Source: [Eubacterium] siraeum
GTDB lineage: Bacteria; Bacillota; Clostridia; Oscillospirales; Ruminococcaceae
Length of the DNA: 64,000 nt
NCBI GenBank assembly: GCA_025150425.1
Contig: CP102281.1
Location: forward strand, 558,001-622,000
Direction of reading: 5' to 3'
Part shown: piece after piece, positions 1 to 64,000 of the stretch
Layout: the number at the start of each line of letters is the position of its first letter
Position numbering within the stretch: position 1 is the stretch's first letter
Notes under the pieces: generated by a model
The model's database searches: none
What the model saw: the letters and a program-made list of their open reading frames with translations, nothing else
Told to the model about the DNA's origin: nothing
Made by a program: the position numbers and the translations under genes

Positions 1-969
1 CCGTTTGACACAACAGCTTCCGTAACAAATATCTCCGTAGATTCAGCGGTTATAGAAACATTGCCTCCGTTTAGTAAACCTCAGGAATCCGAACCGGAAA
101 ATGATGATTTCAGCAAATATCAGGAAGCCGAAATTGCATTCAGCGACTACAGCATTGAAGGCAAGTCAACTGTAAAGTACAGCGGCGGTGAGGTAAATTT
201 CAGCTTTGTGTCCGATTCTGCAAAGAATAAATATGATGTAGAGATTGGCTATATGGCATTTATAAACGGTGTGCCTCAAAAGCTGTCGCTGAACGGCTCT
301 GAAAAATCCGAGCTTGTAAGCATTTCACAAAAGCCCGACACAAAGCAGACGGTTACTCTTACCTTTATTCCGGAGATAACAAAAGAATACGAACATGAAA
401 AAATATTGAAAGTAAAGCTGATGACCGTTTTGCACCCGTCTTACAGACCCAAAGACGGCTTTTTAGGCTTCGGAAACGCACATTCCGGACAGTCGTTCTT
501 TGAATTTGAGCTTGAAGCAGACACAGAACCACAGATTATCGACGATTTTACATATTCGTCAGATTGTGAAAGCATTTTAGCAACCGCAAAAGTAAAAGAG
601 GAGTATAATCTGACTGACGCAAAATTATCCGGAACAAATATGATAAGTTTGTTTGATGCAAAGCGTCAGGAACACAGCTTATCTATTGATAAAAGCTCGG
701 ATAAATTGGGCGTTACTCTGCTATTATATGGCGGTGATCCCGATGAATATGCTGTATATTTTTATAAGAACCATGAGCGAATAAAGCTTGGAGAGAACGG
801 TGGTATGAGATTTGCTTCAAAAACCGGTTATATAAATGAGTACAAGGTGACGCTTGACGATGTAAAAGCGGGAGATATAATTTATGCTGTTGAAGTACCG
901 CTGAACGCCGAGGTTGGCTCAATGAATATCCGTAAAAGTATTAGTATTGTGGTTACGGAAAACGAATAA
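1..969 (+). CDS. Unrecognised protein, C-terminal part (runs off the left edge)
   Basis: The frame is open from base 1, so the true start lies outside the window; a TTG at 61 is only an internal codon. The visible 322 residues are hydrophilic and rich in Glu, Lys, Ser and Tyr, with an acidic linker (ESEPENDD) followed by alternating beta-strand-like stretches typical of extracellular beta-sandwich modules. No catalytic motif or membrane segment is visible. It ends in TAA 39 nt before a lipoprotein gene on the same strand, so the two are probably co-transcribed cell-surface proteins. The function is unknown. Confidence 0.7.
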   Translation, partial: PFDTTASVTNISVDSAVIETLPPFSKPQESEPENDDFSKYQEAEIAFSDYSIEGKSTVKYSGGEVNFSFVSDSAKNKYDVEIGYMAFINGVPQKLSLNGSEKSELVSISQKPDTKQTVTLTFIPEITKEYEHEKILKVKLMTVLHPSYRPKDGFLGFGNAHSGQSFFEFELEADTEPQIIDDFTYSSDCESILATAKVKEEYNLTDAKLSGTNMISLFDAKRQEHSLSIDKSSDKLGVTLLLYGGDPDEYAVYFYKNHERIKLGENGGMRFASKTGYINEYKVTLDDVKAGDIIYAVEVPLNAEVGSMNIRKSISIVVTENE

Positions 970-1008
970 GATGACAAAATATATTTCATAAATATCGGAG
1001 GAGCACAA

Positions 1009-2268
1009 ATGAAAAAACGCATTATAACATCTGCACTTGCTTTGGCACTTGCTTTCTCACTTTGTGCTTGTACAGACAATACATCGGCAACGGAAAGCTA
1101 TTCAGACAGTACAAGCGGAACGACCGCATTGGGGAAATCCTCTTTTGAGCAAAGCGGTGACAGCGTTCTTTTACCTGAGAGCGGATATGAAACGAGTAAA
1201 CCGAATCAGGCTGACGAAGACGGAGAAATAATAAACATTTATGACTATATCCCTGTCGGATATGTTGATGAAGAGCAGAGGTATTTGTTGCTGAAAGCAA
1301 ACGCAGATAACTCCTTAAACGATTATACTTGTGATTATGTAGTTTATGACGACAGAGAAAAGAAGGCTGTATATCACTTTACAGTAGGAGGTTACTATGA
1401 TCCGGTATCTGAATCACAGCCTTTTGATTCGGATGTAAAATATAGTGAAGGAATGTTCTCTTTTTCTGCGTGGAACTATTATGTCGATACCGATGAATGT
1501 GAAAGATGGTACGAGGTTACCGATGTGTACGGAAATCTGATATATAAAAGTACAACAAGCAAAACGCAGATAAGTCATTGTACTTATGTTCCTTCCGACG
1601 ACAAGGTATATTACAATGCTTCTGTAAACGATGAATGCTGCTTTTATAAAATGAATTCAGACGGAAGCAATAAAGATAAATTATTCGATGAAAATTTTGC
1701 GGATTTCTATGTGCTTGATAATGAAATAGTGGGTTATTACTGCGAGGGTGAGGCGTTTACCGATGAATTTGACGCTTGCTATTTTTGCATTATGGATAAA
1801 AACGGAAAGATGATACAGCAGATAAACATAGGCCCTTTCAGCAACTGTAACCGCAGGCTTGTAAAGGCGGGAGATTTTATCTGTTTTATGTCGCCGTTTG
1901 ACCCGGAGATAAATCCGGAGTTTTCCGAACGCTCAAACGGAGTTATTTTCTACAATTACAAAACTAACGAGCTGAGAGTACAATATTTTGATAACGAGAT
2001 AGAAAACAGTTATTGTGGGATTACTCCAAACGGTAAATATCTGATAACCTGCGTGCCCAATGATGTCGAAATCGAAGATTCTGCATTATACGGCTATGAT
2101 CGAGGTGATACAACCGTAAATATATATGATACAGCAACCGGTGAGAAGCTGAAATATGAAAAGCTCAGAAAAGAAAATCTCCGACCGTCATATATGAATG
2201 CATTCAATGACAGAGTGGTTTTCATGGACGGATGGAACAAGTCTGTTTATATGATAGATAGCATATAA
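1009..2268 (+). CDS. Predicted lipoprotein of unknown function
   Basis: A 419-residue protein with a lipoprotein signal: MKKR, a hydrophobic run, then lipobox LCAC with the lipidated Cys near residue 21. A Ser/Thr-rich linker follows, as is usual for surface lipoproteins. The rest has repeated short blocks (YDYIPVGYVDEEQRYLLLKA, VYYNASVNDECCFYKMNSDG, VNIYDTATGEKL) that look like beta-propeller strands, so it may be a WD/DPP-like propeller; this is inference from pattern only. Start ATG at 1009 has a good site (GGAGGAGC). It lies directly behind the partial surface protein. Confidence 0.75.
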   Translation: MKKRIITSALALALAFSLCACTDNTSATESYSDSTSGTTALGKSSFEQSGDSVLLPESGYETSKPNQADEDGEIINIYDYIPVGYVDEEQRYLLLKANADNSLNDYTCDYVVYDDREKKAVYHFTVGGYYDPVSESQPFDSDVKYSEGMFSFSAWNYYVDTDECERWYEVTDVYGNLIYKSTTSKTQISHCTYVPSDDKVYYNASVNDECCFYKMNSDGSNKDKLFDENFADFYVLDNEIVGYYCEGEAFTDEFDACYFCIMDKNGKMIQQINIGPFSNCNRRLVKAGDFICFMSPFDPEINPEFSERSNGVIFYNYKTNELRVQYFDNEIENSYCGITPNGKYLITCVPNDVEIEDSALYGYDRGDTTVNIYDTATGEKLKYEKLRKENLRPSYMNAFNDRVVFMDGWNKSVYMIDSI

Positions 2269-2341
2269 ACCGGCGATCGACGGTTGATAAAAAGATGGAG
2301 TTCTTTGCAGGGCTTGAGGGTAAAATCAAGATACGATGAAA

Positions 2342-2384
2342 AAGGGGGCTTGCCATAACACGGTGGCAGGCTCCTTGATTTTTG
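2342..2384 (+). terminator. Intrinsic terminator after the 1009-2268 lipoprotein
   Basis: An imperfect 13-14 bp stem (GGGCTTGCCA pairing with TGGCAGGCTCC, loop near taacacgg) is followed by a T-rich run (gattttt). Confidence 0.6.
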
Positions 2385-2403
2385 AATAAGAATATGTTAT
2401 ACT
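2375..2403 (+). promoter_or_regulatory. Promoter-like pair TTGATT-17-TATACT
   Basis: The -35 TTGATT at 2375-2380 and -10 TATACT at 2398-2403 are 17 bp apart and overlap the tail of the preceding terminator. It could drive the lipoprotein gene at 2819 with a long leader of about 400 nt, or be fortuitous. Confidence 0.4.
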
Positions 2404-2756
2404 GTATAAACAAATAAAGGTTTATGCGGCGAATAGTCGGGGGTATCCGATATGTGCTTCTTCACCGGACAATGAAAACACCCTCGTTTTTTTATGACAA
2501 TTTTTACGACAAATGAGATAAAGTTATGACATCTTATGTGAGGTTATGTACTTTAATGAAAACGGTTTGGATTAACAAAGTAAGGAAAAGAGAGGTTAAA
2601 TCAGGGTATAAGATACTTTCCCTTGAAATCCCGACGATGAAGCCAGAAGTGAAGTAAAATATTTCAAAGTTTTCATATACACCAACATTCAATTAAGGCA
2701 TAATCAGTAGTCCCGACACAAGTATTGTAAGGCAAAAAAGAGAATTGAACAACAAA

Positions 2757-2790
2757 ACAGGGTCTGCAGATTGCCGTCTGCAGACCCTGT
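2757..2790 (+). promoter_or_regulatory. Perfect 14-bp inverted repeat 28 nt before a start codon
   Basis: ACAGGGTCTGCAGA (2757-2770), loop ttgccg, then TCTGCAGACCCTGT (2777-2790): a perfect 14-bp stem. It sits just upstream of the AAAGGAG ribosome site of the gene at 2819. There is no T tract after it, so it may be an mRNA 5' stabilising hairpin, an attenuator arm or a protein-binding operator rather than a simple terminator. Confidence 0.6.
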
Positions 2791-2818
2791 ATTTATATAA
2801 TGTAAAGGAGAGTAAATA

Positions 2819-4753
2819 ATGGGAAATAACGGAAGCACAAGATTGCGTCGTCTGATTTCAATTATTCTGTTATCGTCAATGGCACTAACAATCAGTTCGT
2901 GCAAATCAACAGCGTCAGGTAACAGCAACGAAAATGACACGTCGATTTCCGATTCTGTGATGAGTGACGGATCATCAACCTCAGAGGAGAGTGGTGCTAA
3001 CGGTAATTCATCGCAAACAAGCGGCGAAGCATCCGATATACAGGTAATCAAGCCGAATGGGGAGCAGGAGGAGCTGAATCAGCTTCAAAAGAATTCGGTT
3101 GCTATGCTTAACTATATGACGATGGTTTCACAAAAAATCGAAAATTCAAAAAGCAGCAGAATATTTCTTGAGAAGGTTTACACAGAACTTATCAATAATA
3201 CCGGTCCTGATAAGATAGATAAGACCACCCAGTACAATCTATCGAATATGCTTGACATAATTGAAGATTACAGAATGCTTGATGTCAAACGTGAACGGCT
3301 CAGATATATTTATGATCAGGATAAGGCAAATACGATAAAAGAAGCGCTACCGAGTCCATTGGCGGTTATGAATATAGTTCAATCGTTCGACTGGAAGAAG
3401 ATGGTTGTATCAGTAGCTTACACTGCGGTAGACTCTATCACAAAATACGCCAATGCCAACGATGCACTCGATAAGCAGTTTATGCTGGATGGCTGGAGCC
3501 TTGATGACGAAGAGGCAAAGAATATTCATAAAAACAGAAAACGGGCATTCAACTATATGATAGATATTGTCCGTAATTATGAATTGCCCGGAAATCTCGC
3601 ACTCAGTGAGGAAGACATACAGAGTTTTGTAGAGTATGCTGACAGTGATAATGTGCATAAGAAAATGCAGTTTTTTGAATCCAACAAAGATAAATACCGG
3701 TTTTTCAGCTCATATTGGATAGAACTTGCAGATTGCTATTACGAAACAGAGCAATATTCAAAATGTATTGAGTGCGTTGATACATACGAGAGCGTTTATG
3801 CAGGTATATTCAGAAAGGATTATGAGTATTCACAGTTCCTGCCTAAAGCAATTGTAGCGCTCAAAAATGTGAGCAGTGGCGAGGAATATCGGAAAAAGGC
3901 GGAAAAATACGCTCAGGCTATGGTGGATAACTCAGGCGAAGATGACTGGAGTTTAAGATATTTTGCGGCTCAGACATACATTGATCTTTATGCGCAATAC
4001 AAAGATGAGGCTTACATCAAAAAGGCATATGATATTACTTTGAATAATGTAAACAGTCTTACTAAGAAACAGATTGAACTTAATGACAAATATCTGAATG
4101 AAGTAGAGGATTGCAAACTTGGTGATATGCCTGACACTGCCGATGACAATGAAAAAAGCAAATACGAAAGTCAGAAGAAGGAGTTAGACGAATACAATAA
4201 GTCCATGCGGGAAAAAAGAAAAACCGAGTGTCCGCCCCTGTATGAACCCTTGTCGCTTAACTGTGAGCTTTTGTTTTCGCTGGCAGATAAGATAAATGTC
4301 GGTGAAAGCGAGAAATCAAAGATTGACGGAATACTTAAAAATGAGGGAGAAAGTATATTCCTTACCAAACCGATCAGCGACAAATTTTCGTTTACACAAA
4401 GCGATAAGCAAGATTACGATGCTTCATTAAGCAAGGACGAGCTTGCATTGCCCGCCGATATTCTTTGTGAGGGAGCTACCGTAACCGCAATAATTGAAAA
4501 CGGCGACGATAAAAAGGAATTCAATGATTGGAAAGTATTTAAAGTCGACCGTTCGGACAACGGAATAGATTCATTCAAGGCATATTTGTACAGCGATGAA
4601 ATCAAGCAACATACATGGAGCAAGGACGAAACAGTCAAAATAATTGTTTCTTACGGAATTTCCGAACTGACGACAGAACTTAGCTTTAAGGTTTCCGATT
4701 ACAGCGATGGCTGGCTGTTCATTCCGGGTTCGGTTACATTTGAAAAGATATGA
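2819..4753 (+). CDS. Large predicted lipoprotein of unknown function, helical repeats
   Basis: 644 residues. The signal has Arg residues, a hydrophobic run, and lipobox ISSC, then a long Ser/Asn/Glu linker to about residue 75. The centre (about 100-420) is strongly helical with Tyr/Ala spacing (YWIELADCYYETEQYSKCIE, YAQAMVDNSGEDDWSLRYFA) resembling TPR-like repeats. The C-terminus is beta-rich. No enzyme motif is seen. The start at 2819 has site AAAGGAG. Its stop overlaps the next start (ATGA at 4750-4753), so the two are translationally coupled; a scaffold for the MBL-fold lipoprotein is a reasonable guess. Confidence 0.75.
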   Translation: MGNNGSTRLRRLISIILLSSMALTISSCKSTASGNSNENDTSISDSVMSDGSSTSEESGANGNSSQTSGEASDIQVIKPNGEQEELNQLQKNSVAMLNYMTMVSQKIENSKSSRIFLEKVYTELINNTGPDKIDKTTQYNLSNMLDIIEDYRMLDVKRERLRYIYDQDKANTIKEALPSPLAVMNIVQSFDWKKMVVSVAYTAVDSITKYANANDALDKQFMLDGWSLDDEEAKNIHKNRKRAFNYMIDIVRNYELPGNLALSEEDIQSFVEYADSDNVHKKMQFFESNKDKYRFFSSYWIELADCYYETEQYSKCIECVDTYESVYAGIFRKDYEYSQFLPKAIVALKNVSSGEEYRKKAEKYAQAMVDNSGEDDWSLRYFAAQTYIDLYAQYKDEAYIKKAYDITLNNVNSLTKKQIELNDKYLNEVEDCKLGDMPDTADDNEKSKYESQKKELDEYNKSMREKRKTECPPLYEPLSLNCELLFSLADKINVGESEKSKIDGILKNEGESIFLTKPISDKFSFTQSDKQDYDASLSKDELALPADILCEGATVTAIIENGDDKKEFNDWKVFKVDRSDNGIDSFKAYLYSDEIKQHTWSKDETVKIIVSYGISELTTELSFKVSDYSDGWLFIPGSVTFEKI

Positions 4754-5610
4754 AGAGAAGATTAAAATTATTTATAATTGCGTTATGCACCGTTCTTCTG
4801 TTTACCGCTTGCGGTCAGCAAAGCAGCTATGGCTTTTCTGTAACATTTTTAGATGTCGGACAAGGCGACAGTGCTTTGATCAGCTGTGACGGTCAGTATA
4901 TGCTCATTGACGGAGGACCCGCCTCTGTCGGCGATACGGTCTATGATTATTTAAGGGATAACGGAATAGATCACTTGAATATTTTAGCGATCTCCCACAT
5001 ACACGATGATCATATAGGCGGCATTGAACGTGCATTATCATACGCATCCACAGAAGATATAGTTTTGTGCAATACGGATAAGTACAGTCTTTCGGCATCT
5101 GATGAATCGGATAACGACAGAGAAACTTTTGCAAAAGTAGAGCAACAGCTTTCCGTTAATGATGCAAAAATAGTTGTGCCTAACAAAGGCGCAAAATATA
5201 AGCTGGGCAGTGCTGAAGTTGAAGTGGTAGATGTCGGAGATGATCTGAGCAAGAACGAATCGCTTGTGTTGCTGGTAACCTACGGGCAGACAACGTTTTT
5301 GTTTACGGGCGATATTGAGCATAATATGGAAGAACGGATATGTGAAGATAAAAACGATAATTTTCCCGTTACCTTGCTCAAGGTTTCACACCACGGCTCA
5401 GATACAAGTACGTCTATAAGATTTCTGCGTATGCTTGAACCGAAATATGCTGTCATTTCCGTAGGCAGCAATAACAGGTATAATCACCCGTCCGAGCAGA
5501 CGCTGAGCCGTCTGGATCAGGCTGATGTAAAAGTATACCGGACAGATAAAGACGGTAATATCACAGTGAGGTCGAATGGTACCGATCTGGATATTCAAAC
5601 AAGCAAGTAA
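4750..5610 (+). CDS. Lipid-anchored metallo-beta-lactamase-fold hydrolase, ComEC C-terminal type
   Basis: 286 residues. It starts with a lipoprotein signal (lipobox FTAC near residue 20) and then a ComEC/Rec2-type MBL domain: FLDVGQGDSALI, the metal motif SHIHDDHIGG near residue 80, FTGDIEH, and KVSHHGSD. The metal-binding His and Asp residues are present, so it is probably an active phosphodiesterase or nuclease-like hydrolase. ComEC itself is a membrane channel of much greater length; here only the MBL module is present, attached to the outer face of the membrane. It overlaps the preceding lipoprotein gene by 4 nt. The substrate is unknown: DNA, a nucleotide or a cell-wall phosphodiester are all possible. 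Confidence 0.85.
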   Translation: MKRRLKLFIIALCTVLLFTACGQQSSYGFSVTFLDVGQGDSALISCDGQYMLIDGGPASVGDTVYDYLRDNGIDHLNILAISHIHDDHIGGIERALSYASTEDIVLCNTDKYSLSASDESDNDRETFAKVEQQLSVNDAKIVVPNKGAKYKLGSAEVEVVDVGDDLSKNESLVLLVTYGQTTFLFTGDIEHNMEERICEDKNDNFPVTLLKVSHHGSDTSTSIRFLRMLEPKYAVISVGSNNRYNHPSEQTLSRLDQADVKVYRTDKDGNITVRSNGTDLDIQTSK

Positions 5611-5650
5611 AAACGGGCGTGGAGTTTTTACGGAAAGTAAACAATGCTTT

Positions 5651-5683
5651 AACGGGCAGTTCCTTTGGGATTGCCCGTTTTCT
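5651..5683 (+). terminator. Intrinsic terminator after the MBL lipoprotein
   Basis: Stem AACGGGCA (5651-5658) pairs with TGCCCGTT (5672-5679), and the sequence continues ttctg. Confidence 0.7.
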
Positions 5684-5721
5684 GAAACAGCAAACTATAA
5701 ATCGAAATTTGGAGTGAGATT

Positions 5722-6501
5722 ATGAAAAAAAGAACAGCAATAACTGCGGTTATATTAACGCTTATAATGACATTTATGGAAATGTCCGCTCTGCCGGCAG
5801 CACTGTTTTGTAATATAAAAATTGAGGACATCGATCCGATTTATATTACTTTGATGTTGAATTTTTTATTGGCTTTTGCGATTTGTTGGGTATGCAGAAG
5901 GTTTCTGATGAAGGATTGGCAGTTTGGATTACAGCTTAAAGGCGTTTTATCGGGGCTGATAAAATACGGGTTACCCGCAGTAATTGTGACTGTGGCAGTT
6001 ACATTTGCTTTCTGCATCGGACTTATGCCGTTTGATAATAAACCGACTATATGGAGAGTTGTTATTGAAGGAATTGTATACTACATAGGTGTCGGCATTA
6101 TGGAAGAATTGTACCTGAGAGGTTTGTTGCAGAATATTATTGCAAAGTGGTTCGGGGAAAGAAAAAACGCAATCTTGTATGCGATTTTGATTACTTCTGT
6201 ATTATTTGGCTTAGGTCATATTTTCGGAGCTTTGGGACAGCCGATTGCAACAGTAATAGCTAAAACAGTCTGGGCAACCGCACTCGGCGTTTATTTCGGA
6301 GCGGTCTACGCAGTAAGTAAAAATCTGTGGGTTCCGATCATACTGCACTTAATTATAAATCTGTGCGGTATTCCGTTTTGCTTTTCAACGAATAACCGGT
6401 ACCCGACAATAGCTTTGATAGCTTGTCTTGTATCTTATGTTCTGCTTGCGGTTTATGGCATATATATTCTAAGAAAGAATAACAGTAGGGATAATGCTTG
6501 A
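5722..6501 (+). CDS. CPBP-family intramembrane metalloprotease
   Basis: 259 residues with about seven hydrophobic segments. The CPBP/CAAX-protease signature is present: EELYLRG (the EExxxR motif) near residue 130 and a downstream LGHIFGA with its conserved His near residue 170. Such proteins cleave membrane substrates; in Firmicutes many confer bacteriocin self-immunity or handle peptides. The start is ATG 5722 behind GGAGTGAG. The gene stands alone between two terminators. Confidence 0.85.
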   Translation: MKKRTAITAVILTLIMTFMEMSALPAALFCNIKIEDIDPIYITLMLNFLLAFAICWVCRRFLMKDWQFGLQLKGVLSGLIKYGLPAVIVTVAVTFAFCIGLMPFDNKPTIWRVVIEGIVYYIGVGIMEELYLRGLLQNIIAKWFGERKNAILYAILITSVLFGLGHIFGALGQPIATVIAKTVWATALGVYFGAVYAVSKNLWVPIILHLIINLCGIPFCFSTNNRYPTIALIACLVSYVLLAVYGIYILRKNNSRDNA

Positions 6502-6520
6502 TAATTTTGCTTGTGAGCTT

Positions 6521-6562
6521 GCCCTTTGAGAGAGGATAACTCCCTTTCTTAAAGGGCTTTTC
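6521..6562 (+). terminator. Intrinsic terminator after the CPBP protease
   Basis: GCCCTTT (6521-6527) pairs with AAAGGGC (6551-6557) around an imperfect inner stem and is followed by tttt. Confidence 0.7.
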
Positions 6563-6590
6563 TGTTATACGGATGTTCAGACATAAAGTC

Positions 6591-6647
6591 ACAATTGACT
6601 TGAACACAAAAACCCGCTATAATAAATCTATACAAGCAGGAGGACTT
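6591..6647 (+). repeat. 57-bp direct repeat, copy 1: complete promoter and ribosome site without its gene
   Basis: It contains TTGACT (6595-6600), a 17-bp spacer, TATAAT (6618-6623) and CAGGAGGA (6637-6644). It matches bases 20832-20888 with two mismatches. The second copy drives a GNAT gene; here the ribosome site is followed only by a 25-codon frame (6646-6723) with no recognisable content and a small CCTTTGC/GCAAAGG hairpin at 6671-6688. The two copies bracket the accessory region. Confidence 0.9.
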
Positions 6648-6726
6648 GCTGAAATACCGTGAGCCTGTTGCCTTTGCTATGGCAAAGGTTTTGGTAAAAT
6701 TAAAGAAATCTGAAGAGCGATAAGTA

Positions 6727-6761
6727 ATGTACCTGATATGTCCCGTGTTTCATGGTATAAT
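6727..6761 (+). promoter_or_regulatory. WYL-regulon promoter A: palindromic operator plus -10
   Basis: Left half ATGTACC (6727-6733) is perfect; the right half GTCCCGT (6740-6746) is degenerate. TATAAT lies at 6756-6761, exactly 29 nt after the operator start, as in copies B, C and D. It drives the WYL regulator, so this is probably autoregulation through a weaker site. There is no good -35; the palindrome covers its position. Confidence 0.75.
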
Positions 6762-6816
6762 TAGATTTGGGTACTTTGGACTGAAATATAAATATTTTCA
6801 CAAAGGAGCAGAACCT

Positions 6817-7803
6817 ATGGAAAGCTTTGAACCTAAAAAACTGGCGCTGATACGAATCTGGCAAATCTTGAAAGAGTATAGCGATTGCGACCATCCTCTG
6901 ACTCAGGACGATATTGCAAGGCATCTTGAAAACGACTACGGTATTGTTATAGAACGAAAAGCAATCAGTAGAAACATTTCTCTTCTGAAAGAAGCAGGGG
7001 CTGAAATCGAATCGGGACGAACCGGTAGTTACCTCGAAAGAAGAGATTTTGAAGATTCCGAACTCAAGCTGCTTATTGATGGCGTTCTTTGCAGCAAATA
7101 TATTACTGCTAAGCAATCAAAAGAATTAATAGACAGGCTGTGTGGACTTTCTAACAAATATTTCCGCTCTCATGTAAAGAATATTCATTCGGTCAATGAT
7201 TGGTATAAAACGGATAATCAAGCTTTGTTTTATAATATTGAACTGATTGATACAGCGATCGAAGAAGAAAAGCAAATACATTACGATTATAACAAGTACG
7301 GAGTCGATAAGAAACTCCATAAGTCTTCTCATCAATATATGTCCCCTTATCTGATGATCTTGCATAATCAGCACTATTACCTTATGGCATACAGTGAATA
7401 TTGGGGCAATATGGCGTTTCATAGACTGGACCGAATCACCAATATGAATATTTCAGATAAAAAGGCTACTCCGATCCGTAATGTATCCGGCTATGAAAAC
7501 GGTATCAATTACAAGGAATTGTCCTCTGCTATGCCTTATATGTTTACCGACCGACCAGAGCACATTGACTTTATTGCAGATATTGGAATAATCGACCAGG
7601 TTATCGACTGGTTTGGCAGCGATATTCGCATTGCAAAAACCGATGATGAGGACAAGGTCAGAATCAGCGTCAAGGCAAGCCCAAACGCTATGGTACATTG
7701 GGCGATGCAGTATGCAAATTATGTTGAAATAATCTCACCCGAGCCGCTCAGGATGCGAGTGAAAGAAGCGCTTGAAAATGGGCTGAAGAAGTATCATATG
7801 TAA
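6817..7803 (+). CDS. WYL-domain transcriptional regulator
   Basis: 328 residues. The N-terminal winged helix (about 1-75: LTQDDIARHLENDYGIVIER, RKAISRNISLLKEAG) is followed by a WYL sensor domain (about 150-215: SPYLMILHNQHYYLMAYSE, MAFHRLDRI) and a C-terminal WCX-like region. WYL proteins are often regulators of phage-defence loci and sense nucleic acid or nucleotide ligands. The start is ATG 6817 behind AAAGGAG; an upstream ATG at 6727 lies inside the operator and is upstream of the -10. The DUF262 gene begins 19 nt after the stop, so they form one operon. It is the best candidate to bind the four palindromes at 6727, 12655, 13275 and 19159. Confidence 0.9.
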   Translation: MESFEPKKLALIRIWQILKEYSDCDHPLTQDDIARHLENDYGIVIERKAISRNISLLKEAGAEIESGRTGSYLERRDFEDSELKLLIDGVLCSKYITAKQSKELIDRLCGLSNKYFRSHVKNIHSVNDWYKTDNQALFYNIELIDTAIEEEKQIHYDYNKYGVDKKLHKSSHQYMSPYLMILHNQHYYLMAYSEYWGNMAFHRLDRITNMNISDKKATPIRNVSGYENGINYKELSSAMPYMFTDRPEHIDFIADIGIIDQVIDWFGSDIRIAKTDDEDKVRISVKASPNAMVHWAMQYANYVEIISPEPLRMRVKEALENGLKKYHM

Positions 7804-7822
7804 CAGGAGGGAAGAACATATT

Positions 7823-9823
7823 ATGAGTGAACTAATGTTAAAAAGCGTTTATGACCTTTTAGATAAAAATTACTTTATACCCAGCTATCAAAGAGGCTAC
7901 CGGTGGGAAAAAAGACAGATTCAAGACTTGTTGGAGGATCTCTATAACTTTGCATGTGATAAAGATAAAACGGATGGTTCATTTTATTGTCTTCAGCCGA
8001 TTGTCGTAAAGAAATGCGACGAATTTACTAAAGTTTCAAACAACCTGCAAAGCGAACTCGATAACAATGAATGGTATGAAGTAATAGATGGGCAACAAAG
8101 GCTCACTTCCATTTATCTTCTTTTAAAGTATCTAATTGATATCGATAGGTGTGATCTTTATACTGATTATGGAAAACATCTTTTTAGACTATCATACCAA
8201 ACTCGGTGCACAGATACTAACTATATTGCGGACCCATCCACGCCAAGCAATTCTTCGCCAAACGCTTACTATATAACGGAAGGATATAAAAATATCTCTG
8301 AATGGTTTACTGCTGTTCCGGAAACAAAAAGCATTCCGCAAGTAAAAAAAGTCCGAAACAGATTTATGGAATTGCTTACCAATACCAAAGATGAGTATAA
8401 CGAAAACGGATATGTTCAAGTTATCTGGTATGAAACCAGCAATGCAGATCCCATTAAGACATTTACTCGCTTAAACATTGGTAAAATCCCTCTAAAAAAT
8501 GCAGAATTAATCAAAGCGCTTTTCTTGCAAAAAAGGGATGACAGCGAAGTTTCAAGCATTCAACAAATTCAAATTGCAAAAGAATGGGATCAAATCGAGG
8601 CAACTTTACAAAATAAGCGAATCTGGGCTTTTTTGAACAAAGATCTTCCAGATATGCCTGCTCATATTGAATTTATTTTTGATGTTATCTTTTCTGTTGA
8701 TGGTGATATTGAAAAAGACCAACTTGGCAAAGATGAATATCTTAAAATACACGGTGTGCAACCCAATGAAAATGTAAAAAAACAACGCATAGAAAAGACC
8801 AAACTCGGTGAGCGGAAATTTGCCGATAAGTATGGAACGGACGAATACGCTTCATTCCGGTTTTTCAGTGCAAGATTTGAAAAAGTTGATCGTTCAATAA
8901 TTGAATCTGAATGGGATATAGTTCGAGAGTATTATGAAACATTTGCAGAATGGTATAATAATCCGCTTTGGTATCATTACATCGGATTTCTCATTTATTG
9001 CGGAGAACCAATAACGAGTATCTATAAACTATATAAGAATAAGACTAAGGCGGAATTCGCCGAGAATCTAATTTCTGCTATTAAATGCAAATTAAAGGTT
9101 AAACTTAAAGTATCCGGCGATGATGAAAGTAAGGACATTGAATTCAACAGTGATCCCATTATTTATGCAAGCAAAACTAAGGACAAGCTAAAACATCTTT
9201 TGGTTTTATACAATATCGAATATATAATTCAAAAAAACAAAGATGTCGGCAATGGTTATATTCTGTTTCCGTTTGATTTGTTCAAATCCGAGAAATGGGA
9301 TATTGAGCATGTTGACTCTTTTACAACCAATCCGTTAACAGAAATAGAGCAACAAAAGGAATGGCTTATAACGGCTCTTGCTGATTTAAAAGAGTATGGA
9401 ATTGTATACACAGAAAAAGAGAAAATAACGGAAGCAGAAGCTGCCAAAATTGATAGTTTCTTAGAAGATCAAGACAGCACGGTTACATTTAATGAAATCA
9501 AACTGATAGTATCAAAACTTGCTGGGGAGTACTTACCATCGGAAGAAGTAAAGAAGGATGTAAAGAATACTATTGGGAATCTTACGTTGTTAAATGCTGA
9601 TATTAACAGAGGTTATGGAAACTCAATTTTTCCGTCAAAGAAAAAGCAAATTACTAAAAAAGATGCAGAAGGTCGTTTCATTCCGATATGCACTAAGAAT
9701 GTTTTTTTGAAAAACTTTATTGGTGTAAATAACACGTCGATATCATGGAGTGAGACGGATATGAAACAGTATAGGAAAAACATTGTCGATGTTCTTGACA
9801 AATTCCTGATTAAAGAAGGTTAA
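7823..9823 (+). CDS. DUF262-DUF1524 protein, GmrSD-like nuclease, probable phage defence
   Basis: 666 residues. DUF262 (ParB/sulfiredoxin-like NTPase) occupies the N-terminus: IPSYQRGYRWE near residue 17 and DGQQRLTSI near 89. A DUF1524 HNH-type nuclease lies at the C-terminus: WDIEHVDSF near 492 and NTIGNLTLL followed by NRGYGNSIFPSKKKQI near 582-610. This is the fused layout of GmrSD type IV restriction enzymes, which cut modified phage DNA using NTP. Both active-site motifs are present, so it should be active. Ribosome site AGGAGGG. It is second in the WYL operon and 11 nt before another DUF262 gene. The genes are visibly AT-rich compared with the core genes downstream. Confidence 0.88.
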   Translation: MSELMLKSVYDLLDKNYFIPSYQRGYRWEKRQIQDLLEDLYNFACDKDKTDGSFYCLQPIVVKKCDEFTKVSNNLQSELDNNEWYEVIDGQQRLTSIYLLLKYLIDIDRCDLYTDYGKHLFRLSYQTRCTDTNYIADPSTPSNSSPNAYYITEGYKNISEWFTAVPETKSIPQVKKVRNRFMELLTNTKDEYNENGYVQVIWYETSNADPIKTFTRLNIGKIPLKNAELIKALFLQKRDDSEVSSIQQIQIAKEWDQIEATLQNKRIWAFLNKDLPDMPAHIEFIFDVIFSVDGDIEKDQLGKDEYLKIHGVQPNENVKKQRIEKTKLGERKFADKYGTDEYASFRFFSARFEKVDRSIIESEWDIVREYYETFAEWYNNPLWYHYIGFLIYCGEPITSIYKLYKNKTKAEFAENLISAIKCKLKVKLKVSGDDESKDIEFNSDPIIYASKTKDKLKHLLVLYNIEYIIQKNKDVGNGYILFPFDLFKSEKWDIEHVDSFTTNPLTEIEQQKEWLITALADLKEYGIVYTEKEKITEAEAAKIDSFLEDQDSTVTFNEIKLIVSKLAGEYLPSEEVKKDVKNTIGNLTLLNADINRGYGNSIFPSKKKQITKKDAEGRFIPICTKNVFLKNFIGVNNTSISWSETDMKQYRKNIVDVLDKFLIKEG

Positions 9824-9834
9824 GGTGAGTTAGA

Positions 9835-12276
9835 ATGGTAAAGAAATATAGCTTTAAGGAATTCTTAACCGAAAATGTTGAGTTGATTAATAGTGATGAT
9901 TCGACATCAAACGCAAAAATTGACAGACTTACTATCCCGATGATTCAGCGTGATTATGCGCAAGGAAGAAAGGCTCATTCAGGTAAAAACGGACAGTTAA
10001 TTCTTAATTCAACAGGACAAAAGTTTATCAATGAAGTCTTTTCTACAATTATTCACGATGCCCCGGATAAGCAACTTGAATTGGATTTCGTATATGGTTC
10101 CATTATTACAGAGAAAGAGGAAAAGAATGGGAGTACCACTGATGTAACATATTTTAATCCTCTCGATGGACAGCAGAGGTTGACTACACTCTTTTTAATG
10201 TATTGGTTTATCGGAGGCGTTGAGTTAAATAAAGACGAAAGAAATGCCTTGTCGAGTATTCTGAAAAACTTCTATTACAAGACGAGAACCAGTTCTACCG
10301 TTTTCTGTAACAAGCTTGTGAATGAGTTGAACTCATCAAATATTGATTTTTTGTTGAGAACGGATGCTATATTCGAGGATAATAAAGAACTTACTACCAG
10401 GGTTGACATAGTCACACAGATTGAAAACCTTTCATGGTTTCATGATGCTTATAAATTGGATCCAACTGTTCAAGCTATGCTTAATATGCTTGAAGAAATC
10501 CAACGGCAATATCTAAAGCGTGAGTGCAAGAATGTGTTTGCAAATTTAGAGCGCTTGAAGTTTTATATTTTACCGCTTAGCAATTTTGACTTAACAGAAG
10601 ACCTCTATGTAAAAATGAATGCGAGAGGAAAGCAATTAACAAATTTTGAAAACTTTAAAGCCGACTTTCAACACTGGATTAAAAGCAACATTGTTAAATT
10701 TGATCTTAATGACCAAGAATATGACGGACGAATAATGCCATATGACATGTTTTTTATAAATAAAATTGATAACGAGTGGTCGCAATGCTTTTGGAATGCA
10801 CAAAAGGATAGTGAAGACAAAAACTTTGATCCTTTATTTATGAGCTTCGTTTACAAATACCTTCTGAACGAATATATTCTAAATTCTTCAGGAACTAACA
10901 AAGGACTTGATAAAGAATCTGATTTCATTTTGTTAAGCGATGAAGTGGACTATTCTGGTTTTTCTCTGTTTGAACGAAACCTCACAAAAGACTCATTGGA
11001 AAACTTGTTGACTCTCCTTGATCAAATTTCAGCCCATTACGACGATATTATCGAGGTAAGTCAGCCATGCTGGGCGGATTCATCTGCAAAGTTTGATGTG
11101 CTTAAAAGCAAATTGACGTTACAGGAACGCACGGTATTTTGTGCTCTTATTATGTACCTAATAAAGAAGAATTTTGACAAGACTGCGTTAAAGACCTGGT
11201 TGCATGTCGTTTGGAATATCGTCGAGAACGCTGATATTGATAGCTGGAGTGTTGCCACAGGTGTAATTCAATTGATAATGGAATTGGTTGAGCATTCCGA
11301 TGACATATATGGGTTGCTTGCAGATTATTCTTCAATAATTAACTCGTCGCAGTCAAAAGAAACAATTGCTGAGGAAAGAAAAAAAGCAAAGTTAATAAGA
11401 AATAATCCAGACTGGGCAGATGTTTTACTCCAAGCTGAATCACACCCGTTTTTTAAAGGAAGTGTTAGTTTTCTCATCCCAAATGATAATAGTATAAATG
11501 GATTCATACACAACTTTGAAATGGCGAAACTATTATTTGATGCGAATGGAGTATCACCCAAATACCAAAGTGATAGCCATATTCTGCTAAGAGCTTTATT
11601 AAGTAAATATAATTCACTAACAGATATTAAATACCATATTACAGACAGGAAAGAAAAGGAAAACTCACTAAAGAAAATGCTGGCATTTGACCCCGTGGTT
11701 CGTGCTGCATTTGCCGAGTGGCTTTCTTTGCCTACCGAGGCAGATATATATAATAAATTGCTCGAAGAAATTGCAAAGGAATCTCCGATTCCGGTAGGAG
11801 TAAATGACTTTGATAAGAAGTTGCATCAATTACTTTATAAGACTACAGATCTTGTTGATTGGATGCAGCAGCATAGAGCAATTCGTTACAAGGACAATTA
11901 TATTTCAAGACCAAGCAGCTCTTATGATTGGATTTACGTTTACGGTTATAGCAATGAAATAATCACAGAACTTATTGCGAGAGGTTGGAGTTGCGAGAAT
12001 ACATGTAATATTGGAGAGGGACCAAATAAAAAAGACATTCCTTATTACTGGTCAGCCGCCGGCCGAGAAATTGATGTGTCAAAAAGCATCTGCTATGACG
12101 GTAATACAGTTTTGCAGAGATGCAGTGTTGGAAGCGAAGAGATTACCCTTACGGTTGGTGATACAATAATTGAAGCATTGAACTATAATGAACTTGTTAC
12201 CGATGGGAGTGGTGTCAAGAACTTCGTTGATGACATTGAGAAAAAGTATAACGATATAACACGTGGAGGGATTTGA
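9835..12276 (+). CDS. Large DUF262 protein, partner of the upstream GmrSD-like protein
   Basis: 813 residues. DUF262 motifs are near the N-terminus: IPMIQRDYAQGR near residue 36, an extended insert, then PLDGQQRLTTLF near 108; NARGKQLTNFENFK near 262 is a further conserved DUF262 signature. The C-terminal 500 residues are mostly helical and have no HNH motif I can see, so this protein probably supplies the NTPase or specificity role and relies on the upstream DUF1524 domain for cutting. The start at 9835 (ATG) is 11 nt after the previous stop with a weak GGTGAG site, consistent with coupled translation. Pairs of unequal DUF262 proteins occur in defence islands. Confidence 0.82.
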   Translation: MVKKYSFKEFLTENVELINSDDSTSNAKIDRLTIPMIQRDYAQGRKAHSGKNGQLILNSTGQKFINEVFSTIIHDAPDKQLELDFVYGSIITEKEEKNGSTTDVTYFNPLDGQQRLTTLFLMYWFIGGVELNKDERNALSSILKNFYYKTRTSSTVFCNKLVNELNSSNIDFLLRTDAIFEDNKELTTRVDIVTQIENLSWFHDAYKLDPTVQAMLNMLEEIQRQYLKRECKNVFANLERLKFYILPLSNFDLTEDLYVKMNARGKQLTNFENFKADFQHWIKSNIVKFDLNDQEYDGRIMPYDMFFINKIDNEWSQCFWNAQKDSEDKNFDPLFMSFVYKYLLNEYILNSSGTNKGLDKESDFILLSDEVDYSGFSLFERNLTKDSLENLLTLLDQISAHYDDIIEVSQPCWADSSAKFDVLKSKLTLQERTVFCALIMYLIKKNFDKTALKTWLHVVWNIVENADIDSWSVATGVIQLIMELVEHSDDIYGLLADYSSIINSSQSKETIAEERKKAKLIRNNPDWADVLLQAESHPFFKGSVSFLIPNDNSINGFIHNFEMAKLLFDANGVSPKYQSDSHILLRALLSKYNSLTDIKYHITDRKEKENSLKKMLAFDPVVRAAFAEWLSLPTEADIYNKLLEEIAKESPIPVGVNDFDKKLHQLLYKTTDLVDWMQQHRAIRYKDNYISRPSSSYDWIYVYGYSNEIITELIARGWSCENTCNIGEGPNKKDIPYYWSAAGREIDVSKSICYDGNTVLQRCSVGSEEITLTVGDTIIEALNYNELVTDGSGVKNFVDDIEKKYNDITRGGI

Positions 12277-12317
12277 TGACATCTTCGATTGGTCCATTCT
12301 TCTATATTTGAGGAAAG

Positions 12318-12635
12318 TTGATTTATAATGCCTGTCCCCTCGCTGGAGGCCGGGAACAAGCCGAAAAACTGGACAACTCTTATGGTCATGATCAACTATA
12401 TGACGATTATTTCAAAACCGGAGAGTACATATATTATCCTCGTGGAAGGTTTGTATGGGACAAGCAAAAAAGCCGCTCAATCATTTACATTGACCCGTGT
12501 ATAAATTGTGAAAATGTTCTATCTTAGATTATTGATGCATTTGATATTGTGGATTATGCGGCAGAATATGACGACCGTTACCACTGCAAAAACTGCAAAA
12601 ACAATTTTATTCAACTGAGCAAAGCAGAGCCGTAA
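12318..12635 (+). pseudogene. Zinc-ribbon protein split by an in-frame TAG
   Basis: A single frame runs from TTG 12318 to TAA 12635 but is interrupted by TAG at 12525-12527. Before the stop it reads FVWDKQKSRSIIYIDPCINC; after it, IIDAFDIVDYAAEYDDRYHC and KNCKNNFIQL. The two CxxC pairs (CINC and CKNC) would together form one zinc ribbon, and the TAG falls between them. The downstream half keeps good coding character. It is either a recent nonsense mutation or a read-through codon. Start choice is uncertain (AGGAAAG sits very close to TTG). Confidence 0.6.
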
Positions 12636-12651
12636 AATGCGGCTCTGTTTT
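12625..12651 (+). terminator. Intrinsic terminator at the end of the zinc-ribbon frame
   Basis: CAGAGCCG (12625-12632), loop taaaatg, CGGCTCTG (12640-12647), then tttt. It ends four bases before operator B, so it insulates the next gene. Confidence 0.85.
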
Positions 12652-12654
12652 GCT

Positions 12655-12689
12655 ATGTACCAAATATGGTGCGTGGTCTCGGATATAAT
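12655..12689 (+). promoter_or_regulatory. WYL-regulon promoter B
   Basis: Operator ATGTACC-aaatat-GGTGCGT (12655-12674; left half perfect, right half two mismatches) and TATAAT at 12684-12689, 29 nt from operator start to -10. It drives the lipoprotein at 12738. Confidence 0.8.
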
Positions 12690-12737
12690 AAAATCAACAA
12701 AATAAACGCCGATTATTTTCGGCACAGGAGGATTTAT

Positions 12738-13199
12738 ATGAAACCAAAACAAATCATTTCACTTGCTTTAATGCTCGGGTTATCGGTGACGGTAATCAAC
12801 GGTTGCGGTACAAAAGAAGATTCTTCTGCAAATAATAATGAAGAATCCGCTTATGCCGTATCTTCCGAAATGAAAGAAGAAAGCATATCAACAACAAAAC
12901 CGGAAGCAGAGAAAAAAACACACAGTGAATATGTAAAAACATATTCCGTTTATGCCGAACAAGGAGCAGTTGTAACGTGGTATGATTCCCAAACCGGTCA
13001 ATTCAGATATAAGGATAAATGTGAAACTTGTGGGCAAGTAGCGAGCAGTGAACATAGCGGCGGATTATTTGTCGGAGAGGGATCGTCCTATAATGCCGGA
13101 TTTACTTGCACCAATTCTGATTGCAGTATGTGGGGAAAGTCTCAGCGTGCTATCATTAGTTGCAGTACAAGCGGTGAATGGATCGAGGTTGACGACTGA
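12738..13199 (+). CDS. Small zinc-ribbon lipoprotein under the shared operator
   Basis: 153 residues starting at ATG 12738 behind CAGGAGG; an in-frame ATG at 12666 lies upstream of the -10 and is rejected. Lipobox NGC gives a lipidated Cys near residue 23. A Lys/Glu/Ser linker leads to a compact C-terminal domain with KCETCGQ and FTCTNSDCSMW, four Cys in two CxxC/CxxxxC pairs likely to bind a metal. It is unusual for an exported lipoprotein to carry a zinc ribbon. It is a single-gene unit between two terminators, sharing its operator with the defence operon; the function is unknown. Confidence 0.8.
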   Translation: MKPKQIISLALMLGLSVTVINGCGTKEDSSANNNEESAYAVSSEMKEESISTTKPEAEKKTHSEYVKTYSVYAEQGAVVTWYDSQTGQFRYKDKCETCGQVASSEHSGGLFVGEGSSYNAGFTCTNSDCSMWGKSQRAIISCSTSGEWIEVDD

Positions 13200-13220
13200 A
13201 AAGAGTATATAAACAGAAAA

Positions 13221-13251
13221 ACAGCTGTGACTTTTTCACGGCTGTTTTTTT
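13221..13251 (+). terminator. Intrinsic terminator after the zinc-ribbon lipoprotein
   Basis: ACAGCTGTGA (13221-13230) pairs with TCACGGCTGT (13236-13245) and is followed by seven T. Confidence 0.9.
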
Positions 13252-13274
13252 GCTTTGGGATAGCGCTTGATATT

Positions 13275-13309
13275 ATGTACCAAATATGGAACATAGCTTT
13301 CGGTATAAT
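13275..13309 (+). promoter_or_regulatory. WYL-regulon promoter C
   Basis: Operator ATGTACC-aaatat-GGAACAT (13275-13294; one mismatch from a perfect palindrome) and TATAAT at 13304-13309, again 29 nt apart. It drives the helicase gene at 13351. Confidence 0.85.
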
Positions 13310-13350
13310 AAGTTCAAAGAGAATGGCAAAGTATTCAAAGGCGGTTAATA

Positions 13351-15411
13351 ATGAGCAAGAAGCACGAACCTGATAATTTTGAGCAGATGTCTATCTTCGG
13401 AATAATGAATCTGTTAGACAACACGGAAAACACATTAAGTTCAGATGATATATCAAAGATTATTGATAAGTTATCCGATGCAAAACGAAAAAAAGAATCT
13501 ATCGAAGCTAAGAAGAGACGGCAAGAAGAGCGTGAGAGAAGAGAAAGAGAAGCTCGTGAAGCAAAGGAACGTAAGGAAGCCCATATCAGAGAAGTTACAA
13601 GCATGGACCTTCCGCTCGACTGGGAAAATGTGTTCAATCAGGATGTAAGGACTGAAGGAGTTCACGCTGATAGCATTTCCGATGGCCTTATGTACAGTCT
13701 GTCTAATCTCGGACGGGTTGATATTGAATATATTTCTTCAATAACAGGAGAGGACTACAAGACAATTATCTGTGCGCTGAAAGGCTCTATTTATCAGAAC
13801 CCGGAAACTTGGGGCGAGTGCTTCTATAAAGGCTGGGAAACCTCTGAGGAATATCTGTCCGGCAACATGATAAGAAAATGGAAGGCAGCTAAAGAAGCCG
13901 ATAAAGAATACAACGGATATTTTGCTGAAAATATAAAGGCGATTGAAAAAGTCATTCCCCCGACCGTAGCGACAAATGATATTTATATTACGCTTGGTTC
14001 TCCGTGGGTTCCTGCTGATGTAATTGACGATTTTATAGAGTATCTTCTTGGCGATTGGCGCAGACACTGGTATAGCATCAATGATGAAAAAGATTTCCAT
14101 ACTAAACACGATGAATTGACTGGCACTTGGGAAATACCATTCAAAAGCAGATGTAATCACGACGTTAAGGTAACACGAACGTATGGTACTGACAGAATAA
14201 ACGCCCTTCATATTCTCGAAAGGACATTAAATATGAAGTCGGTAGCTGTTACCGATGAGGTTGTATGTAATACAAATTCATCAGGCAAGAAAAGAGTTAT
14301 TAACCAGTCTGAAACCATTCTCGCCATTGAAAAGCAAAATAAAATGATTAAAGCGTTCCAGAAGTGGGTTTGGGAGGATGACGCAAGAAAAGAAAGACTT
14401 GAAAGGATTTTTGAGAATAAATTCAGTTGTATTCGCAGAAGAATTTTTGACGGATCGTTTTTGCGGTTTCCTGATATGTCTGCGCAGATAAACCTTTATC
14501 CCTACCAAAAGGATGCGGTGGTACGTATCATTTTTACGCCGAACACGCTTCTTGCTCACGACGTCGGTGCCGGAAAAACCTACGTTATGATCGCTGCTGC
14601 AATGGAAATGCGCCGTATGGGGTTGTCTGAAAAGAATATGTTTGTCGTTCCTAATAACATAGTCGGTCAATGGAAAAACATTTTTCATGAAATGTATCCA
14701 AGTGCTGATATTCTTTGTGTCGACCCGAAAAGTTTCGCACTCTCAAAAAGAGAAAGTGTTCTCGAAAGAATACGAGACAATGACTTCGATGGTATTATTA
14801 TAGCGTACAGTTGCTTTGAGCAGATTCCGTTGTCAAAAGGATATTATCAAAACCTGCTTATTGATGAGCAGAAACATATCGCAGAAATAGCGGGCAAAAA
14901 GAACAAAGCCACTTCTCGTTTGAAGAAAAAGCAAGAGGCGGTTTCAAAAGCTTTATCCGAACTTTCCGTTGCAATGGATGATTTGTATAACGGCGTGTAT
15001 TTTGATGATTTGGGAATAACAAGACTCTTTGTAGATGAGGCACACAATTTCAAAAACGTCCCGATTGAAACAAAGACGAACAACGTTCTCGGTATTAACA
15101 GCTCCGGATCTAAAAGATGTCAGGATATGATGGACAAAGTACACATGATTCAGAAAAAGAACGACGGAAAAGGCGTTGTGCTTGCAACCGGCACACCCAT
15201 AATCACAGGGTATCTACGGTCACAAATGCCGATTTTACGTTGTTTATGCAGAACAGCATCACAGGATTATGTGGTGCTGTTCTGCTTTTTCGGTGTTCGG
15301 TTAATAAGAATCTGCAAGATTATATATATCAACACCATTATTCTTGGCATACCGAACCGCTTTATAAGCTCCGCCACTATTATGCTGAATATAGCATACA
15401 ATGAGGTTTGA
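13351..15411 (+). pseudogene. Truncated SNF2/DEAD-type helicase of the conjugative-element class
   Basis: A Lys/Arg/Glu-rich coiled stretch (about 45-85) precedes a superfamily-2 helicase core: Walker A AHDVGAGKTYVM near residue 407, FVVPNNIVGQW, DEAH box FVDEAHNFK near 562, and motif III LATGTPI near 614. Intact relatives on integrative elements run on for hundreds of residues with motifs IV-VI. Here sense is lost right after GTPI (about base 15200) and the frame drifts to a chance TGA at 15411. The second RecA lobe is missing, so the protein should be inactive. A strong terminator lies inside the lost region. Start ATG 13351 has only a weak ribosome site (GGCGG). Operator C suggests it once belonged to the WYL regulon. 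Confidence 0.8.
15248..15290 (+). terminator. Strong terminator within the truncated helicase tail
   Basis: 16-bp stem: 15248-15263 (GCAGAACAGCATCACA) with 15270-15285 (one T-G wobble), 6-nt loop, then TTTTT. Its position inside the nominal reading frame supports the view that true coding sequence ends near 15200. Confidence 0.9.
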
Positions 15412-15546
15412 ACGGTTAACCATGTTCGTATTACGAATTAATATAGCTGATATATAATGTGCTGATTAAGACTCGGCACACACTTCAACTTCGTCATAAT
15501 AGTAAAGATAGTTCTGTTTATTATCCCTATATATCGTCTGCATCAT
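15301..15546 (-). pseudogene. C-terminal remnant of a SLOG/YpsA-like (DUF1273) protein
   Basis: On the minus strand the frame ending at TAA 15301 reads MVNRSNLIVCYIQHNSGGAY then KAVRYAKNNGVDIYNLADSY. This matches the end of YpsA/DUF1273 SLOG proteins, where a MVD-S-LLICY-(H)-GGT-YAV-YAKKKG-I pattern is typical. An in-frame TAA at 15466-15468 and the lack of an N-terminal half show it is decayed. SLOG proteins bind nucleotides and occur in mobile elements and defence loci. Recognition is from memory of the family pattern. Confidence 0.6.
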
Positions 15547-15612
15547 ATATATTTTTTTAGTCAGAGATATTTGCCTAATAGAAACGCATCGCTTTACTGA
15601 GATCATAACAAA

Positions 15613-15641
15613 AGCGAGCTGCCGTTTATCAGCAGCTCGCT
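15613..15641 (-). terminator. Terminator of the GH31 gene
   Basis: AGCGAGCTGC (15613-15622) and GCAGCTCGCT (15632-15641) form a perfect 10-bp stem with a 9-nt loop; on the minus strand it is followed by TTTG. It lies 56 nt past the GH31 stop. Confidence 0.8.
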
Positions 15642-15696
15642 AAAAAATTATATACGAATATTAGGCTGTATTACCAGTATTGTAAATATGTTATCA

Positions 15697-17691
15697 TTAA
15701 AGAATCTTCCTCTTCATTTTTTTAAAACACTCCGACACCTCAGCTCCATTTCTCACAAACGCAATAAATTCGTCTATCTCCGCATGGCAAGTCAGCCACC
15801 TGTCGCCTGAGTAAAGCTGTCCGTCAGTAGTTCTTATCCACTCGCCCTCGGGAAGATATACCTGCCGTTCTGTGGAGTTCTGCACCAGTATAGGCGCAAA
15901 GAGAATATCTCTGCCGAACATATATTGGTCTTTTAGCGAGTAGCAGATATCGTCATCGGGAAAGTCGAAGAACATCGGGCGCATTATCGGTTCACCAGTC
16001 TTAGATGAGCATCTTGCGCACTCGGTTATGTATGGCTTCAGCCGTTCACGAAGCTTAACAAGTTCTGTTAGTATCTCGTAGTTCCTTTTGCCGAACGACC
16101 ACAGCTCGTTGTCACCGCCGCTGGGTTCTTTTACATTCGGGTGGCGGAGCTTGTAGCCGCTCTGACGGTTGCGTGTTCCGTGCAGTCTCATAACGGGACA
16201 GAACAGCCCGAACTGAAACCACCGCACGATAAGTTCCCTGAACCAGTCGCTTTCAATGTCACCGCCAAAGAAACCGCCGATATCGGAATTCCACCACGGT
16301 ATGCCGCTCATAGACATCGACAGTCCCGAAACCACACTCTGCCTCAGTGCATCGAAATTTGAGGGAATATCGCCGTTCCAGACAATTGTGCCGTATTTCT
16401 GGCTTCCGGGATAGGCACACCTTGTCAGCAGAACTATATCATTTATACCCTCGTTCTTCAGACCGTCATAGAATGTCTTTGCGTAATAATAGGGATAAGC
16501 AAGCGCAGTCTGTGTGCCGTTTCCAATGTGAAATTTCAGATTGCCAAACTGCTGCGGGTGAACCTCGGGCTCTGCCTGATCGAGCCAGAAGGTCTTGATG
16601 CCGAGGTCAAAATATCCCTTTTTCACTTGCTGCCACATGTATTCTCTTGCTTCGGGTGATGTCACATCAACATAAGTCTGCTGACCGTGAAAATCGAATA
16701 TCCCAAACTGTCCGTTCTCGGTTCGAACAAGCATATTGCCGTCTTTCATCATTTCCCAGTTGCGGCTGTCTGGATTGATAGTCGGCCATATAGACACAAC
16801 AGGCTCGATACCCATAGCTTTAAGATCATCACACATCGCCTTCGGGTCGGGCCAGTATTCGGGGTCGAACTCCCAGTTGCCCTGCTCCGTCCAATGGAAA
16901 AAGTCGATAACTATTGCATCTATCGGTATGCCTTCCGCTTTGTATCTGCGGGCGACCTCCAGTACCTCGTCCTGGCTTTCATATCTTAATTTGCACTGCC
17001 AGAAGCCTGCCGCCCAGTCGGGCATTTCCGGAGCAAAGCCTGTCACTCTTGCATAACCGTTCATGACCTCGGCAGGCGTTTTTCCTGCGATAACAAGAAA
17101 GTCTGCCTGATAGCAGCTTTCTTCCGACCAGATAGTATGATTCTTTGCAAACTCGGCTCTGCCTATTCCGGGGTTGTTCCACAGGAATCCGTAGCCCAGC
17201 GAGGAATAGACAAAGGGCAGGCTCGACTTCGTGTTCCAGTGTTTCAGGTCAAAGGAACAGTATTTCTTATCAAAGTTTTCCTGCTGCTCTTGCCCAAGCC
17301 CGTAAAAATGCTCGTCATCTCTTGCGTCAAAGATGATGCGTGTACGGTAGTTTTGACCGTCGGTGTGTTCAAATTTTGAGGTATATTCGCCCTCTTCATG
17401 AGTGCGGAGAATAAGGCTGCAGTTTTTGTAAAAAGAAAGCATATATGCTCCCCACGGCAGGTCGCAGATCTCCGATCTTAGAATGCCGCTTGTTACAGAG
17501 GCTTTTCCCTCTGTAATCTCTGTCTCGAAGGAACAGTCCTCCACATCAAGCAGAGTCCATTTTTCATCTGAAAGCGTACTGTTTCTCGTAATCCGCACAC
17601 GGATAATATCCCTGCCGTACGCTTCGATGCAGACAAGCTCGTCTTTGAGCTTATATATAATGCCGTTATCTGTTTTAGTTATAATGCTCAT
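15697..17691 (-). CDS. GH31 alpha-glycosidase (alpha-xylosidase or alpha-glucosidase)
   Basis: 664 residues. An N-terminal beta-sandwich is followed by a GH31 barrel: VIDFFHWTEQGNWEFDPEYW near residue 260, nucleophile Asp in FWLDQAEPE near 369, acid/base Asp in VWNGDIPS near 440, and the substrate motif GIPWWNSDIGGF. No signal peptide is present, so it acts in the cytoplasm on imported oligosaccharides. The FWLDQAEPE form resembles alpha-xylosidases acting on xyloglucan pieces, but substrate cannot be fixed from sequence alone. Start ATG 17691 behind AGGAG. It follows an AraC regulator by 17 nt on the same strand, forming a regulator-enzyme pair. Confidence 0.92.
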   Translation of the reverse strand: MSIITKTDNGIIYKLKDELVCIEAYGRDIIRVRITRNSTLSDEKWTLLDVEDCSFETEITEGKASVTSGILRSEICDLPWGAYMLSFYKNCSLILRTHEEGEYTSKFEHTDGQNYRTRIIFDARDDEHFYGLGQEQQENFDKKYCSFDLKHWNTKSSLPFVYSSLGYGFLWNNPGIGRAEFAKNHTIWSEESCYQADFLVIAGKTPAEVMNGYARVTGFAPEMPDWAAGFWQCKLRYESQDEVLEVARRYKAEGIPIDAIVIDFFHWTEQGNWEFDPEYWPDPKAMCDDLKAMGIEPVVSIWPTINPDSRNWEMMKDGNMLVRTENGQFGIFDFHGQQTYVDVTSPEAREYMWQQVKKGYFDLGIKTFWLDQAEPEVHPQQFGNLKFHIGNGTQTALAYPYYYAKTFYDGLKNEGINDIVLLTRCAYPGSQKYGTIVWNGDIPSNFDALRQSVVSGLSMSMSGIPWWNSDIGGFFGGDIESDWFRELIVRWFQFGLFCPVMRLHGTRNRQSGYKLRHPNVKEPSGGDNELWSFGKRNYEILTELVKLRERLKPYITECARCSSKTGEPIMRPMFFDFPDDDICYSLKDQYMFGRDILFAPILVQNSTERQVYLPEGEWIRTTDGQLYSGDRWLTCHAEIDEFIAFVRNGAEVSECFKKMKRKIL

Positions 17692-17707
17692 GGTGTTTCT
17701 CCTATAG

Positions 17708-18517
17708 TTATATTATTGCATCCTTTGCAAAAGCACTCGGCTTCTCCCCGAAGTGCTTTACATATGCCTTATAGAAAACCGAATAATCGTTGAAACCGCA
17801 AACTTCTGCGGCTCTTTTTGCGCTCTCACCGCTTTGTAGAAGTTCTCTCGCCCTGACAAGCCGCTTGGCGGTTATGTACGCCCAAGGCGCAGCCCCTGTC
17901 GCTTCCTTGAACAGCCGGGTGAACTGGGATGCACTTAAAAAGAAATGCTCCGCCAGTCTCTCTACAGTTATTTTCTCGCACAGCATATCGTTGACATACC
18001 ATACCAACTGTTCGGAGATCGTGGGCTCGGCTGTTGGATTGTGTGAGCTTTGCTTTCCCAGCATATCCATGACCCCGGCAAGTTTTGTTGTAAATAAAAG
18101 CGTCCTACTGTAGTCGTCGCCTTCAAAGTAAGCAAGCTCACTCAGGGTATCTTTGATTTCTGGAATATAATAGTGATTCCGATGTCCGAGCGGTCGGTCT
18201 GTAAAGGGCTTCATAAGTCTCCGCTCCGGGTCAAAGCTGTCAAACAGCGACAACGGGAAATTAACTGCGTACCTCTCATATCGCTCTGCACTTAGAAAGC
18301 GAGTACAATGCGCCTCGCCCGGTCGCATTATCAGCAGGCTGTCGTGCTCCAGCGGATAGACCGAGCCCTCAACAAGATACTGTGCGTTGCCTGAAATAAA
18401 ATAGAACAACTCGCAGCGATCGTGTATGTGAAAGTAAAAGCCGTTACTGTCAGGCTGCTCGTCAATTGCGTGACGGATATTGATGCCACCCCGGTCGGTC
18501 TCTTTTAGGAAGTCCAT
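17708..18517 (-). CDS. AraC-family regulator of the GH31 gene
   Basis: 269 residues. The N-terminal cupin (FHIHDRCELFYFISGNAQYL; PGEAHCTRF) would bind a sugar; the C-terminal double helix-turn-helix has LAEHFFLSASQFTRLFKEAT and AAEVCGFNDYSVFYKAYVKH. Such proteins activate glycan-use genes. Being the first gene of the pair and divergent from a truncated sugar-isomerase gene, it probably controls both directions from the 112-bp gap 18518-18629. Confidence 0.9.
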   Translation of the reverse strand: MDFLKETDRGGINIRHAIDEQPDSNGFYFHIHDRCELFYFISGNAQYLVEGSVYPLEHDSLLIMRPGEAHCTRFLSAERYERYAVNFPLSLFDSFDPERRLMKPFTDRPLGHRNHYYIPEIKDTLSELAYFEGDDYSRTLLFTTKLAGVMDMLGKQSSHNPTAEPTISEQLVWYVNDMLCEKITVERLAEHFFLSASQFTRLFKEATGAAPWAYITAKRLVRARELLQSGESAKRAAEVCGFNDYSVFYKAYVKHFGEKPSAFAKDAII

Positions 18518-18629
18518 GATCTCGTTCCCTTATATAACATACCACATCATGCGTGAAATTGCAATATGTAATGATGATTTTTGCAATTGTGCTATCATAG
18601 TTTCAATAAAACAGCTTGGAGATGTTGCC

Positions 18630-18989
18630 ATGAGATTTCGACTTGTAGCTTTCGCAGACGAAGCCGCTCCCGACCTTGCTGGGCAGATCGAAGCCATGCA
18701 GGAAAACGGAGTTGAGCTTCTGGAGATCAGGGGCGTTGACGGACAGAACATCGACGGCATATCCGCCACAAAAGCAAAGGTCATACGAAAGATGCTCGGC
18801 TTTTCGGGGCTTGCTGTCTGGTCGCTTGGCTCTCCCTTCGGCAAGATAGAAATAAACGATGACTTTGCACCTCACCTTGACAGCTTTAAGCACAGTTTAG
18901 AACTTGCGGGTGGAATTCCGGTCTTATGGTTACTGAATAACGAGGAAGTGAATCCCCCTTGGGGAAAAATTGCACGAATAGTAGTATGA
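18630..18989 (+). pseudogene. Truncated sugar phosphate isomerase/epimerase (TIM barrel), N-terminal part
   Basis: From ATG 18630 (site TTGGAGA) it reads MRFRLVAFADEAAPDLAGQI, then LLEIRGVDGQNI and LAVWSLGSPFGKI, the first strands of a xylose-isomerase-like TIM barrel. Family members are about 270 residues long and continue after HSLELAG with a strand carrying catalytic residues; here the match stops near residue 92 (about base 18905) and unrelated codons lead to TGA at 18989. It probably once worked with the divergent AraC/GH31 pair and was cut by a deletion. Confidence 0.75.
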
Positions 18990-19158
18990 AGGAGTATTCA
19001 GACTGTTTTACCTCCTGATTGCTTGAAAATCAAATGACGATGCATTGCACACCAAAATGGTATAATCCCAAACTTTGATGTGCTATAATAAAGTAGTAAT
19101 GTTCGATGTTTACGCTTTTTCAACCTGACCGGAAACCGTTAAATCCGGCGAAAAAGAA
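18990..19158. other. Short non-coding gap after the truncated isomerase
   Basis: No gene seen. It contains two TATAAT-like hexamers (19061-19066 and 19083-19088) and an ACC-N5-GGT sequence just before the first, a possible decayed relative of the operator family with a different half-site spacing. Confidence 0.35.
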
Positions 19159-19193
19159 ATGCACCAAATAAGGTACATAGATAAGATTATAAT
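19159..19193 (+). promoter_or_regulatory. WYL-regulon promoter D
   Basis: Operator ATGCACC-aaataa-GGTACAT (19159-19178; one mismatch from a perfect palindrome) and TATAAT at 19188-19193, with the same 29-nt distance. It drives the gene at 19227. Confidence 0.85.
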
Positions 19194-19226
19194 TATAATG
19201 AAAAATAAAGAGAGAGGAAGATTTTA

Positions 19227-19736
19227 ATGAAATTATCATCTGCCGAAGGTGCAAAGCTGCTTAAGAAGCTTAAATCCGAATACGATGCGCTCAAATCAAA
19301 AGAAAGTATTTCAAGCACATTTTTAGCAAGTGTCGGAGAAAATCCTGAATCGGTCAGACCGAAATACGATTATAAGGATGCAAAAGCCGAACTTGACAGC
19401 TTAGCTCTTAAAATCCGAAAATTAAAACACGCTATCAATCTTTTCAACACGACAACTGTTATTCCCGGATACGACATCACTATTGACGAAATGCTTGTAT
19501 TTATCCCTCAGCTATCGGCTAAAAAGCAAAAGCTATCTGAAATGGCGTCAAGATTACCGAAAGCCCGTGAAGAGCAAGAATACGGCAGGGCAAGTAATAT
19601 TATCGACTATCGCTATGTAAATTATGACATTGACGAAGTAACAAAAGACCTGCTTGCCGTAACAGATGAATTATCCGACGCACAGCTTGCGCTTGATTTA
19701 ATCAATCACTCCGCAATATTTGAGGTGGAGCTTTAA
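19227..19736 (+). CDS. DIP1984-like helical protein
   Basis: 169 residues, almost all charged helix: MKLSSAEGAKLLKKLKSEYD at the N-terminus, IRKLKHAINLFNTTT in the middle, and VTKDLLAVTDELSDAQLALD near the end. Length and pattern fit DIP1984-family proteins (a long coiled-coil pair around an N-x-T-N-like turn), small proteins of unknown role often found near toxin, phage or defence genes. The assignment is tentative. Ribosome site GAGAGGAAG. It stands alone and is the fourth gene with the shared palindrome. Confidence 0.55.
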   Translation: MKLSSAEGAKLLKKLKSEYDALKSKESISSTFLASVGENPESVRPKYDYKDAKAELDSLALKIRKLKHAINLFNTTTVIPGYDITIDEMLVFIPQLSAKKQKLSEMASRLPKAREEQEYGRASNIIDYRYVNYDIDEVTKDLLAVTDELSDAQLALDLINHSAIFEVEL

Positions 19737-19819
19737 ACATTCTCCGATGGTAAGATTCAATTGAATAATTTATACGAAATATGGTTAGTTTAATGATTAT
19801 TTGTTCTTAATTTATTGCT

Positions 19820-19848
19820 TTGTTATTTTGATTTTGTTCATGTATAAT
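19820..19848 (+). promoter_or_regulatory. Promoter TTGTTA-17-TATAAT of the phosphatase gene
   Basis: -35 at 19820-19825 and -10 at 19843-19848. The leader to the start at 20036 is about 180 nt and contains a GATTAAG/CTTAATC hairpin (19974-19994); nothing else is recognised in 19737-20035. Confidence 0.6.
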
Positions 19849-20035
19849 GTTAAAGACTGCGAAAAACAAACGATTGGATTTTGCCATAAAAACTTTTATC
19901 CCGGCAAGACTAAAGTACGGTTATAGGTCTTGCTTTATGCTGACAATTTATACGGTTTCGGAATAATTACACAGATTAAGCGGCAGTCTTAATCGAAAAA
20001 ACTCTGTAATACGGAATTCAATAAGTGAGGCATTA

Positions 20036-20743
20036 ATGATATATGTAACTTCCGATTTACACGGACTTGAAATCACAAAGTTAAAAGCACTTCTTAAAAA
20101 AGCGTGTTTTAACGAAAACGATAGGTTATTTGTTTTGGGCGATGTCATCGACCGCCAAAATGACGGCGGTGTTGCAATTTTAATATGGTTATCGGAACAA
20201 CCGAATGCACAGCTGATTTTAGGAAATCACGAAGCGATGCTTTTATCCTGTGATTTTGTATTTAACGAAATTACGGAGGAAAGTATCAAGCATTTTGACA
20301 AAGAGCAAACGGAACTTCTGAATAACTATATGTTAAGCGGAGGCGACGTTACCTTAAAAGCGTTAAGAAAACTTCAAAACGAATCACCGGAAACGCTTTG
20401 CAATATTATCGGTTATCTGAAAGAAGCACCGCTTTACGAAACTGTGACCGCAGGAGGAAAGAAATTTCTGCTTTGTCATTCCGGACTCGATAATTTTTCG
20501 CCCGAAAGAAGCCCGGCGGACTATACCGCTGATGAACTTATTTGGGCTTGGCCTGAACTGACTGACCGCTATTTTGATGATTGTATAACTGTTTTCGGTC
20601 ATACACCGACAAAAAGCTACGGTAAAAAATACAATGGCAAAATCCTTAAAACAGATACCTGGATAGATGTTGATGTAGGTGTGCCTTATGGAAATAATCC
20701 ATGCCTTTTGCGACTTGATGACCTGAAAGAATTTTACTTGTAA
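20036..20743 (+). CDS. Metallophosphoesterase, PP2A/diadenosine-tetraphosphatase type
   Basis: 235 residues with the full calcineurin-like metal set: SDLHG (residue 6), LGDVIDRQNDG near 37, LGNHEAML near 62, CHSGLD near 147, and VFGHTPT near 188. Proteins of this small size act on phosphoproteins or dinucleoside polyphosphates in the cytoplasm. Start ATG 20036 with site GTGAGG. It is the last gene inside the 57-bp direct repeats. Confidence 0.85.
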   Translation: MIYVTSDLHGLEITKLKALLKKACFNENDRLFVLGDVIDRQNDGGVAILIWLSEQPNAQLILGNHEAMLLSCDFVFNEITEESIKHFDKEQTELLNNYMLSGGDVTLKALRKLQNESPETLCNIIGYLKEAPLYETVTAGGKKFLLCHSGLDNFSPERSPADYTADELIWAWPELTDRYFDDCITVFGHTPTKSYGKKYNGKILKTDTWIDVDVGVPYGNNPCLLRLDDLKEFYL

Positions 20744-20831
20744 AATTCAGCTTTATAGTGCAACCTTACCGTTTGTCGAGTACATTTTCCTGATTGTATT
20801 GTTTCGTTGCTTTATATTTATCCTGCGACAT

Positions 20832-20888
20832 ACAATTGACTTGAACACAGAAAACCGCTATAATAAATCTATACAAGCAGGAGGACTT
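20832..20888 (+). repeat. 57-bp direct repeat, copy 2: promoter and ribosome site of the GNAT gene
   Basis: TTGACT (20836-20841), 17 bp, TATAAT (20859-20864) and GCAGGAGG (20878-20885). It is identical to 6591-6647 except at two bases in the spacer. This is the functional copy, since the GNAT start codon follows at 20892. Confidence 0.9.
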
Positions 20889-20891
20889 CCA

Positions 20892-21347
20892 ATGAACGAA
20901 AATTTTACTGTCAGAAAAGCGACCGAAAACGACATAAGCCTTATAGAAAACCTGATAAAAGGTCTTGCCGCATACGAAAAAAGACCGCAGGATATGACCG
21001 CCGCACAGGAGGATTTGCGTTATCTTCTCTTTGAAAAGAACATAGCTGCTGCGCTTATCGCTGAACTTAACGGCGAGTCGGTCGGTTATGCTATTTATTA
21101 CCCCGTATTCGCCTCATTTGCGGCAAAGGCAGGAGTGCATCTTGAAGATCTGTTTTTAAAGCCGGAAAAACGCAGGAACGGACTCGGAACAAAGTTCTTT
21201 TCTGAAGTAGAGAAATTTGTAAAGCAGGACGGATTTTCATATATAGAGTGGAGCTGCCTTGACTGGAACGAGCCTGCAATCAATTTTTATAATAAAATAG
21301 GTGCAGAAGAGGAACACGGAAGAAGATATTTTTCTTGCAGCTTATAA
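20892..21347 (+). CDS. GNAT N-acetyltransferase, diamine/spermidine acetyltransferase-like
   Basis: 151 residues. GNAT motif A is LEDLFLKPEKRRNGLGTKFF (acetyl-CoA loop R-N-G-L-G), and the C-terminal WSCLDWNEPAINFYNKIGA matches the SSAT-like subfamily, where the pattern is LDWN-PAI-FY-GA. It probably acetylates a polyamine, amino acid or thia-amino acid in the cytoplasm. Start ATG 20892, seven bases from AGGAGG. Confidence 0.88.
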   Translation: MNENFTVRKATENDISLIENLIKGLAAYEKRPQDMTAAQEDLRYLLFEKNIAAALIAELNGESVGYAIYYPVFASFAAKAGVHLEDLFLKPEKRRNGLGTKFFSEVEKFVKQDGFSYIEWSCLDWNEPAINFYNKIGAEEEHGRRYFSCSL

Positions 21348-21393
21348 CAAACTTATAACAAATAGGAGCAGTTGCGATGCTATCGGAAATGAA

Positions 21394-21427
21394 GCTCCGC
21401 CTTTACGGCGGGGCTATTATTTTTTTA
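21394..21427 (+). terminator. Terminator after the GNAT gene
   Basis: GCTCCGCC (21394-21401) pairs with GGCGGGGC (21407-21414), followed by tattattttttt. Confidence 0.85.
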
Positions 21428-21453
21428 ACCGTGCATTTTGCATTGAAATCATC

Positions 21454-21482
21454 TTGAAACTTGCCGTAAGATATGATAAAAT
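21454..21482 (+). promoter_or_regulatory. Promoter TTGAAA-17-TAAAAT of the GH3 gene
   Basis: -35 at 21454-21459 and -10 at 21477-21482, 42 nt before the start codon. Confidence 0.7.
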
Positions 21483-21523
21483 CAACTTAACAGTACGGCA
21501 AACCGAATTTCAAGGAGTAATTT

Positions 21524-23599
21524 ATGGAAAGATATAAGGATAAACAATTATCGGCTTACGAGAGAGCGGCGGCACTTGCCGATACGCTGAGTACGGAGGA
21601 ACAGGCACAGCAGCTGAAATATGACGCACCTGCCATAGAAAAGGCAGGGCTTCCGTCTTATAACTGGTGGAACGAGGGACTTCACGGTGTGGCAAGAGCA
21701 GGAACGGCTACGGTTTTTCCGCAGGCTATTGCACTTGCGGCGGCTTTCGACAAGGATATGATGTATCGTGTCGGTGAGGTGATTTCCACAGAAGCAAGGG
21801 CAATGTACAACAGCGCCGCAAAACACGGCGATACCGACATATATAAAGGACTTACATTATGGGCGCCGAATATAAATATATTCCGTGACCCACGCTGGGG
21901 CAGAGGGCATGAAACCTACGGCGAGGATCCGTACCTGACTTCAAGGCTCGGTGTGAACTTCGTAAAGGGCATACAGGGAGAAGAAGAATACCTCAGAGCC
22001 GCCGCCTGCGCAAAGCATTTTGCGGTACACAGCGGTCCGGAGTCACTCCGCCACGAGTTTGACGCAAGGGTAAGCGAGAAGGATATGGAAGAAACCTATC
22101 TGCCTGCATTCAAGGCGCTTGTAAAAGAGGGCAGGGTCGAAGGTGTTATGGGCGCATATAACAGGGTGAACGGCGAGCCTTCGTGTGCGTCTGAAAAGCT
22201 GATGGGAAAACTGCGTGAATGGGGCTTCGACGGCTATTTTGTGTCGGATTGCTGGGCTATAAGGGATTTTCATACAACCCACAAAATAACCGATACAGCA
22301 CCACAGTCTGCGGCAATGGCACTGAAGGCAGGTTGTGACGTTAACTGCGGAAACACATATCTGCATATTCTGGCGGCGCTTGAAGAAGGGCTTATAACAA
22401 AGCAGAATATACGCACTGCCTGCATTCACGCATTACGGACAAGAATAAGGCTCGGACAGCTTGACGATAACGAGTTTGACGACCTGCCGTTTGATATTAT
22501 CGCCTGTGACGGCAATAAAGCGTTATCGCTTGAAGCGGCGGAGAAATCAATGGTGCTTTTGCATAATGACGGCATACTTCCGCTTGACAAAAGCAGGATA
22601 AGCTCGATAGCCGTAATAGGACCGAATGCGGACAGCCGTGCGGCACTGCTCGGAAACTATAACGGTACGCCCGACAGAAGCGTTACATTCCTTGAGGGAA
22701 TACAGGACGCATTTGACGGCAGGGTATATTATGCGGAGGGCTGTCAGCTTTTCCGTGACAGAACGCAGGGTCTTGCGCTGCCCGGCGACAGATATGCCGA
22801 GGCGGTTGCGGCGTGCGAGGCGGCGGATGTCACTGTTGTATGTGTGGGACTTGACGCTACTCTTGAGGGCGAGGAGGGCGACACAGGAAATGAGTTTGCA
22901 TCGGGGGATAAGCCAGATCTCAGATTGCCTGAGGTTCAGCGTGTTCTTCTGCAGAAGCTGAAAGACACGGGAAAGCCGCTTATAATAGTTCTTGCGGCAG
23001 GAAGCAGTGTGAATACCGAATGCGAGGGGAACGCCCTTATAAATGCGTGGTATCCCGGTCAGTACGGCGGAAAGGCGCTTGCAGAGATACTTTTCGGGGA
23101 GGTTTCACCGTCCGGCAAGCTCCCGGTCACTTTCTACAAATCGGCGGATATGTTACCCGATTTCACCGACTATTCAATGAAGAACAGGACATATCGCTTC
23201 TGTGACGATGAAAGCAACGTGCTTTATCCTTTCGGCTACGGACTTACCTATTCGCACTTTGAATGCGGCGATATTTCGTACAAGGATAATACGCTTGCCG
23301 TTAATGTTACCAATACGGGAAGCAGAAGTGCGGAGGACGTTCTGCAGGTCTATATAAAGAGCGAAAACGGGGTGAAAAATCACAGCCTTTGTGCATTTGA
23401 GCGTGTTTCTCTGTTTGACGGGGAAAGCAGGACGATAAGCATCAATATTCCCGAAGGTGCGTTTGAAACGGTTGACGATAACGGCGTAAGAGCGGTAATA
23501 AGCGGCAGATATACGCTGTACGCAGGCTTCACACAGCCTACTGAACTCAGCGAAAAGCTGTACGGCGGAAGGTGCGTATCGGTCGAAATAAGCATATAA
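21524..23599 (+). CDS. GH3 beta-glycosidase (beta-xylosidase/beta-glucosidase type)
   Basis: 691 residues. The GH3 barrel has TVFPQAIALAAAFD, WAPNINIFRDPRWGRGHETY, AKHFAVHSGPE near residue 164, and nucleophile Asp in FVSDCWAI near 242. The C-terminal sandwich (VIGPNADSRAALLGNYNGTP; PVTFYKSADMLPDFTDYSM) and FnIII-like domain complete the usual three-domain form. GPNADSR plus LGNYNGTP fits exo-xylosidases, which remove xylose from xylo-oligosaccharides. No signal peptide, so it is cytoplasmic. Ribosome site AAGGAG. Confidence 0.92.
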   Translation: MERYKDKQLSAYERAAALADTLSTEEQAQQLKYDAPAIEKAGLPSYNWWNEGLHGVARAGTATVFPQAIALAAAFDKDMMYRVGEVISTEARAMYNSAAKHGDTDIYKGLTLWAPNINIFRDPRWGRGHETYGEDPYLTSRLGVNFVKGIQGEEEYLRAAACAKHFAVHSGPESLRHEFDARVSEKDMEETYLPAFKALVKEGRVEGVMGAYNRVNGEPSCASEKLMGKLREWGFDGYFVSDCWAIRDFHTTHKITDTAPQSAAMALKAGCDVNCGNTYLHILAALEEGLITKQNIRTACIHALRTRIRLGQLDDNEFDDLPFDIIACDGNKALSLEAAEKSMVLLHNDGILPLDKSRISSIAVIGPNADSRAALLGNYNGTPDRSVTFLEGIQDAFDGRVYYAEGCQLFRDRTQGLALPGDRYAEAVAACEAADVTVVCVGLDATLEGEEGDTGNEFASGDKPDLRLPEVQRVLLQKLKDTGKPLIIVLAAGSSVNTECEGNALINAWYPGQYGGKALAEILFGEVSPSGKLPVTFYKSADMLPDFTDYSMKNRTYRFCDDESNVLYPFGYGLTYSHFECGDISYKDNTLAVNVTNTGSRSAEDVLQVYIKSENGVKNHSLCAFERVSLFDGESRTISINIPEGAFETVDDNGVRAVISGRYTLYAGFTQPTELSEKLYGGRCVSVEISI

Positions 23600-23606
23600 A
23601 ATAATG

Positions 23607-23636
23607 ACGGCGGAAAAGCTTTTGCTTTTCCGCCGT
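23607..23636. terminator. Bidirectional terminator between GH3 and the PfkB kinase
   Basis: ACGGCGGAAAAGC (23607-23619), loop tttt, GCTTTTCCGCCGT (23624-23636): a perfect 13-bp stem between convergent genes. Confidence 0.85.
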
Positions 23637-23639
23637 ATT

Positions 23640-24434
23640 TCAATATCTGAATCCTCCGATGAACGAAAGTGTTTGTGCGGCTGTCTGTGAGCCTTTACTC
23701 ATAGCCGTTTCTATGTTCCCGTCAGCAAGATAGCTTGCTATAAAGCCTGCCTGATAGCTGTCGCCGCAACCGGTGGTATCTGTTACTTCGGATACCTCAG
23801 CGGCGGCACAATGATAAGCCGTGCCTTTTGAAAAGGCGGTGCTTCCGTTTTCTCCGAGCGTTACGATAAAGACCGTATTGGGATATTTTGCGGAAAGCTG
23901 TTTCGCTTTTTCAAGCGTAGGTTCATCTCCGCTTATAAACAAAAGCGATATGCAGTCAAGGTATTTTTCTATCGTGTCAAAATCCCTGCAAATATCAAAA
24001 TCAACGCTCAGCTGAAAACGCTTTTCACGGCAGCAGTCTATTACATCGTTGAAATTCGGTCCTGAAAAGGTGGTATGCACCATATCCGACGAATGCAATA
24101 ATTCCCTGTCAGACGCAGACAGGGCAAAGCTTGAGAACACTCCGCCGTTCCACGAATCGTCTTTATAATAACGGTCGCCGTCGGGGGTAAGGTAGGTGCG
24201 GTTCGAGGCGGTATCTCCGTTTTCCGTTCTGATATGGGTTTTGTCGATGTTGAAATCTTTTATGCTGTCAAGGACGGTTTTACCGTAGCTGTCATTTCCA
24301 ACAGCGCCGATTATATAGACCTTCGCATCTGTAAGCCGTGATATTGTTGCGGCGAAATTTAGCGATTCGCCTCCGGGCATTATCGTATTGTCGAATATGT
24401 CGACGCACATACAGGTAAGAGTTGTTATTATCAT
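23640..24434 (-). CDS. PfkB-family carbohydrate kinase, fructosamine-kinase-like
   Basis: 264 residues. The PfkB signatures are GGESLNFAATISRL near residue 21, GAVGNDSYGKTV, and VTDTTGCGDSYQAGFIASYL near the C-terminus, with the catalytic Asp in GCGD. The family phosphorylates sugars with ATP; the short length and TTGCGDSYQAGF resemble fructoselysine 6-kinases, but substrate assignment is tentative. It converges on GH3. Confidence 0.85.
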   Translation of the reverse strand: MIITTLTCMCVDIFDNTIMPGGESLNFAATISRLTDAKVYIIGAVGNDSYGKTVLDSIKDFNIDKTHIRTENGDTASNRTYLTPDGDRYYKDDSWNGGVFSSFALSASDRELLHSSDMVHTTFSGPNFNDVIDCCREKRFQLSVDFDICRDFDTIEKYLDCISLLFISGDEPTLEKAKQLSAKYPNTVFIVTLGENGSTAFSKGTAYHCAAAEVSEVTDTTGCGDSYQAGFIASYLADGNIETAMSKGSQTAAQTLSFIGGFRY

Positions 24435-24520
24435 AATGATCGCTCCTTGTCGGTTATTAGTATATAATACCGCTAAATCGGTTTGCAGTCAAGTATTTAT
24501 AAGAAATTTTCAGATTTTAC

Positions 24521-24549
24521 TTGACAAAGCGGCTCTCTTTGTGTATAAT
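24521..24549 (+). promoter_or_regulatory. Consensus promoter TTGACA-17-TATAAT of ylxM-ffh
   Basis: -35 at 24521-24526 and -10 at 24544-24549. The transcript has a leader of about 220 nt containing a nested hairpin (24616-24647: CGATT/AATCG around GGCT/AGCC) and a 44-bp tandem duplication. No SRP RNA core sequence was found here. Confidence 0.85.
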
Positions 24550-24650
24550 ATATCAGGTGGCTGTAAACCAAAACAGCATTACACCGCTTAAAACGGCACA
24601 ACAAAAAGGTTTGCACGATTTACGGCTTGTAAGCCGGCAGTGAATCGCTT

Positions 24651-24771
24651 AAGTCAGTATGACTGTTACCGTGAATACGGACGGACAAAGGAGCATACAA
24701 AGGACGCAATAAAATCGGAGCGTGGGTAAGTCTGTATGACTGTTAAGGAAAATACGGACGGACAAAGGAGC
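24651..24771 (+). repeat. Duplicated 44-bp leader segment with ribosome site
   Basis: 24651-24694 and 24728-24771 match at 39 of 44 positions. Both end in ACGGACGGACAAAGGAGC. Only the second is followed by the ylxM start; the first would begin a 17-codon peptide (ATG 24659, MTVTVNTDGQRS...). This points to a duplicated translation start region. Confidence 0.8.
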
Positions 24772-24777
24772 GGCAAA

Positions 24778-25116
24778 ATGTCAAAGAATATCGAAAACGC
24801 AATACTGCTCGATACCTACGGCAGTATGCTTACCGAAAAGCAATATGATACGCTCAGCCTTTACTATGACGAGGATCTGTCGCTTTCCGAGATTGCCGAG
24901 AATATGGGTATCACAAGACAGGGCGTTCACAAGTGCATACGCACAGCGGAGGAATATCTCGCTCAGCTTGAGGAAACACTCGGATTTGCGCAAAAGTACC
25001 GCAATGTCTGCGATTTATGCGATAAGCTGACAGCTCTTACAGATGAGAATGTCGGCAGTGCCGATGAAAAAGAGAAAATGAAATCTATTATAGAAGATAT
25101 AAAGAATGCGATATAA
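24778..25116 (+). CDS. ylxM: YlxM-family helix-turn-helix protein of the SRP locus
   Basis: 112 residues. MLTEKQYDTLSLYYDEDLSL followed by SEIAENMGITRQGVHKCIRT is the sigma-4-like HTH of the YlxM/UPF0122 family, which stimulates the SRP GTPase Ffh. Start ATG 24778 behind AAAGGAG is preferred over the in-frame ATG 24736, which lies in the duplicated leader. It ends 15 nt before ffh. Confidence 0.9.
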   Translation: MSKNIENAILLDTYGSMLTEKQYDTLSLYYDEDLSLSEIAENMGITRQGVHKCIRTAEEYLAQLEETLGFAQKYRNVCDLCDKLTALTDENVGSADEKEKMKSIIEDIKNAI

Positions 25117-25131
25117 AGAGGAGGTTGGCTG

Positions 25132-26499
25132 ATGGCATTTGAAGGACTTTCGGACAAGCTCGGAAAAGTATTCAGCAAGCTGAAAAATCACGGTAAGCTG
25201 AATGAAAAAGATGTAAAGGAAGCTATGCGTGAGGTCAAGATGGCATTGCTTGAAGCGGATGTCAGCTTCCCTGTAGTAAAGGACTTCGTCGCAAAGGTAA
25301 GTGAACGTGCTGTAGGCAGTGAGGTAATGAACAGCCTTACTCCCGCACAGCAGGTAATAGATATAGTACATGATGAGCTGATACAGCTTATGGGTACGGA
25401 TACGGCAAGGATTGATTTCCCCTCTAAGCCTCCGTGCGTTATTATGATGTGCGGTCTGCAAGGTGCAGGTAAAACAACGCATACCGCAAAGCTCGCAAAG
25501 TATCTTAAAAAGCAGAACAGAAGACCGCTTTTAGTTGCCTGCGATATTTACCGTCCTGCCGCTATCGATCAGTTGAAGGTAGTCGGTGCCTCGGTTGATG
25601 CTCATGTATTTGAGATGGGACAGACAAATCCCGTGAAGATAGCGAAAGAGTCGATAAAATACGCAAAGGACAACGGTTTTGACGTTGTTATCCTTGATAC
25701 CGCAGGCCGTCTGCATATAGATGAAGACCTGATGAAAGAGCTTAAGGATATAAAGGCTGAGGTTCAGCCGAATGAGATATTGCTCGTTGTTGACTCTATG
25801 ACCGGTCAGGACGCTGTAAACGTTGCAAAATCGTTCAACGATATGCTTGACATTACAGGCGTTATCCTTACAAAGCTGGACGGCGATACACGAGGCGGTG
25901 CGGCTCTGTCGGTTCTTTCGGTTACAGGCAAGCCGATAAAGTTTGCAGGTGTCGGTGAGAAGACAGACGACCTTGAGCAGTTCCACCCCAACCGTATGGC
26001 TGACAGAATACTCGGTATGGGCGATGTGCTTTCACTCATCGAAAAGGCAAAGATAAATGTTGATGAGAAGGAGCAGGAAAAGCTGGCAAAGCGTCTACAG
26101 GAAAACAAGTTCGATATGAACGACCTGTACGCACAGTTTGAACAGATTGAGAAGATGGGCAGCATCTCATCTCTTATAAAGATGATCCCCGGTGTTGCGG
26201 GAAAGGTCAAGGAAGAAGATATAGACGAGCGCAGAATGTATCGCACTAAGGCTATTATCTCATCAATGACGAAAAAAGAGCGTGAAAAGCCCTCTATCAT
26301 TGACGCAAAGCGTAAGCGCAGAATTGCGGCGGGCAGCGGCACAAAGGTCGAAGATGTAAATCAGCTTCTCAAGCAGTTTGACGGTATGCAGAAGATGATG
26401 AAGCAGATGGGACTTAAGGGCGGCAAAAAACGCAAGTTCCCGAAGTTCCCCATGGGCGGAATGGGTGGAATGAACGGCATGGGCGGATTCCCGATGTAA
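25132..26499 (+). CDS. ffh: Signal recognition particle GTPase Ffh
   Basis: 455 residues. The N domain, then the G domain: P-loop GLQGAGKTTHTAKLA near residue 105, CDIYRPAAIDQL, LDTAGRLHIDEDLM near 188, TKLDGDTRGG near 245; then the M domain with repeated Met-rich helices and a GGMGGMNGMGGFPM tail. It binds signal sequences and SRP RNA to target proteins to the membrane. Full length, no defects. Confidence 0.98.
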   Translation: MAFEGLSDKLGKVFSKLKNHGKLNEKDVKEAMREVKMALLEADVSFPVVKDFVAKVSERAVGSEVMNSLTPAQQVIDIVHDELIQLMGTDTARIDFPSKPPCVIMMCGLQGAGKTTHTAKLAKYLKKQNRRPLLVACDIYRPAAIDQLKVVGASVDAHVFEMGQTNPVKIAKESIKYAKDNGFDVVILDTAGRLHIDEDLMKELKDIKAEVQPNEILLVVDSMTGQDAVNVAKSFNDMLDITGVILTKLDGDTRGGAALSVLSVTGKPIKFAGVGEKTDDLEQFHPNRMADRILGMGDVLSLIEKAKINVDEKEQEKLAKRLQENKFDMNDLYAQFEQIEKMGSISSLIKMIPGVAGKVKEEDIDERRMYRTKAIISSMTKKEREKPSIIDAKRKRRIAAGSGTKVEDVNQLLKQFDGMQKMMKQMGLKGGKKRKFPKFPMGGMGGMNGMGGFPM

Positions 26500-26602
26500 G
26501 CCGTTCAGGATTACAGGTAATTCATAGTGGTTGACAATTAATGCTTGACAATACACTTTGATTATAAAAACTAAAACTTAAATTTTTTATGAGGTGAACA
26601 AA

Positions 26603-26842
26603 ATGGTAAAGATCAGATTAAGACGTATGGGCGCTAAGAAGGCTCCTTTCTACAGAGTTGTGGTTGCAGATTCACGCTACCCCAGAGACGGACGTTTCAT
26701 TGAAGAAATCGGTTACTACGATCCTACAAAGGAACCCTCTGTTGTATCTATCGACAAGGAAAAGGCTGACAAGTGGCTCGCTAACGGCGCTCAGCCCACA
26801 GATACAGTTAAGAAGCTCCTTAAGATTGCTGCTGAAAAGTAA
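26603..26842 (+). CDS. rpsP: 30S ribosomal protein S16
   Basis: 79 residues, the usual length. [20 protein letters not shown] and [19 protein letters not shown] are the family signature. ATG 26603 follows GAGGTG; an upstream GTG in frame is part of the ribosome site. Together with khpA this is the usual S16-KH pair, but rimM and trmD do not follow. Confidence 0.97.
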
Positions 26843-26867
26843 TCGCTGTTTCTGAAAGGAAAATTAA

Positions 26868-27101
26868 ATGGAAAAATTGCTTATCGCTATGGTGGAAGAC
26901 CTTGTAGATGACAAGTCCGCCATCCGGGTAACAGTTGACGAGCCTAAAGAGGACGGAACTGTTGTTTATCATCTGCACGTTGCTCCCGATGATATGGGAC
27001 GTGTAATAGGCAAGCAGGGAAGAATAGCTAAGGCTATCCGTACCATTATGCGTGCAGGAGCAGTAAGATACAACCAGAAGGTTATGGTTGAGATCGACTG
27101 A
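26868..27101 (+). CDS. khpA: KH-domain RNA-binding protein KhpA
   Basis: 77 residues with the KH loop GRVIGKQGRIAKAIRTIMRA. KhpA pairs with KhpB/EloR to bind RNA and affects division and cell length in Gram-positives. Start behind AAAGGAA, 25 nt after rpsP. Confidence 0.93.
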   Translation: MEKLLIAMVEDLVDDKSAIRVTVDEPKEDGTVVYHLHVAPDDMGRVIGKQGRIAKAIRTIMRAGAVRYNQKVMVEID

Positions 27102-27122
27102 CGCACATCTGAATTGAACGTA

Positions 27123-27151
27123 AACCCCGACTTTTGAAAGGTCGGGGTTTC
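27123..27151 (+). terminator. Terminator of the SRP/rpsP unit
   Basis: AACCCCGAC (27123-27131) pairs with GTCGGGGTT (27141-27149), then tcg. The rest of 27102-27388 holds only the next promoter. Confidence 0.85.
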
Positions 27152-27259
27152 GTTTATTAACCGAATGTTAACTTTACTGATTTTTACTCCTGAGGATTAT
27201 CCGTATTCGACAGTTTTCACAAAAAATCTATTCACTTCGGCAAACGGCAATTTATTTAA

Positions 27260-27288
27260 TTGACTTTAATTAACAGATATTATATAAT
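27260..27288 (+). promoter_or_regulatory. Promoter TTGACT-17-TATAAT
   Basis: -35 at 27260-27265, -10 at 27283-27288, about 100 nt before the membrane protein at 27389. Confidence 0.75.
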
Positions 27289-27388
27289 AAAATCGGAGTA
27301 TTGGATATTGTGGCGGAAAATGCAATATCCAAAGACAGAATTTTAAACAGAACAGCATCATAATATTGATTATAAATCGGAGAATAAT

Positions 27389-28063
27389 ATGGAACATTTC
27401 GGAATTGAATATTGGCTATTTACGTTCTGTATATATTGTATGGCAGGCTGGGTGCAGGAATCGACTATCGAGTCGCTGTATCACAGACGACCGATAAACA
27501 GAGGCTTCCTAAGAGGTCCCTATATTCCTATATACGGTGTCGGCGGACTGCTCCTTCTGTTTATCTGTCATCCTTTCAGAGATAACGGATTTCAGGTTTT
27601 CTTTGTGGCTCTTATTGCCTGCACGGCGCTTGAATACTTCACGGGCTGGCTTATGGAAACTATGTTCGGTAAGCAGTTCTGGGATTACAGTATGTTCAGG
27701 ATAACCTATAAAAACAGAATATCGCTGGTGTCCTCGCTTTTCTGGGGAGTAATGGGATTGTTCGTGACGTATGTTGTTTCGGACATTACATTATATATGC
27801 TTAACAATCTGCCGTATCGGTTAATATGTATTGCAGGTACGGTCATATCACTGGTTATGGCGATTGATTTTCTCGGCACGGCAAGAAAGCAGATTGATGT
27901 CGATAAGCTGAGAAGCACATTCAGTATAAGCAACATAAGCACTCATATTATGCGCTTTGATGTGATTGCGTCACGCATTCCGGGCTTTAAAGCAAGAACC
28001 GGTGAAAAAAAAGAAGAGGATTCTGCCGAGTATAACGGCGATGATGAGAATGATGACAGATAA
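27389..28063 (+). CDS. Putative membrane protein, ABC_trans_CmpB family
   Basis: 224 residues with five or six hydrophobic segments. GWVQESTIESLYHRRPINRG then FLRGPYIPIYGVGGLLLL and FTGWLMETMFGKQFWDYS are hallmarks of the CmpB-like family (putative ABC transporter type IV), whose role is not established. The last 14 nt overlap the HD-domain gene, so the two are coupled. Confidence 0.85.
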   Translation: MEHFGIEYWLFTFCIYCMAGWVQESTIESLYHRRPINRGFLRGPYIPIYGVGGLLLLFICHPFRDNGFQVFFVALIACTALEYFTGWLMETMFGKQFWDYSMFRITYKNRISLVSSLFWGVMGLFVTYVVSDITLYMLNNLPYRLICIAGTVISLVMAIDFLGTARKQIDVDKLRSTFSISNISTHIMRFDVIASRIPGFKARTGEKKEEDSAEYNGDDENDDR

Positions 28064-28535
28064 GAATACGTTTGTGCTTACAGACGATGACCGCAGATTT
28101 ATAAAAACAGCAAGAAAGATACTTGCAAACGAAAAGGTACAGCAGATGAAGCAGTATGTTCAGCACGGCGACGTTTCCACCTATGAGCATTGCCTTATGG
28201 TTTGCCTGTATGCTTATATGTATGCAAAGAGGCTTAAGCTGAAGATAAATATCGAGGCGCTTGTAAAAGGTGCGCTTCTGCACGATTTCTTCCTCTATGA
28301 CTGGCACAAGGGTGCATTCACAAGGGACGGTCTGCACGGATTTTCACATCCCGTGACCGCCGAGCGCAATGCAAGAAATACATTCCCTCTGACGCTAAAA
28401 GAGCGAGGAATAATAATTAATCATATGTGGCCGCTGACACTTACAAGACTTCCGAGAAGTAAGGAAGCGTGGCTGGTATGCTGGGCGGATAAGTATTGCT
28501 CGCTTAAAGAAACATTGCTTAAAAAGCCGTATTGA
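28050..28535 (+). CDS. HD-domain phosphohydrolase
   Basis: 161 residues. YEHCLMVCLYAYMYAKRL, GALLHDFFLYDWH (the HD pair), and later NHMWPL and WADKYCSL fit an HD metal-dependent phosphohydrolase of the small kind usually found beside CmpB-like membrane proteins. Several in-frame ATGs occur at 28041-28053; 28050 is chosen by analogy. The family probably acts on nucleotides. Confidence 0.85.
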   Translation: MMTDKNTFVLTDDDRRFIKTARKILANEKVQQMKQYVQHGDVSTYEHCLMVCLYAYMYAKRLKLKINIEALVKGALLHDFFLYDWHKGAFTRDGLHGFSHPVTAERNARNTFPLTLKERGIIINHMWPLTLTRLPRSKEAWLVCWADKYCSLKETLLKKPY

Positions 28536-28545
28536 AATGAATGTT

Positions 28546-28590
28546 AAAGCCTGCACGAACAAAAATCGTTCCGTGCAGGCTTGTGTTTTA
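28546..28590 (+). terminator. Terminator with AAAGCCTGCAC stem, left of the fragment zone
   Basis: AAGCCTGCACG (28547-28557) pairs with CGTGCAGGCTT (28572-28582), followed by gtgtttta. The same stem recurs at 29989-30020 on the far side of a 1.4-kb zone of gene remnants. Confidence 0.85.
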
Positions 28591-28596
28591 TACAAT

Positions 28597-28788
28597 TTAT
28601 TTCACAGTAAAATATTTCTGCGTGTGGCTCCGTTTGGATTTCGGTTCTGCTAAGGCGAGTATACCGTCATCGACCAGAGGGTCTACATAACGTTTTATAC
28701 AATATGACACAGATGCCATTCTGAGATATTCGGCAATTTCCTTTTTTGATCTTGGGGTAACGCAGAAATCAAAACGCCAAGGATACAT
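28597..28788 (-). pseudogene. C-terminal winged-helix remnant of an AlbA_2/ATP-binding DNA-binding protein
   Basis: FDFCVTPRSKKEIAEYLRMA, then VSYCIKRYVDPLVDDGILAL and SKRSHTQKYFTVK, match the C-terminal winged helix of AlbA_2-type putative transcriptional regulators, where FC-PRSRKEIAEYL is a usual start. The N-terminal several hundred residues are missing; the join to unrelated sequence is near 28755. Confidence 0.65.
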
Positions 28789-28874
28789 CCACCAATAGCA
28801 TTGTTAAGCGAGGCTCCAAGGAACAATCCTGCAACTCCACACAAAATAGATACAACTGTTCTAAACTTGTTCAT
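28695..28874 (-). CDS. Small membrane protein, probably a truncated gene
   Basis: 59 codons from ATG 28874 behind AGGGCG, 12 nt after the HTH membrane gene. It reads MNKFRTVVSILCGVAGLFLG, then NNAIGGCILGVLISAL (one or two membrane segments) and then a tail that overlaps the winged-helix remnant in another frame. The tail is therefore probably not native: the 5' part of a small membrane gene has been joined to another gene's 3' end. Confidence 0.5.
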   Translation of the reverse strand: MNKFRTVVSILCGVAGLFLGASLNNAIGGCILGVLISALPQDQKRKLPNISEWHLCHIV

Positions 28875-28886
28875 ATTCGCCCTACA

Positions 28887-29546
28887 TTAAATATCCTGAT
28901 TCTTCTGCTTGTTACGCTTCTTGTTACACAACGAACCTAAGAGCATACCGATTGCAGAAATTATTGCACCGGCTACAATCATTCCCCAATCCGGTGCATT
29001 CAGCTTGTCAAAAGCAATGTTGTTTGCCATTTTAAATGTTCCGTATTCAGCCAGCATATACATCACTCCGAAGAAAAGGGTGAATGCCCATTTTCCTTTT
29101 TTCCAAAAGTCATTTTTGCCGATAACAATGGACACAACGAATGTAGTTACAGGAAGAATAATCCAAAGGAACATCAAACTATAACCCATAGCATCACTTC
29201 CGCTTGTAAAGAACCAGAACACAATCATGGCAATCGCCCATACAAGCATATAAGATAGGATGGTAATAATTTTGTTTCTGTTAGCGTTGCTTTTTACAAC
29301 ATTTGTACTTTCTTCGAGATAATCATAATAGGTCTTCATTTTTTGCTCTCCCTTCAATAAATAGTCAAGAGAGACTTCGTAGCAATCGCTCATTTTAATG
29401 ACACTTATGATATCCGGATAGGATTTTTCATTTTCCCAATTTGAGATGGTCTGACGACTCACTCCCAATATTTCGGCAACCTGTTCCTGTGTCAGCTTCT
29501 TTTCAAGTCTGGCTGCCTTGATTTTACTTCCAATATCATGCTCCAT
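28887..29546 (-). CDS. XRE-family regulator with a membrane domain
   Basis: 219 residues. The N-terminal helix-turn-helix (IGSKIKAARLEKKLTQEQVA, EILGVSRQTISNWENEKSYP) is followed by four or five membrane segments (about 75-205). Start ATG 29546 has site GGGAGGTG eight bases upstream. Membrane-bound XRE proteins usually control nearby transport or defence genes. A TTTGACA-N14-TGTCAAA inverted repeat upstream (29610-29637) may be its operator. Confidence 0.85.
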   Translation of the reverse strand: MEHDIGSKIKAARLEKKLTQEQVAEILGVSRQTISNWENEKSYPDIISVIKMSDCYEVSLDYLLKGEQKMKTYYDYLEESTNVVKSNANRNKIITILSYMLVWAIAMIVFWFFTSGSDAMGYSLMFLWIILPVTTFVVSIVIGKNDFWKKGKWAFTLFFGVMYMLAEYGTFKMANNIAFDKLNAPDWGMIVAGAIISAIGMLLGSLCNKKRNKQKNQDI

Positions 29547-29609
29547 GCCATGACACCTCCCTTGCATTTTTATTATAGGATAACCACCGCTTGTAGTCTA
29601 CCAAACGGC

Positions 29610-29637
29610 TTTGACATCGCAGAAAATACGTGTCAAA
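29610..29637 (-). promoter_or_regulatory. Inverted repeat upstream of the XRE gene
   Basis: TTTGACA (29610-29616) and TGTCAAA (29631-29637), 14 bp apart. TATAAT-like bases lie nearer the gene (minus strand, about 29573-29578). Possible autoregulatory site. Confidence 0.4.
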
Positions 29638-29660
29638 ATGCTTTTACATTTGCTTTTTTA

Positions 29661-29903
29661 TTACTTCTTCGCCTTTTCCTCTAATTCAAGCAGATACCTG
29701 TCATAGTCCGCCATGAACAATCTGTCTTGAATAACACGATACTTCTCAAATTCTGTTTCAGCTTTGGACTTGGCAATCTCCGCTGTGATTTTTCCGGCAT
29801 CCTGCAAAACTTCTCTGTCATCCGCCATCAGGAATAAATCCGGGCGTTTGCTCCAATCTTCCATCGTCACTGGGATATGTCGTTCTGCACGGTCTTCTAA
29901 ATT
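29661..29903 (-). pseudogene. C-terminal remnant of a RhuM-family virulence protein
   Basis: The frame reads NLEDRAERHIPVTMEDWSKR then FLMADDREVLQDAGKITAEI and EFEKYRVIQDRLF, which is the C-terminal end of RhuM-type proteins (about 330 residues). No N-terminus remains, and a promoter-like TTGACT-16-TACAAT has taken its place. It is probably not functional. Confidence 0.7.
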
Positions 29904-29988
29904 GTAACATAAAAAATTAAAAAGTCAACGTTAATTATCAAAATAATATAAAATTATATATTAAAAATTAGTACCAAAAGTTAAAATC

Positions 29989-30020
29989 AAAGCCTGCACA
30001 TTTCAATCTGTGCAGGCTTT
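29989..30020 (-). terminator. Terminator of the aroB operon
   Basis: AAAGCCTGCACA (29989-30000), loop tttcaatc, TGTGCAGGCTTT (30009-30020): a perfect 12-bp stem with T-rich sequence on the minus strand after it. The first 11 bases match the terminator at 28546. Confidence 0.85.
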
Positions 30021-30023
30021 TTT

Positions 30024-31133
30024 TCACATTTCGTCTATAACTTCCGCAATCTCCGGCTCGGTGATCTGCTTAGCGTAATCATTATCGCCAAAGCACATAA
30101 CATCGCCGATTTCCTTTTGGAATACCATTCTGAGCTTGCCGTCACGAACCTTCTTATCCGTATACAGCTTTCTGACCAGTGCGGTTTTGTCGATGTAATC
30201 GGGAATCGCAATGGGGAGCTTTGCACGTTCACACAGCTTTATTACACGGCTGACATTTTCGGGAGAAATATAACCGTACTTCTCACCGAGTTTCGCCTGT
30301 GCGATAAGCCCTATTGATACAGCCTCGCCGTGCAGCAGCTTGTAGTCGCTGACTGTTTCTATCGCTCTGCCGACAGTGTGACCGAGGTTAAGCACCTCAC
30401 GCAGTCCTGATTCACGCTCGTCCTTCATTACGACCTTATACTTCACAGCGCAGTTATGCTCCGCTATATATTCGCAGGCGTCCTTATCGTTCACAAGTAT
30501 CTTTTCGATGTTCTTTTCAAGATAATCGAACATTTCGCCATCTGCAAGGCAGGCGTGTTTTATTGTTTCGGCAAGTCCGCTTGAAAGTTGTCTTTCGGGC
30601 AGTGTTTTCCACGTTTCAATATCAAGATATACCTTTTCGGGCTGGTTGAACAGACCTATCAGGTTAGTAGCCAGAGGAGTATCGACCGCTGTCTTTCCTC
30701 CGACCGATGCGTCTGCGGCGGCAAGCAGAGTAGTGGCATAATTGATAAAAGGTACACCTCTGCCGAATGTACCTGCAACAAAGCCTGCAAGGTCGCTCAC
30801 AACACCGCCTCCGACTGCAATCACACAGCAGTCACGGCGATAGCCCTTTTCAAGCATAGAGTCCTCGACAAACTCTTTCATTGCTCTGGTTTTCGACTTT
30901 TCTCCTTCGGGTATCACAAACATATCGGCGCTGTAGCCCGCCGAAATGAGTTTCTCGTATATCCCTTTAGCATAAAGCGACTCAACAATGCTGTCGGTAA
31001 CAACGGCAAACTTCTTTATCCTGCCGCAAAGCCCGTTTTTAATATCGCTTATCAGCGTGTCTGAAAGACCTCTGCCGATTTCTATATCGTATGAGTCATC
31101 TACTATCTTTTTAAGTTCACAGAAAAATTTCAT
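30024..31133 (-). CDS. aroB: 3-dehydroquinate synthase
   Basis: 369 residues. GGGVVSDLAGFVAGTFGRGV, YATTLLAAADASVGGKTAVD, and NLGHTVGRAIE are the NAD and Zn/substrate motifs of AroB. It converts DAHP to 3-dehydroquinate, the second step of aromatic amino-acid synthesis. It is the last gene of a lon-engB-rlmN-aroB row with very small gaps (9 nt after rlmN). Confidence 0.96.
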   Translation of the reverse strand: MKFFCELKKIVDDSYDIEIGRGLSDTLISDIKNGLCGRIKKFAVVTDSIVESLYAKGIYEKLISAGYSADMFVIPEGEKSKTRAMKEFVEDSMLEKGYRRDCCVIAVGGGVVSDLAGFVAGTFGRGVPFINYATTLLAAADASVGGKTAVDTPLATNLIGLFNQPEKVYLDIETWKTLPERQLSSGLAETIKHACLADGEMFDYLEKNIEKILVNDKDACEYIAEHNCAVKYKVVMKDERESGLREVLNLGHTVGRAIETVSDYKLLHGEAVSIGLIAQAKLGEKYGYISPENVSRVIKLCERAKLPIAIPDYIDKTALVRKLYTDKKVRDGKLRMVFQKEIGDVMCFGDNDYAKQITEPEIAEVIDEM

Positions 31134-31142
31134 TGTTATTCC

Positions 31143-32180
31143 TCAAGGTACCTTGTGTTCGCCTGATATTCTGTCACTTCTGAGCTGTCCGCAGGCGGCG
31201 GATAGCTCTGTGCCGAATTCTTTTCTTCGGGTAACGTTTATCCTGTTCTTTTTTAACTCGTCATAAAATGCCGTGATGTTTTCCTCACTGCTCCTTTTAA
31301 ATTCGCTGTCGGGGGACGGATTGTACGGTATAAGATTTACAAACAGCCGTGCATTTCCGATAAGTGCCGCTAACTGACGTGCGTTCTCTCTGCTGTCGTT
31401 TATGCCGTCAAGCAGTATGTATTCAAGCAGAACCTTGCGGTTTGTACGTTCAACATAGTATTTAGCCGATTCTATGACTTGTGAGATACTATACCTGCGG
31501 TTTACCGGCATAAGCCTGTTTCTTATCTCGTCATCCGGGGCGTGCAGGCTTACCGCAAGATTGCACGGCTCTTTACGCTCTGCAAATAATTTCGTCTTGT
31601 CGCACAGCCCGCAGGTCGATACGGTAATATGCTTTGTTCCTGTTTCGATTCCACCCGGAACAGTTACTATATCGAGAAAATCGCAAAGTGCGTCATAGTT
31701 GTCAAACGGCTCGCCTATACCCATCACGGTTATATTACCGATCGTTATATTCTGATGTTTTTCGACAGCGAGTATCTGGCTTACCATTTCGCCGGCGGTA
31801 AGGTCACGCTGTTTTCTGAGCCTTCCGCTGCAACAGAATTTGCAGCCCATATTGCATCCGCTCTGCGTTGAGATACAGATACTGTTGCCGAACTTCTGTC
31901 GCATCAGCACCGTTTCGACCCTGCACCCGTCCGATAACTCAAAAAGATACTTAGAAGTATCTACAGATTGTAATATTTCGTCGATTTTCAACTTTCCGAA
32001 GAAATATTTGTCGGATAAAAATGCTTTTATATCGGCTGATGTAAGCGTCATTTCGTCGAAACCTGACGCTCTGCGCTTATATATGTCACGGAAAATATTG
32101 GCGCACTGAGTAGCTCTGAAGCCGTTTTCGGTCAGCAGCTTCTCCGCTTGTTCATAAGTCAGCGAATATATGTCCGTCAT
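31143..32180 (-). CDS. rlmN: 23S rRNA (adenine-2503-C2)-methyltransferase RlmN
   Basis: 345 residues. Radical-SAM motif CNMGCKFC near residue 117, GIGEPFDNYDAL, and the C-terminal LSAACGQLRSD with the catalytic Cys. It methylates A2503 of 23S rRNA, and in some bacteria tRNA. It overlaps engB by 4 nt. Confidence 0.95.
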   Translation of the reverse strand: MTDIYSLTYEQAEKLLTENGFRATQCANIFRDIYKRRASGFDEMTLTSADIKAFLSDKYFFGKLKIDEILQSVDTSKYLFELSDGCRVETVLMRQKFGNSICISTQSGCNMGCKFCCSGRLRKQRDLTAGEMVSQILAVEKHQNITIGNITVMGIGEPFDNYDALCDFLDIVTVPGGIETGTKHITVSTCGLCDKTKLFAERKEPCNLAVSLHAPDDEIRNRLMPVNRRYSISQVIESAKYYVERTNRKVLLEYILLDGINDSRENARQLAALIGNARLFVNLIPYNPSPDSEFKRSSEENITAFYDELKKNRINVTRRKEFGTELSAACGQLRSDRISGEHKVP

Positions 32181-32797
32181 TGGCTGTCGCCTGTATCGGC
32201 TTCTTCCGCAAGCGATTCCTGCTCGATGTCCTCGATTATTTCACGGATTTCTTCTACGCCCTCGCCGTTCATAGCGGAAAATTCTATCATATGAATGTCC
32301 TCGGCACAGGGTATCTCATTCATAAGCGATTCTCTGCGTGCGGCACGTTCCTTCTTTGACAGCTTATCGGCTTTCGTCAGCACAACAACAAACGGTATCC
32401 CGTTGTCGATAAGGAAGTTTATCATCATTACATCGTCCGCTGTGGGAGGATGTCTGAAATCAACGAGCTGGAACACGAGCGTCAGGTTTCTGTCATCGGC
32501 AAGGTAGCCCTCAACAAGTCCTGCCCAGCGCTGTTTCTCGGATTTTGATACCTTAGCGTAGCCATAGCCCGGCAGATCCGCAAAATAGATATTGTCAACC
32601 GAATAGAAGTTGATAGTCACCGTCTTGCCCGGCATTGAGCTTACACGGGCAAGCGACTTTCTGTTCAGTATCTTGTTTATCAGGGAGGATTTTCCTACGT
32701 TGCTTCTGCCCGAAAAGGCAATCTCGGCTTTTTCCGATTTCGGAATCTGGCTGAAAAGCCCGTAGGACGTATAAAATTCTGCCTTGTTAAAATTCAT
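32177..32797 (-). CDS. engB: Ribosome biogenesis GTPase EngB/YsxC
   Basis: 206 residues. P-loop [15 protein letters not shown] near residue 30, [18 protein letters not shown] (the EngB-specific G3), and TKADKLSK. It is needed for 50S assembly. It immediately follows lon, as in many bacteria, which supports the name. Confidence 0.96.
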
Positions 32798-32798
32798 G

Positions 32799-35216
32799 TT
32801 ATATTTCCTTTACGGCATTCTTGCCCGTTTTTCTTGAAGCACGGGGCTTTGCTGACGGAAGCTTTTCATTGCTTTTCTTTGCGGCGGTAACATTCGGCTT
32901 TACAAGTGCTGTGTTAAGCACCGTGTCAATGTTTTCCGCAAGCACAAAGCTCATATTGCTCAGTATAACGTCATCAAGCTCCTTCATATCGGCCTTGTTC
33001 TCATCGGGTATGACTACCGTCTTGATACCGGCTGAATATGCCGCCATAGTCTTTTCACGCAGACCGCCTATCGGAAGCACCTTGCCACGAAGCGTTATTT
33101 CGCCTGTCATCGCAACATCTCTGCGTACAGGGATACCCGACAGAGCGGATACCAGAGCGGTTGTCATAGTAACGCCCGCAGAAGGTCCGTCCTTTGGAAC
33201 AGCACCCTCGGGAGCGTGAATATGAATGTCCTTGTTCTTATAGAAATCGGGGTCAATTTCATACTTGCGTGAGAGCGAGCGTGTAAGGCTGACCGCAATT
33301 TTAGCGGATTCCTTCATTACATCGCCCAGTGAGCCTGTAAGCTCAATCTTGCCCGTACCCTCCATTACAAGCACCTCAAGCGGTAAAAGAGTACCGCCGA
33401 CAGAAGTCCACGCAAGACCGTTCACAGCGCCGATTTCATCCTGCTTTGAAATAGTTTCGCCCGTATATTTTCTTGCACCGAGATAGCCTTCAATATTCTT
33501 AGCCTTGATATTGATTTTCTCGGCCTCGCCCGATGCGAGCTTTTTAAGCGTCATACGGCAGATTTTAGCTATGTTTCTTTCCAGCTTTCTTACGCCTGCC
33601 TCTTTGGTATAAAAGTCGATTATCGAGTATATCGCATCATTTGCAAAACGAACCTGCGGCTTTATGCCGTGCTTTTTAAGCTGTTTCGGAACAAGATGCT
33701 CCTTTGCAATATGGAACTTTTCTTCTCTTGTATAGCTGCCAAGCTCGATAACGTCCATTCTGTCGAGCAGGGGAGCAGGAATAGTATCAAGCGTGTTTGC
33801 GGTCGTGATGAAAAGCACATTGCTTAAATCTATCGGTATTTCAAGATAGTGATCCCTGAACGCTACATTCTGCTCGCTGTCAAGAACCTCAAGCATAGCA
33901 CTTGCAGGGTCGCCCTTATAGTCAGTACCCATCTTGTCTATCTCATCGAACAGGATAACGGGGTTCATTGACTTTGCCTGCTTTAACGCATTGACAATTC
34001 TGCCGGGCATCGCACCTATGTATGTCTTTCTGTGACCTCTTATATCAGCCTCGTCACGCACACCGCCGAGCGAAACTCTTGCATATTTTCTGCCCAGAGC
34101 CGTTGCGATTGATTTAGCGACAGAAGTCTTACCTACTCCGGGAGGGCCGACAAGGCAGATTATCTGACCCTTCTTGTCTGCGTCCTTCCACTGATTGAGC
34201 GCAACTATTTCAAGTATACGTTCCTTTACCTTTTTCATGCCGTAATGGTCGTGGTCAAGCTGTTTTTCGGCTTTTGAAATATCCGTCTTACCGTGTGTGT
34301 AAATATTCCACGGCATATCAAGCACTGTGTCAAGATATGTTCTGACAACAGCCGCCTCCTGCGAGCCGGGAGAAAGGTGCATCAGCTTTTCGCACTCTTT
34401 TATCAGCTTTTCTTCGGTATCCTCGTCAAAACCGCACTCTTCGATCTTGTCCATATATTCAAACGCTTCAGACTGCGGATCGTCAAATTCACCGAGCTGA
34501 CGGGAAATAGCTCTCATCTGTTCACGCAGATAGAATTCACGCTGGTTCTTGTCAAGTGCTTCCTTGACTTCCTCGTTGATATCCTGTTCAAGACGTACAA
34601 TGTCAACCTCTTTTGCAAGGAACTTCACAAGCAGCTCCGCACGTTTACGCAGTGAAAGGCAGGATAAAAGCGCCTGCTTATCCTCAACTCTTAAATATAC
34701 GTTGAAAACTATCAGGTCGATAAGTTTTGAAAGATCCTTTTCAGCGAGTATGCCTCTGTAAAGCTCAATGGGCATTCTGGGCGACATTTCGCTGTACTGC
34801 TTGAATTCTGTGTGGATAGTGCGGATAAAAGCCGTTTTTTCGGCGGCACTCAGTGTATCGCTGAGCGCAGGCATAGGAACGATGTCCGAAACAAGAAACG
34901 GATCATCCTGAGATATGCCGCACAGCTTCGCCGTATAAAGACCCTGCACAAGCACACGTCTTGCACCGTCGGGCGTGTTCAGCGTCTGTCTTATTTCGGC
35001 AACCACACCTGTTTTGTAAAGATTTTCTGCCGCAACCTCGTCAACGTCCTCGTCTATCTGTGTCACAAGGAATATTCTTCTGTCGTAGTGTTCTATCGCT
35101 TCTTCGACCGCATTTATCGACCGATCCCTCGCTATATCAAAGTGCAGTATCATACCCGGAAATATTACAAGTCCACGCAGTGCGAGTGCCGGCATAGTTA
35201 TGTGTTGATTTTTCAT
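32799..35216 (-). CDS. lon: ATP-dependent protease Lon
   Basis: 805 residues from ATG 35216 (site AAAGGA; a longer in-frame start is rejected because it falls in the promoter). Lon N domain, AAA+ module with [15 protein letters not shown] near residue 356 and FDEIDKMG, then the protease domain with the Ser in DGPSAGV near 677 and Lys in GLREKT near 720. Standard length, no defects. Confidence 0.96.
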
Positions 35217-35282
35217 ATTAGTCTGTCCTTTCTTGTCGTTCTGTATAAATAAGTCGAAACATTTCTGTTGTTTACTACCCAT

Positions 35283-35311
35283 ATTATGCTGTTTTGTATT
35301 GCAAATGTCAA
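35283..35311 (-). promoter_or_regulatory. Promoter TTGACA-17-CATAAT of lon
   Basis: Minus strand: -35 at 35306-35311 and -10 at 35283-35288. It starts a short leader of about 60 nt. Confidence 0.75.
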
Positions 35312-35368
35312 TACATTATTATACTATATCCGTCTGAAATTTGCAAGTAGTAGCCGGCTGTAAATAAA

Positions 35369-35940
35369 AACCGCCGTACATCTCTGTACGGCGGTCGTAG
35401 ACGGTCGATAAACTGATTGTTAGTAAAGTCACACAGTGAGATATATCGCCAACACCGCTGAAAGCATTTCCCGTACCGATAGGGAATTAATAATTTCGTG
35501 AGTGTATCTGTACAACTGCACAGACATTAACCTTTCAAAAAAACGCCACTAACCTGAGATATATGTACTAACCTGCGGACGTGTAGCGTTAAGCGTCCCT
35601 GCATCGACAAGATATACAATATTCCGGTGGTTATCCGAGTTCAGCCAACACCCCGACGGGGTGGGGGTGTGAGTAAGGAAAGAGGGAGCCACGAGGGAGA
35701 GAACCTAAGGGACAGGGAGAGGGGCTGTCAAGTCCCTTGTCCTGATCCCTTTGGTTGTCTCCCTCTTTCATATTGACAAGTGTACCCATTCGAATAGCGA
35801 ACCCGAGAAGTGCTGTCCGACAAAAAGAACTATCGGTAGCTTGCTATCATAGTCAAAGCTGAACGATATAGCAGAAGCATATCAAACAAAAGACTTTTTC
35901 TACAAACCGAAACCGCCGTACATCTCTGTACGGCGGTCGT
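35369..35940 (+). mobile_element. R1: terminator-nested non-coding repeat, copy 1
   Basis: The element core is 35399-35910 (512 bp). It is flanked by two identical 30-bp copies of a terminator hairpin (35369-35398 and 35911-35940; CCGCCGTACA pairing with TGTACGGCGG). The ilvC gene (minus) ends just to the right, so this is its terminator, duplicated; only the outer copy (35369) has the T tract on the minus strand. Core landmarks shared by all four copies: CACACAGTGA(G/A)ATAT on the left and GAACTATCGGTAGC near the right. Landmarks shared with R2 and R3: GGACGTGTAGCGTTAAGCGTCC and ACCCCGACGGGGT. A hairpin rich in AAAGAGGGAG/CTCCCTCTTT lies in the centre. No gene is present. Confidence 0.85.
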
Positions 35941-35972
35941 GTTGTAATATCCTTTTTTGAAAAACAGTAGGA

Positions 35973-37010
35973 TTACTTGCTGAACTTAGCGTCTGCAATT
36001 TCGTCCATAGACTTGCCTGCATCATCATTCCATGCATACAGCTTACGGATTTCCTTACCAACCTGCTCAAGCTGCTGTTCGCTTTCGATACGTCTTACTG
36101 CATTGAAGTGTGAACGACCCATCTTGTTCTCCATGATCCAGTTGCGAGCGAATGTACCATCCTGGATTTCGCCGAGAACCTTCTTCATTTCCTTCTTTGT
36201 TTCGTCTGTGATAAGTCTCTTACCAACCTCGTAGTCACCGAACTCGGCTGTATCGGAGATAGAATATCTCATCATCTGGAAACCGCCCTTGTAGATAAGG
36301 TCAACGATGAGCTTCATCTCGTGGATGCACTCGAAGTAAGCGTTCTGAGGATCGTAGCCTGCTTCAACAAGAGTTTCAAAGCCTGCCTTCATTAAGGCTG
36401 TAACACCGCCGCAGAGAACGCACTGTTCGCCGAAGAGGTCTGTTTCTGTTTCCATCTTGAATGTTGTCATAAGTACGCCGGCTCTTGAACCACCGATACC
36501 TGCGGCATAAGCAAGACCTGTGTCAAGCGCTCTGCCTGTAGCGTCCTGGTGAACTGCAACTAAGCAGGGAACGCCTCTGCCGATTGTGTACTCTGAACGT
36601 ACTGTGTGACCCGGTCCCTTAGGAGCAACCATGATAACATCAACGTCTTTGGGAGGTACGATCTGACCGAAGTGGATGTTGAAGCCGTGAGCAAATGCAA
36701 GTGTTTTGCCTGCTGTAAGGTTAGGCTCGATGCTCTGCTTGTAAAGGTCAGCCTGTCTTTCATCGTTGATAAGGATCATGATGATGTCAGCCTTAGCTGC
36801 TGCCTCTGCCGCTGTGTATACTTCAAAACCTGCAGCCTCAGCCTTAGCCCATGACTTTGAGCCGTTGTAAAGACCGATGATTACCTTAACGCCGCTGTCC
36901 TTTAAGTTAAGAGCGTGAGCGTGTCCCTGGCTGCCGTAACCGATTATTGCAACTGTCTTGCCGTCAAGCAGAGAAAGGTTGCAGTCTTCCTGATGATAAA
37001 GTTTTGCCAT
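35973..37010 (-). CDS. ilvC: Ketol-acid reductoisomerase
   Basis: 345 residues, class I length. [20 protein letters not shown] is the NADPH-binding Rossmann motif; [20 protein letters not shown] and [10 protein letters not shown], with [19 protein letters not shown], carry metal ligands. It performs the second step of valine, leucine and isoleucine synthesis. It lies 61 nt after ilvN. Confidence 0.97.
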
Positions 37011-37071
37011 TTTAAAGATCTCCTTTAAATTTGTTTTCGGAGTTTTGCCTCCGTGTATTAAAGCGTGGCTT

Positions 37072-37563
37072 TTACAGCTTCATAGAAGCCCCGCCTTTTT
37101 GCATTGCTATAGAGCCTGTACGGACGGTTTCCTTTATTCCGTACGGACGTAAAAGCTCCTCGAACGTTTTTATACGGGGAACGCTGTCGGATAATTCAAG
37201 CGTCATCGTATTTACCGTTATATCGGAAATTTTTGCCTTTGCTATCTCGGCGAGCGAGATAAGCTCAGCCCTCTGTGACGGCTGGCAGGCTACCTTTATA
37301 AGTACAAGCTCTCTTGATAAAAGCTCCTCCGCAGGCAGATGACGTACTTTTATAACGTCTATCAGCTTGTTGAGCTGTTTTTCAATCTGCTCCAAGGTAT
37401 ATGCCGTTCCGTCTGCGATAATTGTGATACGGGAGATTTTCTCGTCCTCTGTAACGCCTACCGCAAGGCTGTCTATATTGAAACCCCGTCTTGCGAAAAG
37501 TCCCGCAACTCTTGCGAGAACGCCTGCGTGGTTTTCTACAAGTATTGATATAGTATGCTTCAT
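37072..37563 (-). CDS. ilvN: Acetolactate synthase small subunit
   Basis: 163 residues with an N-terminal ACT domain ([32 protein letters not shown]) and a C-terminal AHAS-small domain. It gives valine feedback control of IlvB. It is 11 nt after ilvB. Confidence 0.95.
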
Positions 37564-37574
37564 AGGCTCACCCT

Positions 37575-39206
37575 TTACAGTATAGTCTTTTCATTTTCGG
37601 CTACTCTGACTTCAAGCAGATAACAGCCTTTCGACGAGAGCATCTCGTCAATCGCCTTGTCCGCATCGGCTATATCGGTAATTCTTTTTGCAGGTATGCC
37701 GTAGCTGTCAGCCAGCTTTATAAAATCGGGACTGCCGTCAAGGAAAACCGCTGTCAGCCTGTTGTCGTAACCGTTTGTCTGAAGCTCTCTTACCATACCA
37801 AGACGATTGTTGGTCATAACTATCACCTTTACCGCAATGTTATGCTGTATCATCGTCGCAAGCTCCATAAACTGCATCTGGAAGCTGCCGTCGCCGCATA
37901 TTGCGACAACCTCGCTGTCCGGACGTGCCGCCTTTGCACCGAGAGCGGCAGGAACGGAATAGCCCATTGTTCCCATACCGCCGGATGTTATGAATCGTCC
38001 GTTTTTAAGACCGATATTGTTGACGGTCCATATCTGATTCTGTCCTACATCGGCGCTTACAACGGAATTGTCCGGGAGCTTCTGTCCGAGAAGCCTTATG
38101 AAAGCCTTGGGATTTACACAACCCTCCGGTTCTTCTTCAATCGGCTTGTCCTGTGCTTTCTTTATCTCACTCAGTTCCTGCTTCCAGTCGTAGTGGTCGT
38201 AATTCTTCACACATTCAAGCAGCTGCTCGAGTATATTCTTTACATCGCCTACAACGGGTATCGTTGCGGCAAGGTTCTTGCCTATTTCCGCAGGGTCAAC
38301 ATCTATATGTATTACAGTTGCGCCCTCAAGTCTGCTTATTGCGGTGACCGCTCTGTCGCCCACTCTCGCACCGAGAAGTATCAGCAGGTCACAGTTGTTG
38401 ATAGCGTAGTTCGCACTCTTTACGCCGTGCATACCTATCATTCCGTAGAACAAAGGATTGTCCGCAGGAACACTGCTCATGCCCATCATTGTGTTGACAA
38501 CGGGTATATCCGTCACCTGCATGAACTCTCTCAGCAGATTTACCGCACCTGCGGTAAAGATACCACCGCCCGCACAGATAAGAGGCTTTTTGCTCTTTTC
38601 TATGGCGGCAACGGCACGCTTTATCTGCAGCTTGTTTCCCTGAATGCTGGGCTTATACGAGCGTATATCTACTGTTTTCGGATATTCAAAATCTATTACT
38701 GCCTTCTGAACGTCAAAAGGCATATCTATAAGCACAGGTCCCGGTCTGCCGGAGCCTGCGATGTAAAATGCGTTTTTGAAGATGACCGGCATTTCCGCAG
38801 GGTCTTTGACAAGATAGCTGTGCTTTACGAAAGGCTCAGCCGCACCTGTTATATCTGCCTCCTGGAAAACGTCACGTCCTATCTGTTCACAGCTTACCTG
38901 TCCTGTGATAAGCACCATAGGTATGCTGTCCATATGGGCGGTTGCGATTGCCGTGATAAGATTTGTCGCACCCGGTCCCGATGTTGCTATAGCAACGGCA
39001 GGCTTTCCGGTCATACGGGCATAACCGCTTGCGGCGTGTCCGCCGTTTACCTCGTGGCGCACAAGCACATGGCGTATATCCGAGCTTATAAGCTCGTCAT
39101 AAAACGGACATATAGCCGCACCCGGATAACCGAATACAGTAGTTATACCCTCCGCTTCGAGAGCCTTTACCATAGCTCTTGCAACCGTCATTCTTTCTGA
39201 CGCCAT
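37575..39206 (-). CDS. ilvB: Acetolactate synthase large subunit
   Basis: 543 residues, ThDP enzyme. VFGYPGAAICPFYDEL, catalytic Glu in VRHEVNGGHAASGYAR near residue 53, ALITGQVSCEQIG-type central region, and ThDP motif GDGSFQMQFMELATMIQHNI with NNRLGMVRE. First enzyme of branched-chain amino-acid synthesis. It leads the ilvBNC operon. Confidence 0.96.
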   Translation of the reverse strand: MASERMTVARAMVKALEAEGITTVFGYPGAAICPFYDELISSDIRHVLVRHEVNGGHAASGYARMTGKPAVAIATSGPGATNLITAIATAHMDSIPMVLITGQVSCEQIGRDVFQEADITGAAEPFVKHSYLVKDPAEMPVIFKNAFYIAGSGRPGPVLIDMPFDVQKAVIDFEYPKTVDIRSYKPSIQGNKLQIKRAVAAIEKSKKPLICAGGGIFTAGAVNLLREFMQVTDIPVVNTMMGMSSVPADNPLFYGMIGMHGVKSANYAINNCDLLILLGARVGDRAVTAISRLEGATVIHIDVDPAEIGKNLAATIPVVGDVKNILEQLLECVKNYDHYDWKQELSEIKKAQDKPIEEEPEGCVNPKAFIRLLGQKLPDNSVVSADVGQNQIWTVNNIGLKNGRFITSGGMGTMGYSVPAALGAKAARPDSEVVAICGDGSFQMQFMELATMIQHNIAVKVIVMTNNRLGMVRELQTNGYDNRLTAVFLDGSPDFIKLADSYGIPAKRITDIADADKAIDEMLSSKGCYLLEVRVAENEKTIL

Positions 39207-39537
39207 CTATCGACCTACCCCTTTATAAGTGTTGATGAATATACTGTATTTTTATACAGCAAAACCGCACGTTAAATTTTGTGCTTACAAATAATTATAA
39301 CCGCTTTACAAATAAAAGTCAAGATTTCTTTGCATATAAATAGTCGCCTTGAGGGCGGTTTTCAGTATATTTTTCACATAAATACCGCTGTCGGTGACGT
39401 GATGTATATTTTGCATACTCTTACAGCCGTATTTTTTTGCCGATAAACTTAAATTCAACTGTATATCTGCCGATAAATATACAGAGTAATTTTGCCTGCG
39501 GCGTTAAAATGCGGTTCAGGCGGAAAAGAGGCTTTTA
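39207..39537. other. Intergenic region between ilvB and the 39.5-kb gene
   Basis: 331 bp. It contains the ilvB promoter on the minus strand; the leader is short (about 80 nt) and has only a CTGTAT/ATACAG stem (39244-39259). No T-box or other riboswitch shape is visible. The right 200 bp hold nothing I recognise. Confidence 0.6.
39294..39322 (-). promoter_or_regulatory. Promoter TTGACT-17-TATAAT of ilvBNC
   Basis: Minus strand: -35 at 39317-39322 and -10 at 39294-39299. Confidence 0.8.
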
Positions 39538-40401
39538 ATGGCGTTTGAACATCTGTGCGGTCAGGTCATGACCGACAGTAACGGAACGACTTACATAATA
39601 TCCGATAATTTTTCGGTCATATATCCCGGTGATGCCCACCCCGACGTATACGAGTGGGCTGATATTTCTGCGGTTAAAATCGACAAAAGCAGTATCACTG
39701 TCACTACAGGAAAGCAGACATATCACATACCCGACAGGGCGTTTACGGGCAGGGCGCAGTTTACAGCGGCAAAGACGCTGATATTGTCACAGGTATCCGA
39801 TAAGGAAACAGTGTGTGACGTTAGCGTAGAGGTGCTTCCCGACAAGCGCTTCTATTCAAATTACGATATACCCGACTCAGCTGTTTTTGCAAAAGGCGAA
39901 TACAATCCCAAAGAGATACGTTCTTCCGTGCTGTCGCTCGTTCTGGGTAAAATGGGCAGACTGCTCTGGTGCATAGGGATACTTGCGTGCGTTGCCACTG
40001 CAATTATTTTTCAGATGTATATCGGTTTTGCACAGGATACATGGTGGTATCTGTCCATAGGTACATTCTTCTGCGCCGTAGGTGCGGTAGTGCTGACCTA
40101 TCTTGTAATGGTGCTTATCGCAAAGATAAAATACTCGGGTCTTATCAGAAGCTGTGCGGATAACGATGAAACGATAACGTTTGCCGTATGCCCCGCAGGA
40201 GTATCCGCCGCAGAGGAGAGCGTGTACAGCCCGCACGAGATAATTCGTTTCGGAATGAATGATAATTATATAGAAACCTCGTCAATGTTCATAGTCACAA
40301 GAGGGAACGCACCGCTTGTATGGATACCGAAATCGCTTTTCGACGGAGCGGCTCTTGACAGGATAGAACAGTACCTTGCGCTCGGAACGCAGGATAAATA
40401 A
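39538..40401 (+). CDS. Unrecognised protein with two membrane segments between beta-rich domains
   Basis: 287 residues. A beta-rich N-terminal domain (about 1-100) with KIDKSSITVTTGKQTYHIPD precedes two membrane segments (about 143-195: LLWCIGILACVATAIIFQMY and YLSIGTFFCAVGAVVLTYLV) and a second beta-rich domain that could be PH-like, as in YcxB-like proteins. This is pattern inference only. Site GAGG before ATG 39538. It is 20 nt before the next gene. Confidence 0.7.
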   Translation: MAFEHLCGQVMTDSNGTTYIISDNFSVIYPGDAHPDVYEWADISAVKIDKSSITVTTGKQTYHIPDRAFTGRAQFTAAKTLILSQVSDKETVCDVSVEVLPDKRFYSNYDIPDSAVFAKGEYNPKEIRSSVLSLVLGKMGRLLWCIGILACVATAIIFQMYIGFAQDTWWYLSIGTFFCAVGAVVLTYLVMVLIAKIKYSGLIRSCADNDETITFAVCPAGVSAAEESVYSPHEIIRFGMNDNYIETSSMFIVTRGNAPLVWIPKSLFDGAALDRIEQYLALGTQDK

Positions 40402-40421
40402 GCGGAAAGGAACAGGGGATA

Positions 40422-41885
40422 ATGAGTGAAAGAATACCCGAGGTAGTTTGTGAACGGATAAATATAAACGAAAGCGAAGTGCTTGTGTTCTCGGTCAAAA
40501 ACGGACTTTCAAAGATAGGCATTTGCAGGATTAATTCCGAATATGATAAATACTGTCTTTATTCTCACGATGAGCCGGTAATGGCAATAAGCGGAGGAAT
40601 GAACGATGATGACGCAGACAAGGTAATAAGCGAATACGGCAGTGCGTCGGGCGGCTCGATAATTGCCGACAGCATAGACAGAGCGTATGAAAAGCTGGCG
40701 GCGGGAGGCTCTCCCGAATATGCCCTTGAGCCGCTTATGAGATTGCTTTCTGACGGACTTTATGCGGTAAGCTATGTTGAAACATATCCCACGGCAGGAG
40801 AAAATATGTTTTTCTGGTCGGGATACGGCGTGTCAAAACAGCTCAGAAACAGCAGCAGGAATATCAGATTAATCGGCGATAAGGCGTACAGCGCACCGTT
40901 TCTGATTCCTACCGAAAAGCCCTCGACCTATGACCCCTCGCTGATAAAAAAGGCAAGCGTGAAAGGAACGAGAAACGGAGATCTGTTCGGAATATCCCTT
41001 CATTTTTCGGGTCTTTATTCATTACTGCTGAAGGGACATTATGCGGCTTGTGCGGCGGCTATAGAAAACCGGCCTTTTTATACGGTACAGATACAGCCGC
41101 TTAAAAATATATGGAAGATAACGGACGAAAACGAGGAGATTAAATCCATAGGTTTTTCCTCTGCATCATTCAGAGTGCCGTTTGAATCTCTGACAAAGGA
41201 GCAGCTGAGAATCGGACTTACCGCAAGAAAATACGTTACACCGGATACCTACGATACGATAAAGCAGAAGCTGGGGATAGTGCCGAAGTCAAGCCAGAAG
41301 AGGATACCGAAGCAGCTTGACATATTCTCCGAGCGTTATCCCGATGCGGATATGGTAGCCTGCGCACAAGGCATAGACGAGCTTACAAAGCCTATGCTTG
41401 ACGCTCTGCTTGCAGGTCAGACCGAGCTTGACGGCAAGGTAATAATTTCGGAGAATTATTATAACAGCGTAACTGCCGCCTGCAACTACCTGCGTTATCA
41501 CAGCAAGGACGATTTTATTGATTTTGCGCTGAACGTTATGCGAAATCCGGAGCTTTCTGCCACCTACTCATACGTTGCCTCCAGTCTTGCAAAGGTGCGT
41601 GACGAGCGTGTAAAGCAGTTCTTCACTGAGGTGAAGAATTCGGGCGATGCCGGATATTCAAAGATAATCGGCACGGCACGTTCCTATATCGACAACTATG
41701 ACAAGTACGAGGAAATCTCATCGGAGGATTTCTTCAACGCACTCCCCGAGCCGAAACAGGAAAGAAAGCGTAAGGAAATAATTCATCTGACCGGCGACAC
41801 GAAAAGCGAAGACAGGATAAGCTCCGAAACCGCAAAAATGATGGCTGCCCACATAGCCACAATGATGGATAATAAAAGCAAATAA
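40422..41885 (+). CDS. Unrecognised 487-residue cytoplasmic protein
   Basis: No signal, membrane segment or catalytic motif is visible. The N-terminal half is beta-rich and globular; the second half is helical (about 300-460: DKVVIS-type boundary, TAACNYLRYHSKDDFIDFAL, YSYVASSLAKVRDERVKQFF), reminiscent of HEAT-like packing. Site AAAGGAA. It probably forms an operon with the two-TM gene 20 nt upstream; the function is unknown. Confidence 0.7.
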   Translation: MSERIPEVVCERININESEVLVFSVKNGLSKIGICRINSEYDKYCLYSHDEPVMAISGGMNDDDADKVISEYGSASGGSIIADSIDRAYEKLAAGGSPEYALEPLMRLLSDGLYAVSYVETYPTAGENMFFWSGYGVSKQLRNSSRNIRLIGDKAYSAPFLIPTEKPSTYDPSLIKKASVKGTRNGDLFGISLHFSGLYSLLLKGHYAACAAAIENRPFYTVQIQPLKNIWKITDENEEIKSIGFSSASFRVPFESLTKEQLRIGLTARKYVTPDTYDTIKQKLGIVPKSSQKRIPKQLDIFSERYPDADMVACAQGIDELTKPMLDALLAGQTELDGKVIISENYYNSVTAACNYLRYHSKDDFIDFALNVMRNPELSATYSYVASSLAKVRDERVKQFFTEVKNSGDAGYSKIIGTARSYIDNYDKYEEISSEDFFNALPEPKQERKRKEIIHLTGDTKSEDRISSETAKMMAAHIATMMDNKSK

Positions 41886-41892
41886 AAACATT

Positions 41893-41922
41893 ACCGCCGT
41901 GTACAATTCCGTACACGGCGGT
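41893..41922 (+). terminator. Terminator before the Rnf operon
   Basis: ACCGCCGTGTAC (41893-41904), loop aattcc, GTACACGGCGGT (41911-41922): a perfect 12-bp stem followed by ttgc. Confidence 0.8.
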
Positions 41923-42007
41923 TTGCTGCCTGAGGACGGTATTGCTTGTCCGGATGATCATTCGCAAAAATTGTACGGCAGGAAATTTCCCCGCCACGCA
42001 TTTTTTC

Positions 42008-42036
42008 TTGACTATAAGCATTAATTAGTGTAAAAT
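42008..42036 (+). promoter_or_regulatory. Promoter TTGACT-17-TAAAAT of the Rnf operon
   Basis: -35 at 42008-42013 and -10 at 42031-42036, 47 nt before rnfC. Confidence 0.8.
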
Positions 42037-42083
42037 AAAATTGTATAACTATAAAACGGGAATGAATCCGGAGGGTATAATTT

Positions 42084-43382
42084 ATGCTTTTACATCAGGT
42101 AAAGCTGCCGCACTTCAAACATTCCGCCGAAAGCGAAACTGTAAAGCTACCCATGCCCGACAAGGTAGTGATAAGTATGGCTCAGCATCTCGGCGCACCG
42201 TGTACCCCGACAGTAAAGGTCGGCGACAAGGTGAAAATAGGCGATGTGATAGGCAGCAGTGAGGCGGCTATGTCCGCACCCGTTCACAGCAGTATATCGG
42301 GAACGGTAACGGCAATAACCGATGTCCTGCATATATCGGGCAGAAATATGCAGTCGGTCGTTATTGAGAATGACGGCCTCGAACAGATCAGCGACAGCGT
42401 CTGTCCGCCTACTGTAGAAAACAGGGAGCAGTTTTTACAGGCGGTAAGAAACAGCGGCTCCATAGGTCTTGGCGGCGCAGGCTTTCCTACCTCGCTGAAG
42501 CTCGGCTTTGACCCAAAAGAAAAACAGCCCGATTTCCTTATTATAAACGGTGCGGAGTGCGAGCCTTACATAACCTCCGACTACCGTTGCTTTATGGAGG
42601 AGGGCGAGGACGTTCTTGAGGGCGTGTTGCTTATGCTGAAATATCTCGGTATACCGAAGTGCATTATCGGCATTGAAAAGAATAAGCCGAAAGCCATCGA
42701 GAAAATGACAAAGCTTTGCGAAAAGCACGACAACATCACGGTAAAACCGCTCAAATCAAGCTATCCGCAGGGTGCTGAGAAAACGCTTATTTTCAGCACG
42801 ACAGGCAGAGTGGTAAAGGAAGGCACACTGCCCCTTGCAAGCGGCTGTATAGTTATCAATTCCTCCACTGCGGCATTTATCGCACAGTATATAAGAACAG
42901 GTATGCCGCTCGTAAAAAGAAGAATAACCGTTGACGGAAATATTGTGAAGAAGCCGTCAAACTTCATTGTTCCCGTCGGAATGTCGATAGGCGAGATAGT
43001 GTATTACGCCGAGCTTTCCGACAAGCCCGACAGAATAATACTCGGCGGACCTATGATGGGTGCGTGTGCATTCGACCCCGACTATCCGCTTTCCAAAACA
43101 AACAACGCAGTGCTTATGTTCGCAGACAGCCCCGTATATGAGCCGTCAGAGTGCATACGCTGCGGCAAGTGCGTAAAAGCCTGCAGTATGAATCTTCTGC
43201 CGACAGAGCTTGAACACGCATTTGATATGAGGGACGCAAGGCGACTTGAAAAGCTGAAGGTAAACCTCTGCGTCAATTGCGGCGCTTGCAGCTTTGTCTG
43301 TCCGGCAAAGCGTAACCTTGCGGAAAAGAATCAGCTTGCAAAGGCGTTTCTGCGTGAGCAGTCAACAAGGAAAGGAAAGTAA
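42084..43382 (+). CDS. rnfC: Rnf complex subunit RnfC
   Basis: 432 residues. An N-terminal barrel-sandwich (VKVGDKVKIGDVIG), the NADH/FMN-like fold (SIGLGGAGFPTSLKL; LIINGAECEPYITSD), and two 4Fe-4S motifs at the C-terminus (CIRCGKCVKAC and CVNCGACSFVCP). RnfC is the NAD-binding subunit of the ferredoxin:NAD oxidoreductase that couples electron flow to Na+ or H+ export. First gene of the C-D-G-E-A-B order typical of clostridia. Confidence 0.95.
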   Translation: MLLHQVKLPHFKHSAESETVKLPMPDKVVISMAQHLGAPCTPTVKVGDKVKIGDVIGSSEAAMSAPVHSSISGTVTAITDVLHISGRNMQSVVIENDGLEQISDSVCPPTVENREQFLQAVRNSGSIGLGGAGFPTSLKLGFDPKEKQPDFLIINGAECEPYITSDYRCFMEEGEDVLEGVLLMLKYLGIPKCIIGIEKNKPKAIEKMTKLCEKHDNITVKPLKSSYPQGAEKTLIFSTTGRVVKEGTLPLASGCIVINSSTAAFIAQYIRTGMPLVKRRITVDGNIVKKPSNFIVPVGMSIGEIVYYAELSDKPDRIILGGPMMGACAFDPDYPLSKTNNAVLMFADSPVYEPSECIRCGKCVKACSMNLLPTELEHAFDMRDARRLEKLKVNLCVNCGACSFVCPAKRNLAEKNQLAKAFLREQSTRKGK

Positions 43383-43393
43383 GGGTATAATAT

Positions 43394-44341
43394 ATGTCTA
43401 AACTTATAATAGAGCCGTCACCGCACATAAAGTCGGGTGTTACGACTCAGAAGATAATGCTGAGCGTTATTATAGCACTGCTCCCAGCACTTGTTGCGTC
43501 TGTGTGGATTTTCGGGCTGAGAGCGCTCATAATGACAGTAATATGCTGCACGTCCTGCGTGATTTTCGAGTGGGCTTGCAGAAAGATAATGAAAAGAAAC
43601 AACACGATAAGCGACCTGTCCGCTGTGGTAACAGGTATGCTCCTTGCGTTCAACCTACCCGTCACATTGCCTTTTTATATGGCGATAATCGGTTGCTTTG
43701 TAGCAATAGTAATAGTAAAGCAGTTCTTCGGCGGTATCGGCCAGAACTTTGCAAACCCTGCGATAACAGGCAGAATAGTGCTTATGCTGTCGTTCACGTC
43801 CTATATGACAACATGGGCAGAGCCGTTCTATTACCGTAACGCAGGAGAGATAGTAACTACATCGACACCTCTTGTAAGCGAAACGCCCGCTTCGCTTGCT
43901 GACCTGTTCTTCGGAACAACAGGCGGCTGTATAGGCGAAACCTGCGCTCTTGCACTGCTTATAGGCGGAATTTTCTTAGTGGCTGTCCGTGTAATATCGC
44001 CAGTAACTCCTCTGTGCTTCATCGGTACGGTGTTCGTGCTGTCGATATTCTCAAGCGGAAGCCTTGAGGGTGCGTTAGCGTCCGTTCTTTCGGGCGGACT
44101 TCTGCTCGGTGCAATATTCATGTCCACTGACTATGCGACTACTCCCATCACCACAAAGGGCAGGATAATATTCGGCATAGGTTGCGGACTTGTAACTATG
44201 CTCATACGTTGCTTTGGCAGTATGCCTGAGGGCGTATCGTACTCAATACTGCTTATGAATATCCTCTCTCCGCTTATTGACCGCTTCACAGTGCCGAAGG
44301 CATTCGGTGCGGCAAGTGAGCAGAAAGGCGGTAAGAAATGA
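43394..44341 (+). CDS. rnfD: Rnf complex subunit RnfD
   Basis: 315 residues with eight or nine membrane segments. GGIGQNFANPAITGRIVLML and the flavin-attachment region STDYATTPITTKGRIIFG (a Thr is the usual FMN site) are RnfD hallmarks. Overlaps rnfG by 4 nt. Confidence 0.95.
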   Translation: MSKLIIEPSPHIKSGVTTQKIMLSVIIALLPALVASVWIFGLRALIMTVICCTSCVIFEWACRKIMKRNNTISDLSAVVTGMLLAFNLPVTLPFYMAIIGCFVAIVIVKQFFGGIGQNFANPAITGRIVLMLSFTSYMTTWAEPFYYRNAGEIVTTSTPLVSETPASLADLFFGTTGGCIGETCALALLIGGIFLVAVRVISPVTPLCFIGTVFVLSIFSSGSLEGALASVLSGGLLLGAIFMSTDYATTPITTKGRIIFGIGCGLVTMLIRCFGSMPEGVSYSILLMNILSPLIDRFTVPKAFGAASEQKGGKK

Positions 44342-44925
44342 ACGTACTGAAAAAAATCAAGCCCGTGCTTGTATTGTCAATTATCTGTACTCTTATTTGC
44401 GCACTGCTGATAGTCACATATAATCTGACTTATGTAGATACGTCCGGTGTGCTGACGGATAATCTGAAAGCAGGCTGTATCGCCGCAGACGGCGAGGGCG
44501 AATATGCACTTATCACCGATAAGGCGGCGGCAAAGCTGGACGGCGAAGAATTCGGTAGTATCTCAAAGATAGTTAAGAACAAGACAAAAGGCACGTTCCT
44601 TTTTGAAACCGTTGTTGACGGCTATGCCGCAGACGGCATCGACGCAGTAATAGCGATAGACAAAAACGGCGCAGTAAGCGGTATAAGCATAATCGCACTC
44701 GGCGAAACTCCCAGTCTTGGCTCAAAAATAAACGACGATGCATTCCTGCAGAGGTTCTACGGCGTGAAGTCGGATATTTCGATAGTCAAGTCAGGGCCGA
44801 AAAACGAAAACGAGGTACAGGGAATTACAGGCTCGACGCTTTCCTCAAAAGGTATGGCGAAGGCTGTAAATCTTGCCGTAAAGGCATACTCGGTAATGGA
44901 TAAGGAGGTACAGCCGAATGAGTAA
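44338..44925 (+). CDS. rnfG: Rnf complex subunit RnfG
   Basis: 195 residues. One N-terminal membrane anchor, then an FMN-binding domain ending in VQGITGSTLSSKGMAKAVN, where the Thr of the STxS motif receives FMN covalently. Overlaps its neighbours by 4 and 8 nt. Confidence 0.94.
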   Translation: MNVLKKIKPVLVLSIICTLICALLIVTYNLTYVDTSGVLTDNLKAGCIAADGEGEYALITDKAAAKLDGEEFGSISKIVKNKTKGTFLFETVVDGYAADGIDAVIAIDKNGAVSGISIIALGETPSLGSKINDDAFLQRFYGVKSDISIVKSGPKNENEVQGITGSTLSSKGMAKAVNLAVKAYSVMDKEVQPNE

Positions 44926-45595
44926 TCTGAAGGAATTTACCAAAGGACTTATAAAAGAAAATCCGAACATGGTAATGCTGCTCGGTATGTGTCCCACGCT
45001 CGCCATTACAACAATGGCGGCAAACGGTGTAGGTATGGGACTTTCCACAACGTTTGTACTTGTATGTTCAAATATAGTTATCTCTCTGCTTAAAAAAGTG
45101 ATTCCCGACACGGTAAGACTTCCTGCATATATAGTTATAGTAGCAGGCTTTGTAACGTTTGTAAGCCTTATATTACAGGCATTCGCCCCCGATATTTATT
45201 CGAGCCTTGGTATGTACCTGAGCCTTATCACAGTTAACTGTATCATTCTCGGCAGAGCGGAAATGTTCGCTTCTAAAAACAAGGTCATCCCGTCGATAAT
45301 GGACGGTCTTGGAATGGGACTCGGCTTTACGCTGACGCTTGTGCTTGTAGGCTCTGTCCGTGAGATATTCGGTTCGGGTCAGTGGTTCGGAATTACCGTA
45401 ATGCCTGAATTTATAGAGCCTATGACGCTGTTCATTCTCCCCGCAGGCGGATTCTTTGTACTCGGTGCCGTTATAGCTGTTGTAAACCGCCTTATGAAGA
45501 AAAAGCCCCGTGAAATCGGCTGTCACAACTGCCCCAACGCAGATGGCTGCCCCGGTGCCTGCGACAAGGCAAACAGTAACGGAGGTGAGCAGTAA
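44918..45595 (+). CDS. rnfE: Rnf complex subunit RnfE
   Basis: 225 residues, six membrane segments, with SLGMYLSLITVNCIILGRAE carrying the Cys that helps hold an iron-sulfur centre in the membrane. The C-terminal tail has four Cys in CHNCPNADGCPGACDK, which core RnfE does not need; a metal-binding addition is possible. The stop overlaps the rnfA start. Confidence 0.93.
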   Translation: MSNLKEFTKGLIKENPNMVMLLGMCPTLAITTMAANGVGMGLSTTFVLVCSNIVISLLKKVIPDTVRLPAYIVIVAGFVTFVSLILQAFAPDIYSSLGMYLSLITVNCIILGRAEMFASKNKVIPSIMDGLGMGLGFTLTLVLVGSVREIFGSGQWFGITVMPEFIEPMTLFILPAGGFFVLGAVIAVVNRLMKKKPREIGCHNCPNADGCPGACDKANSNGGEQ

Positions 45596-46197
45596 TGGAA
45601 ATCGCAAAAAATCTGATGATAATACTGCTGACAGGCATTCTGACCGAGAACTTCGTATTATCAAAATTCCTCGGTATCTGCCCCTTCTTAGGCGTTTCAA
45701 AGAAGCTCGACAGCTCGATAGGCATGGGTGCGGCGGTTACATTCGTAATGGTCTGTGCAAGCCTTGTTACCTATCCTATTTACTACGGTATACTCGTTCC
45801 GCTCGGAATAGAGTATATGAATACGATAGCGTTTATCCTTGTAATCGCCGTATTCGTTCAGCTTGTTGAAATGGTGCTGAAAAAATATATGCCGCCGCTT
45901 TATAAGTCGCTCGGCGTGTATCTTCCCCTTATCACCACAAACTGTGCCGTACTCGGTGTTACACTGCTCAACCTTACAAAAGACTACGACCTTTTAGAGA
46001 GTGTTGTAAACTCGTTCGGTGCGGGTCTTGGCTTTATGATAGCTATGATAATATTCTCAGGTGTACGTTCAAGACTTGAACGCTGTGATATACCTAAGGC
46101 ACTTCAGGGTGCTCCGATAACGCTTATGGCGGCTTCGATAGTATCGCTTGCGTTTATAGGCTTCGGCGGTGTAGTTGACGGAATTTTCGGCGGTTAA
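45595..46197 (+). CDS. rnfA: Rnf complex subunit RnfA
   Basis: 200 residues, six membrane segments. LTENFVLSKFLGICPFLGVS and LGVYLPLITTNCAVLGVTLL carry the two Cys that share the membrane iron-sulfur cluster with RnfE. Starts at the last base of rnfE. Confidence 0.95.
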   Translation: MEIAKNLMIILLTGILTENFVLSKFLGICPFLGVSKKLDSSIGMGAAVTFVMVCASLVTYPIYYGILVPLGIEYMNTIAFILVIAVFVQLVEMVLKKYMPPLYKSLGVYLPLITTNCAVLGVTLLNLTKDYDLLESVVNSFGAGLGFMIAMIIFSGVRSRLERCDIPKALQGAPITLMAASIVSLAFIGFGGVVDGIFGG

Positions 46198-46212
46198 GCG
46201 AAAGGAAAGACG

Positions 46213-47040
46213 ATGAAAGAATATATTTTACCTATACTTATATTTCTCGGCTTCGGCGCACTTTCGGGTATATTACTGCTGATAGCGTCAAAGGTGCTGG
46301 CTGTAAAGACAGATGAAACCGAGGCAAAGATAACCGAGGCACTTCCCGGTGCAAACTGCGGCGGATGCGGCTATTCGGGCTGTGCAGGCTATGCCGCCGC
46401 CGTAGCTCATGACGGCGCTCCGACTAACCTGTGTAAGCCGGGCGGAGCGGATGTTATGAAGAAGATAAACGCAATAATGGGTACCGAGGGCGGAGAATTT
46501 GTCCGTGAGGTAGCCTATGTTCGTTGCAACGGCTGTGAAAAAGCGACTAAGGACAGATTTACATTCACAGGAACAAAGTCCTGCGCCGCTGTTGAGAAAT
46601 TCTACAACGGCAAGGGCGAATGCCGCTTCGGCTGTGACGGCTACGGCGACTGCGCAGCGGTTTGCGGTAATGACGCAATTACGATTACTGACGGCGTTGC
46701 GGTGGTCGACCCTGCTAAGTGCGGCGGTTGCGGAAAGTGCGTTACCGCCTGTCCGAATCACCTTATATTCCTCCGAAAAGAAACAAGCACAGTTGCTCTG
46801 CGTTGCTCGTCAAAGGACAGCGGCAAGGTCACAAGAACGGTATGTACAAACGGCTGTATCGGCTGTAAGATATGTGAGAAAAAATGTCCTCACGGTGCGG
46901 TTATCGTTGCGGATAACCACGCTGTTATCGACTATGACAAATGTACCTCGTGCGGTACCTGCGTATCTGCCTGTCCGAGAAAGTGCCTTGTCAATATAAC
47001 CTGCACACATTCCGAAAAGTCGGAGCAGGCGGACAATTAA
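46213..47040 (+). CDS. rnfB: Rnf complex ferredoxin-like subunit RnfB
   Basis: 275 residues. N-terminal membrane anchor, then GANCGGCGYSGCAGYAAAV (4Fe-4S of the RnfB type) and several ferredoxin motifs (CGGCGKCVTACP; CIGCKICEKKCP; CTSCGTCVSACP). It accepts electrons from reduced ferredoxin. Closes the operon. Confidence 0.95.
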   Translation: MKEYILPILIFLGFGALSGILLLIASKVLAVKTDETEAKITEALPGANCGGCGYSGCAGYAAAVAHDGAPTNLCKPGGADVMKKINAIMGTEGGEFVREVAYVRCNGCEKATKDRFTFTGTKSCAAVEKFYNGKGECRFGCDGYGDCAAVCGNDAITITDGVAVVDPAKCGGCGKCVTACPNHLIFLRKETSTVALRCSSKDSGKVTRTVCTNGCIGCKICEKKCPHGAVIVADNHAVIDYDKCTSCGTCVSACPRKCLVNITCTHSEKSEQADN

Positions 47041-47079
47041 TCCTATTATTTCAGGCAAACGAAAGGAAAACGACAAGAG

Positions 47080-47667
47080 ATGTCAAAAGCAAAGAGAAAG
47101 AACAGCTCATACAAGACAGAACCTAAGAAACCCGTGATAAACAGCCGCAGTGACAGAATGCGCTATGCAAATCAGAAGCTGTATGACTATCCGCTGTCTG
47201 TCACATGGTTTCGCATATTCAAGACCGTAATAACGGTACTGCAGGCTGTTATGTCGGGCTACTCGGCTATAGTATGCGTTGTGTCGGTATTTGCGTCATT
47301 CAGTGAAAGCGTACAGAATAGTGCAAATGCCGCCGCAATACCCGGCTTTATTGCATACAATATCGTAATGTCGGTACTGCTTGCGGCTGTTGTTCCTCTT
47401 TGCGTCATAATGTTCAGACAGCTTTCCGAACTGACGCAAAAATCTTACGGTTTCCTTAAATTTTTCCTCATCTATACCTCGTGCGTAAACGCTGTAAGCA
47501 CTTCGGCAAGCGAGCTTTTCAGATTTGTGCTGTTCAGCGGTGTTGACGGCTATGAAGTCAGCATAACAAATATACTTTTCGCAATTTTCTCAGTAGTATT
47601 TATGGCAGTATGGCTCATTCTGAATTTAAGATATTTCAAAAACAGAAGGAGCCTTTTCAGTGATTGA
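47080..47667 (+). CDS. Membrane protein of unknown function, paralogue 1
   Basis: 195 residues with four membrane segments after a basic N-terminus (KAKRKNSSYKTEPKKP). YDYPLSVTWFRIFKTVITVL is matched by YYPLPLRWFKFFRYVSMIL in the next gene, so the two are tandem paralogues. No function recognised. Follows rnfB by 39 nt, so it may be in the same transcript. Confidence 0.75.
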   Translation: MSKAKRKNSSYKTEPKKPVINSRSDRMRYANQKLYDYPLSVTWFRIFKTVITVLQAVMSGYSAIVCVVSVFASFSESVQNSANAAAIPGFIAYNIVMSVLLAAVVPLCVIMFRQLSELTQKSYGFLKFFLIYTSCVNAVSTSASELFRFVLFSGVDGYEVSITNILFAIFSVVFMAVWLILNLRYFKNRRSLFSD

Positions 47668-47681
47668 AAGGACGTAACAAA

Positions 47682-48404
47682 ATGGATGAAAACGCAAAAA
47701 AGAATGAACGTGAATTAAGAAAATATCGTGCAAAGCTCAGAATGGATTATTATCCGTTGCCGCTCAGGTGGTTTAAATTTTTCCGCTATGTGTCGATGAT
47801 ACTCAATATCATAAACTGCATATCGGGTATAGGCAGTTATATTCTGTTAGCCGCCGCAACGAACAGCCCCGAAGCCGTCGAAAAAATACAGTCCGCCAAT
47901 CCCGGAATAAATATGGAATTATTCACGGCAATCGCCGTAGCGGATTTTCTGGTAACGGTCTATCTTCTTGTGCTGTGTGTGCTTGTATTCAAAAGAATGG
48001 GTACGCTCGCAGTGTCGGGATATAATCTGATAGTCGCATTTCTGATTTCTGTTCCTGTTATAAACGGCGTGCGACAGCTTATGTCAGGATGCCTTAATGC
48101 TATGGTCGATCCGGAGGTTTATACATTCGGCGATACTATCAGAAATATGATAGTGATGATAGCATTTTCGGGTGTCGCATCACTGCTTAATTACATTTAT
48201 TTCAGAAAGCGTAAGAGCCTGTTTACAGACCACCCCGAAATTGACGATATTGAAATCGACAACGGAAGCGTTCAGCTTCAGCACTATGACGAATGCCCGT
48301 TCTGCCACGCAAAGATAAACGGCAATTCGTCCTTCTGCGAGCATTGCGGAAGAAATTTCACCGAACCGGCGGATAACGGTGAGGATAATTCCCGGAAGGA
48401 ATAA
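47682..48404 (+). CDS. Membrane protein with C-terminal zinc ribbon, paralogue 2
   Basis: 240 residues from ATG 47682 (site GAAAGGA). Same four-segment layout as its upstream neighbour, with a C-terminal zinc ribbon CPFCHAKINGNSSFCEHCG. The ribbon is absent from paralogue 1. A partner-binding role is likely; function unknown. Confidence 0.78.
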   Translation: MDENAKKNERELRKYRAKLRMDYYPLPLRWFKFFRYVSMILNIINCISGIGSYILLAAATNSPEAVEKIQSANPGINMELFTAIAVADFLVTVYLLVLCVLVFKRMGTLAVSGYNLIVAFLISVPVINGVRQLMSGCLNAMVDPEVYTFGDTIRNMIVMIAFSGVASLLNYIYFRKRKSLFTDHPEIDDIEIDNGSVQLQHYDECPFCHAKINGNSSFCEHCGRNFTEPADNGEDNSRKE

Positions 48405-48410
48405 AAAATA

Positions 48411-49589
48411 ATGAAAATTACAGAGTTGTTTTCACTCGGAGCAAATGAAATTAAAAACCGTCTGCCTATGGCAACTGCGGCAAAGTTTTCTACTCAGAAG
48501 ATAGAGGGCAAAAGCGGAAAAAGTCTGCTCGCCGCCTGCATATCACGATATAACTGCCGTATCATTCCGATAGCGGCGATCATAATGATAATATGCACGT
48601 TTATGTCGGTTCTGTTCGAGAATGTAATTACCGACGGCGGCTCGGCAGAGATTGCAGGAGAGGTGCTGATACTGTTCACCGCAGTGTGCGGTGTAGGCTT
48701 CGGATTTTATTTCAGCGGAAAATACCCGTCATATTATCCTTATGTATTCTGGGGACTTTATCTGATTTCATACTGTATAAAGGTCACCGGCTGTATTTCC
48801 GGGGCGACCGGACTTTCGCAGACGGCGGTAACAATAATGGTTTTCGCCGCCGTTCCCGTTTTCGCACCTGCCGCATCGGCGTTCTTCCTCGGCATAATCC
48901 CCGTGTGGTATACGATACTCTGTAATATAAATGATGTTTCGGGCTATTACCCGTTCACAGTGTGGGGACTTGCCTTGCTCGGCTTTTTTATATCCTGCTC
49001 GATGTACAGCCTTTACACCGCCAGAATGATAAATTCAAAGCGTATAAAGGACGACAAAGAGCGGATGAAGATGTCGGCGGTCATGGACAGCCGTACTGAC
49101 CTTTATAACAGGGCATACGGCATAGAAAAGGCTACAGAGCTTCTCAGAAGCGGCAACAGCATTGCACTGCTGCTTGTCGATATAGACAATTTTGCGGAAT
49201 ACAACCGCATTTACGGCACGGAAAAAGCCGATGAAGTGCTTTTTGCCGTAGCCAACTGCGTAAAGATAATATCAAAGCCTAAGACGGATATTATCTGCAG
49301 ATATGAGGGCGATACTATCCTTGTCTGCCTTACGGTAAAAGCCGATAAGGAGGCAATTGTACTCAGCGAGGAGATACGCAGTGTCGTAAAGGATATGAAG
49401 ATACCGTTCCCCGAAGCAAGCCGTTACCGTAACATAACAGCGACAGTAAGCGCCGCAAGAGGTATGCCCGGCGATACCTATGACGATATATATGTCAGGG
49501 CGATGCGCTCCCAGAGCGTTGCAAAACGCATAGGCGGAAACTGCATAGCATTCAAGGAACACACCTTCAGACCCGACGGAGAAAAATAA
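48411..49589 (+). CDS. Membrane protein with degenerate GGDEF domain
   Basis: 392 residues. Six hydrophobic segments (about 45-205) precede a GGDEF-type domain: MDSRTDLYNRAYGIEKATEL, LLVDIDNFAEYN, and the active-site loop CRYEGDTILVCL. The catalytic loop reads EGDTI where GGDEF is needed, so cyclase activity is doubtful; it may act as a nucleotide sensor or by protein contact. Six bases after the paralogue pair, so in one operon. Confidence 0.85.
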   Translation: MKITELFSLGANEIKNRLPMATAAKFSTQKIEGKSGKSLLAACISRYNCRIIPIAAIIMIICTFMSVLFENVITDGGSAEIAGEVLILFTAVCGVGFGFYFSGKYPSYYPYVFWGLYLISYCIKVTGCISGATGLSQTAVTIMVFAAVPVFAPAASAFFLGIIPVWYTILCNINDVSGYYPFTVWGLALLGFFISCSMYSLYTARMINSKRIKDDKERMKMSAVMDSRTDLYNRAYGIEKATELLRSGNSIALLLVDIDNFAEYNRIYGTEKADEVLFAVANCVKIISKPKTDIICRYEGDTILVCLTVKADKEAIVLSEEIRSVVKDMKIPFPEASRYRNITATVSAARGMPGDTYDDIYVRAMRSQSVAKRIGGNCIAFKEHTFRPDGEK

Positions 49590-49596
49590 ACACAAA

Positions 49597-50259
49597 AAAA
49601 CCGATGCTTTTTTGGCATCGGTTTTTCGGACTGACGATAAACTGATTGTTATTATAGCCACACAGTGAAATATAGCACCATCACCGCTTAAAACACTTTC
49701 AGTGCCGACAAGGCGTTAATATTTTCGTGAGTGTATCAGTGCAACTGCACTGACATTGACCCTTCAAAAAAACGCCACTAACCTAAGATATATGTACTAA
49801 TCTGCGGACGTGTAGCGTTAAGCGTCCCTGCACTTACAGGATATACAATGTTCCGGTGGTTATTCGAGTTTAGCCAACACCCCGACGGGGTGGGGGTGTG
49901 AGTAAGGAAAGAGAGAGCCACGAGGGAGAGAACCTAAGAGTATAGGGCTGAGTCTTGCTTACGCAAGCACTCGGACGTTTCGCTCTGCTTCACTGGGCTG
50001 TCAAGTCCAGCGTAGCTTTAGCGGAGTGCACGAGCCTTGCGTAAGCGAGGCTCAGACTTGCACCTAGTCTCTTTGGTTCTTTCCCTCGTTAATATTGACA
50101 GGTGTATTAATTTGAATAGCGAACCCGAGAAGTGTTATCCGACAAACAAAACTATCGGTAGCTTGCTATCATAGCCTGAACTGAATGATATAACAGAAGT
50201 ACATCAAATACAATACTTTTCCTAAAGCTAAAACCGATGCTTTTTGGGCATCGGTTTTT
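49597..50259 (+). mobile_element. R2: terminator-nested non-coding repeat, copy 2
   Basis: Core 49627-50229 (603 bp), flanked by two 30-bp copies of a terminator hairpin (49597-49626 and 50230-50259; CCGATGC pairing with GCATCGG, T tract on both strands), one mismatch apart. The genes on both sides converge here, so this was a shared bidirectional terminator. The core follows R1 throughout, but the central hairpin is about 90 bp longer, with arms around 49940-50080 that still pair (GCTTACGCAAG with CTTGCGTAAGC). Confidence 0.85.
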
Positions 50260-50271
50260 TAATCTCCTGCT

Positions 50272-51297
50272 TTACAGCACCTTTATAAGTTCGTCATAAA
50301 TCGGCGCATAATGCTCGTCCGTTATGCCGAAATCCATTTCCTTGTACGACCATACCGCACGGGCGATATGAAGCTGTTCAAATGCTTCGTTTATCATTCT
50401 GAACCAGTTCAGCGTGCTTTCGGGGTCAGCTCTGTCTATTACGCCGTATTCACCGCAGTAAAGAGGAAGATTCAGCTTTTCCGCTACCTTTACAGCGTCG
50501 GCAAACATCTTTACAAAGAAGCCGCTGTCAATCATACCTGTTATACCGTCAAAATCCGAAGTGAAATCCTCACCGAAATATTTTCTGCTGTCCGCAAGAA
50601 GCTTTTCGGCTGTAGCAGGGAATTTTGTGCGGTATGACTTATCAAGGCGATCTACCCAGCCGGCACCCTGATGAGTGAAAACAAGCGGATTGTAGCAGTG
50701 GAATGTCAGCACTATGTTTTCATCCCAATCAATGTCAAGGAGCGTCAGCCCGTAAATGCTCGAGTTGAAGATACCGCCGATGACTATTTTTGTTTCGGGC
50801 GCTATTTTTCTTATCTCCTTTACGGTACGGCTTGCTATCTTGTTCCACGAATCTGTGAAATCTGCGCTTGTGATTTCGTTGAGCAGTTCGAATGCTATAT
50901 GACTGTCATTTCCGTAACGCCTTGCTATCTCCTGCCACAGATACACAAACTGATCCTGCAGCTTTTCGTTGCCGAAAAATCCGCAATAGCTCGGATCGTC
51001 AAAGATATATCCGCAGGTCTTGTGCAGATCGATAACGATATTAAGACCGTGCTTTTTGCACCAGCCGACACAGCTTTCAATGTAAGCCATTCCGCTTTCG
51101 ATGATTTCGCCGTCATCCGTCTGGATAACATTGTAATCTACAGGCATACGGACGTGATCAAGTCCCATTGTAGCTATCTTTTCAATATCCTTTTCGGTTA
51201 TGAAGGTGGAATAATGTTCGTCATTGTACTTGCTTCCACACTGCGAGATCCAACCGCCCAGGTCTATACCCTTATAAAATCCGTCAAAATTTCTCAT
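50272..51297 (-). CDS. GH5 cellulase-family glycoside hydrolase
   Basis: 341 residues from ATG 51297 (site AAGGAGG). FYKGIDLGGWISQCG, ATMGLDHVRMPVDYNV, acid/base Glu in AFELLNEIT near residue 141, and nucleophile Glu in LYCGEYGV near 285 give the GH5 fold. There is no signal peptide, so it acts on oligosaccharides inside the cell. A similar short GH5 group hydrolyses beta-glucans; substrate open. Confidence 0.9.
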   Translation of the reverse strand: MRNFDGFYKGIDLGGWISQCGSKYNDEHYSTFITEKDIEKIATMGLDHVRMPVDYNVIQTDDGEIIESGMAYIESCVGWCKKHGLNIVIDLHKTCGYIFDDPSYCGFFGNEKLQDQFVYLWQEIARRYGNDSHIAFELLNEITSADFTDSWNKIASRTVKEIRKIAPETKIVIGGIFNSSIYGLTLLDIDWDENIVLTFHCYNPLVFTHQGAGWVDRLDKSYRTKFPATAEKLLADSRKYFGEDFTSDFDGITGMIDSGFFVKMFADAVKVAEKLNLPLYCGEYGVIDRADPESTLNWFRMINEAFEQLHIARAVWSYKEMDFGITDEHYAPIYDELIKVL

Positions 51298-51429
51298 GGT
51301 TTTCCTCCTTGTTCTTTTCGGCACCGTACAGGGTCACCCCCTGCAATTTCCCTTGTTTACAGCTTTATTATAACAGCAGGCAGGAAAAATCAATACCTGA
51401 ATTGTGGCGGATTTTATATATTTGTGTGA

Positions 51430-52998
51430 TTATTTTCTGCCGAGCGCTTTCGCAAGGTCCTTTTCCGGAACGTCGGTCGGCGTGATGTTGTAGTTCTTTA
51501 CGAGTATATCAAGCACTCCCGGCGAAATAAACGCAGGCAGAGTAGGGCCGAGGAAAATATTCTTTATTCCGAGATATAAAAGCGTCAGCAGTATGCAGAC
51601 AGCCTTCTGCTCATACCACGACAGAACAAGCGTCAGCGGCAGGTCATTTACCGAACAGCCGAAAGCATCCGCAAGTGCAAGAGCGATTCTTATAGCGCTG
51701 TATGCGTCATTGCATTGTCCGCAGTCGAGTATTCTCGGTATACCCTCGATTGCACCAAGGTCAAGGTCATTTATACGGTACTTTCCGCAGGCGAGCGTCA
51801 GGATAAGCGTATCGGGCGGTGTCGCTTTTGCAAAATCCGTGTAGTAGCTTCTGCTCGGACTTGCACCGTCACAGCCGCCGATAAGGAAGAAGTGCTTTAT
51901 CTTTCCCTGCTTTACAAGCGCTACTATCTCATCCGCTCTTGACAGTACGGCATTATGCGCAAAGCCCGTCATAACCGTATGACCGCCGTTCATGCCGGTC
52001 ATTTCCTTATCCTCGTCATATCCGCCGCATTCGAGAGCCTTTGCTATAACAGGAGAAAAATCCTTATCGTCACCGATGTGGACAAGCTCAGGGTAAGATA
52101 CTACAGATGTTGTGAAAACCCTGTCGCTGTAGCTCTGCCTTACCGGCATAATGCAGTTGGTGGTGAACAGTATCGGGGCGGGAATGTTGTGGAACTCAGA
52201 CTGCTGATTTTGCCAGCCCGTGCCGAAGTTGCCCTTTAAGTGCTTGTATTTTTTGAGTTCTGGATACCCGTGTGCAGGGAGCATTTCACTGTGGGTGTAG
52301 ATATTTATGCCCTTGCCCTCCGTCTGCTCGAGCAACAGCTTTAAATCATGCAGATCGTGACCGCTGACCACTATAAACGGACCTTTTTCTATCGTCAAAG
52401 GAACGACAGTAGGCACGGGATTACCGTAGCTCTCCGTGTTTGCACTGTCAAGAAGCGCCATGCACCTGAAATTCACTTCGCCTGTTTTAAGCACAAGACC
52501 TAACAGCTTGTCCGGATTGCTTTCGCCCTCGATCGCCCTTAGTGCCGTGTAGAAGAAGGAATTTACCTCGCTGTCGGTTTTGCCAAGCACAAGAGCATGA
52601 TACGCATACGCCGCCATGCCCTTGATGCCGAACAGAATAAGCGATTTCAGCGAGCGAATATCATCGCTTGCTTCCCATAGCCTTGAAAGGTCGTAGTTGT
52701 CAACCTTGCTCTTGCAAATTTTTCGTTTCTCCTCCTCGACCTCTGCTGTCAGTTCATTTACGGTTTTTGTATTGAAGCTGACATTTGTGATAGTCGTGAA
52801 AAGCCCTTTCAGAACAAGGCGGTCTGTGCTGTCTGTAGGAGTACCGCACTCCGCCGCTTTTGCAAGACCTATAAGTGCGCCGATAAGCTCGTCCTGCGCT
52901 TTTGCGGTATCGCTTTTTTTACCGCATACGCCTGCTTTTCCGTTGCATTTTTCGTTGTGTGCCGTCTGCTGGCACTGAAAACAAAACATTTCGTCCAT
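51430..52998 (-). CDS. hcp: Hybrid cluster protein (hydroxylamine reductase)
   Basis: 522 residues. The N-terminal MFCFQCQQTAHNEKC and GKAGVCGKK hold the first 4Fe-4S cluster; VVSGHDLHDLKLLLEQTEGK, NCIMPVRQSY and CGQCNDAYSAI bind the hybrid cluster. Hcp reduces NO or hydroxylamine under anaerobic nitrosative stress. Divergent from an M29 aminopeptidase. Confidence 0.95.
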   Translation of the reverse strand: MDEMFCFQCQQTAHNEKCNGKAGVCGKKSDTAKAQDELIGALIGLAKAAECGTPTDSTDRLVLKGLFTTITNVSFNTKTVNELTAEVEEEKRKICKSKVDNYDLSRLWEASDDIRSLKSLILFGIKGMAAYAYHALVLGKTDSEVNSFFYTALRAIEGESNPDKLLGLVLKTGEVNFRCMALLDSANTESYGNPVPTVVPLTIEKGPFIVVSGHDLHDLKLLLEQTEGKGINIYTHSEMLPAHGYPELKKYKHLKGNFGTGWQNQQSEFHNIPAPILFTTNCIMPVRQSYSDRVFTTSVVSYPELVHIGDDKDFSPVIAKALECGGYDEDKEMTGMNGGHTVMTGFAHNAVLSRADEIVALVKQGKIKHFFLIGGCDGASPSRSYYTDFAKATPPDTLILTLACGKYRINDLDLGAIEGIPRILDCGQCNDAYSAIRIALALADAFGCSVNDLPLTLVLSWYEQKAVCILLTLLYLGIKNIFLGPTLPAFISPGVLDILVKNYNITPTDVPEKDLAKALGRK

Positions 52999-53061
52999 AA
53001 AAATTACCTCCTTGTTCTATTCTGCGATAATTGAAGAAGAATATACACCGATAAGATATTC

Positions 53062-53090
53062 TTGACACAGCAGGCAAAGAGTTCTATAAT
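53062..53090 (+). promoter_or_regulatory. Consensus promoter TTGACA-17-TATAAT of the aminopeptidase
   Basis: -35 at 53062-53067 and -10 at 53085-53090. It decides the start of the next gene, because an in-frame TTG at 53062 falls inside the promoter. Confidence 0.85.
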
Positions 53091-53178
53091 AGTTAATGTC
53101 GGTTATATAATGCTAACGGATAATTCGCCGTATAATGCAGAGAATAACGGGAAAACCGTAAACCGACGGAGGTTACAG

Positions 53179-54408
53179 ATGGATAAAAATATGTTAAGCG
53201 AATATGCAAAATTGATGGTAAAGGTCGGCGCTAATGTTCAGAAAGGGCAGAAGGTACGCCTTTATGCCGAGGTTGACCAATACGAGCTTGCCACCCTTGT
53301 TGCGAAGGAGTGCTACAATGCCGGCGCAAGCTATGTTGAGATGTTCTGGAGCTGTGGCGCTGTAGAAAGACTTCATTACGAAAATGCTTCGGTAGAAACG
53401 CTTGGTACTGTTCTTAGCTGGGAAGAAGAAAGACAGAAGCAGATGGTGAAGGATCTGCCTGCAAGGATTTTTATAGAATCTGCCGACCCTGATGAGCTGA
53501 GCGGTATTCCTGCGGATGTAATTTCAACGGTAGGCAGGATGCGTTCAAAGGTGCTTAAGAAATACCGTGATGAGATAGACGGCAAGCACCAGTGGCTGAT
53601 AGTTGCCGCCGCTTCACCCAAATGGGCAAAGAAGGTGTTCCCGGACGATGACAGCGATACCGCAGTGGAAAAACTCTGGAACGCAATTTTCTCCTGCGTT
53701 TATCTTGACGGCAATAGAAACTGGGAGCAGGTGTGGAAACAGCATACCGATACTATGAGGGAAAAAGCCGATTGGCTCAACAGCAAGTGCTTTAAATCCC
53801 TCAGATACAGTAGCAGTAACGGCACGTATTTCACCGTACAGCTTATTCCCGGAGCAAAGTGGTGCGGTGCGGCTGATATAAACCGTGTAAACGGAGCGGC
53901 TTACGTTCCGAATATGCCGACCGAGGAAGTGTTCATAAGCCCGATGAAGGGCAAGTGCGAGGGCAAACTTGTCGCCACGAAGCCTCTGAGTTGGTCGGGC
54001 AACCTGATAGACGGCTTTGAGGTAGAATTCACAAACGGCAGGGTATCCGGCTGTAAAGCAAAGCAGGGCGAGGAAATACTGAAGAAGATGTTCGCTATGG
54101 ATAATGGTGCTTCAATGCTCGGCGAGGTTGCGCTTGTTCCTAAGGAATCTCCGATAAACCGTTCCGGACTTCTGTTTATGAATACCCTATTTGATGAGAA
54201 TGCCTGCTGTCACGTTGCGGTAGGCGAGGGCTTTCAGGAGGTTATCGAGGGAGCTGAAAATATGACTCTTGACGAGATTCACGCTCTTGGCGTAAACGAT
54301 TCTATAATACACGTTGACTTTATGATAGGCTCAGATGACCTTGATATAACTGGCATTTGCGAGGACGGCACTGAGATACCCGTGTTCAGAAACGGAACGT
54401 GGGCGTGA
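53179..54408 (+). CDS. M29 aminopeptidase (AmpS/aminopeptidase T type)
   Basis: 409 residues from ATG 53179 (site CGGAGG). YAKLMVKVGANVQKGQKVRL at the N-terminus, then FEVEFTNGRVS, EVALVPKESPINRSGLLFMN with the metal Glu, and IHVDFMIGSDDLDITG near the C-terminus with His and Asp ligands are M29 signatures. It removes N-terminal residues from peptides in the cytoplasm, using Co or Zn. Confidence 0.93.
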   Translation: MDKNMLSEYAKLMVKVGANVQKGQKVRLYAEVDQYELATLVAKECYNAGASYVEMFWSCGAVERLHYENASVETLGTVLSWEEERQKQMVKDLPARIFIESADPDELSGIPADVISTVGRMRSKVLKKYRDEIDGKHQWLIVAAASPKWAKKVFPDDDSDTAVEKLWNAIFSCVYLDGNRNWEQVWKQHTDTMREKADWLNSKCFKSLRYSSSNGTYFTVQLIPGAKWCGAADINRVNGAAYVPNMPTEEVFISPMKGKCEGKLVATKPLSWSGNLIDGFEVEFTNGRVSGCKAKQGEEILKKMFAMDNGASMLGEVALVPKESPINRSGLLFMNTLFDENACCHVAVGEGFQEVIEGAENMTLDEIHALGVNDSIIHVDFMIGSDDLDITGICEDGTEIPVFRNGTWA

Positions 54409-54473
54409 AAGGATAAACCCACAGTATATAATTTGTCGAATTTATTGAATTTTCAAATTACATTGCGGTAGTA

Positions 54474-54502
54474 TTGCATTGCTGTCAAAAGTATGCTAAA
54501 AT
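54474..54502 (+). promoter_or_regulatory. Promoter TTGCAT-17-TAAAAT of the LytTR gene
   Basis: -35 at 54474-54479 and -10 at 54497-54502, 43 nt before the start. Confidence 0.6.
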
Positions 54503-54545
54503 ATAAGCGTAGATAATTTCCGAAACGGTAAAGGATCGATCAGTA

Positions 54546-55256
54546 ATGACAATAGCGATATGCGATGACAGTGTTATAGACTGCTTACTGTCTAAATTTC
54601 TGATAAGTGAATATTTCAAGAAGCGTAAAATGACGTGCAGTATCATTACCTACGAAACAGGCGCAAAACTGCTTTCCGATTTTGAAAACGGAACAGTTTT
54701 CGATATTGTTTTTATGGATATATATGTCGGGGATGAGTTGGGGATAGACGTTGCAGGAAAACTCAGAAATGAGGGTTACGATAACCTGCTGATATTCTCT
54801 ACTATCACTCCCGAATATGCAATAGCAAGCTACAGCGTCAAGGCAAACGGATATATTCTGAAGCCATTCAGCGGCGAAAGAATAGAAAGCGTTCTTAACA
54901 GAGTGCTTGAGCATTATGTAAGGGACTATATCAGGATAAAGGTACGCAACAGCTATGTCAATATTATGTACAGCGATATTATCTATATCGAAAGCCGCAA
55001 TAACCGCTGTATACTTCACACTGCCGATGAAGAATATCCGCTTTATATGAAGCTTGATGATATAGAACAGCAGATGCTTGACGAAAAGTCACGCTTTCTC
55101 AGATGCCACAGGAGCTATATCATCAATATGGATCATGTCACGGCGGTTGACGAACAGTTCAGATTGGATAACGGCGACAGCGTACTGATACGGAGCAGGA
55201 GCAGAGCGCAGATTAAAAAGACTTACCTTTGCTACTCAGGAAAAGGTAAGGCATAA
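54546..55256 (+). CDS. LytTR-family response regulator
   Basis: 236 residues. The receiver domain has AICDDS near residue 5, phospho-Asp in DIVFMDIYVG near 59, and the Lys in YILKPF near 105. The C-terminal LytTR DNA-binding domain has IIYIESRNNRCILHT and FLRCHRSYIINMDHV. No histidine kinase is adjacent, so its partner lies elsewhere. Control of peptide-signalled or surface genes is usual for the family. Confidence 0.93.
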   Translation: MTIAICDDSVIDCLLSKFLISEYFKKRKMTCSIITYETGAKLLSDFENGTVFDIVFMDIYVGDELGIDVAGKLRNEGYDNLLIFSTITPEYAIASYSVKANGYILKPFSGERIESVLNRVLEHYVRDYIRIKVRNSYVNIMYSDIIYIESRNNRCILHTADEEYPLYMKLDDIEQQMLDEKSRFLRCHRSYIINMDHVTAVDEQFRLDNGDSVLIRSRSRAQIKKTYLCYSGKGKA

Positions 55257-55262
55257 GAACGA

Positions 55263-55827
55263 GAAGCATCCGGATAAAACCGGATGCTTCAGTTTGTTGA
55301 TAAACCGATTATTATTAAATCCCACACAGTGAAATATATCGCCAACACCGCCGAAAACAGTTTCCGTGTCGACACGGCATTAATAATTTCGTGAGTGCAT
55401 CATTACAACTGCACTGACATTAACCTTTCAAAAAAACGCCACTAACCTAAGATATATGTACTAATATGCGGACGTGTAGCGTTAAGCGTCCCTGCATTGA
55501 CAGGATATACAATGTTCAGGTAGTTTTACGAGTTTAACCAACACCCCAGCGGGGTAAGGGTATGGGTAAGGAAAGAGGGAGCCAAGAGGGAGAAAACCTA
55601 AGGGACAGGGATAGGGGCAGCAGTCCCTCTCCCTGATCCCTTTGGTTGTCTCCCTCTTTCATATTGACAGGTGTACCCACTCGAATAGCGAAACCGAGAA
55701 GTGCTATCCGACAAAAAGAACTATCGGTAGCTTGCTATCGTGGTCTAAGCTGAATGATATTTTAGAAGTACATCAAATAATAAATATTTTCTACAATCTG
55801 AAGCTCCCGGATAAAACCGGATGCTTC
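55263..55827 (+). mobile_element. R3: terminator-nested non-coding repeat, copy 3
   Basis: Core 55291-55799 (509 bp), flanked by two 28-bp copies of the hairpin at 55263-55290 and 55800-55827 (GAAGCATCCGG-ataaaa-CCGGATGCTTC; two mismatches in the right copy). Convergent genes lie on both sides. The core matches R1 from end to end; the left hairpin changes from TTCCC/GGGAA to CCGTG/CACGG and the central one keeps AAAGAGGGAG/CTCCCTCTTT. Short frames inside are not conserved among copies. Confidence 0.85.
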
Positions 55828-55829
55828 AT

Positions 55830-56705
55830 TTATATATTCTCTCTTATAAACTCATAAATCAAACGGTATACATTTTCCCTCTGCACTTCCTGCAGTATAC
55901 TGTGACGCATTCCGTCAAATATTTCAAGTCTTACATCAAAGCCATTTTCGATAAGAATACCGGCTTTTTCTTTTGCATAAGCGCCTTTATCGCCCACCAT
56001 ATCCTGTGTTCCGCTCATTAAAAGAAAGGGCGGTTTCGGTGAAACATTCTTAAGATAATCCTTGCACTGTACTTCGCTTGCAAGCTGTAAAAAGCTCCTG
56101 TAAAAGCGACAACTGTACATTTTGTTGGTATACGGGAGAGTTTCATAATATAAAGCACGCTCAAGGTCTGATGTCACCCAGGATACCGTGCATTTTTCCG
56201 GAAAAGGCTCCGCAACCTTTCCGAACAGCTTCAGGAATACGTCCATACTCGGAGCATCTGCGCCTTTTTCGGAAATTTCCGCTTCTATGTCCGACAAAAG
56301 CGCTTTCGTATCATGTATATACGGACAGCCCGTAAGTATAACTCCGCTGTAAAGTGAGCTATCGCAGTGACAAATAACATATTGAGCCATCTGTGCGCCA
56401 AGGCTGTGACCGAGCAGAAACAGCGGTGTGTCACTTTCCGAGTGAACGTATGACGAAAAATCACCGCATTCCTTTGCCGCAGTCTGAACGATATTGTCTA
56501 TATCCGCAGGCAGTGCCGTCCTTCCGTGTTCACGGTATTCGCAAAGATATACCGAAACTCCTTTGGCTGTAATATATTCGGCGAACTGCTCATAGTATTC
56601 CGACATTTCGCCAAGCCCGTGAATTATCTGTATTTTCGCCTTTTCGTTATCGGAAAGCCATTTCTTGCAGTGCATTCCCTTGTATTCAAATTCCTGTGCA
56701 GTCAT
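55830..56705 (-). CDS. Alpha/beta hydrolase, lysophospholipase-like
   Basis: 291 residues from ATG 56705 (site GGAG). IHGLGEMSEYYEQFAEYI, nucleophile Ser in LLGHSLGAQM, Asp in MSGTQDMVGDKG and His in DGMRHSILQE make a full catalytic triad. The HGLGE and GHSLG layout resembles monoglyceride lipase/lysophospholipase enzymes. An upstream in-frame extension overlaps the chemoreceptor and has no site. Confidence 0.9.
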   Translation of the reverse strand: MTAQEFEYKGMHCKKWLSDNEKAKIQIIHGLGEMSEYYEQFAEYITAKGVSVYLCEYREHGRTALPADIDNIVQTAAKECGDFSSYVHSESDTPLFLLGHSLGAQMAQYVICHCDSSLYSGVILTGCPYIHDTKALLSDIEAEISEKGADAPSMDVFLKLFGKVAEPFPEKCTVSWVTSDLERALYYETLPYTNKMYSCRFYRSFLQLASEVQCKDYLKNVSPKPPFLLMSGTQDMVGDKGAYAKEKAGILIENGFDVRLEIFDGMRHSILQEVQRENVYRLIYEFIRENI

Positions 56706-56723
56706 AAAATTCTCCGTAAAAAC

Positions 56724-56748
56724 AAAGCAGGCATTTTCAGCCTGCTTT
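56724..56748 (-). terminator. Terminator of the chemoreceptor gene
   Basis: AAAGCAGGC (56724-56732) pairs with GCCTGCTTT (56740-56748); the minus strand continues gttttta. Confidence 0.8.
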
Positions 56749-56763
56749 TGTTTGCTATTTCTG

Positions 56764-58095
56764 TTATTCTTCCATAGGGCCTTCAAGATGAATCTGACCG
56801 TCCTCACGCAGATGGAACTGCTTGACCATCTTCTGAAGCTCTTTCGCCTGAGCGGCTGTAAGTGCGCTTGCACTTGCACTTTCCTCAGCTGTGGCGGCAT
56901 TGTTCTGAACTACCGCTGAAATCTGGCTTACGCTTGAAAGCACTTGGTCAACCATGGTTGCCTGCTGTGCCGAGCCGTCCGATATTTCGTTTATAAGTGA
57001 GTTTGCGTTGCTGAAACGTTCCATAACACTTTCGATAGTCTGTGCGGTTGAATCTGCGATAGCCGTGCCGTTTGAAACCGCCTCTATAGTGCTGCCGATA
57101 AGCTCGCTTGTTGTCTGTGCGGCTTCTGCGGACTTGCTCGCAAGGTTTCTTACCTCGTCTGCAACAACGGCGAATCCCTTGCCGGCTTCACCTGCTCTTG
57201 CGGCCTCTACAGCGGCATTAAGGGCAAGTATATTTGTCTGGAATGCGATGTTGTCGATAGTGTTGATAATCTTCTTGATCTCGGCTGATTTTTCGTCTAT
57301 AATCTTCATAGCGGCAAGCATCTTCTGCATTTCTGCGTTGCCTTCCTTAAGGTCAGTGGTTGCCGTATCTGAAATTTCGCTTACATTCTTTGCGTTTTCG
57401 GCATTCTTGTTAACTCTGCCGGAAATATCGCTTACATAGTCTGAAAGCTCACGGATGGATGCTTCCTGTTCGCTTGTACCCTGTGCAAGTGCCTGCGAAC
57501 CGCTTGATACCTGCTCGGAGGCATCGTATAGCATAGTTCCTGCCTTCTGTATTCTTGAAAACGAGTCATTAAGATTTACAAGTATCTGCTCAAATGCCGA
57601 CTTTATGGGAGTAAATTCGCCCTTGTAATCATAGTTAATGTTAAAACTGATGTTGCCGTATGACATCTGAGTCAGCAGATATGTAAGCTCATCGACCATT
57701 TTTTTGAGATACCACTTTGCAGTATTGAGCGAGCCTGCGAGCTTTCCTATATCGCTGTCGTTTATCTTGACATCAAATTCAGCGGAAAGAATACCCTCTG
57801 AGAAGTTATTAAGTTCGTTGCTGATTTTTCTGATAGGCTTTACTATTGCTTTTCTTACATAAATGCAAAGCAGGATAAATGCCGCAGTAACGATAAGCGA
57901 AATGCCCTCGGTAATCAGTGACAGCATTATCGAAGAATGATAAACAGGGTCGTCGTGACCTGCCATTGTCAGAATGTTGACAGTGCATACGGCAATGGTA
58001 GCCAGCATCATTATACAGCAGACAACGCATAAAAATGTTATTACAACTACCTGGCTCTGCACTTTATTTTTTAACCAGCCTTTATTTTTTTTCAT
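56764..58095 (-). CDS. Methyl-accepting chemotaxis protein with minimal external sensor
   Basis: 443 residues from ATG 58095 (site AGAGGTG). Two membrane segments (about 14-36 and 50-75) are separated by only about 12 residues, so no outside ligand domain exists. HAMP-like helices follow, then the signalling domain with the tip [20 protein letters not shown] and [17 protein letters not shown]. It should relay an internal or membrane signal to CheA/CheW. Confidence 0.93.
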
Positions 58096-58131
58096 AAGAA
58101 ACACCTCTTGAACTTACATTTTGATAATCTG

Positions 58132-58160
58132 ATTTTATCACAAATGCTGTAATAAGTCAA
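58132..58160 (-). promoter_or_regulatory. Promoter TTGACT-17-TAAAAT of the chemoreceptor
   Basis: Minus strand: -35 at 58155-58160 and -10 at 58132-58137. Confidence 0.75.
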
Positions 58161-58226
58161 GAAGTAAAGCGGTGTGTTTGGTGGAATACACCAAAAAAAC
58201 GTTAATAACTGTACAAGTTGCACGAA

Positions 58227-58823
58227 AGCCGCCATGATATACTCATAGCGGCACAGACTGTCGAAAACCGATTATTATTAAAGCCACACAGTGAAATATA
58301 TCACCAACACCACCTGAAACACCTTCCTTGCCGACAAGGAGTTAATATTTTCGTGAGTGTATCTGTGCAACTGCACTGACATTGACCTTTCAAAAAAACG
58401 CACTATCCTTCGAAAATCACCACCTCACTCACTTCTTTCCAAAGTACTGTTTGTTTCGCATCCGCACAGTCACCCTCGCTTTTCGTAGGGGAGGAGCTCG
58501 CTCCTCCCGAAATATTGTAGTGCTTATCATAAACAGTTTGTAAGGAATTTAAGCTTTGGGTTACGGTTGATAGTTGACAGATTATAAACTCGGTGAATGG
58601 TCAGAAGTTAGTGCAACGGGAGGGGCAAGCCTCCTCCCCTACGAAAAGATAAGATGATAGCAAATGTAATAAATAGCAGTGCAAATAAAAATAATGCGGC
58701 TGTCCGATAAAAAGAACTATCGGTAGCCTTACTATCATAGTCTAAGCTGAATGATATAACAGAAGTACATCAAACTAAAGATTTTTTCTAAAAGCTGAGC
58801 CGCCATGATATACTCATAGCGGC
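58227..58823 (+). mobile_element. R4: terminator-nested repeat, copy 4, with a replaced centre
   Basis: Core 58253-58797 (545 bp), flanked by two identical 26-bp hairpin copies (58227-58252 and 58798-58823; AGCCGC... pairing with ...GCGGC). The hairpin is the terminator of the queT gene (minus). The left 150 bp and right 100 bp follow R1-R3, but about 300 bp in the centre (58403-58700) are unrelated and contain a separate inverted repeat. Confidence 0.8.
58479..58648. repeat. Inverted repeat nested in R4
   Basis: Left arm 58479-58509 and right arm 58617-58648 pair closely (CTTTTCGTAGGGGAGGAG with CTCCTCCCCTACGAAAAG). Each arm is itself a G/C-rich hairpin (GGGAGGAG/CTCCTCCC). It looks like a small MITE-like insertion that replaced the usual R hairpin. 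Confidence 0.6.
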
Positions 58824-58840
58824 TCAAACTGTTTTGTTTG

Positions 58841-59341
58841 TTAAACCTTTGCGGTAAACAAACGTCTGCAATATTTGTTGTCCAGTCCGTGATACAGGAG
58901 CAGACCGAGAACTCCGCAGGAGATGACCTCACCTGCACATACCGTCAGCGCCGAGAACCATAATGCGTCCGGCACACCGTAAGCATAGGTCAGTACAAGC
59001 GGTACTATAACAGTATTGGCAATTATGGGCGGAAGGGGGTACAGTATCCTGTGATGCTTTCTCAGAAGATATGTGCCTACCGCTCCTATGAGTGTGGCAA
59101 GGCTTCCGAAGATAACATCCCATATTACAGCACCGGTCAGTATGTTTGAGATGACACAGCCTACAACCAGTCCCGGAATTGCCGCCGGAGTAAATACCGG
59201 CAGGATTGTGAGCGCCTCGGAAAGACGCACCTGAATTACGCCGTTTGTAAGCCCCAGCAGGCTGACAATATAGGTCAGCACTACATAGATTGCGGCGATA
59301 ACGGCTCCCTGTGTGATAAACAGGACTTTTTTGTTTCGCAT
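58841..59341 (-). CDS. queT: QueT-family queuosine-precursor transporter (ECF S component)
   Basis: 166 residues, five or six membrane segments. AAIYVVLTYIVSLLGLTNGV, IQVRLSEALTILPVFTPAAI, and GLVVGCVISNILTG with VIWDVIFGSLATLIGA are QueT hallmarks. It binds preQ1/preQ0 or queuine and uses a shared ECF energising module, which is not in this window. The leader may hold a preQ1 riboswitch. Confidence 0.88.
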   Translation of the reverse strand: MRNKKVLFITQGAVIAAIYVVLTYIVSLLGLTNGVIQVRLSEALTILPVFTPAAIPGLVVGCVISNILTGAVIWDVIFGSLATLIGAVGTYLLRKHHRILYPLPPIIANTVIVPLVLTYAYGVPDALWFSALTVCAGEVISCGVLGLLLYHGLDNKYCRRLFTAKV

Positions 59342-59412
59342 ATTGAATTGTCCTTTCGTAGTTTTGATTTATCCGTCTTTTGACGGAAAGTGAGGATATT
59401 GCGAACTCACAA
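59342..59412 (-). promoter_or_regulatory. Candidate preQ1-I-like riboswitch in the queT leader
   Basis: Right after the predicted transcription start, the minus strand reads GTGAG (59410-59406), loop TTCGCAATATC, and CTCAC (59394-59390), followed by an extra hairpin CCGTC-AAAA-GACGG, an A-rich tail ending AAAACTA, and the ribosome site GAAAGGA. A short stem with a TTCGC-type loop and a later A-rich tail, at the 5' end of a queT message, fits preQ1 class I. The inserted hairpin is unusual, and pairing between loop and tail is not obvious, so this is tentative. Confidence 0.4.
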
Positions 59413-59418
59413 AAAATG

Positions 59419-59447
59419 ATTTTAGCACAGTTAAAGTGCTTTGTCAA
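59419..59447 (-). promoter_or_regulatory. Promoter TTGACA-17-TAAAAT of queT
   Basis: Minus strand: -35 at 59442-59447 and -10 at 59419-59424. Confidence 0.8.
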
Positions 59448-59449
59448 GC

Positions 59450-59542
59450 TTATTTTAGCGTTTCTTCAGCCGCCCGTATGAATTCTCTTATGTCATCGGG
59501 TGCGTTTTTGAAATATCGGGCGGAATACGGATATATACGGCT
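59450..59542 (-). pseudogene. Possible C-terminal fragment of a lost gene
   Basis: A 30-codon frame with no start reads SRIYPYSARYFKNAPDDIRE then FIRAAEETLK, ending TAA just before the queT promoter. The residue mix looks like protein, but I do not recognise the family and a TGA precedes it. Confidence 0.25.
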
Positions 59543-59619
59543 TCATATTATCTGTATCCGTTTCTCGCACTTCTTATCGCATAGTTATCCCGAAAGGGCA
59601 AATCGGTTTATTCTATATT

Positions 59620-59775
59620 TTACTGCCTTATATAAATACCCTGATCCTCGATATAATCCTCAAGCTCCTGCTTCATATCCCATATAGCCTCCTCTTTGTC
59701 GGCAGACTGTCTGTAGTCGCCTTTATCATCGGGCTGTACGGGAGTTTCGGGAGCTTTTTTCTTTTCGTCTGTCAT
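59620..59775 (-). CDS. Small acidic protein of 51 residues
   Basis: ATG 59775 with site AAAGGAT; it reads MTDEKKKAPETPVQPDDKGD, then YRQSADKEEAIWDMKQELED and YIEDQGIYIRQ. Good start and stop context and a coherent helical C-terminus argue that it is real. Function unknown. Confidence 0.55.
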   Translation of the reverse strand: MTDEKKKAPETPVQPDDKGDYRQSADKEEAIWDMKQELEDYIEDQGIYIRQ

Positions 59776-59877
59776 ATTTATCATATCCTTTCGGCGTATT
59801 TTCTGCTATTTACATTTTATCACAATCTGTAGCACAGTACAATATGCTGTGGCACAAAACGTCAGTGATAACGGAAG

Positions 59878-59905
59878 TTGACATATTCTTTTAAATGAGT
59901 ATAAT
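59878..59905 (+). promoter_or_regulatory. Promoter TTGACA-16-TATAAT of the MATE gene
   Basis: -35 at 59878-59883 and -10 at 59900-59905. The -10 overlaps an ATG at 59895, so that codon cannot be the start. Confidence 0.75.
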
Positions 59906-59933
59906 ATTTATGGATGAAGAAAGGAAGTTTAAC

Positions 59934-61298
59934 TTGAGCGTAGATATAAAAGAAAAAAGAAAATCCGGAACGGTCCTTATGACAGAAGGCTCTATCTGGA
60001 AGAAGCTGCTTATATTTTCCGTGCCGCTGATACTGGGCAACCTCTTACAGCAGTTATACAGCACGGTCGATTCTATAATAGTAGGAAACTGCGTGGGCAA
60101 GGAGGCTCTGGCGGCGGTAGGCTCAACCGGCTCTATCGTCAGTCTGCTGATAGCGTTCAGCCAGGGTGCATCGGTCGGCGCAGGCGTTATTATATCGCAG
60201 TACATGGGTGCAAAGCGTAAGGACGATGTGAAAAGAGCGGTACATACGGCTATGGCAATCGCAGTTATAATCGGCCTTATGCTGACGGTCATGGGTGTAT
60301 TTATGAGCAGACTGTTCCTCGTATGGATGCAGACACCGGATAATATTCTTGACGGCGCATCGCTCTATTTGCAGATATACTGCGGCGGATTGCTGTTCAA
60401 CGTGCTTTATAATATGTGTGCCGGAATATTCAATGCGGCTGGAAATTCAAAAAGACCGCTGTTATATCTCGGTGCGGCATCAGTTGTAAATATAGCACTC
60501 GACCTTATACTGATACAAGGCTTCGGTATGGGCGTAGAGGGTGCGGCGATAGCAACCGATGCAAGCCAGCTTGTTTCCTGCGTTATGGCTATAATCTATA
60601 TGGTGAAGGTAAATGCGGATTATAAGCTGTTTATCCGTCAGATAAAGGTACACAGGGATATGGCGATAAGGATAATAAAGGTAGGTCTGCCTACAGGCAT
60701 TCAGAATATGGTCATCTCCTTTTCGAACGTGCTTGTACAGGCAAGCGTCAACAGCTTCGGCTCGGATGCGGTAGCAGGCTTCGGCGCATATCTTAAGGTG
60801 GACGGCTTCAACATCCTGCCGGTGCTTAGTATAAGTATGGCGGTGACTACCTTTGTCGGTCAGAACTACGGTGCGAATAAGCCCGAACGTGTTAAAAAGG
60901 GTATGTGGACAGCACTCGGTATGGGCGTTGTTTACACTGTCATAACAGGCGTCCTGCTGCTTGTGTTTGCCGACCCGATTATAAGGCTTTTCACAAACGA
61001 TGACGCAGTAGCCGCCTGCGGCGAAACCGCAATGAAATACTTCTGTCCGTTCTATTTCCTGCTTGCAATAATGAATGTGCTTGCGGGGGCTGTAAGAGGC
61101 ACGGGCAAGAGCATTCCTCCGATGCTGATATTACTGTTCGCAATGTGCATTTTCAGAATATTCTGGATATGGCTCGTAGTGCCGCTTTTCCCGACTATTG
61201 ACGGCGTTTATCTGCTGTACCCTGTTTCGTGGGTAATAGGCGTTGTGCTTATGGCACTGTATACCTGGAAGGGTAAATGGATGCCGAAAATCGAGTAA
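59934..61298 (+). CDS. MATE-family multidrug/cation exporter
   Basis: 454 residues from TTG 59934 behind GAAAGGAAG; earlier in-frame ATGs at 59895 and 59910 are at or before the transcription start. Twelve membrane segments; VPLILGNLLQQLYSTVDSII, VGKEALAAVGSTGSI and a repeat in the second half (VGLPTGIQNMVISFSNVLVQ; VTTFVGQNYGANKPERVKKG) are typical MATE motifs. It exports drugs or metabolites using Na+ or H+. Confidence 0.92.
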   Translation: MSVDIKEKRKSGTVLMTEGSIWKKLLIFSVPLILGNLLQQLYSTVDSIIVGNCVGKEALAAVGSTGSIVSLLIAFSQGASVGAGVIISQYMGAKRKDDVKRAVHTAMAIAVIIGLMLTVMGVFMSRLFLVWMQTPDNILDGASLYLQIYCGGLLFNVLYNMCAGIFNAAGNSKRPLLYLGAASVVNIALDLILIQGFGMGVEGAAIATDASQLVSCVMAIIYMVKVNADYKLFIRQIKVHRDMAIRIIKVGLPTGIQNMVISFSNVLVQASVNSFGSDAVAGFGAYLKVDGFNILPVLSISMAVTTFVGQNYGANKPERVKKGMWTALGMGVVYTVITGVLLLVFADPIIRLFTNDDAVAACGETAMKYFCPFYFLLAIMNVLAGAVRGTGKSIPPMLILLFAMCIFRIFWIWLVVPLFPTIDGVYLLYPVSWVIGVVLMALYTWKGKWMPKIE

Positions 61299-61322
61299 AT
61301 ATCCGACTTGAAATGAATACGG

Positions 61323-61361
61323 AATAACGCAGATATGCTTAAAACGGCACTGCGTTATTTT
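61323..61361 (+). terminator. Terminator after the MATE gene
   Basis: AATAACGCAG (61323-61332) pairs with CTGCGTTATT (61350-61359), followed by ttg. Confidence 0.8.
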
Positions 61362-61383
61362 TGTGAAAATGCACAAAATGCTA

Positions 61384-61412
61384 TTGACGAAAACGATTAC
61401 ATATGCTATGAT
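61384..61412 (+). promoter_or_regulatory. Promoter TTGACG-17-TATGAT of the second GH3 gene
   Basis: -35 at 61384-61389, -10 at 61407-61412, 61 nt before the start. Confidence 0.65.
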
Positions 61413-61472
61413 AGTGAAAAATGTATATTGCGGTTTGTGTAAAAAGTCAACAACTGCAAGACGGAGGAGAAC

Positions 61473-64000
61473 ATGGAAAACAAGTATAGATTCAGGGATA
61501 GCTCGCTGTCGTTTGACGAGCGAGTAAAGGACCTTTTATCAAGGCTGACAATCAAGGAAAAGGCAGGACTTATGTCAAGTCATATGGCGGCTGTGCCTCG
61601 CCTTGATATAGGCGAGTGGTATGTCGGTGCGGAGGTTGCAAGGGGATATGTTTCGAGAAACCCCGATGAGCCGACGACCGTATTCCCCCAGCCCATCGGG
61701 CTTTCCGGAACGTTTGACACGGAACTTATGGAAAAGGCGGGACTTGCGGCAGGCAAGGAGGCACGGGTGCTGAATAAACGCCATCCGAGCGGCCATCTGA
61801 TGCTGTGGGGGCCTACCGTTGACCTGTGCAGAAATCCGCTCTGGGGCAGAAACGAGGAGGGCTACGGAGAGGACCCGTTCCTGACCGGAGAAATGTCGGC
61901 GGCATACACAAAAGGGCTTGCAAACAGGCACGGGGAGTACCTTCAGGCCATCCCGACGCTGAAGCATTTCTGCGCCAACAATACCGAAAACGAGCGTGGA
62001 ACTGCCTCGTCCGATGTCGATATGAGGACGCTCAACGAGTATTACTATGCGGCATTTGAACGCCCGATAACCTGCGGCGGAGCATACTCTGTAATGGTGG
62101 CATATAACGAGCTTTCGGGGGTTCCGGCGGTAATAAATCCGGATATACAGAAAGTCCTCAAAGACAGATGGGGACTGGGATTCGTGGTAACTGACGGCGG
62201 CGATTTCTCGCAGAATGTAACGTTCCACAAATACAGCGAATCCCACGCAGAAACGATAGCCCTTGCGATAAAGAACGGTACGGACGTTATGACCGACTGC
62301 GAGGATGTGGTCGAAGCGGCGGTGTTTGAGGCATTAAACAGCGGACTTGTGTCGGAAAAGGATATAGACAAAGCGCTGTATAACAGTCTGCTTGCAAGGT
62401 TCAGACTTGGTGAATTTGACGAAAAACATCCATTCTCAGATGTGTGCGAGATGATGATTGACAATGAGGAGCATAAGTGCCTCAATCGCAGAGCAGCACT
62501 GGAACAGATGGTATTACTACGCAATAGCGACATACTGCCGATTTATGATGAATGTAGCGTGGCTGTGGTCGGTATGAACGGTAATTGCAATCTTATGGAT
62601 TGGTATACAGGTTATTCGTCATATAATACAACAATATTCGACGGAATAAAAGAAAGATACGGAAAAGCAGAATATGATAATGCCTGTGATCATATAGTAA
62701 TAAAATCGAAGCTGACGGGAAAATATCTCGGTGTTGCAGATGATGATACGGTGAGTGCGATTTACGAAAAGGACGATCCGAGAGCGCATTTTGAAAAGGC
62801 GGAATACGGTCACGATGAAACAACATACCGTTCGCTTTACAACAACAAATACATAACGGAAAACACCTGTAAGTGCGACAGCGAAAGCACTTACCGCTGG
62901 TATTCGCAGGAAATAATGAAACCGCAGAAACACGGAGATGAGGTGCTGTACCGCACCTATTTCGGAAAGGCACTGGGCATTGACGAAAAGGGAAGGCTGA
63001 CGCTTGTAAAGCAGTACGGTTTGACCGATGACAAGCTGTTTTGCGAGGAGGTCATATCGGACGGTATCAAGCGTGCCACAGAGCTTGCACAAAAAGCCGA
63101 TGCGGTCATAGTCTGCATCGGCAACGATCCGATGATAGTAGCCCGTGAAATGTACGACCGTAAGACACTGTCACTGCCCGCACATGATTCTGCGCTTTCC
63201 AAAGCGGTTTACAGCGCCAACAACAAATGCGTAATGGCGGTGGTGTCAAGCTATCCGTTCTCGATATGCGAGGAGCAGGAATATATGCCTGCTATAATCT
63301 ACACCACACACGCAGGTCCGGAGCTTGGAAACGCTTTCGCCGATGTGATAAGCGGCAGATATTCTCCTGCCGGCAGACTGGCACAGACGTGGTATAAAAG
63401 CGAATATGAGCTTGCACCGATAGAATGCTACAATATTATCGAAAACGATATGACATATCTTTACTACAGGGGAAAACCGCTCTATCCGTTCGGATACGGG
63501 CTTAGCTACGCAAGGTTTGAATATTCGGACTTTGACGTAAAGGAAAACGGTGATGTTATAAGCGTTTCGCTTGATGTCACAAATGCTTCCGAAACGGACA
63601 GTGACGAGGTAGTGCAGATATATTTCCGTATGGAAAATCCATCGGTAAAGCGTCCGCTAAGACAGCTTGTGGCTTTTGCCCGTGAGCATATTGAGGGTGG
63701 CAGTAAAAGGCATTTTGAATTTGATATAAAAAAGTCGGAACTGAGATTCTACGATGTCAGCCGTGAACGTTTTGCCGTAGAGCAGGGAAGATACACCTTT
63801 ATGGCGGGTGCGTCAAGCGAGGATATAAGGCTTACAAAAACGATCGACGTAAGCGGTGAAATAATACCTCCGAGAGAGCTTTGCAAGGGCATCAAGGCGA
63901 AAAATTACGACGGCAAATACGGGACGAAAATGAAATACAGCAAAAAACTCGAACAGCACTATATGCTCGGCGGCGGACTTATCTACAACAACTGTGTGCT
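61473..64000 (+). CDS. GH3 glycoside hydrolase with an inserted beta-trefoil-like domain (runs off the right edge)
   Basis: The frame is open from ATG 61473 (site GGAGGAG) to the window end, 842 residues visible. GH3 barrel: TVFPQPIGLSGTFD, WGRNEEGYGEDPFLTG, TLKHFCANNTENE, and nucleophile Asp in FVVTDGGDF near residue 241. The C-terminal sandwich (DECSVAVVGMNGNCNLMDWY) is broken by about 130 residues (roughly 405-530) with LTGKYLGVADDD, NNKYITEN and FGKALGIDEKGRLTLV, which resemble the repeats of a fascin/ricin-like beta-trefoil; the sandwich then resumes (ADAVIVCIGNDP) and is followed by an FnIII-like domain. No signal peptide. It differs clearly from the 21.5-kb GH3 and probably has another substrate. 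Confidence 0.9.
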   Translation, partial: MENKYRFRDSSLSFDERVKDLLSRLTIKEKAGLMSSHMAAVPRLDIGEWYVGAEVARGYVSRNPDEPTTVFPQPIGLSGTFDTELMEKAGLAAGKEARVLNKRHPSGHLMLWGPTVDLCRNPLWGRNEEGYGEDPFLTGEMSAAYTKGLANRHGEYLQAIPTLKHFCANNTENERGTASSDVDMRTLNEYYYAAFERPITCGGAYSVMVAYNELSGVPAVINPDIQKVLKDRWGLGFVVTDGGDFSQNVTFHKYSESHAETIALAIKNGTDVMTDCEDVVEAAVFEALNSGLVSEKDIDKALYNSLLARFRLGEFDEKHPFSDVCEMMIDNEEHKCLNRRAALEQMVLLRNSDILPIYDECSVAVVGMNGNCNLMDWYTGYSSYNTTIFDGIKERYGKAEYDNACDHIVIKSKLTGKYLGVADDDTVSAIYEKDDPRAHFEKAEYGHDETTYRSLYNNKYITENTCKCDSESTYRWYSQEIMKPQKHGDEVLYRTYFGKALGIDEKGRLTLVKQYGLTDDKLFCEEVISDGIKRATELAQKADAVIVCIGNDPMIVAREMYDRKTLSLPAHDSALSKAVYSANNKCVMAVVSSYPFSICEEQEYMPAIIYTTHAGPELGNAFADVISGRYSPAGRLAQTWYKSEYELAPIECYNIIENDMTYLYYRGKPLYPFGYGLSYARFEYSDFDVKENGDVISVSLDVTNASETDSDEVVQIYFRMENPSVKRPLRQLVAFAREHIEGGSKRHFEFDIKKSELRFYDVSRERFAVEQGRYTFMAGASSEDIRLTKTIDVSGEIIPPRELCKGIKAKNYDGKYGTKMKYSKKLEQHYMLGGGLIYNNCV

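What the first reader, a model, noticed from the sequence alone, without database searches (positions are those of the whole stretch)
35369..58823. Dispersed non-coding element inserted in intrinsic terminators, with the whole hairpin duplicated
Four copies (R1 35369-35940, R2 49597-50259, R3 55263-55827, R4 58227-58823) share a non-coding core of 509-603 bp. Each lies between two copies of a 26-30 bp terminator hairpin. The hairpin sequence differs completely among the four loci, but within each locus the two copies are identical or differ by one or two bases. The hairpin therefore belongs to the target, and it is duplicated as a target-site duplication would be. All four sit at gene 3' ends and in the same orientation on the + strand. 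Group IIC introns also favour terminators, but they carry a ribozyme core and leave no duplication. No coding capacity is shared, so a helper in trans would be needed. The mechanism (transposase, retro-copying, or recombination at hairpins) is inference.
Basis: partly seen in the sequence, partly recalled or inferred. Interest (0 to 1): 0.92.

Follow-up and report, generated by a model that had tools for sequence, protein, structure and literature searches.

The report
Mobile elements that duplicate terminator hairpins
Short gene-less mobile DNA pieces in a gut bacterium insert at the hairpins that end genes and leave a copy of the hairpin on both sides, a behaviour that traces to transposases of the IS1182 family.

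Summary
The genome has 40 regions of this family (18 with a hairpin at both ends) plus shorter elements with the same ends. Of 97 ends found by motif, 75 abut a palindrome (control 58 of 2000); 69 have their outer flank repeated inwards (control 5 of 1000); in 48 of 53 elements the repeat is a palindrome. IS1182-family insertion sequences in Clostridia, Bacillus and Rhizobium have like ends and duplicate whole hairpins. Two same-species pairs for the R family and ten empty records at three insertion-sequence loci show one hairpin without the element, two with it. Six of seven identical insertion sequences in one genome made repeats of 21-30 bp, so the enzyme does not fix the length. Terminator targeting by IS1182 members and long repeats are in print; whole-hairpin duplication I found only as a hypothetical pathway. 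Three profile searches found no fitting helper here. How the enzyme reads the hairpin is inference.

The parts
35368..35397 (.). R1 left copy of the duplicated hairpin (30 bp; 35398 is either the last base of the repeat or the first of the element)
   Evidence: identical to the right copy (D7); folds as DNA, z -8.1
35398..35909 (+). R1 element; right terminal repeat 35895-35909 on the minus strand
35910..35940 (.). R1 right copy of the hairpin, at the 3' end of a ketol-acid reductoisomerase gene (35973-37010, minus)
49597..49626 (.). R2 left copy of the hairpin, downstream of a GGDEF gene (48411-49589, plus)
   Evidence: 97% of 30 (D9)
49627..50229 (+). R2 element (603 bp), ends decayed
50230..50259 (.). 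R2 right copy of the hairpin, downstream of a GH5 cellulase-like gene (50272-51324, minus)
55264..55289 (.). R3 left copy of the hairpin, downstream of a LytTR response-regulator gene (54546-55256, plus)
   Evidence: (D8)
55290..55800 (+). R3 element; terminal repeats 55290-55304 (plus) and 55786-55800 (minus)
55801..55826 (.). R3 right copy of the hairpin, two differences from the left copy; downstream of an alpha/beta-hydrolase gene (55830-56900, minus)
58227..58252 (.). R4 left copy of the hairpin
   Evidence: identical to the right copy over 26 bp (D6)
58254..58797 (+). R4 element; terminal repeats 58254-58268 (plus) and 58783-58797 (minus); middle (about 58402-58698) unrelated to R1-R3
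58798..58823 (.). R4 right copy of the hairpin, at the 3' end of a QueT-transporter-like gene (58841-59341, minus)

Best explanation
R1-R4 are non-autonomous transposons (MITE-like) that were moved in trans by a DDE transposase of the IS1182 family. SHOWN by sequence: CAG-type terminal inverted repeats shared with IS1182-family insertion sequences; insertion at palindromic hairpins of unrelated sequence, many of them terminator-like; exactly one hairpin in empty sites and two in filled sites; full-length IS1182-family elements doing the same in other bacteria; a duplication whose length differs from site to site for one and the same insertion sequence and which is centred on the palindrome axis. 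[quoted passage not shown] Also INFERRED: the gene-proximal hairpin loses its T-tract because the element begins CAG, while the far copy keeps it, so termination is kept but moved past the element. The helper that moved the copies of this genome is not in it as far as I could search.
For: Terminal repeats: 97 motif places against 6 for the reversed motif in the own genome. 75 of 97 ends abut a palindrome, control 58 of 2000. 69 of 97 have the outer flank repeated inwards, control 5 of 1000. 53 distinct elements, repeat palindromic in 48, control 62 of 2000. Two insertions into one hairpin leave three copies (1336733-1337497). Insertion sequences: 16 of 24 examined loci have a direct repeat at both ends; in 15 it is a whole palindrome, in L191 one arm and the loop; ends are CAG-type except CAA in L170 and GAG in L192. 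12 of 12 aligned transposases match the NCBIfam IS1182 model and Pfam DDE domains. In the same genus, degenerate IS1182-type genes lie behind such ends abutting hairpins (L150, L159; L217, L220, L231, L234). Empty sites: 10 of 10 records at three loci; own element 484663-485167 against MT835546.1; MT835595.1 against the own genome. Length: seven copies of 1581 bp, one single sequence, six with exact repeats of 30, 24, 24, 23, 22, 21 bp. Axis: repeat centre on the palindrome axis in 41 of 69, within 1 nt in 60 of 69, when the axis is searched freely over 12 nt each way.
Against: 22 of 40 R-family regions and 28 of 97 motif ends lack the duplication at the thresholds used. The own genome has no profile match to the 12 transposases, no PF13751 match, and its one PF05598 gene has no such ends; other transposase families were not searched. 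One of seven identical insertion sequences has unlike hairpins on its two sides (L236). Eight of 24 loci showed no direct repeat (one of them, L174, was resolved later as duplicating; L199 lies at a record start). Six copies of a distant IS1182 member in G306 show none, and 4-bp repeats are on record for others. Repeat length follows stem span only moderately (Spearman 0.53 in 65 sites).
Confidence: 0.92

Rival explanations
1. Same family, but no hairpin structure is read: a transposase dimer binds the two arms of the palindrome as ordinary duplex DNA and cuts at a somewhat loose distance, so the repeat is centred on the dyad without any cruciform.
For: Centring on the axis (41 of 69 exactly, 60 of 69 within 1 nt) is what a symmetric dimer would also give, and length follows stem span only moderately (Spearman 0.53; 0.23 with the whole palindrome).
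Against: Targets share no sequence that a dimer could bind; for identical insertion sequences the repeat varies from 21 to 30 bp with the target; the repeat exceeds the G+C-rich stem by 2-6 bp in 50 of 65 sites.
Confidence: 0.3
2. Retro-copying: a SINE-like RNA inserted by a reverse transcriptase at terminators, as group IIC introns insert, with staggered nicks giving the duplication.
For: Terminators are also group IIC targets (recalled); the interior folds as RNA better than shuffles.
Against: Terminal inverted repeats shared with DDE insertion sequences that leave the same kind of repeat; no group II intron or other Rfam match at gathering in the window. Reverse transcriptases were not searched for in the genome.
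Confidence: 0.02
3. Recombination or gene conversion between hairpins carried an element from place to place, hairpin included.
For: Two copies show exchange: unlike hairpins round one G269 copy (L236) and exchanged interiors between strains at 483212-483740.
Against: Hairpins at different loci are unrelated and already present once in empty sites.
Confidence: 0.02
4. Hairpin replacement as in IS1272, with the second hairpin gained later.
For: IS1272 belongs to the same family and targets hairpins (PMC4923244 passages; PMC5678879). L148 sits between two arms of a palindrome without a repeat (my reading).
Against: Filled sites keep the complete hairpin twice and empty sites have it once.
Confidence: 0.02

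Closest known systems
IS1272 / TnSha1 (IS1182 family); Furi et al. 2016 PMC4923244 (passages) and Wan et al. 2017 PMC5678879 (passages; section 29 part 1)
   Same: IS1182 family, 16-bp terminal repeats, insertion at hairpins including terminators without sequence preference.
   Different: IS1272 is reported to remove the hairpin or part of it and leave no duplication. Wan et al. [quoted passage not shown]
ISCbo5 (IS1182 family); PMC3098183 (passages)
   Same: All insertion sites but one are hairpins at gene ends, likely terminators.
   Different: An autonomous element; the passages that I saw do not say that the hairpin is duplicated.
MITEPye1 (Paracoccus yeei); PMC11578231 (passages)
   Same: Gene-less element with terminal repeats like those of IS1182-family insertion sequences.
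   Different: Flanked by 4-bp direct repeats, 1-3 copies per chromosome, no hairpin duplication mentioned in the passages.
IS1182-family direct repeats of 2-60 bp, quoted from ISfinder in PMC7335449 (passage)
   Same: Long and variable direct repeats are on record for the family.
   Different: The passage does not tie repeat length to a duplicated hairpin; ISfinder itself was not seen.
IS1182-family elements on plasmids of A. pseudofirmus (annotated ISBspe1 family), B. subtilis, B. pumilus, Brevibacillus borstelensis and Rhizobium leguminosarum
   Same: CAG-type ends and exact palindromic direct repeats of 18-28 bp; the working model for the helper.
   Different: Autonomous, with a transposase gene; interior unrelated.
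Group IIC introns (recalled)
   Same: Prefer intrinsic terminators.
   Different: Ribozyme core and reverse transcriptase, no target duplication; no Rfam match here.

Membership tests
MITE (non-autonomous DDE transposon) | No transposase gene inside | tested here: met
   Longest stop-free frame of the 16-copy majority sequence is 74 codons
MITE (non-autonomous DDE transposon) | Terminal inverted repeats | tested here: met
   Degenerate, asymmetric, about 15 bp; R2 ends decayed
MITE (non-autonomous DDE transposon) | Flanking target duplication shown against empty sites | tested here: met
   Two same-species pairs for the R family; not available for R1-R4 themselves
MITE (non-autonomous DDE transposon) | Small size (classically under about 300-600 bp; recalled) | tested here: inconclusive
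   R type mostly about 500-640 bp, one of 834; other group about 165-385 bp
IS1182-derived | Ends shared with IS1182-family insertion sequences | tested here: met
   CAG-type ends in L167-L169, L173, L176, L180, L186 and others; same-genus degenerate copies L150, L159, L217, L220, L231, L234
IS1182-derived | Interior derived from an IS1182 element | not tested
   No comparison of interiors with insertion sequences was made
IS1182-derived | Helper transposase in the same genome | tested here: not met
   No match to the 12-transposase profile or PF13751; the one PF05598 gene lacks such ends
IS1182-derived | Movement in trans by an IS1182 transposase | not testable with these tools
   Needs a transposition assay
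IS1272-type hairpin replacement | Hairpin removed on insertion, no duplication | tested here: not met
   Two hairpins in filled sites, one in empty ones
Group IIC intron | Ribozyme core, no target duplication | tested here: not met
   No Rfam match at gathering; targets duplicated

The most novel reading that the evidence does not exclude
A broad branch of the IS1182 family works by a structure-set stagger: the DDE transposase reads an extruded terminator hairpin and joins at both feet of the stem, so the length and sequence of the duplication are dictated by the folded shape of the target and not by the enzyme. Insertion thereby keeps a working terminator while turning the element into a 3' extension of the host transcript. 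In this gut species the elements have also spread a conserved, structured, RNA-like core of unknown role.
Probability: 0.45. Interest if true: 0.78.

Novelty: new variant of a known kind. Interest (0 to 1): 0.62.

Why it matters
Most DDE transposases leave duplications of a fixed few bases (established knowledge, recalled). Here identical insertion sequences leave duplications of different lengths, each matching the palindrome that was hit, which makes recognition of a folded target directly testable. It turns a pathway drawn only as a possibility (Wan et al. 2017, pathway b) into one backed by empty sites in two phyla. It also suggests how dozens of elements can sit at gene ends without removing terminators, and gives annotators a simple signature, CAG-type ends abutting paired hairpins.

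Tried and rejected
Rfam at gathering and at relaxed thresholds gave nothing credible: 0 matches in the window; 20 weak matches to R1, nearly all microRNA hairpins, none reaching its gathering score. The own genome's only DUF772 gene as helper: no matching ends or duplication. ORFs beside same-genus ends as autonomous copies: six were translated and read to me as ordinary host proteins; the Pfam check of them failed on another entry and was not repeated. Distant IS1182 members in G306, six copies fetched: no hairpin duplication. PDB search with the transposase profile: 0 matches at E up to 1. RNA structure of the core: 96 predicted pairs but only 3 with changes on both sides, so no RNA claim is made. 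Tree of 22 transposases: the duplicating ones cluster (2 label changes, shuffled mean 5.4, 1 of 500 shuffles as low), but the non-duplicating rows are long branches, so one origin is not shown. Sister contigs for empty sites of R1-R4 themselves: none usable. Total palindrome span as predictor of repeat length: weak (Spearman 0.23). Group IIC, CRISPR-type and HUH mechanisms were considered and dropped, on the terminal repeats and DDE transposases; only the Rfam test bears on the first, the other two were not searched.
Full report
CHECK. R1-R4 are present as described. Each lies between two hairpins that are identical or differ by one or two bases inside the hairpin, and all eight hairpins fold well as DNA. 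R4 shares only its two ends with the others. The whole genome (2.69 Mb, one contig) gives 55 matching pieces for R1. From the loci I assembled 40 regions of at least 100 bp. The hairpin stands directly at both ends in 18 of 40: 17 by script, plus 1336938, whose repeat runs into a neighbouring element; a further region passed by the script, 2694035, is a longer repeat that is no hairpin.

ANATOMY. Lining up the copies shows degenerate terminal inverted repeats. Left ends read about CAG(A/T)(C/T)TGTCGA(A/T)AAAC; right ends, read inwards, about CAG(N)TTGTAGAAAAAG. A motif search of the genome gives 97 places with at most one mismatch, against 6 for the motif read backwards. They bound at least two groups of elements with different interiors: the R type and a shorter one of about 165-385 bp. 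75 of 97 ends abut a palindrome of at least 6 net pairs, against 58 of 2000 random places.

STATISTICS. For each of the 97 ends I asked whether the 40 bp outside recur 50-1000 bp inwards: 69 of 97 do at score 14 or more, against 5 of 1000 random positions of the held DNA. These collapse to 53 elements. The repeat is 15-40 bp (median 27), identical in 30 of 53, palindromic with at least 6 net pairs in 48 of 53 (62 of 2000 random 27-mers), with the axis within 1 nt of its centre in 42 of 53. The other 28 ends gave no such repeat; some are likely chance matches inside genes, others decayed or in AT-rich targets, not sorted one by one. At 1336733-1337497 two elements in a row are separated and flanked by three copies of one hairpin, that is, two insertions into the same hairpin.

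WHO MOVES THEM. Among 71 genomes of the genus, 23 have the exact motif, seven others than the own genome with 13-59 copies, against control counts of 0-2 per strand. PF05598, the N-terminal domain of IS1182-type transposases, occurs in 18 of 71. In L159 and L150 such a gene lies directly behind an end of this type (CAG and CAA) that abuts a hairpin; L217, L220, L231 and L234 are further degenerate cases (L219 and L221 there are the same places as L150 and L159). A class-level search with the L159 N-terminus matched 48 of 391 genomes. Of 24 insertion-sequence loci examined, 16 have a direct repeat at both ends; in 15 it is a whole palindrome, in L191 one arm and the loop. They include five plasmid records of A. 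pseudofirmus, B. subtilis, Brevibacillus, Rhizobium and B. pumilus. The eight without are L148, L151, L152, L156, L163, L174, L190 and L199; L174 was later resolved as duplicating and L199 lies at a record start. Ends differ somewhat: CAA in L170, GAG in L192. All 12 aligned transposases match the NCBIfam IS1182 model and Pfam DDE domains. The own genome has no match to that profile, so its elements look orphaned; 15 other genomes of the genus do match.

EMPTY SITES. Three insertion-sequence loci were compared with records lacking the element: B. pumilus pBP-T2 (1548-bp element, 28-bp repeat) against both other matching plasmids; R. leguminosarum p_3 (1527 bp, 23 bp) against 3 of the 104 other records holding the flank; B. 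subtilis 2RL2-3 (1557 bp, 19 bp) against 5 of 6 other records (the sixth holds the insertion sequence). In 10 of 10 there is one hairpin; the Rhizobium hairpins differ by one base, and one B. pumilus record has a 1-bp shift in the T-run. For the R family two same-species cases exist. The own element 484663-485167 lies between two copies of a 24-bp hairpin that is single in MT835546.1 (59 of 60 printed left bases and 79 of 79 right bases alike). MT835595.1 carries an R-type element between two hairpins where the own genome has one hairpin (the three hairpins differ by a few bases, and the left flank has a length difference 80 bp further out). 'Same species' and 'bacterial contig' are my inference: these records are labelled Bacteriophage sp. 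but match the chromosome at about 95-99% over the long flank stretches.

MECHANISM. Seven copies of a 1581-bp insertion sequence in genome G269 are identical letter for letter; six have exact repeats of 30, 24, 24, 23, 22 and 21 bp, each its own palindrome; the seventh has unlike hairpins on its two sides. The enzyme therefore does not fix the length. Over 73 element sites, 71 have a clean repeat and 69 a palindrome; its axis, searched freely over 12 nt each way, falls on the repeat's centre in 41 and within 1 nt in 60 of 69. The repeat exceeds the G+C-rich stem by 2-6 bp in 50 of 65 usable sites, Spearman 0.53 with stem span, only 0.23 with the whole palindrome. [quoted passage not shown] This is pathway b, which Wan et al. 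2017 drew as a possibility while describing hairpin replacement for IS1272 (PMC5678879, section 29 part 1). A symmetric dimer on duplex DNA remains the main rival. In the 7 nt after the hairpin T averages 1.9 on the element side and 3.9 and 4.0 on the two outer sides (4.8 in the better direction, which favours the outer side by construction). That termination is thereby moved past the element is inference.

KNOWN. Hairpin and terminator targeting by IS1182 members is in print: IS1272/TnSha1 (PMC4923244, passages) and ISCbo5 (PMC3098183, passages). A range of 2-60 bp for direct repeats is quoted from ISfinder (PMC7335449, passage). An IS1182-type MITE with 4-bp repeats exists (PMC11578231, passages), as does ISPse1 with 4 bp (PMC3281130, passages), so the family is mixed. 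A 2025 paper says that IS1182 members act with or without duplication and may recognise a target structure (PMC12056078, passages). My ten paper searches listed no report that I could recognise as showing whole-hairpin duplication with empty sites. They cover open-licence papers only, I opened eight papers, and ISfinder was not seen.

CORE. The R-type interior is more conserved than its ends (82-96% against 74-78% pairwise in 40-column blocks of 16 copies), and R1 folds as RNA better than shuffles (z -5.0 plus strand, -2.5 minus strand), but covariation is slight (3 of 96 pairs). Besides the own genome, 2 of 70 genus genomes match R1, one of them weakly. A scan of named genomes with a 21-nt core word found two places, both in a MAG called Ruminiclostridium sp. 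RGIG9130, which I equate with G060 from the shared contig length of 213225. The species of the window itself is not named by any search. The role of the core is open.

Noticed in passing
window 35399-35909 and 15 further copies (alignment A2): The interior of the R-type elements is more conserved than the ends and folds as RNA better than shuffles; no Rfam family fits.
   Followed up: partly
own genome 483212-483740 against L261:1460-2110: At one site both strains have an element between the same hairpins and with the same left end but with different interiors, as if interiors were exchanged between elements.
   Followed up: no
L258 against own genome 2340969-2341524: An R-type element seems to sit at the same place in the own genome and in G060, so some insertions predate the split of the two species (by eye).
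   Followed up: no
L236 (G269:C8:20500-22500): One of seven identical insertion sequences has different hairpins on its two sides, as after recombination between copies.
   Followed up: no
L148 (G061:C53): An IS1182-family element appears to lie between the two arms of a palindrome without a direct repeat, like the IS1272 mode (by eye).
   Followed up: no
L186, about 1370-1460 and 2900-2970: The two hairpin copies round this insertion sequence have loops in opposite orientation.
   Followed up: no
window 58470-58496 and 58631-58657: The private middle of R4 carries an inverted repeat of 27 nt arms, 85% complementary.
   Followed up: no
records MT835546.1, MT836233.1, MT836711.1, MT835532.1 (L261, L260, L262, L264): Fecal scaffolds labelled Bacteriophage sp. 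match this bacterial chromosome at about 95-99% over long stretches and look like bacterial contigs.
   Followed up: partly
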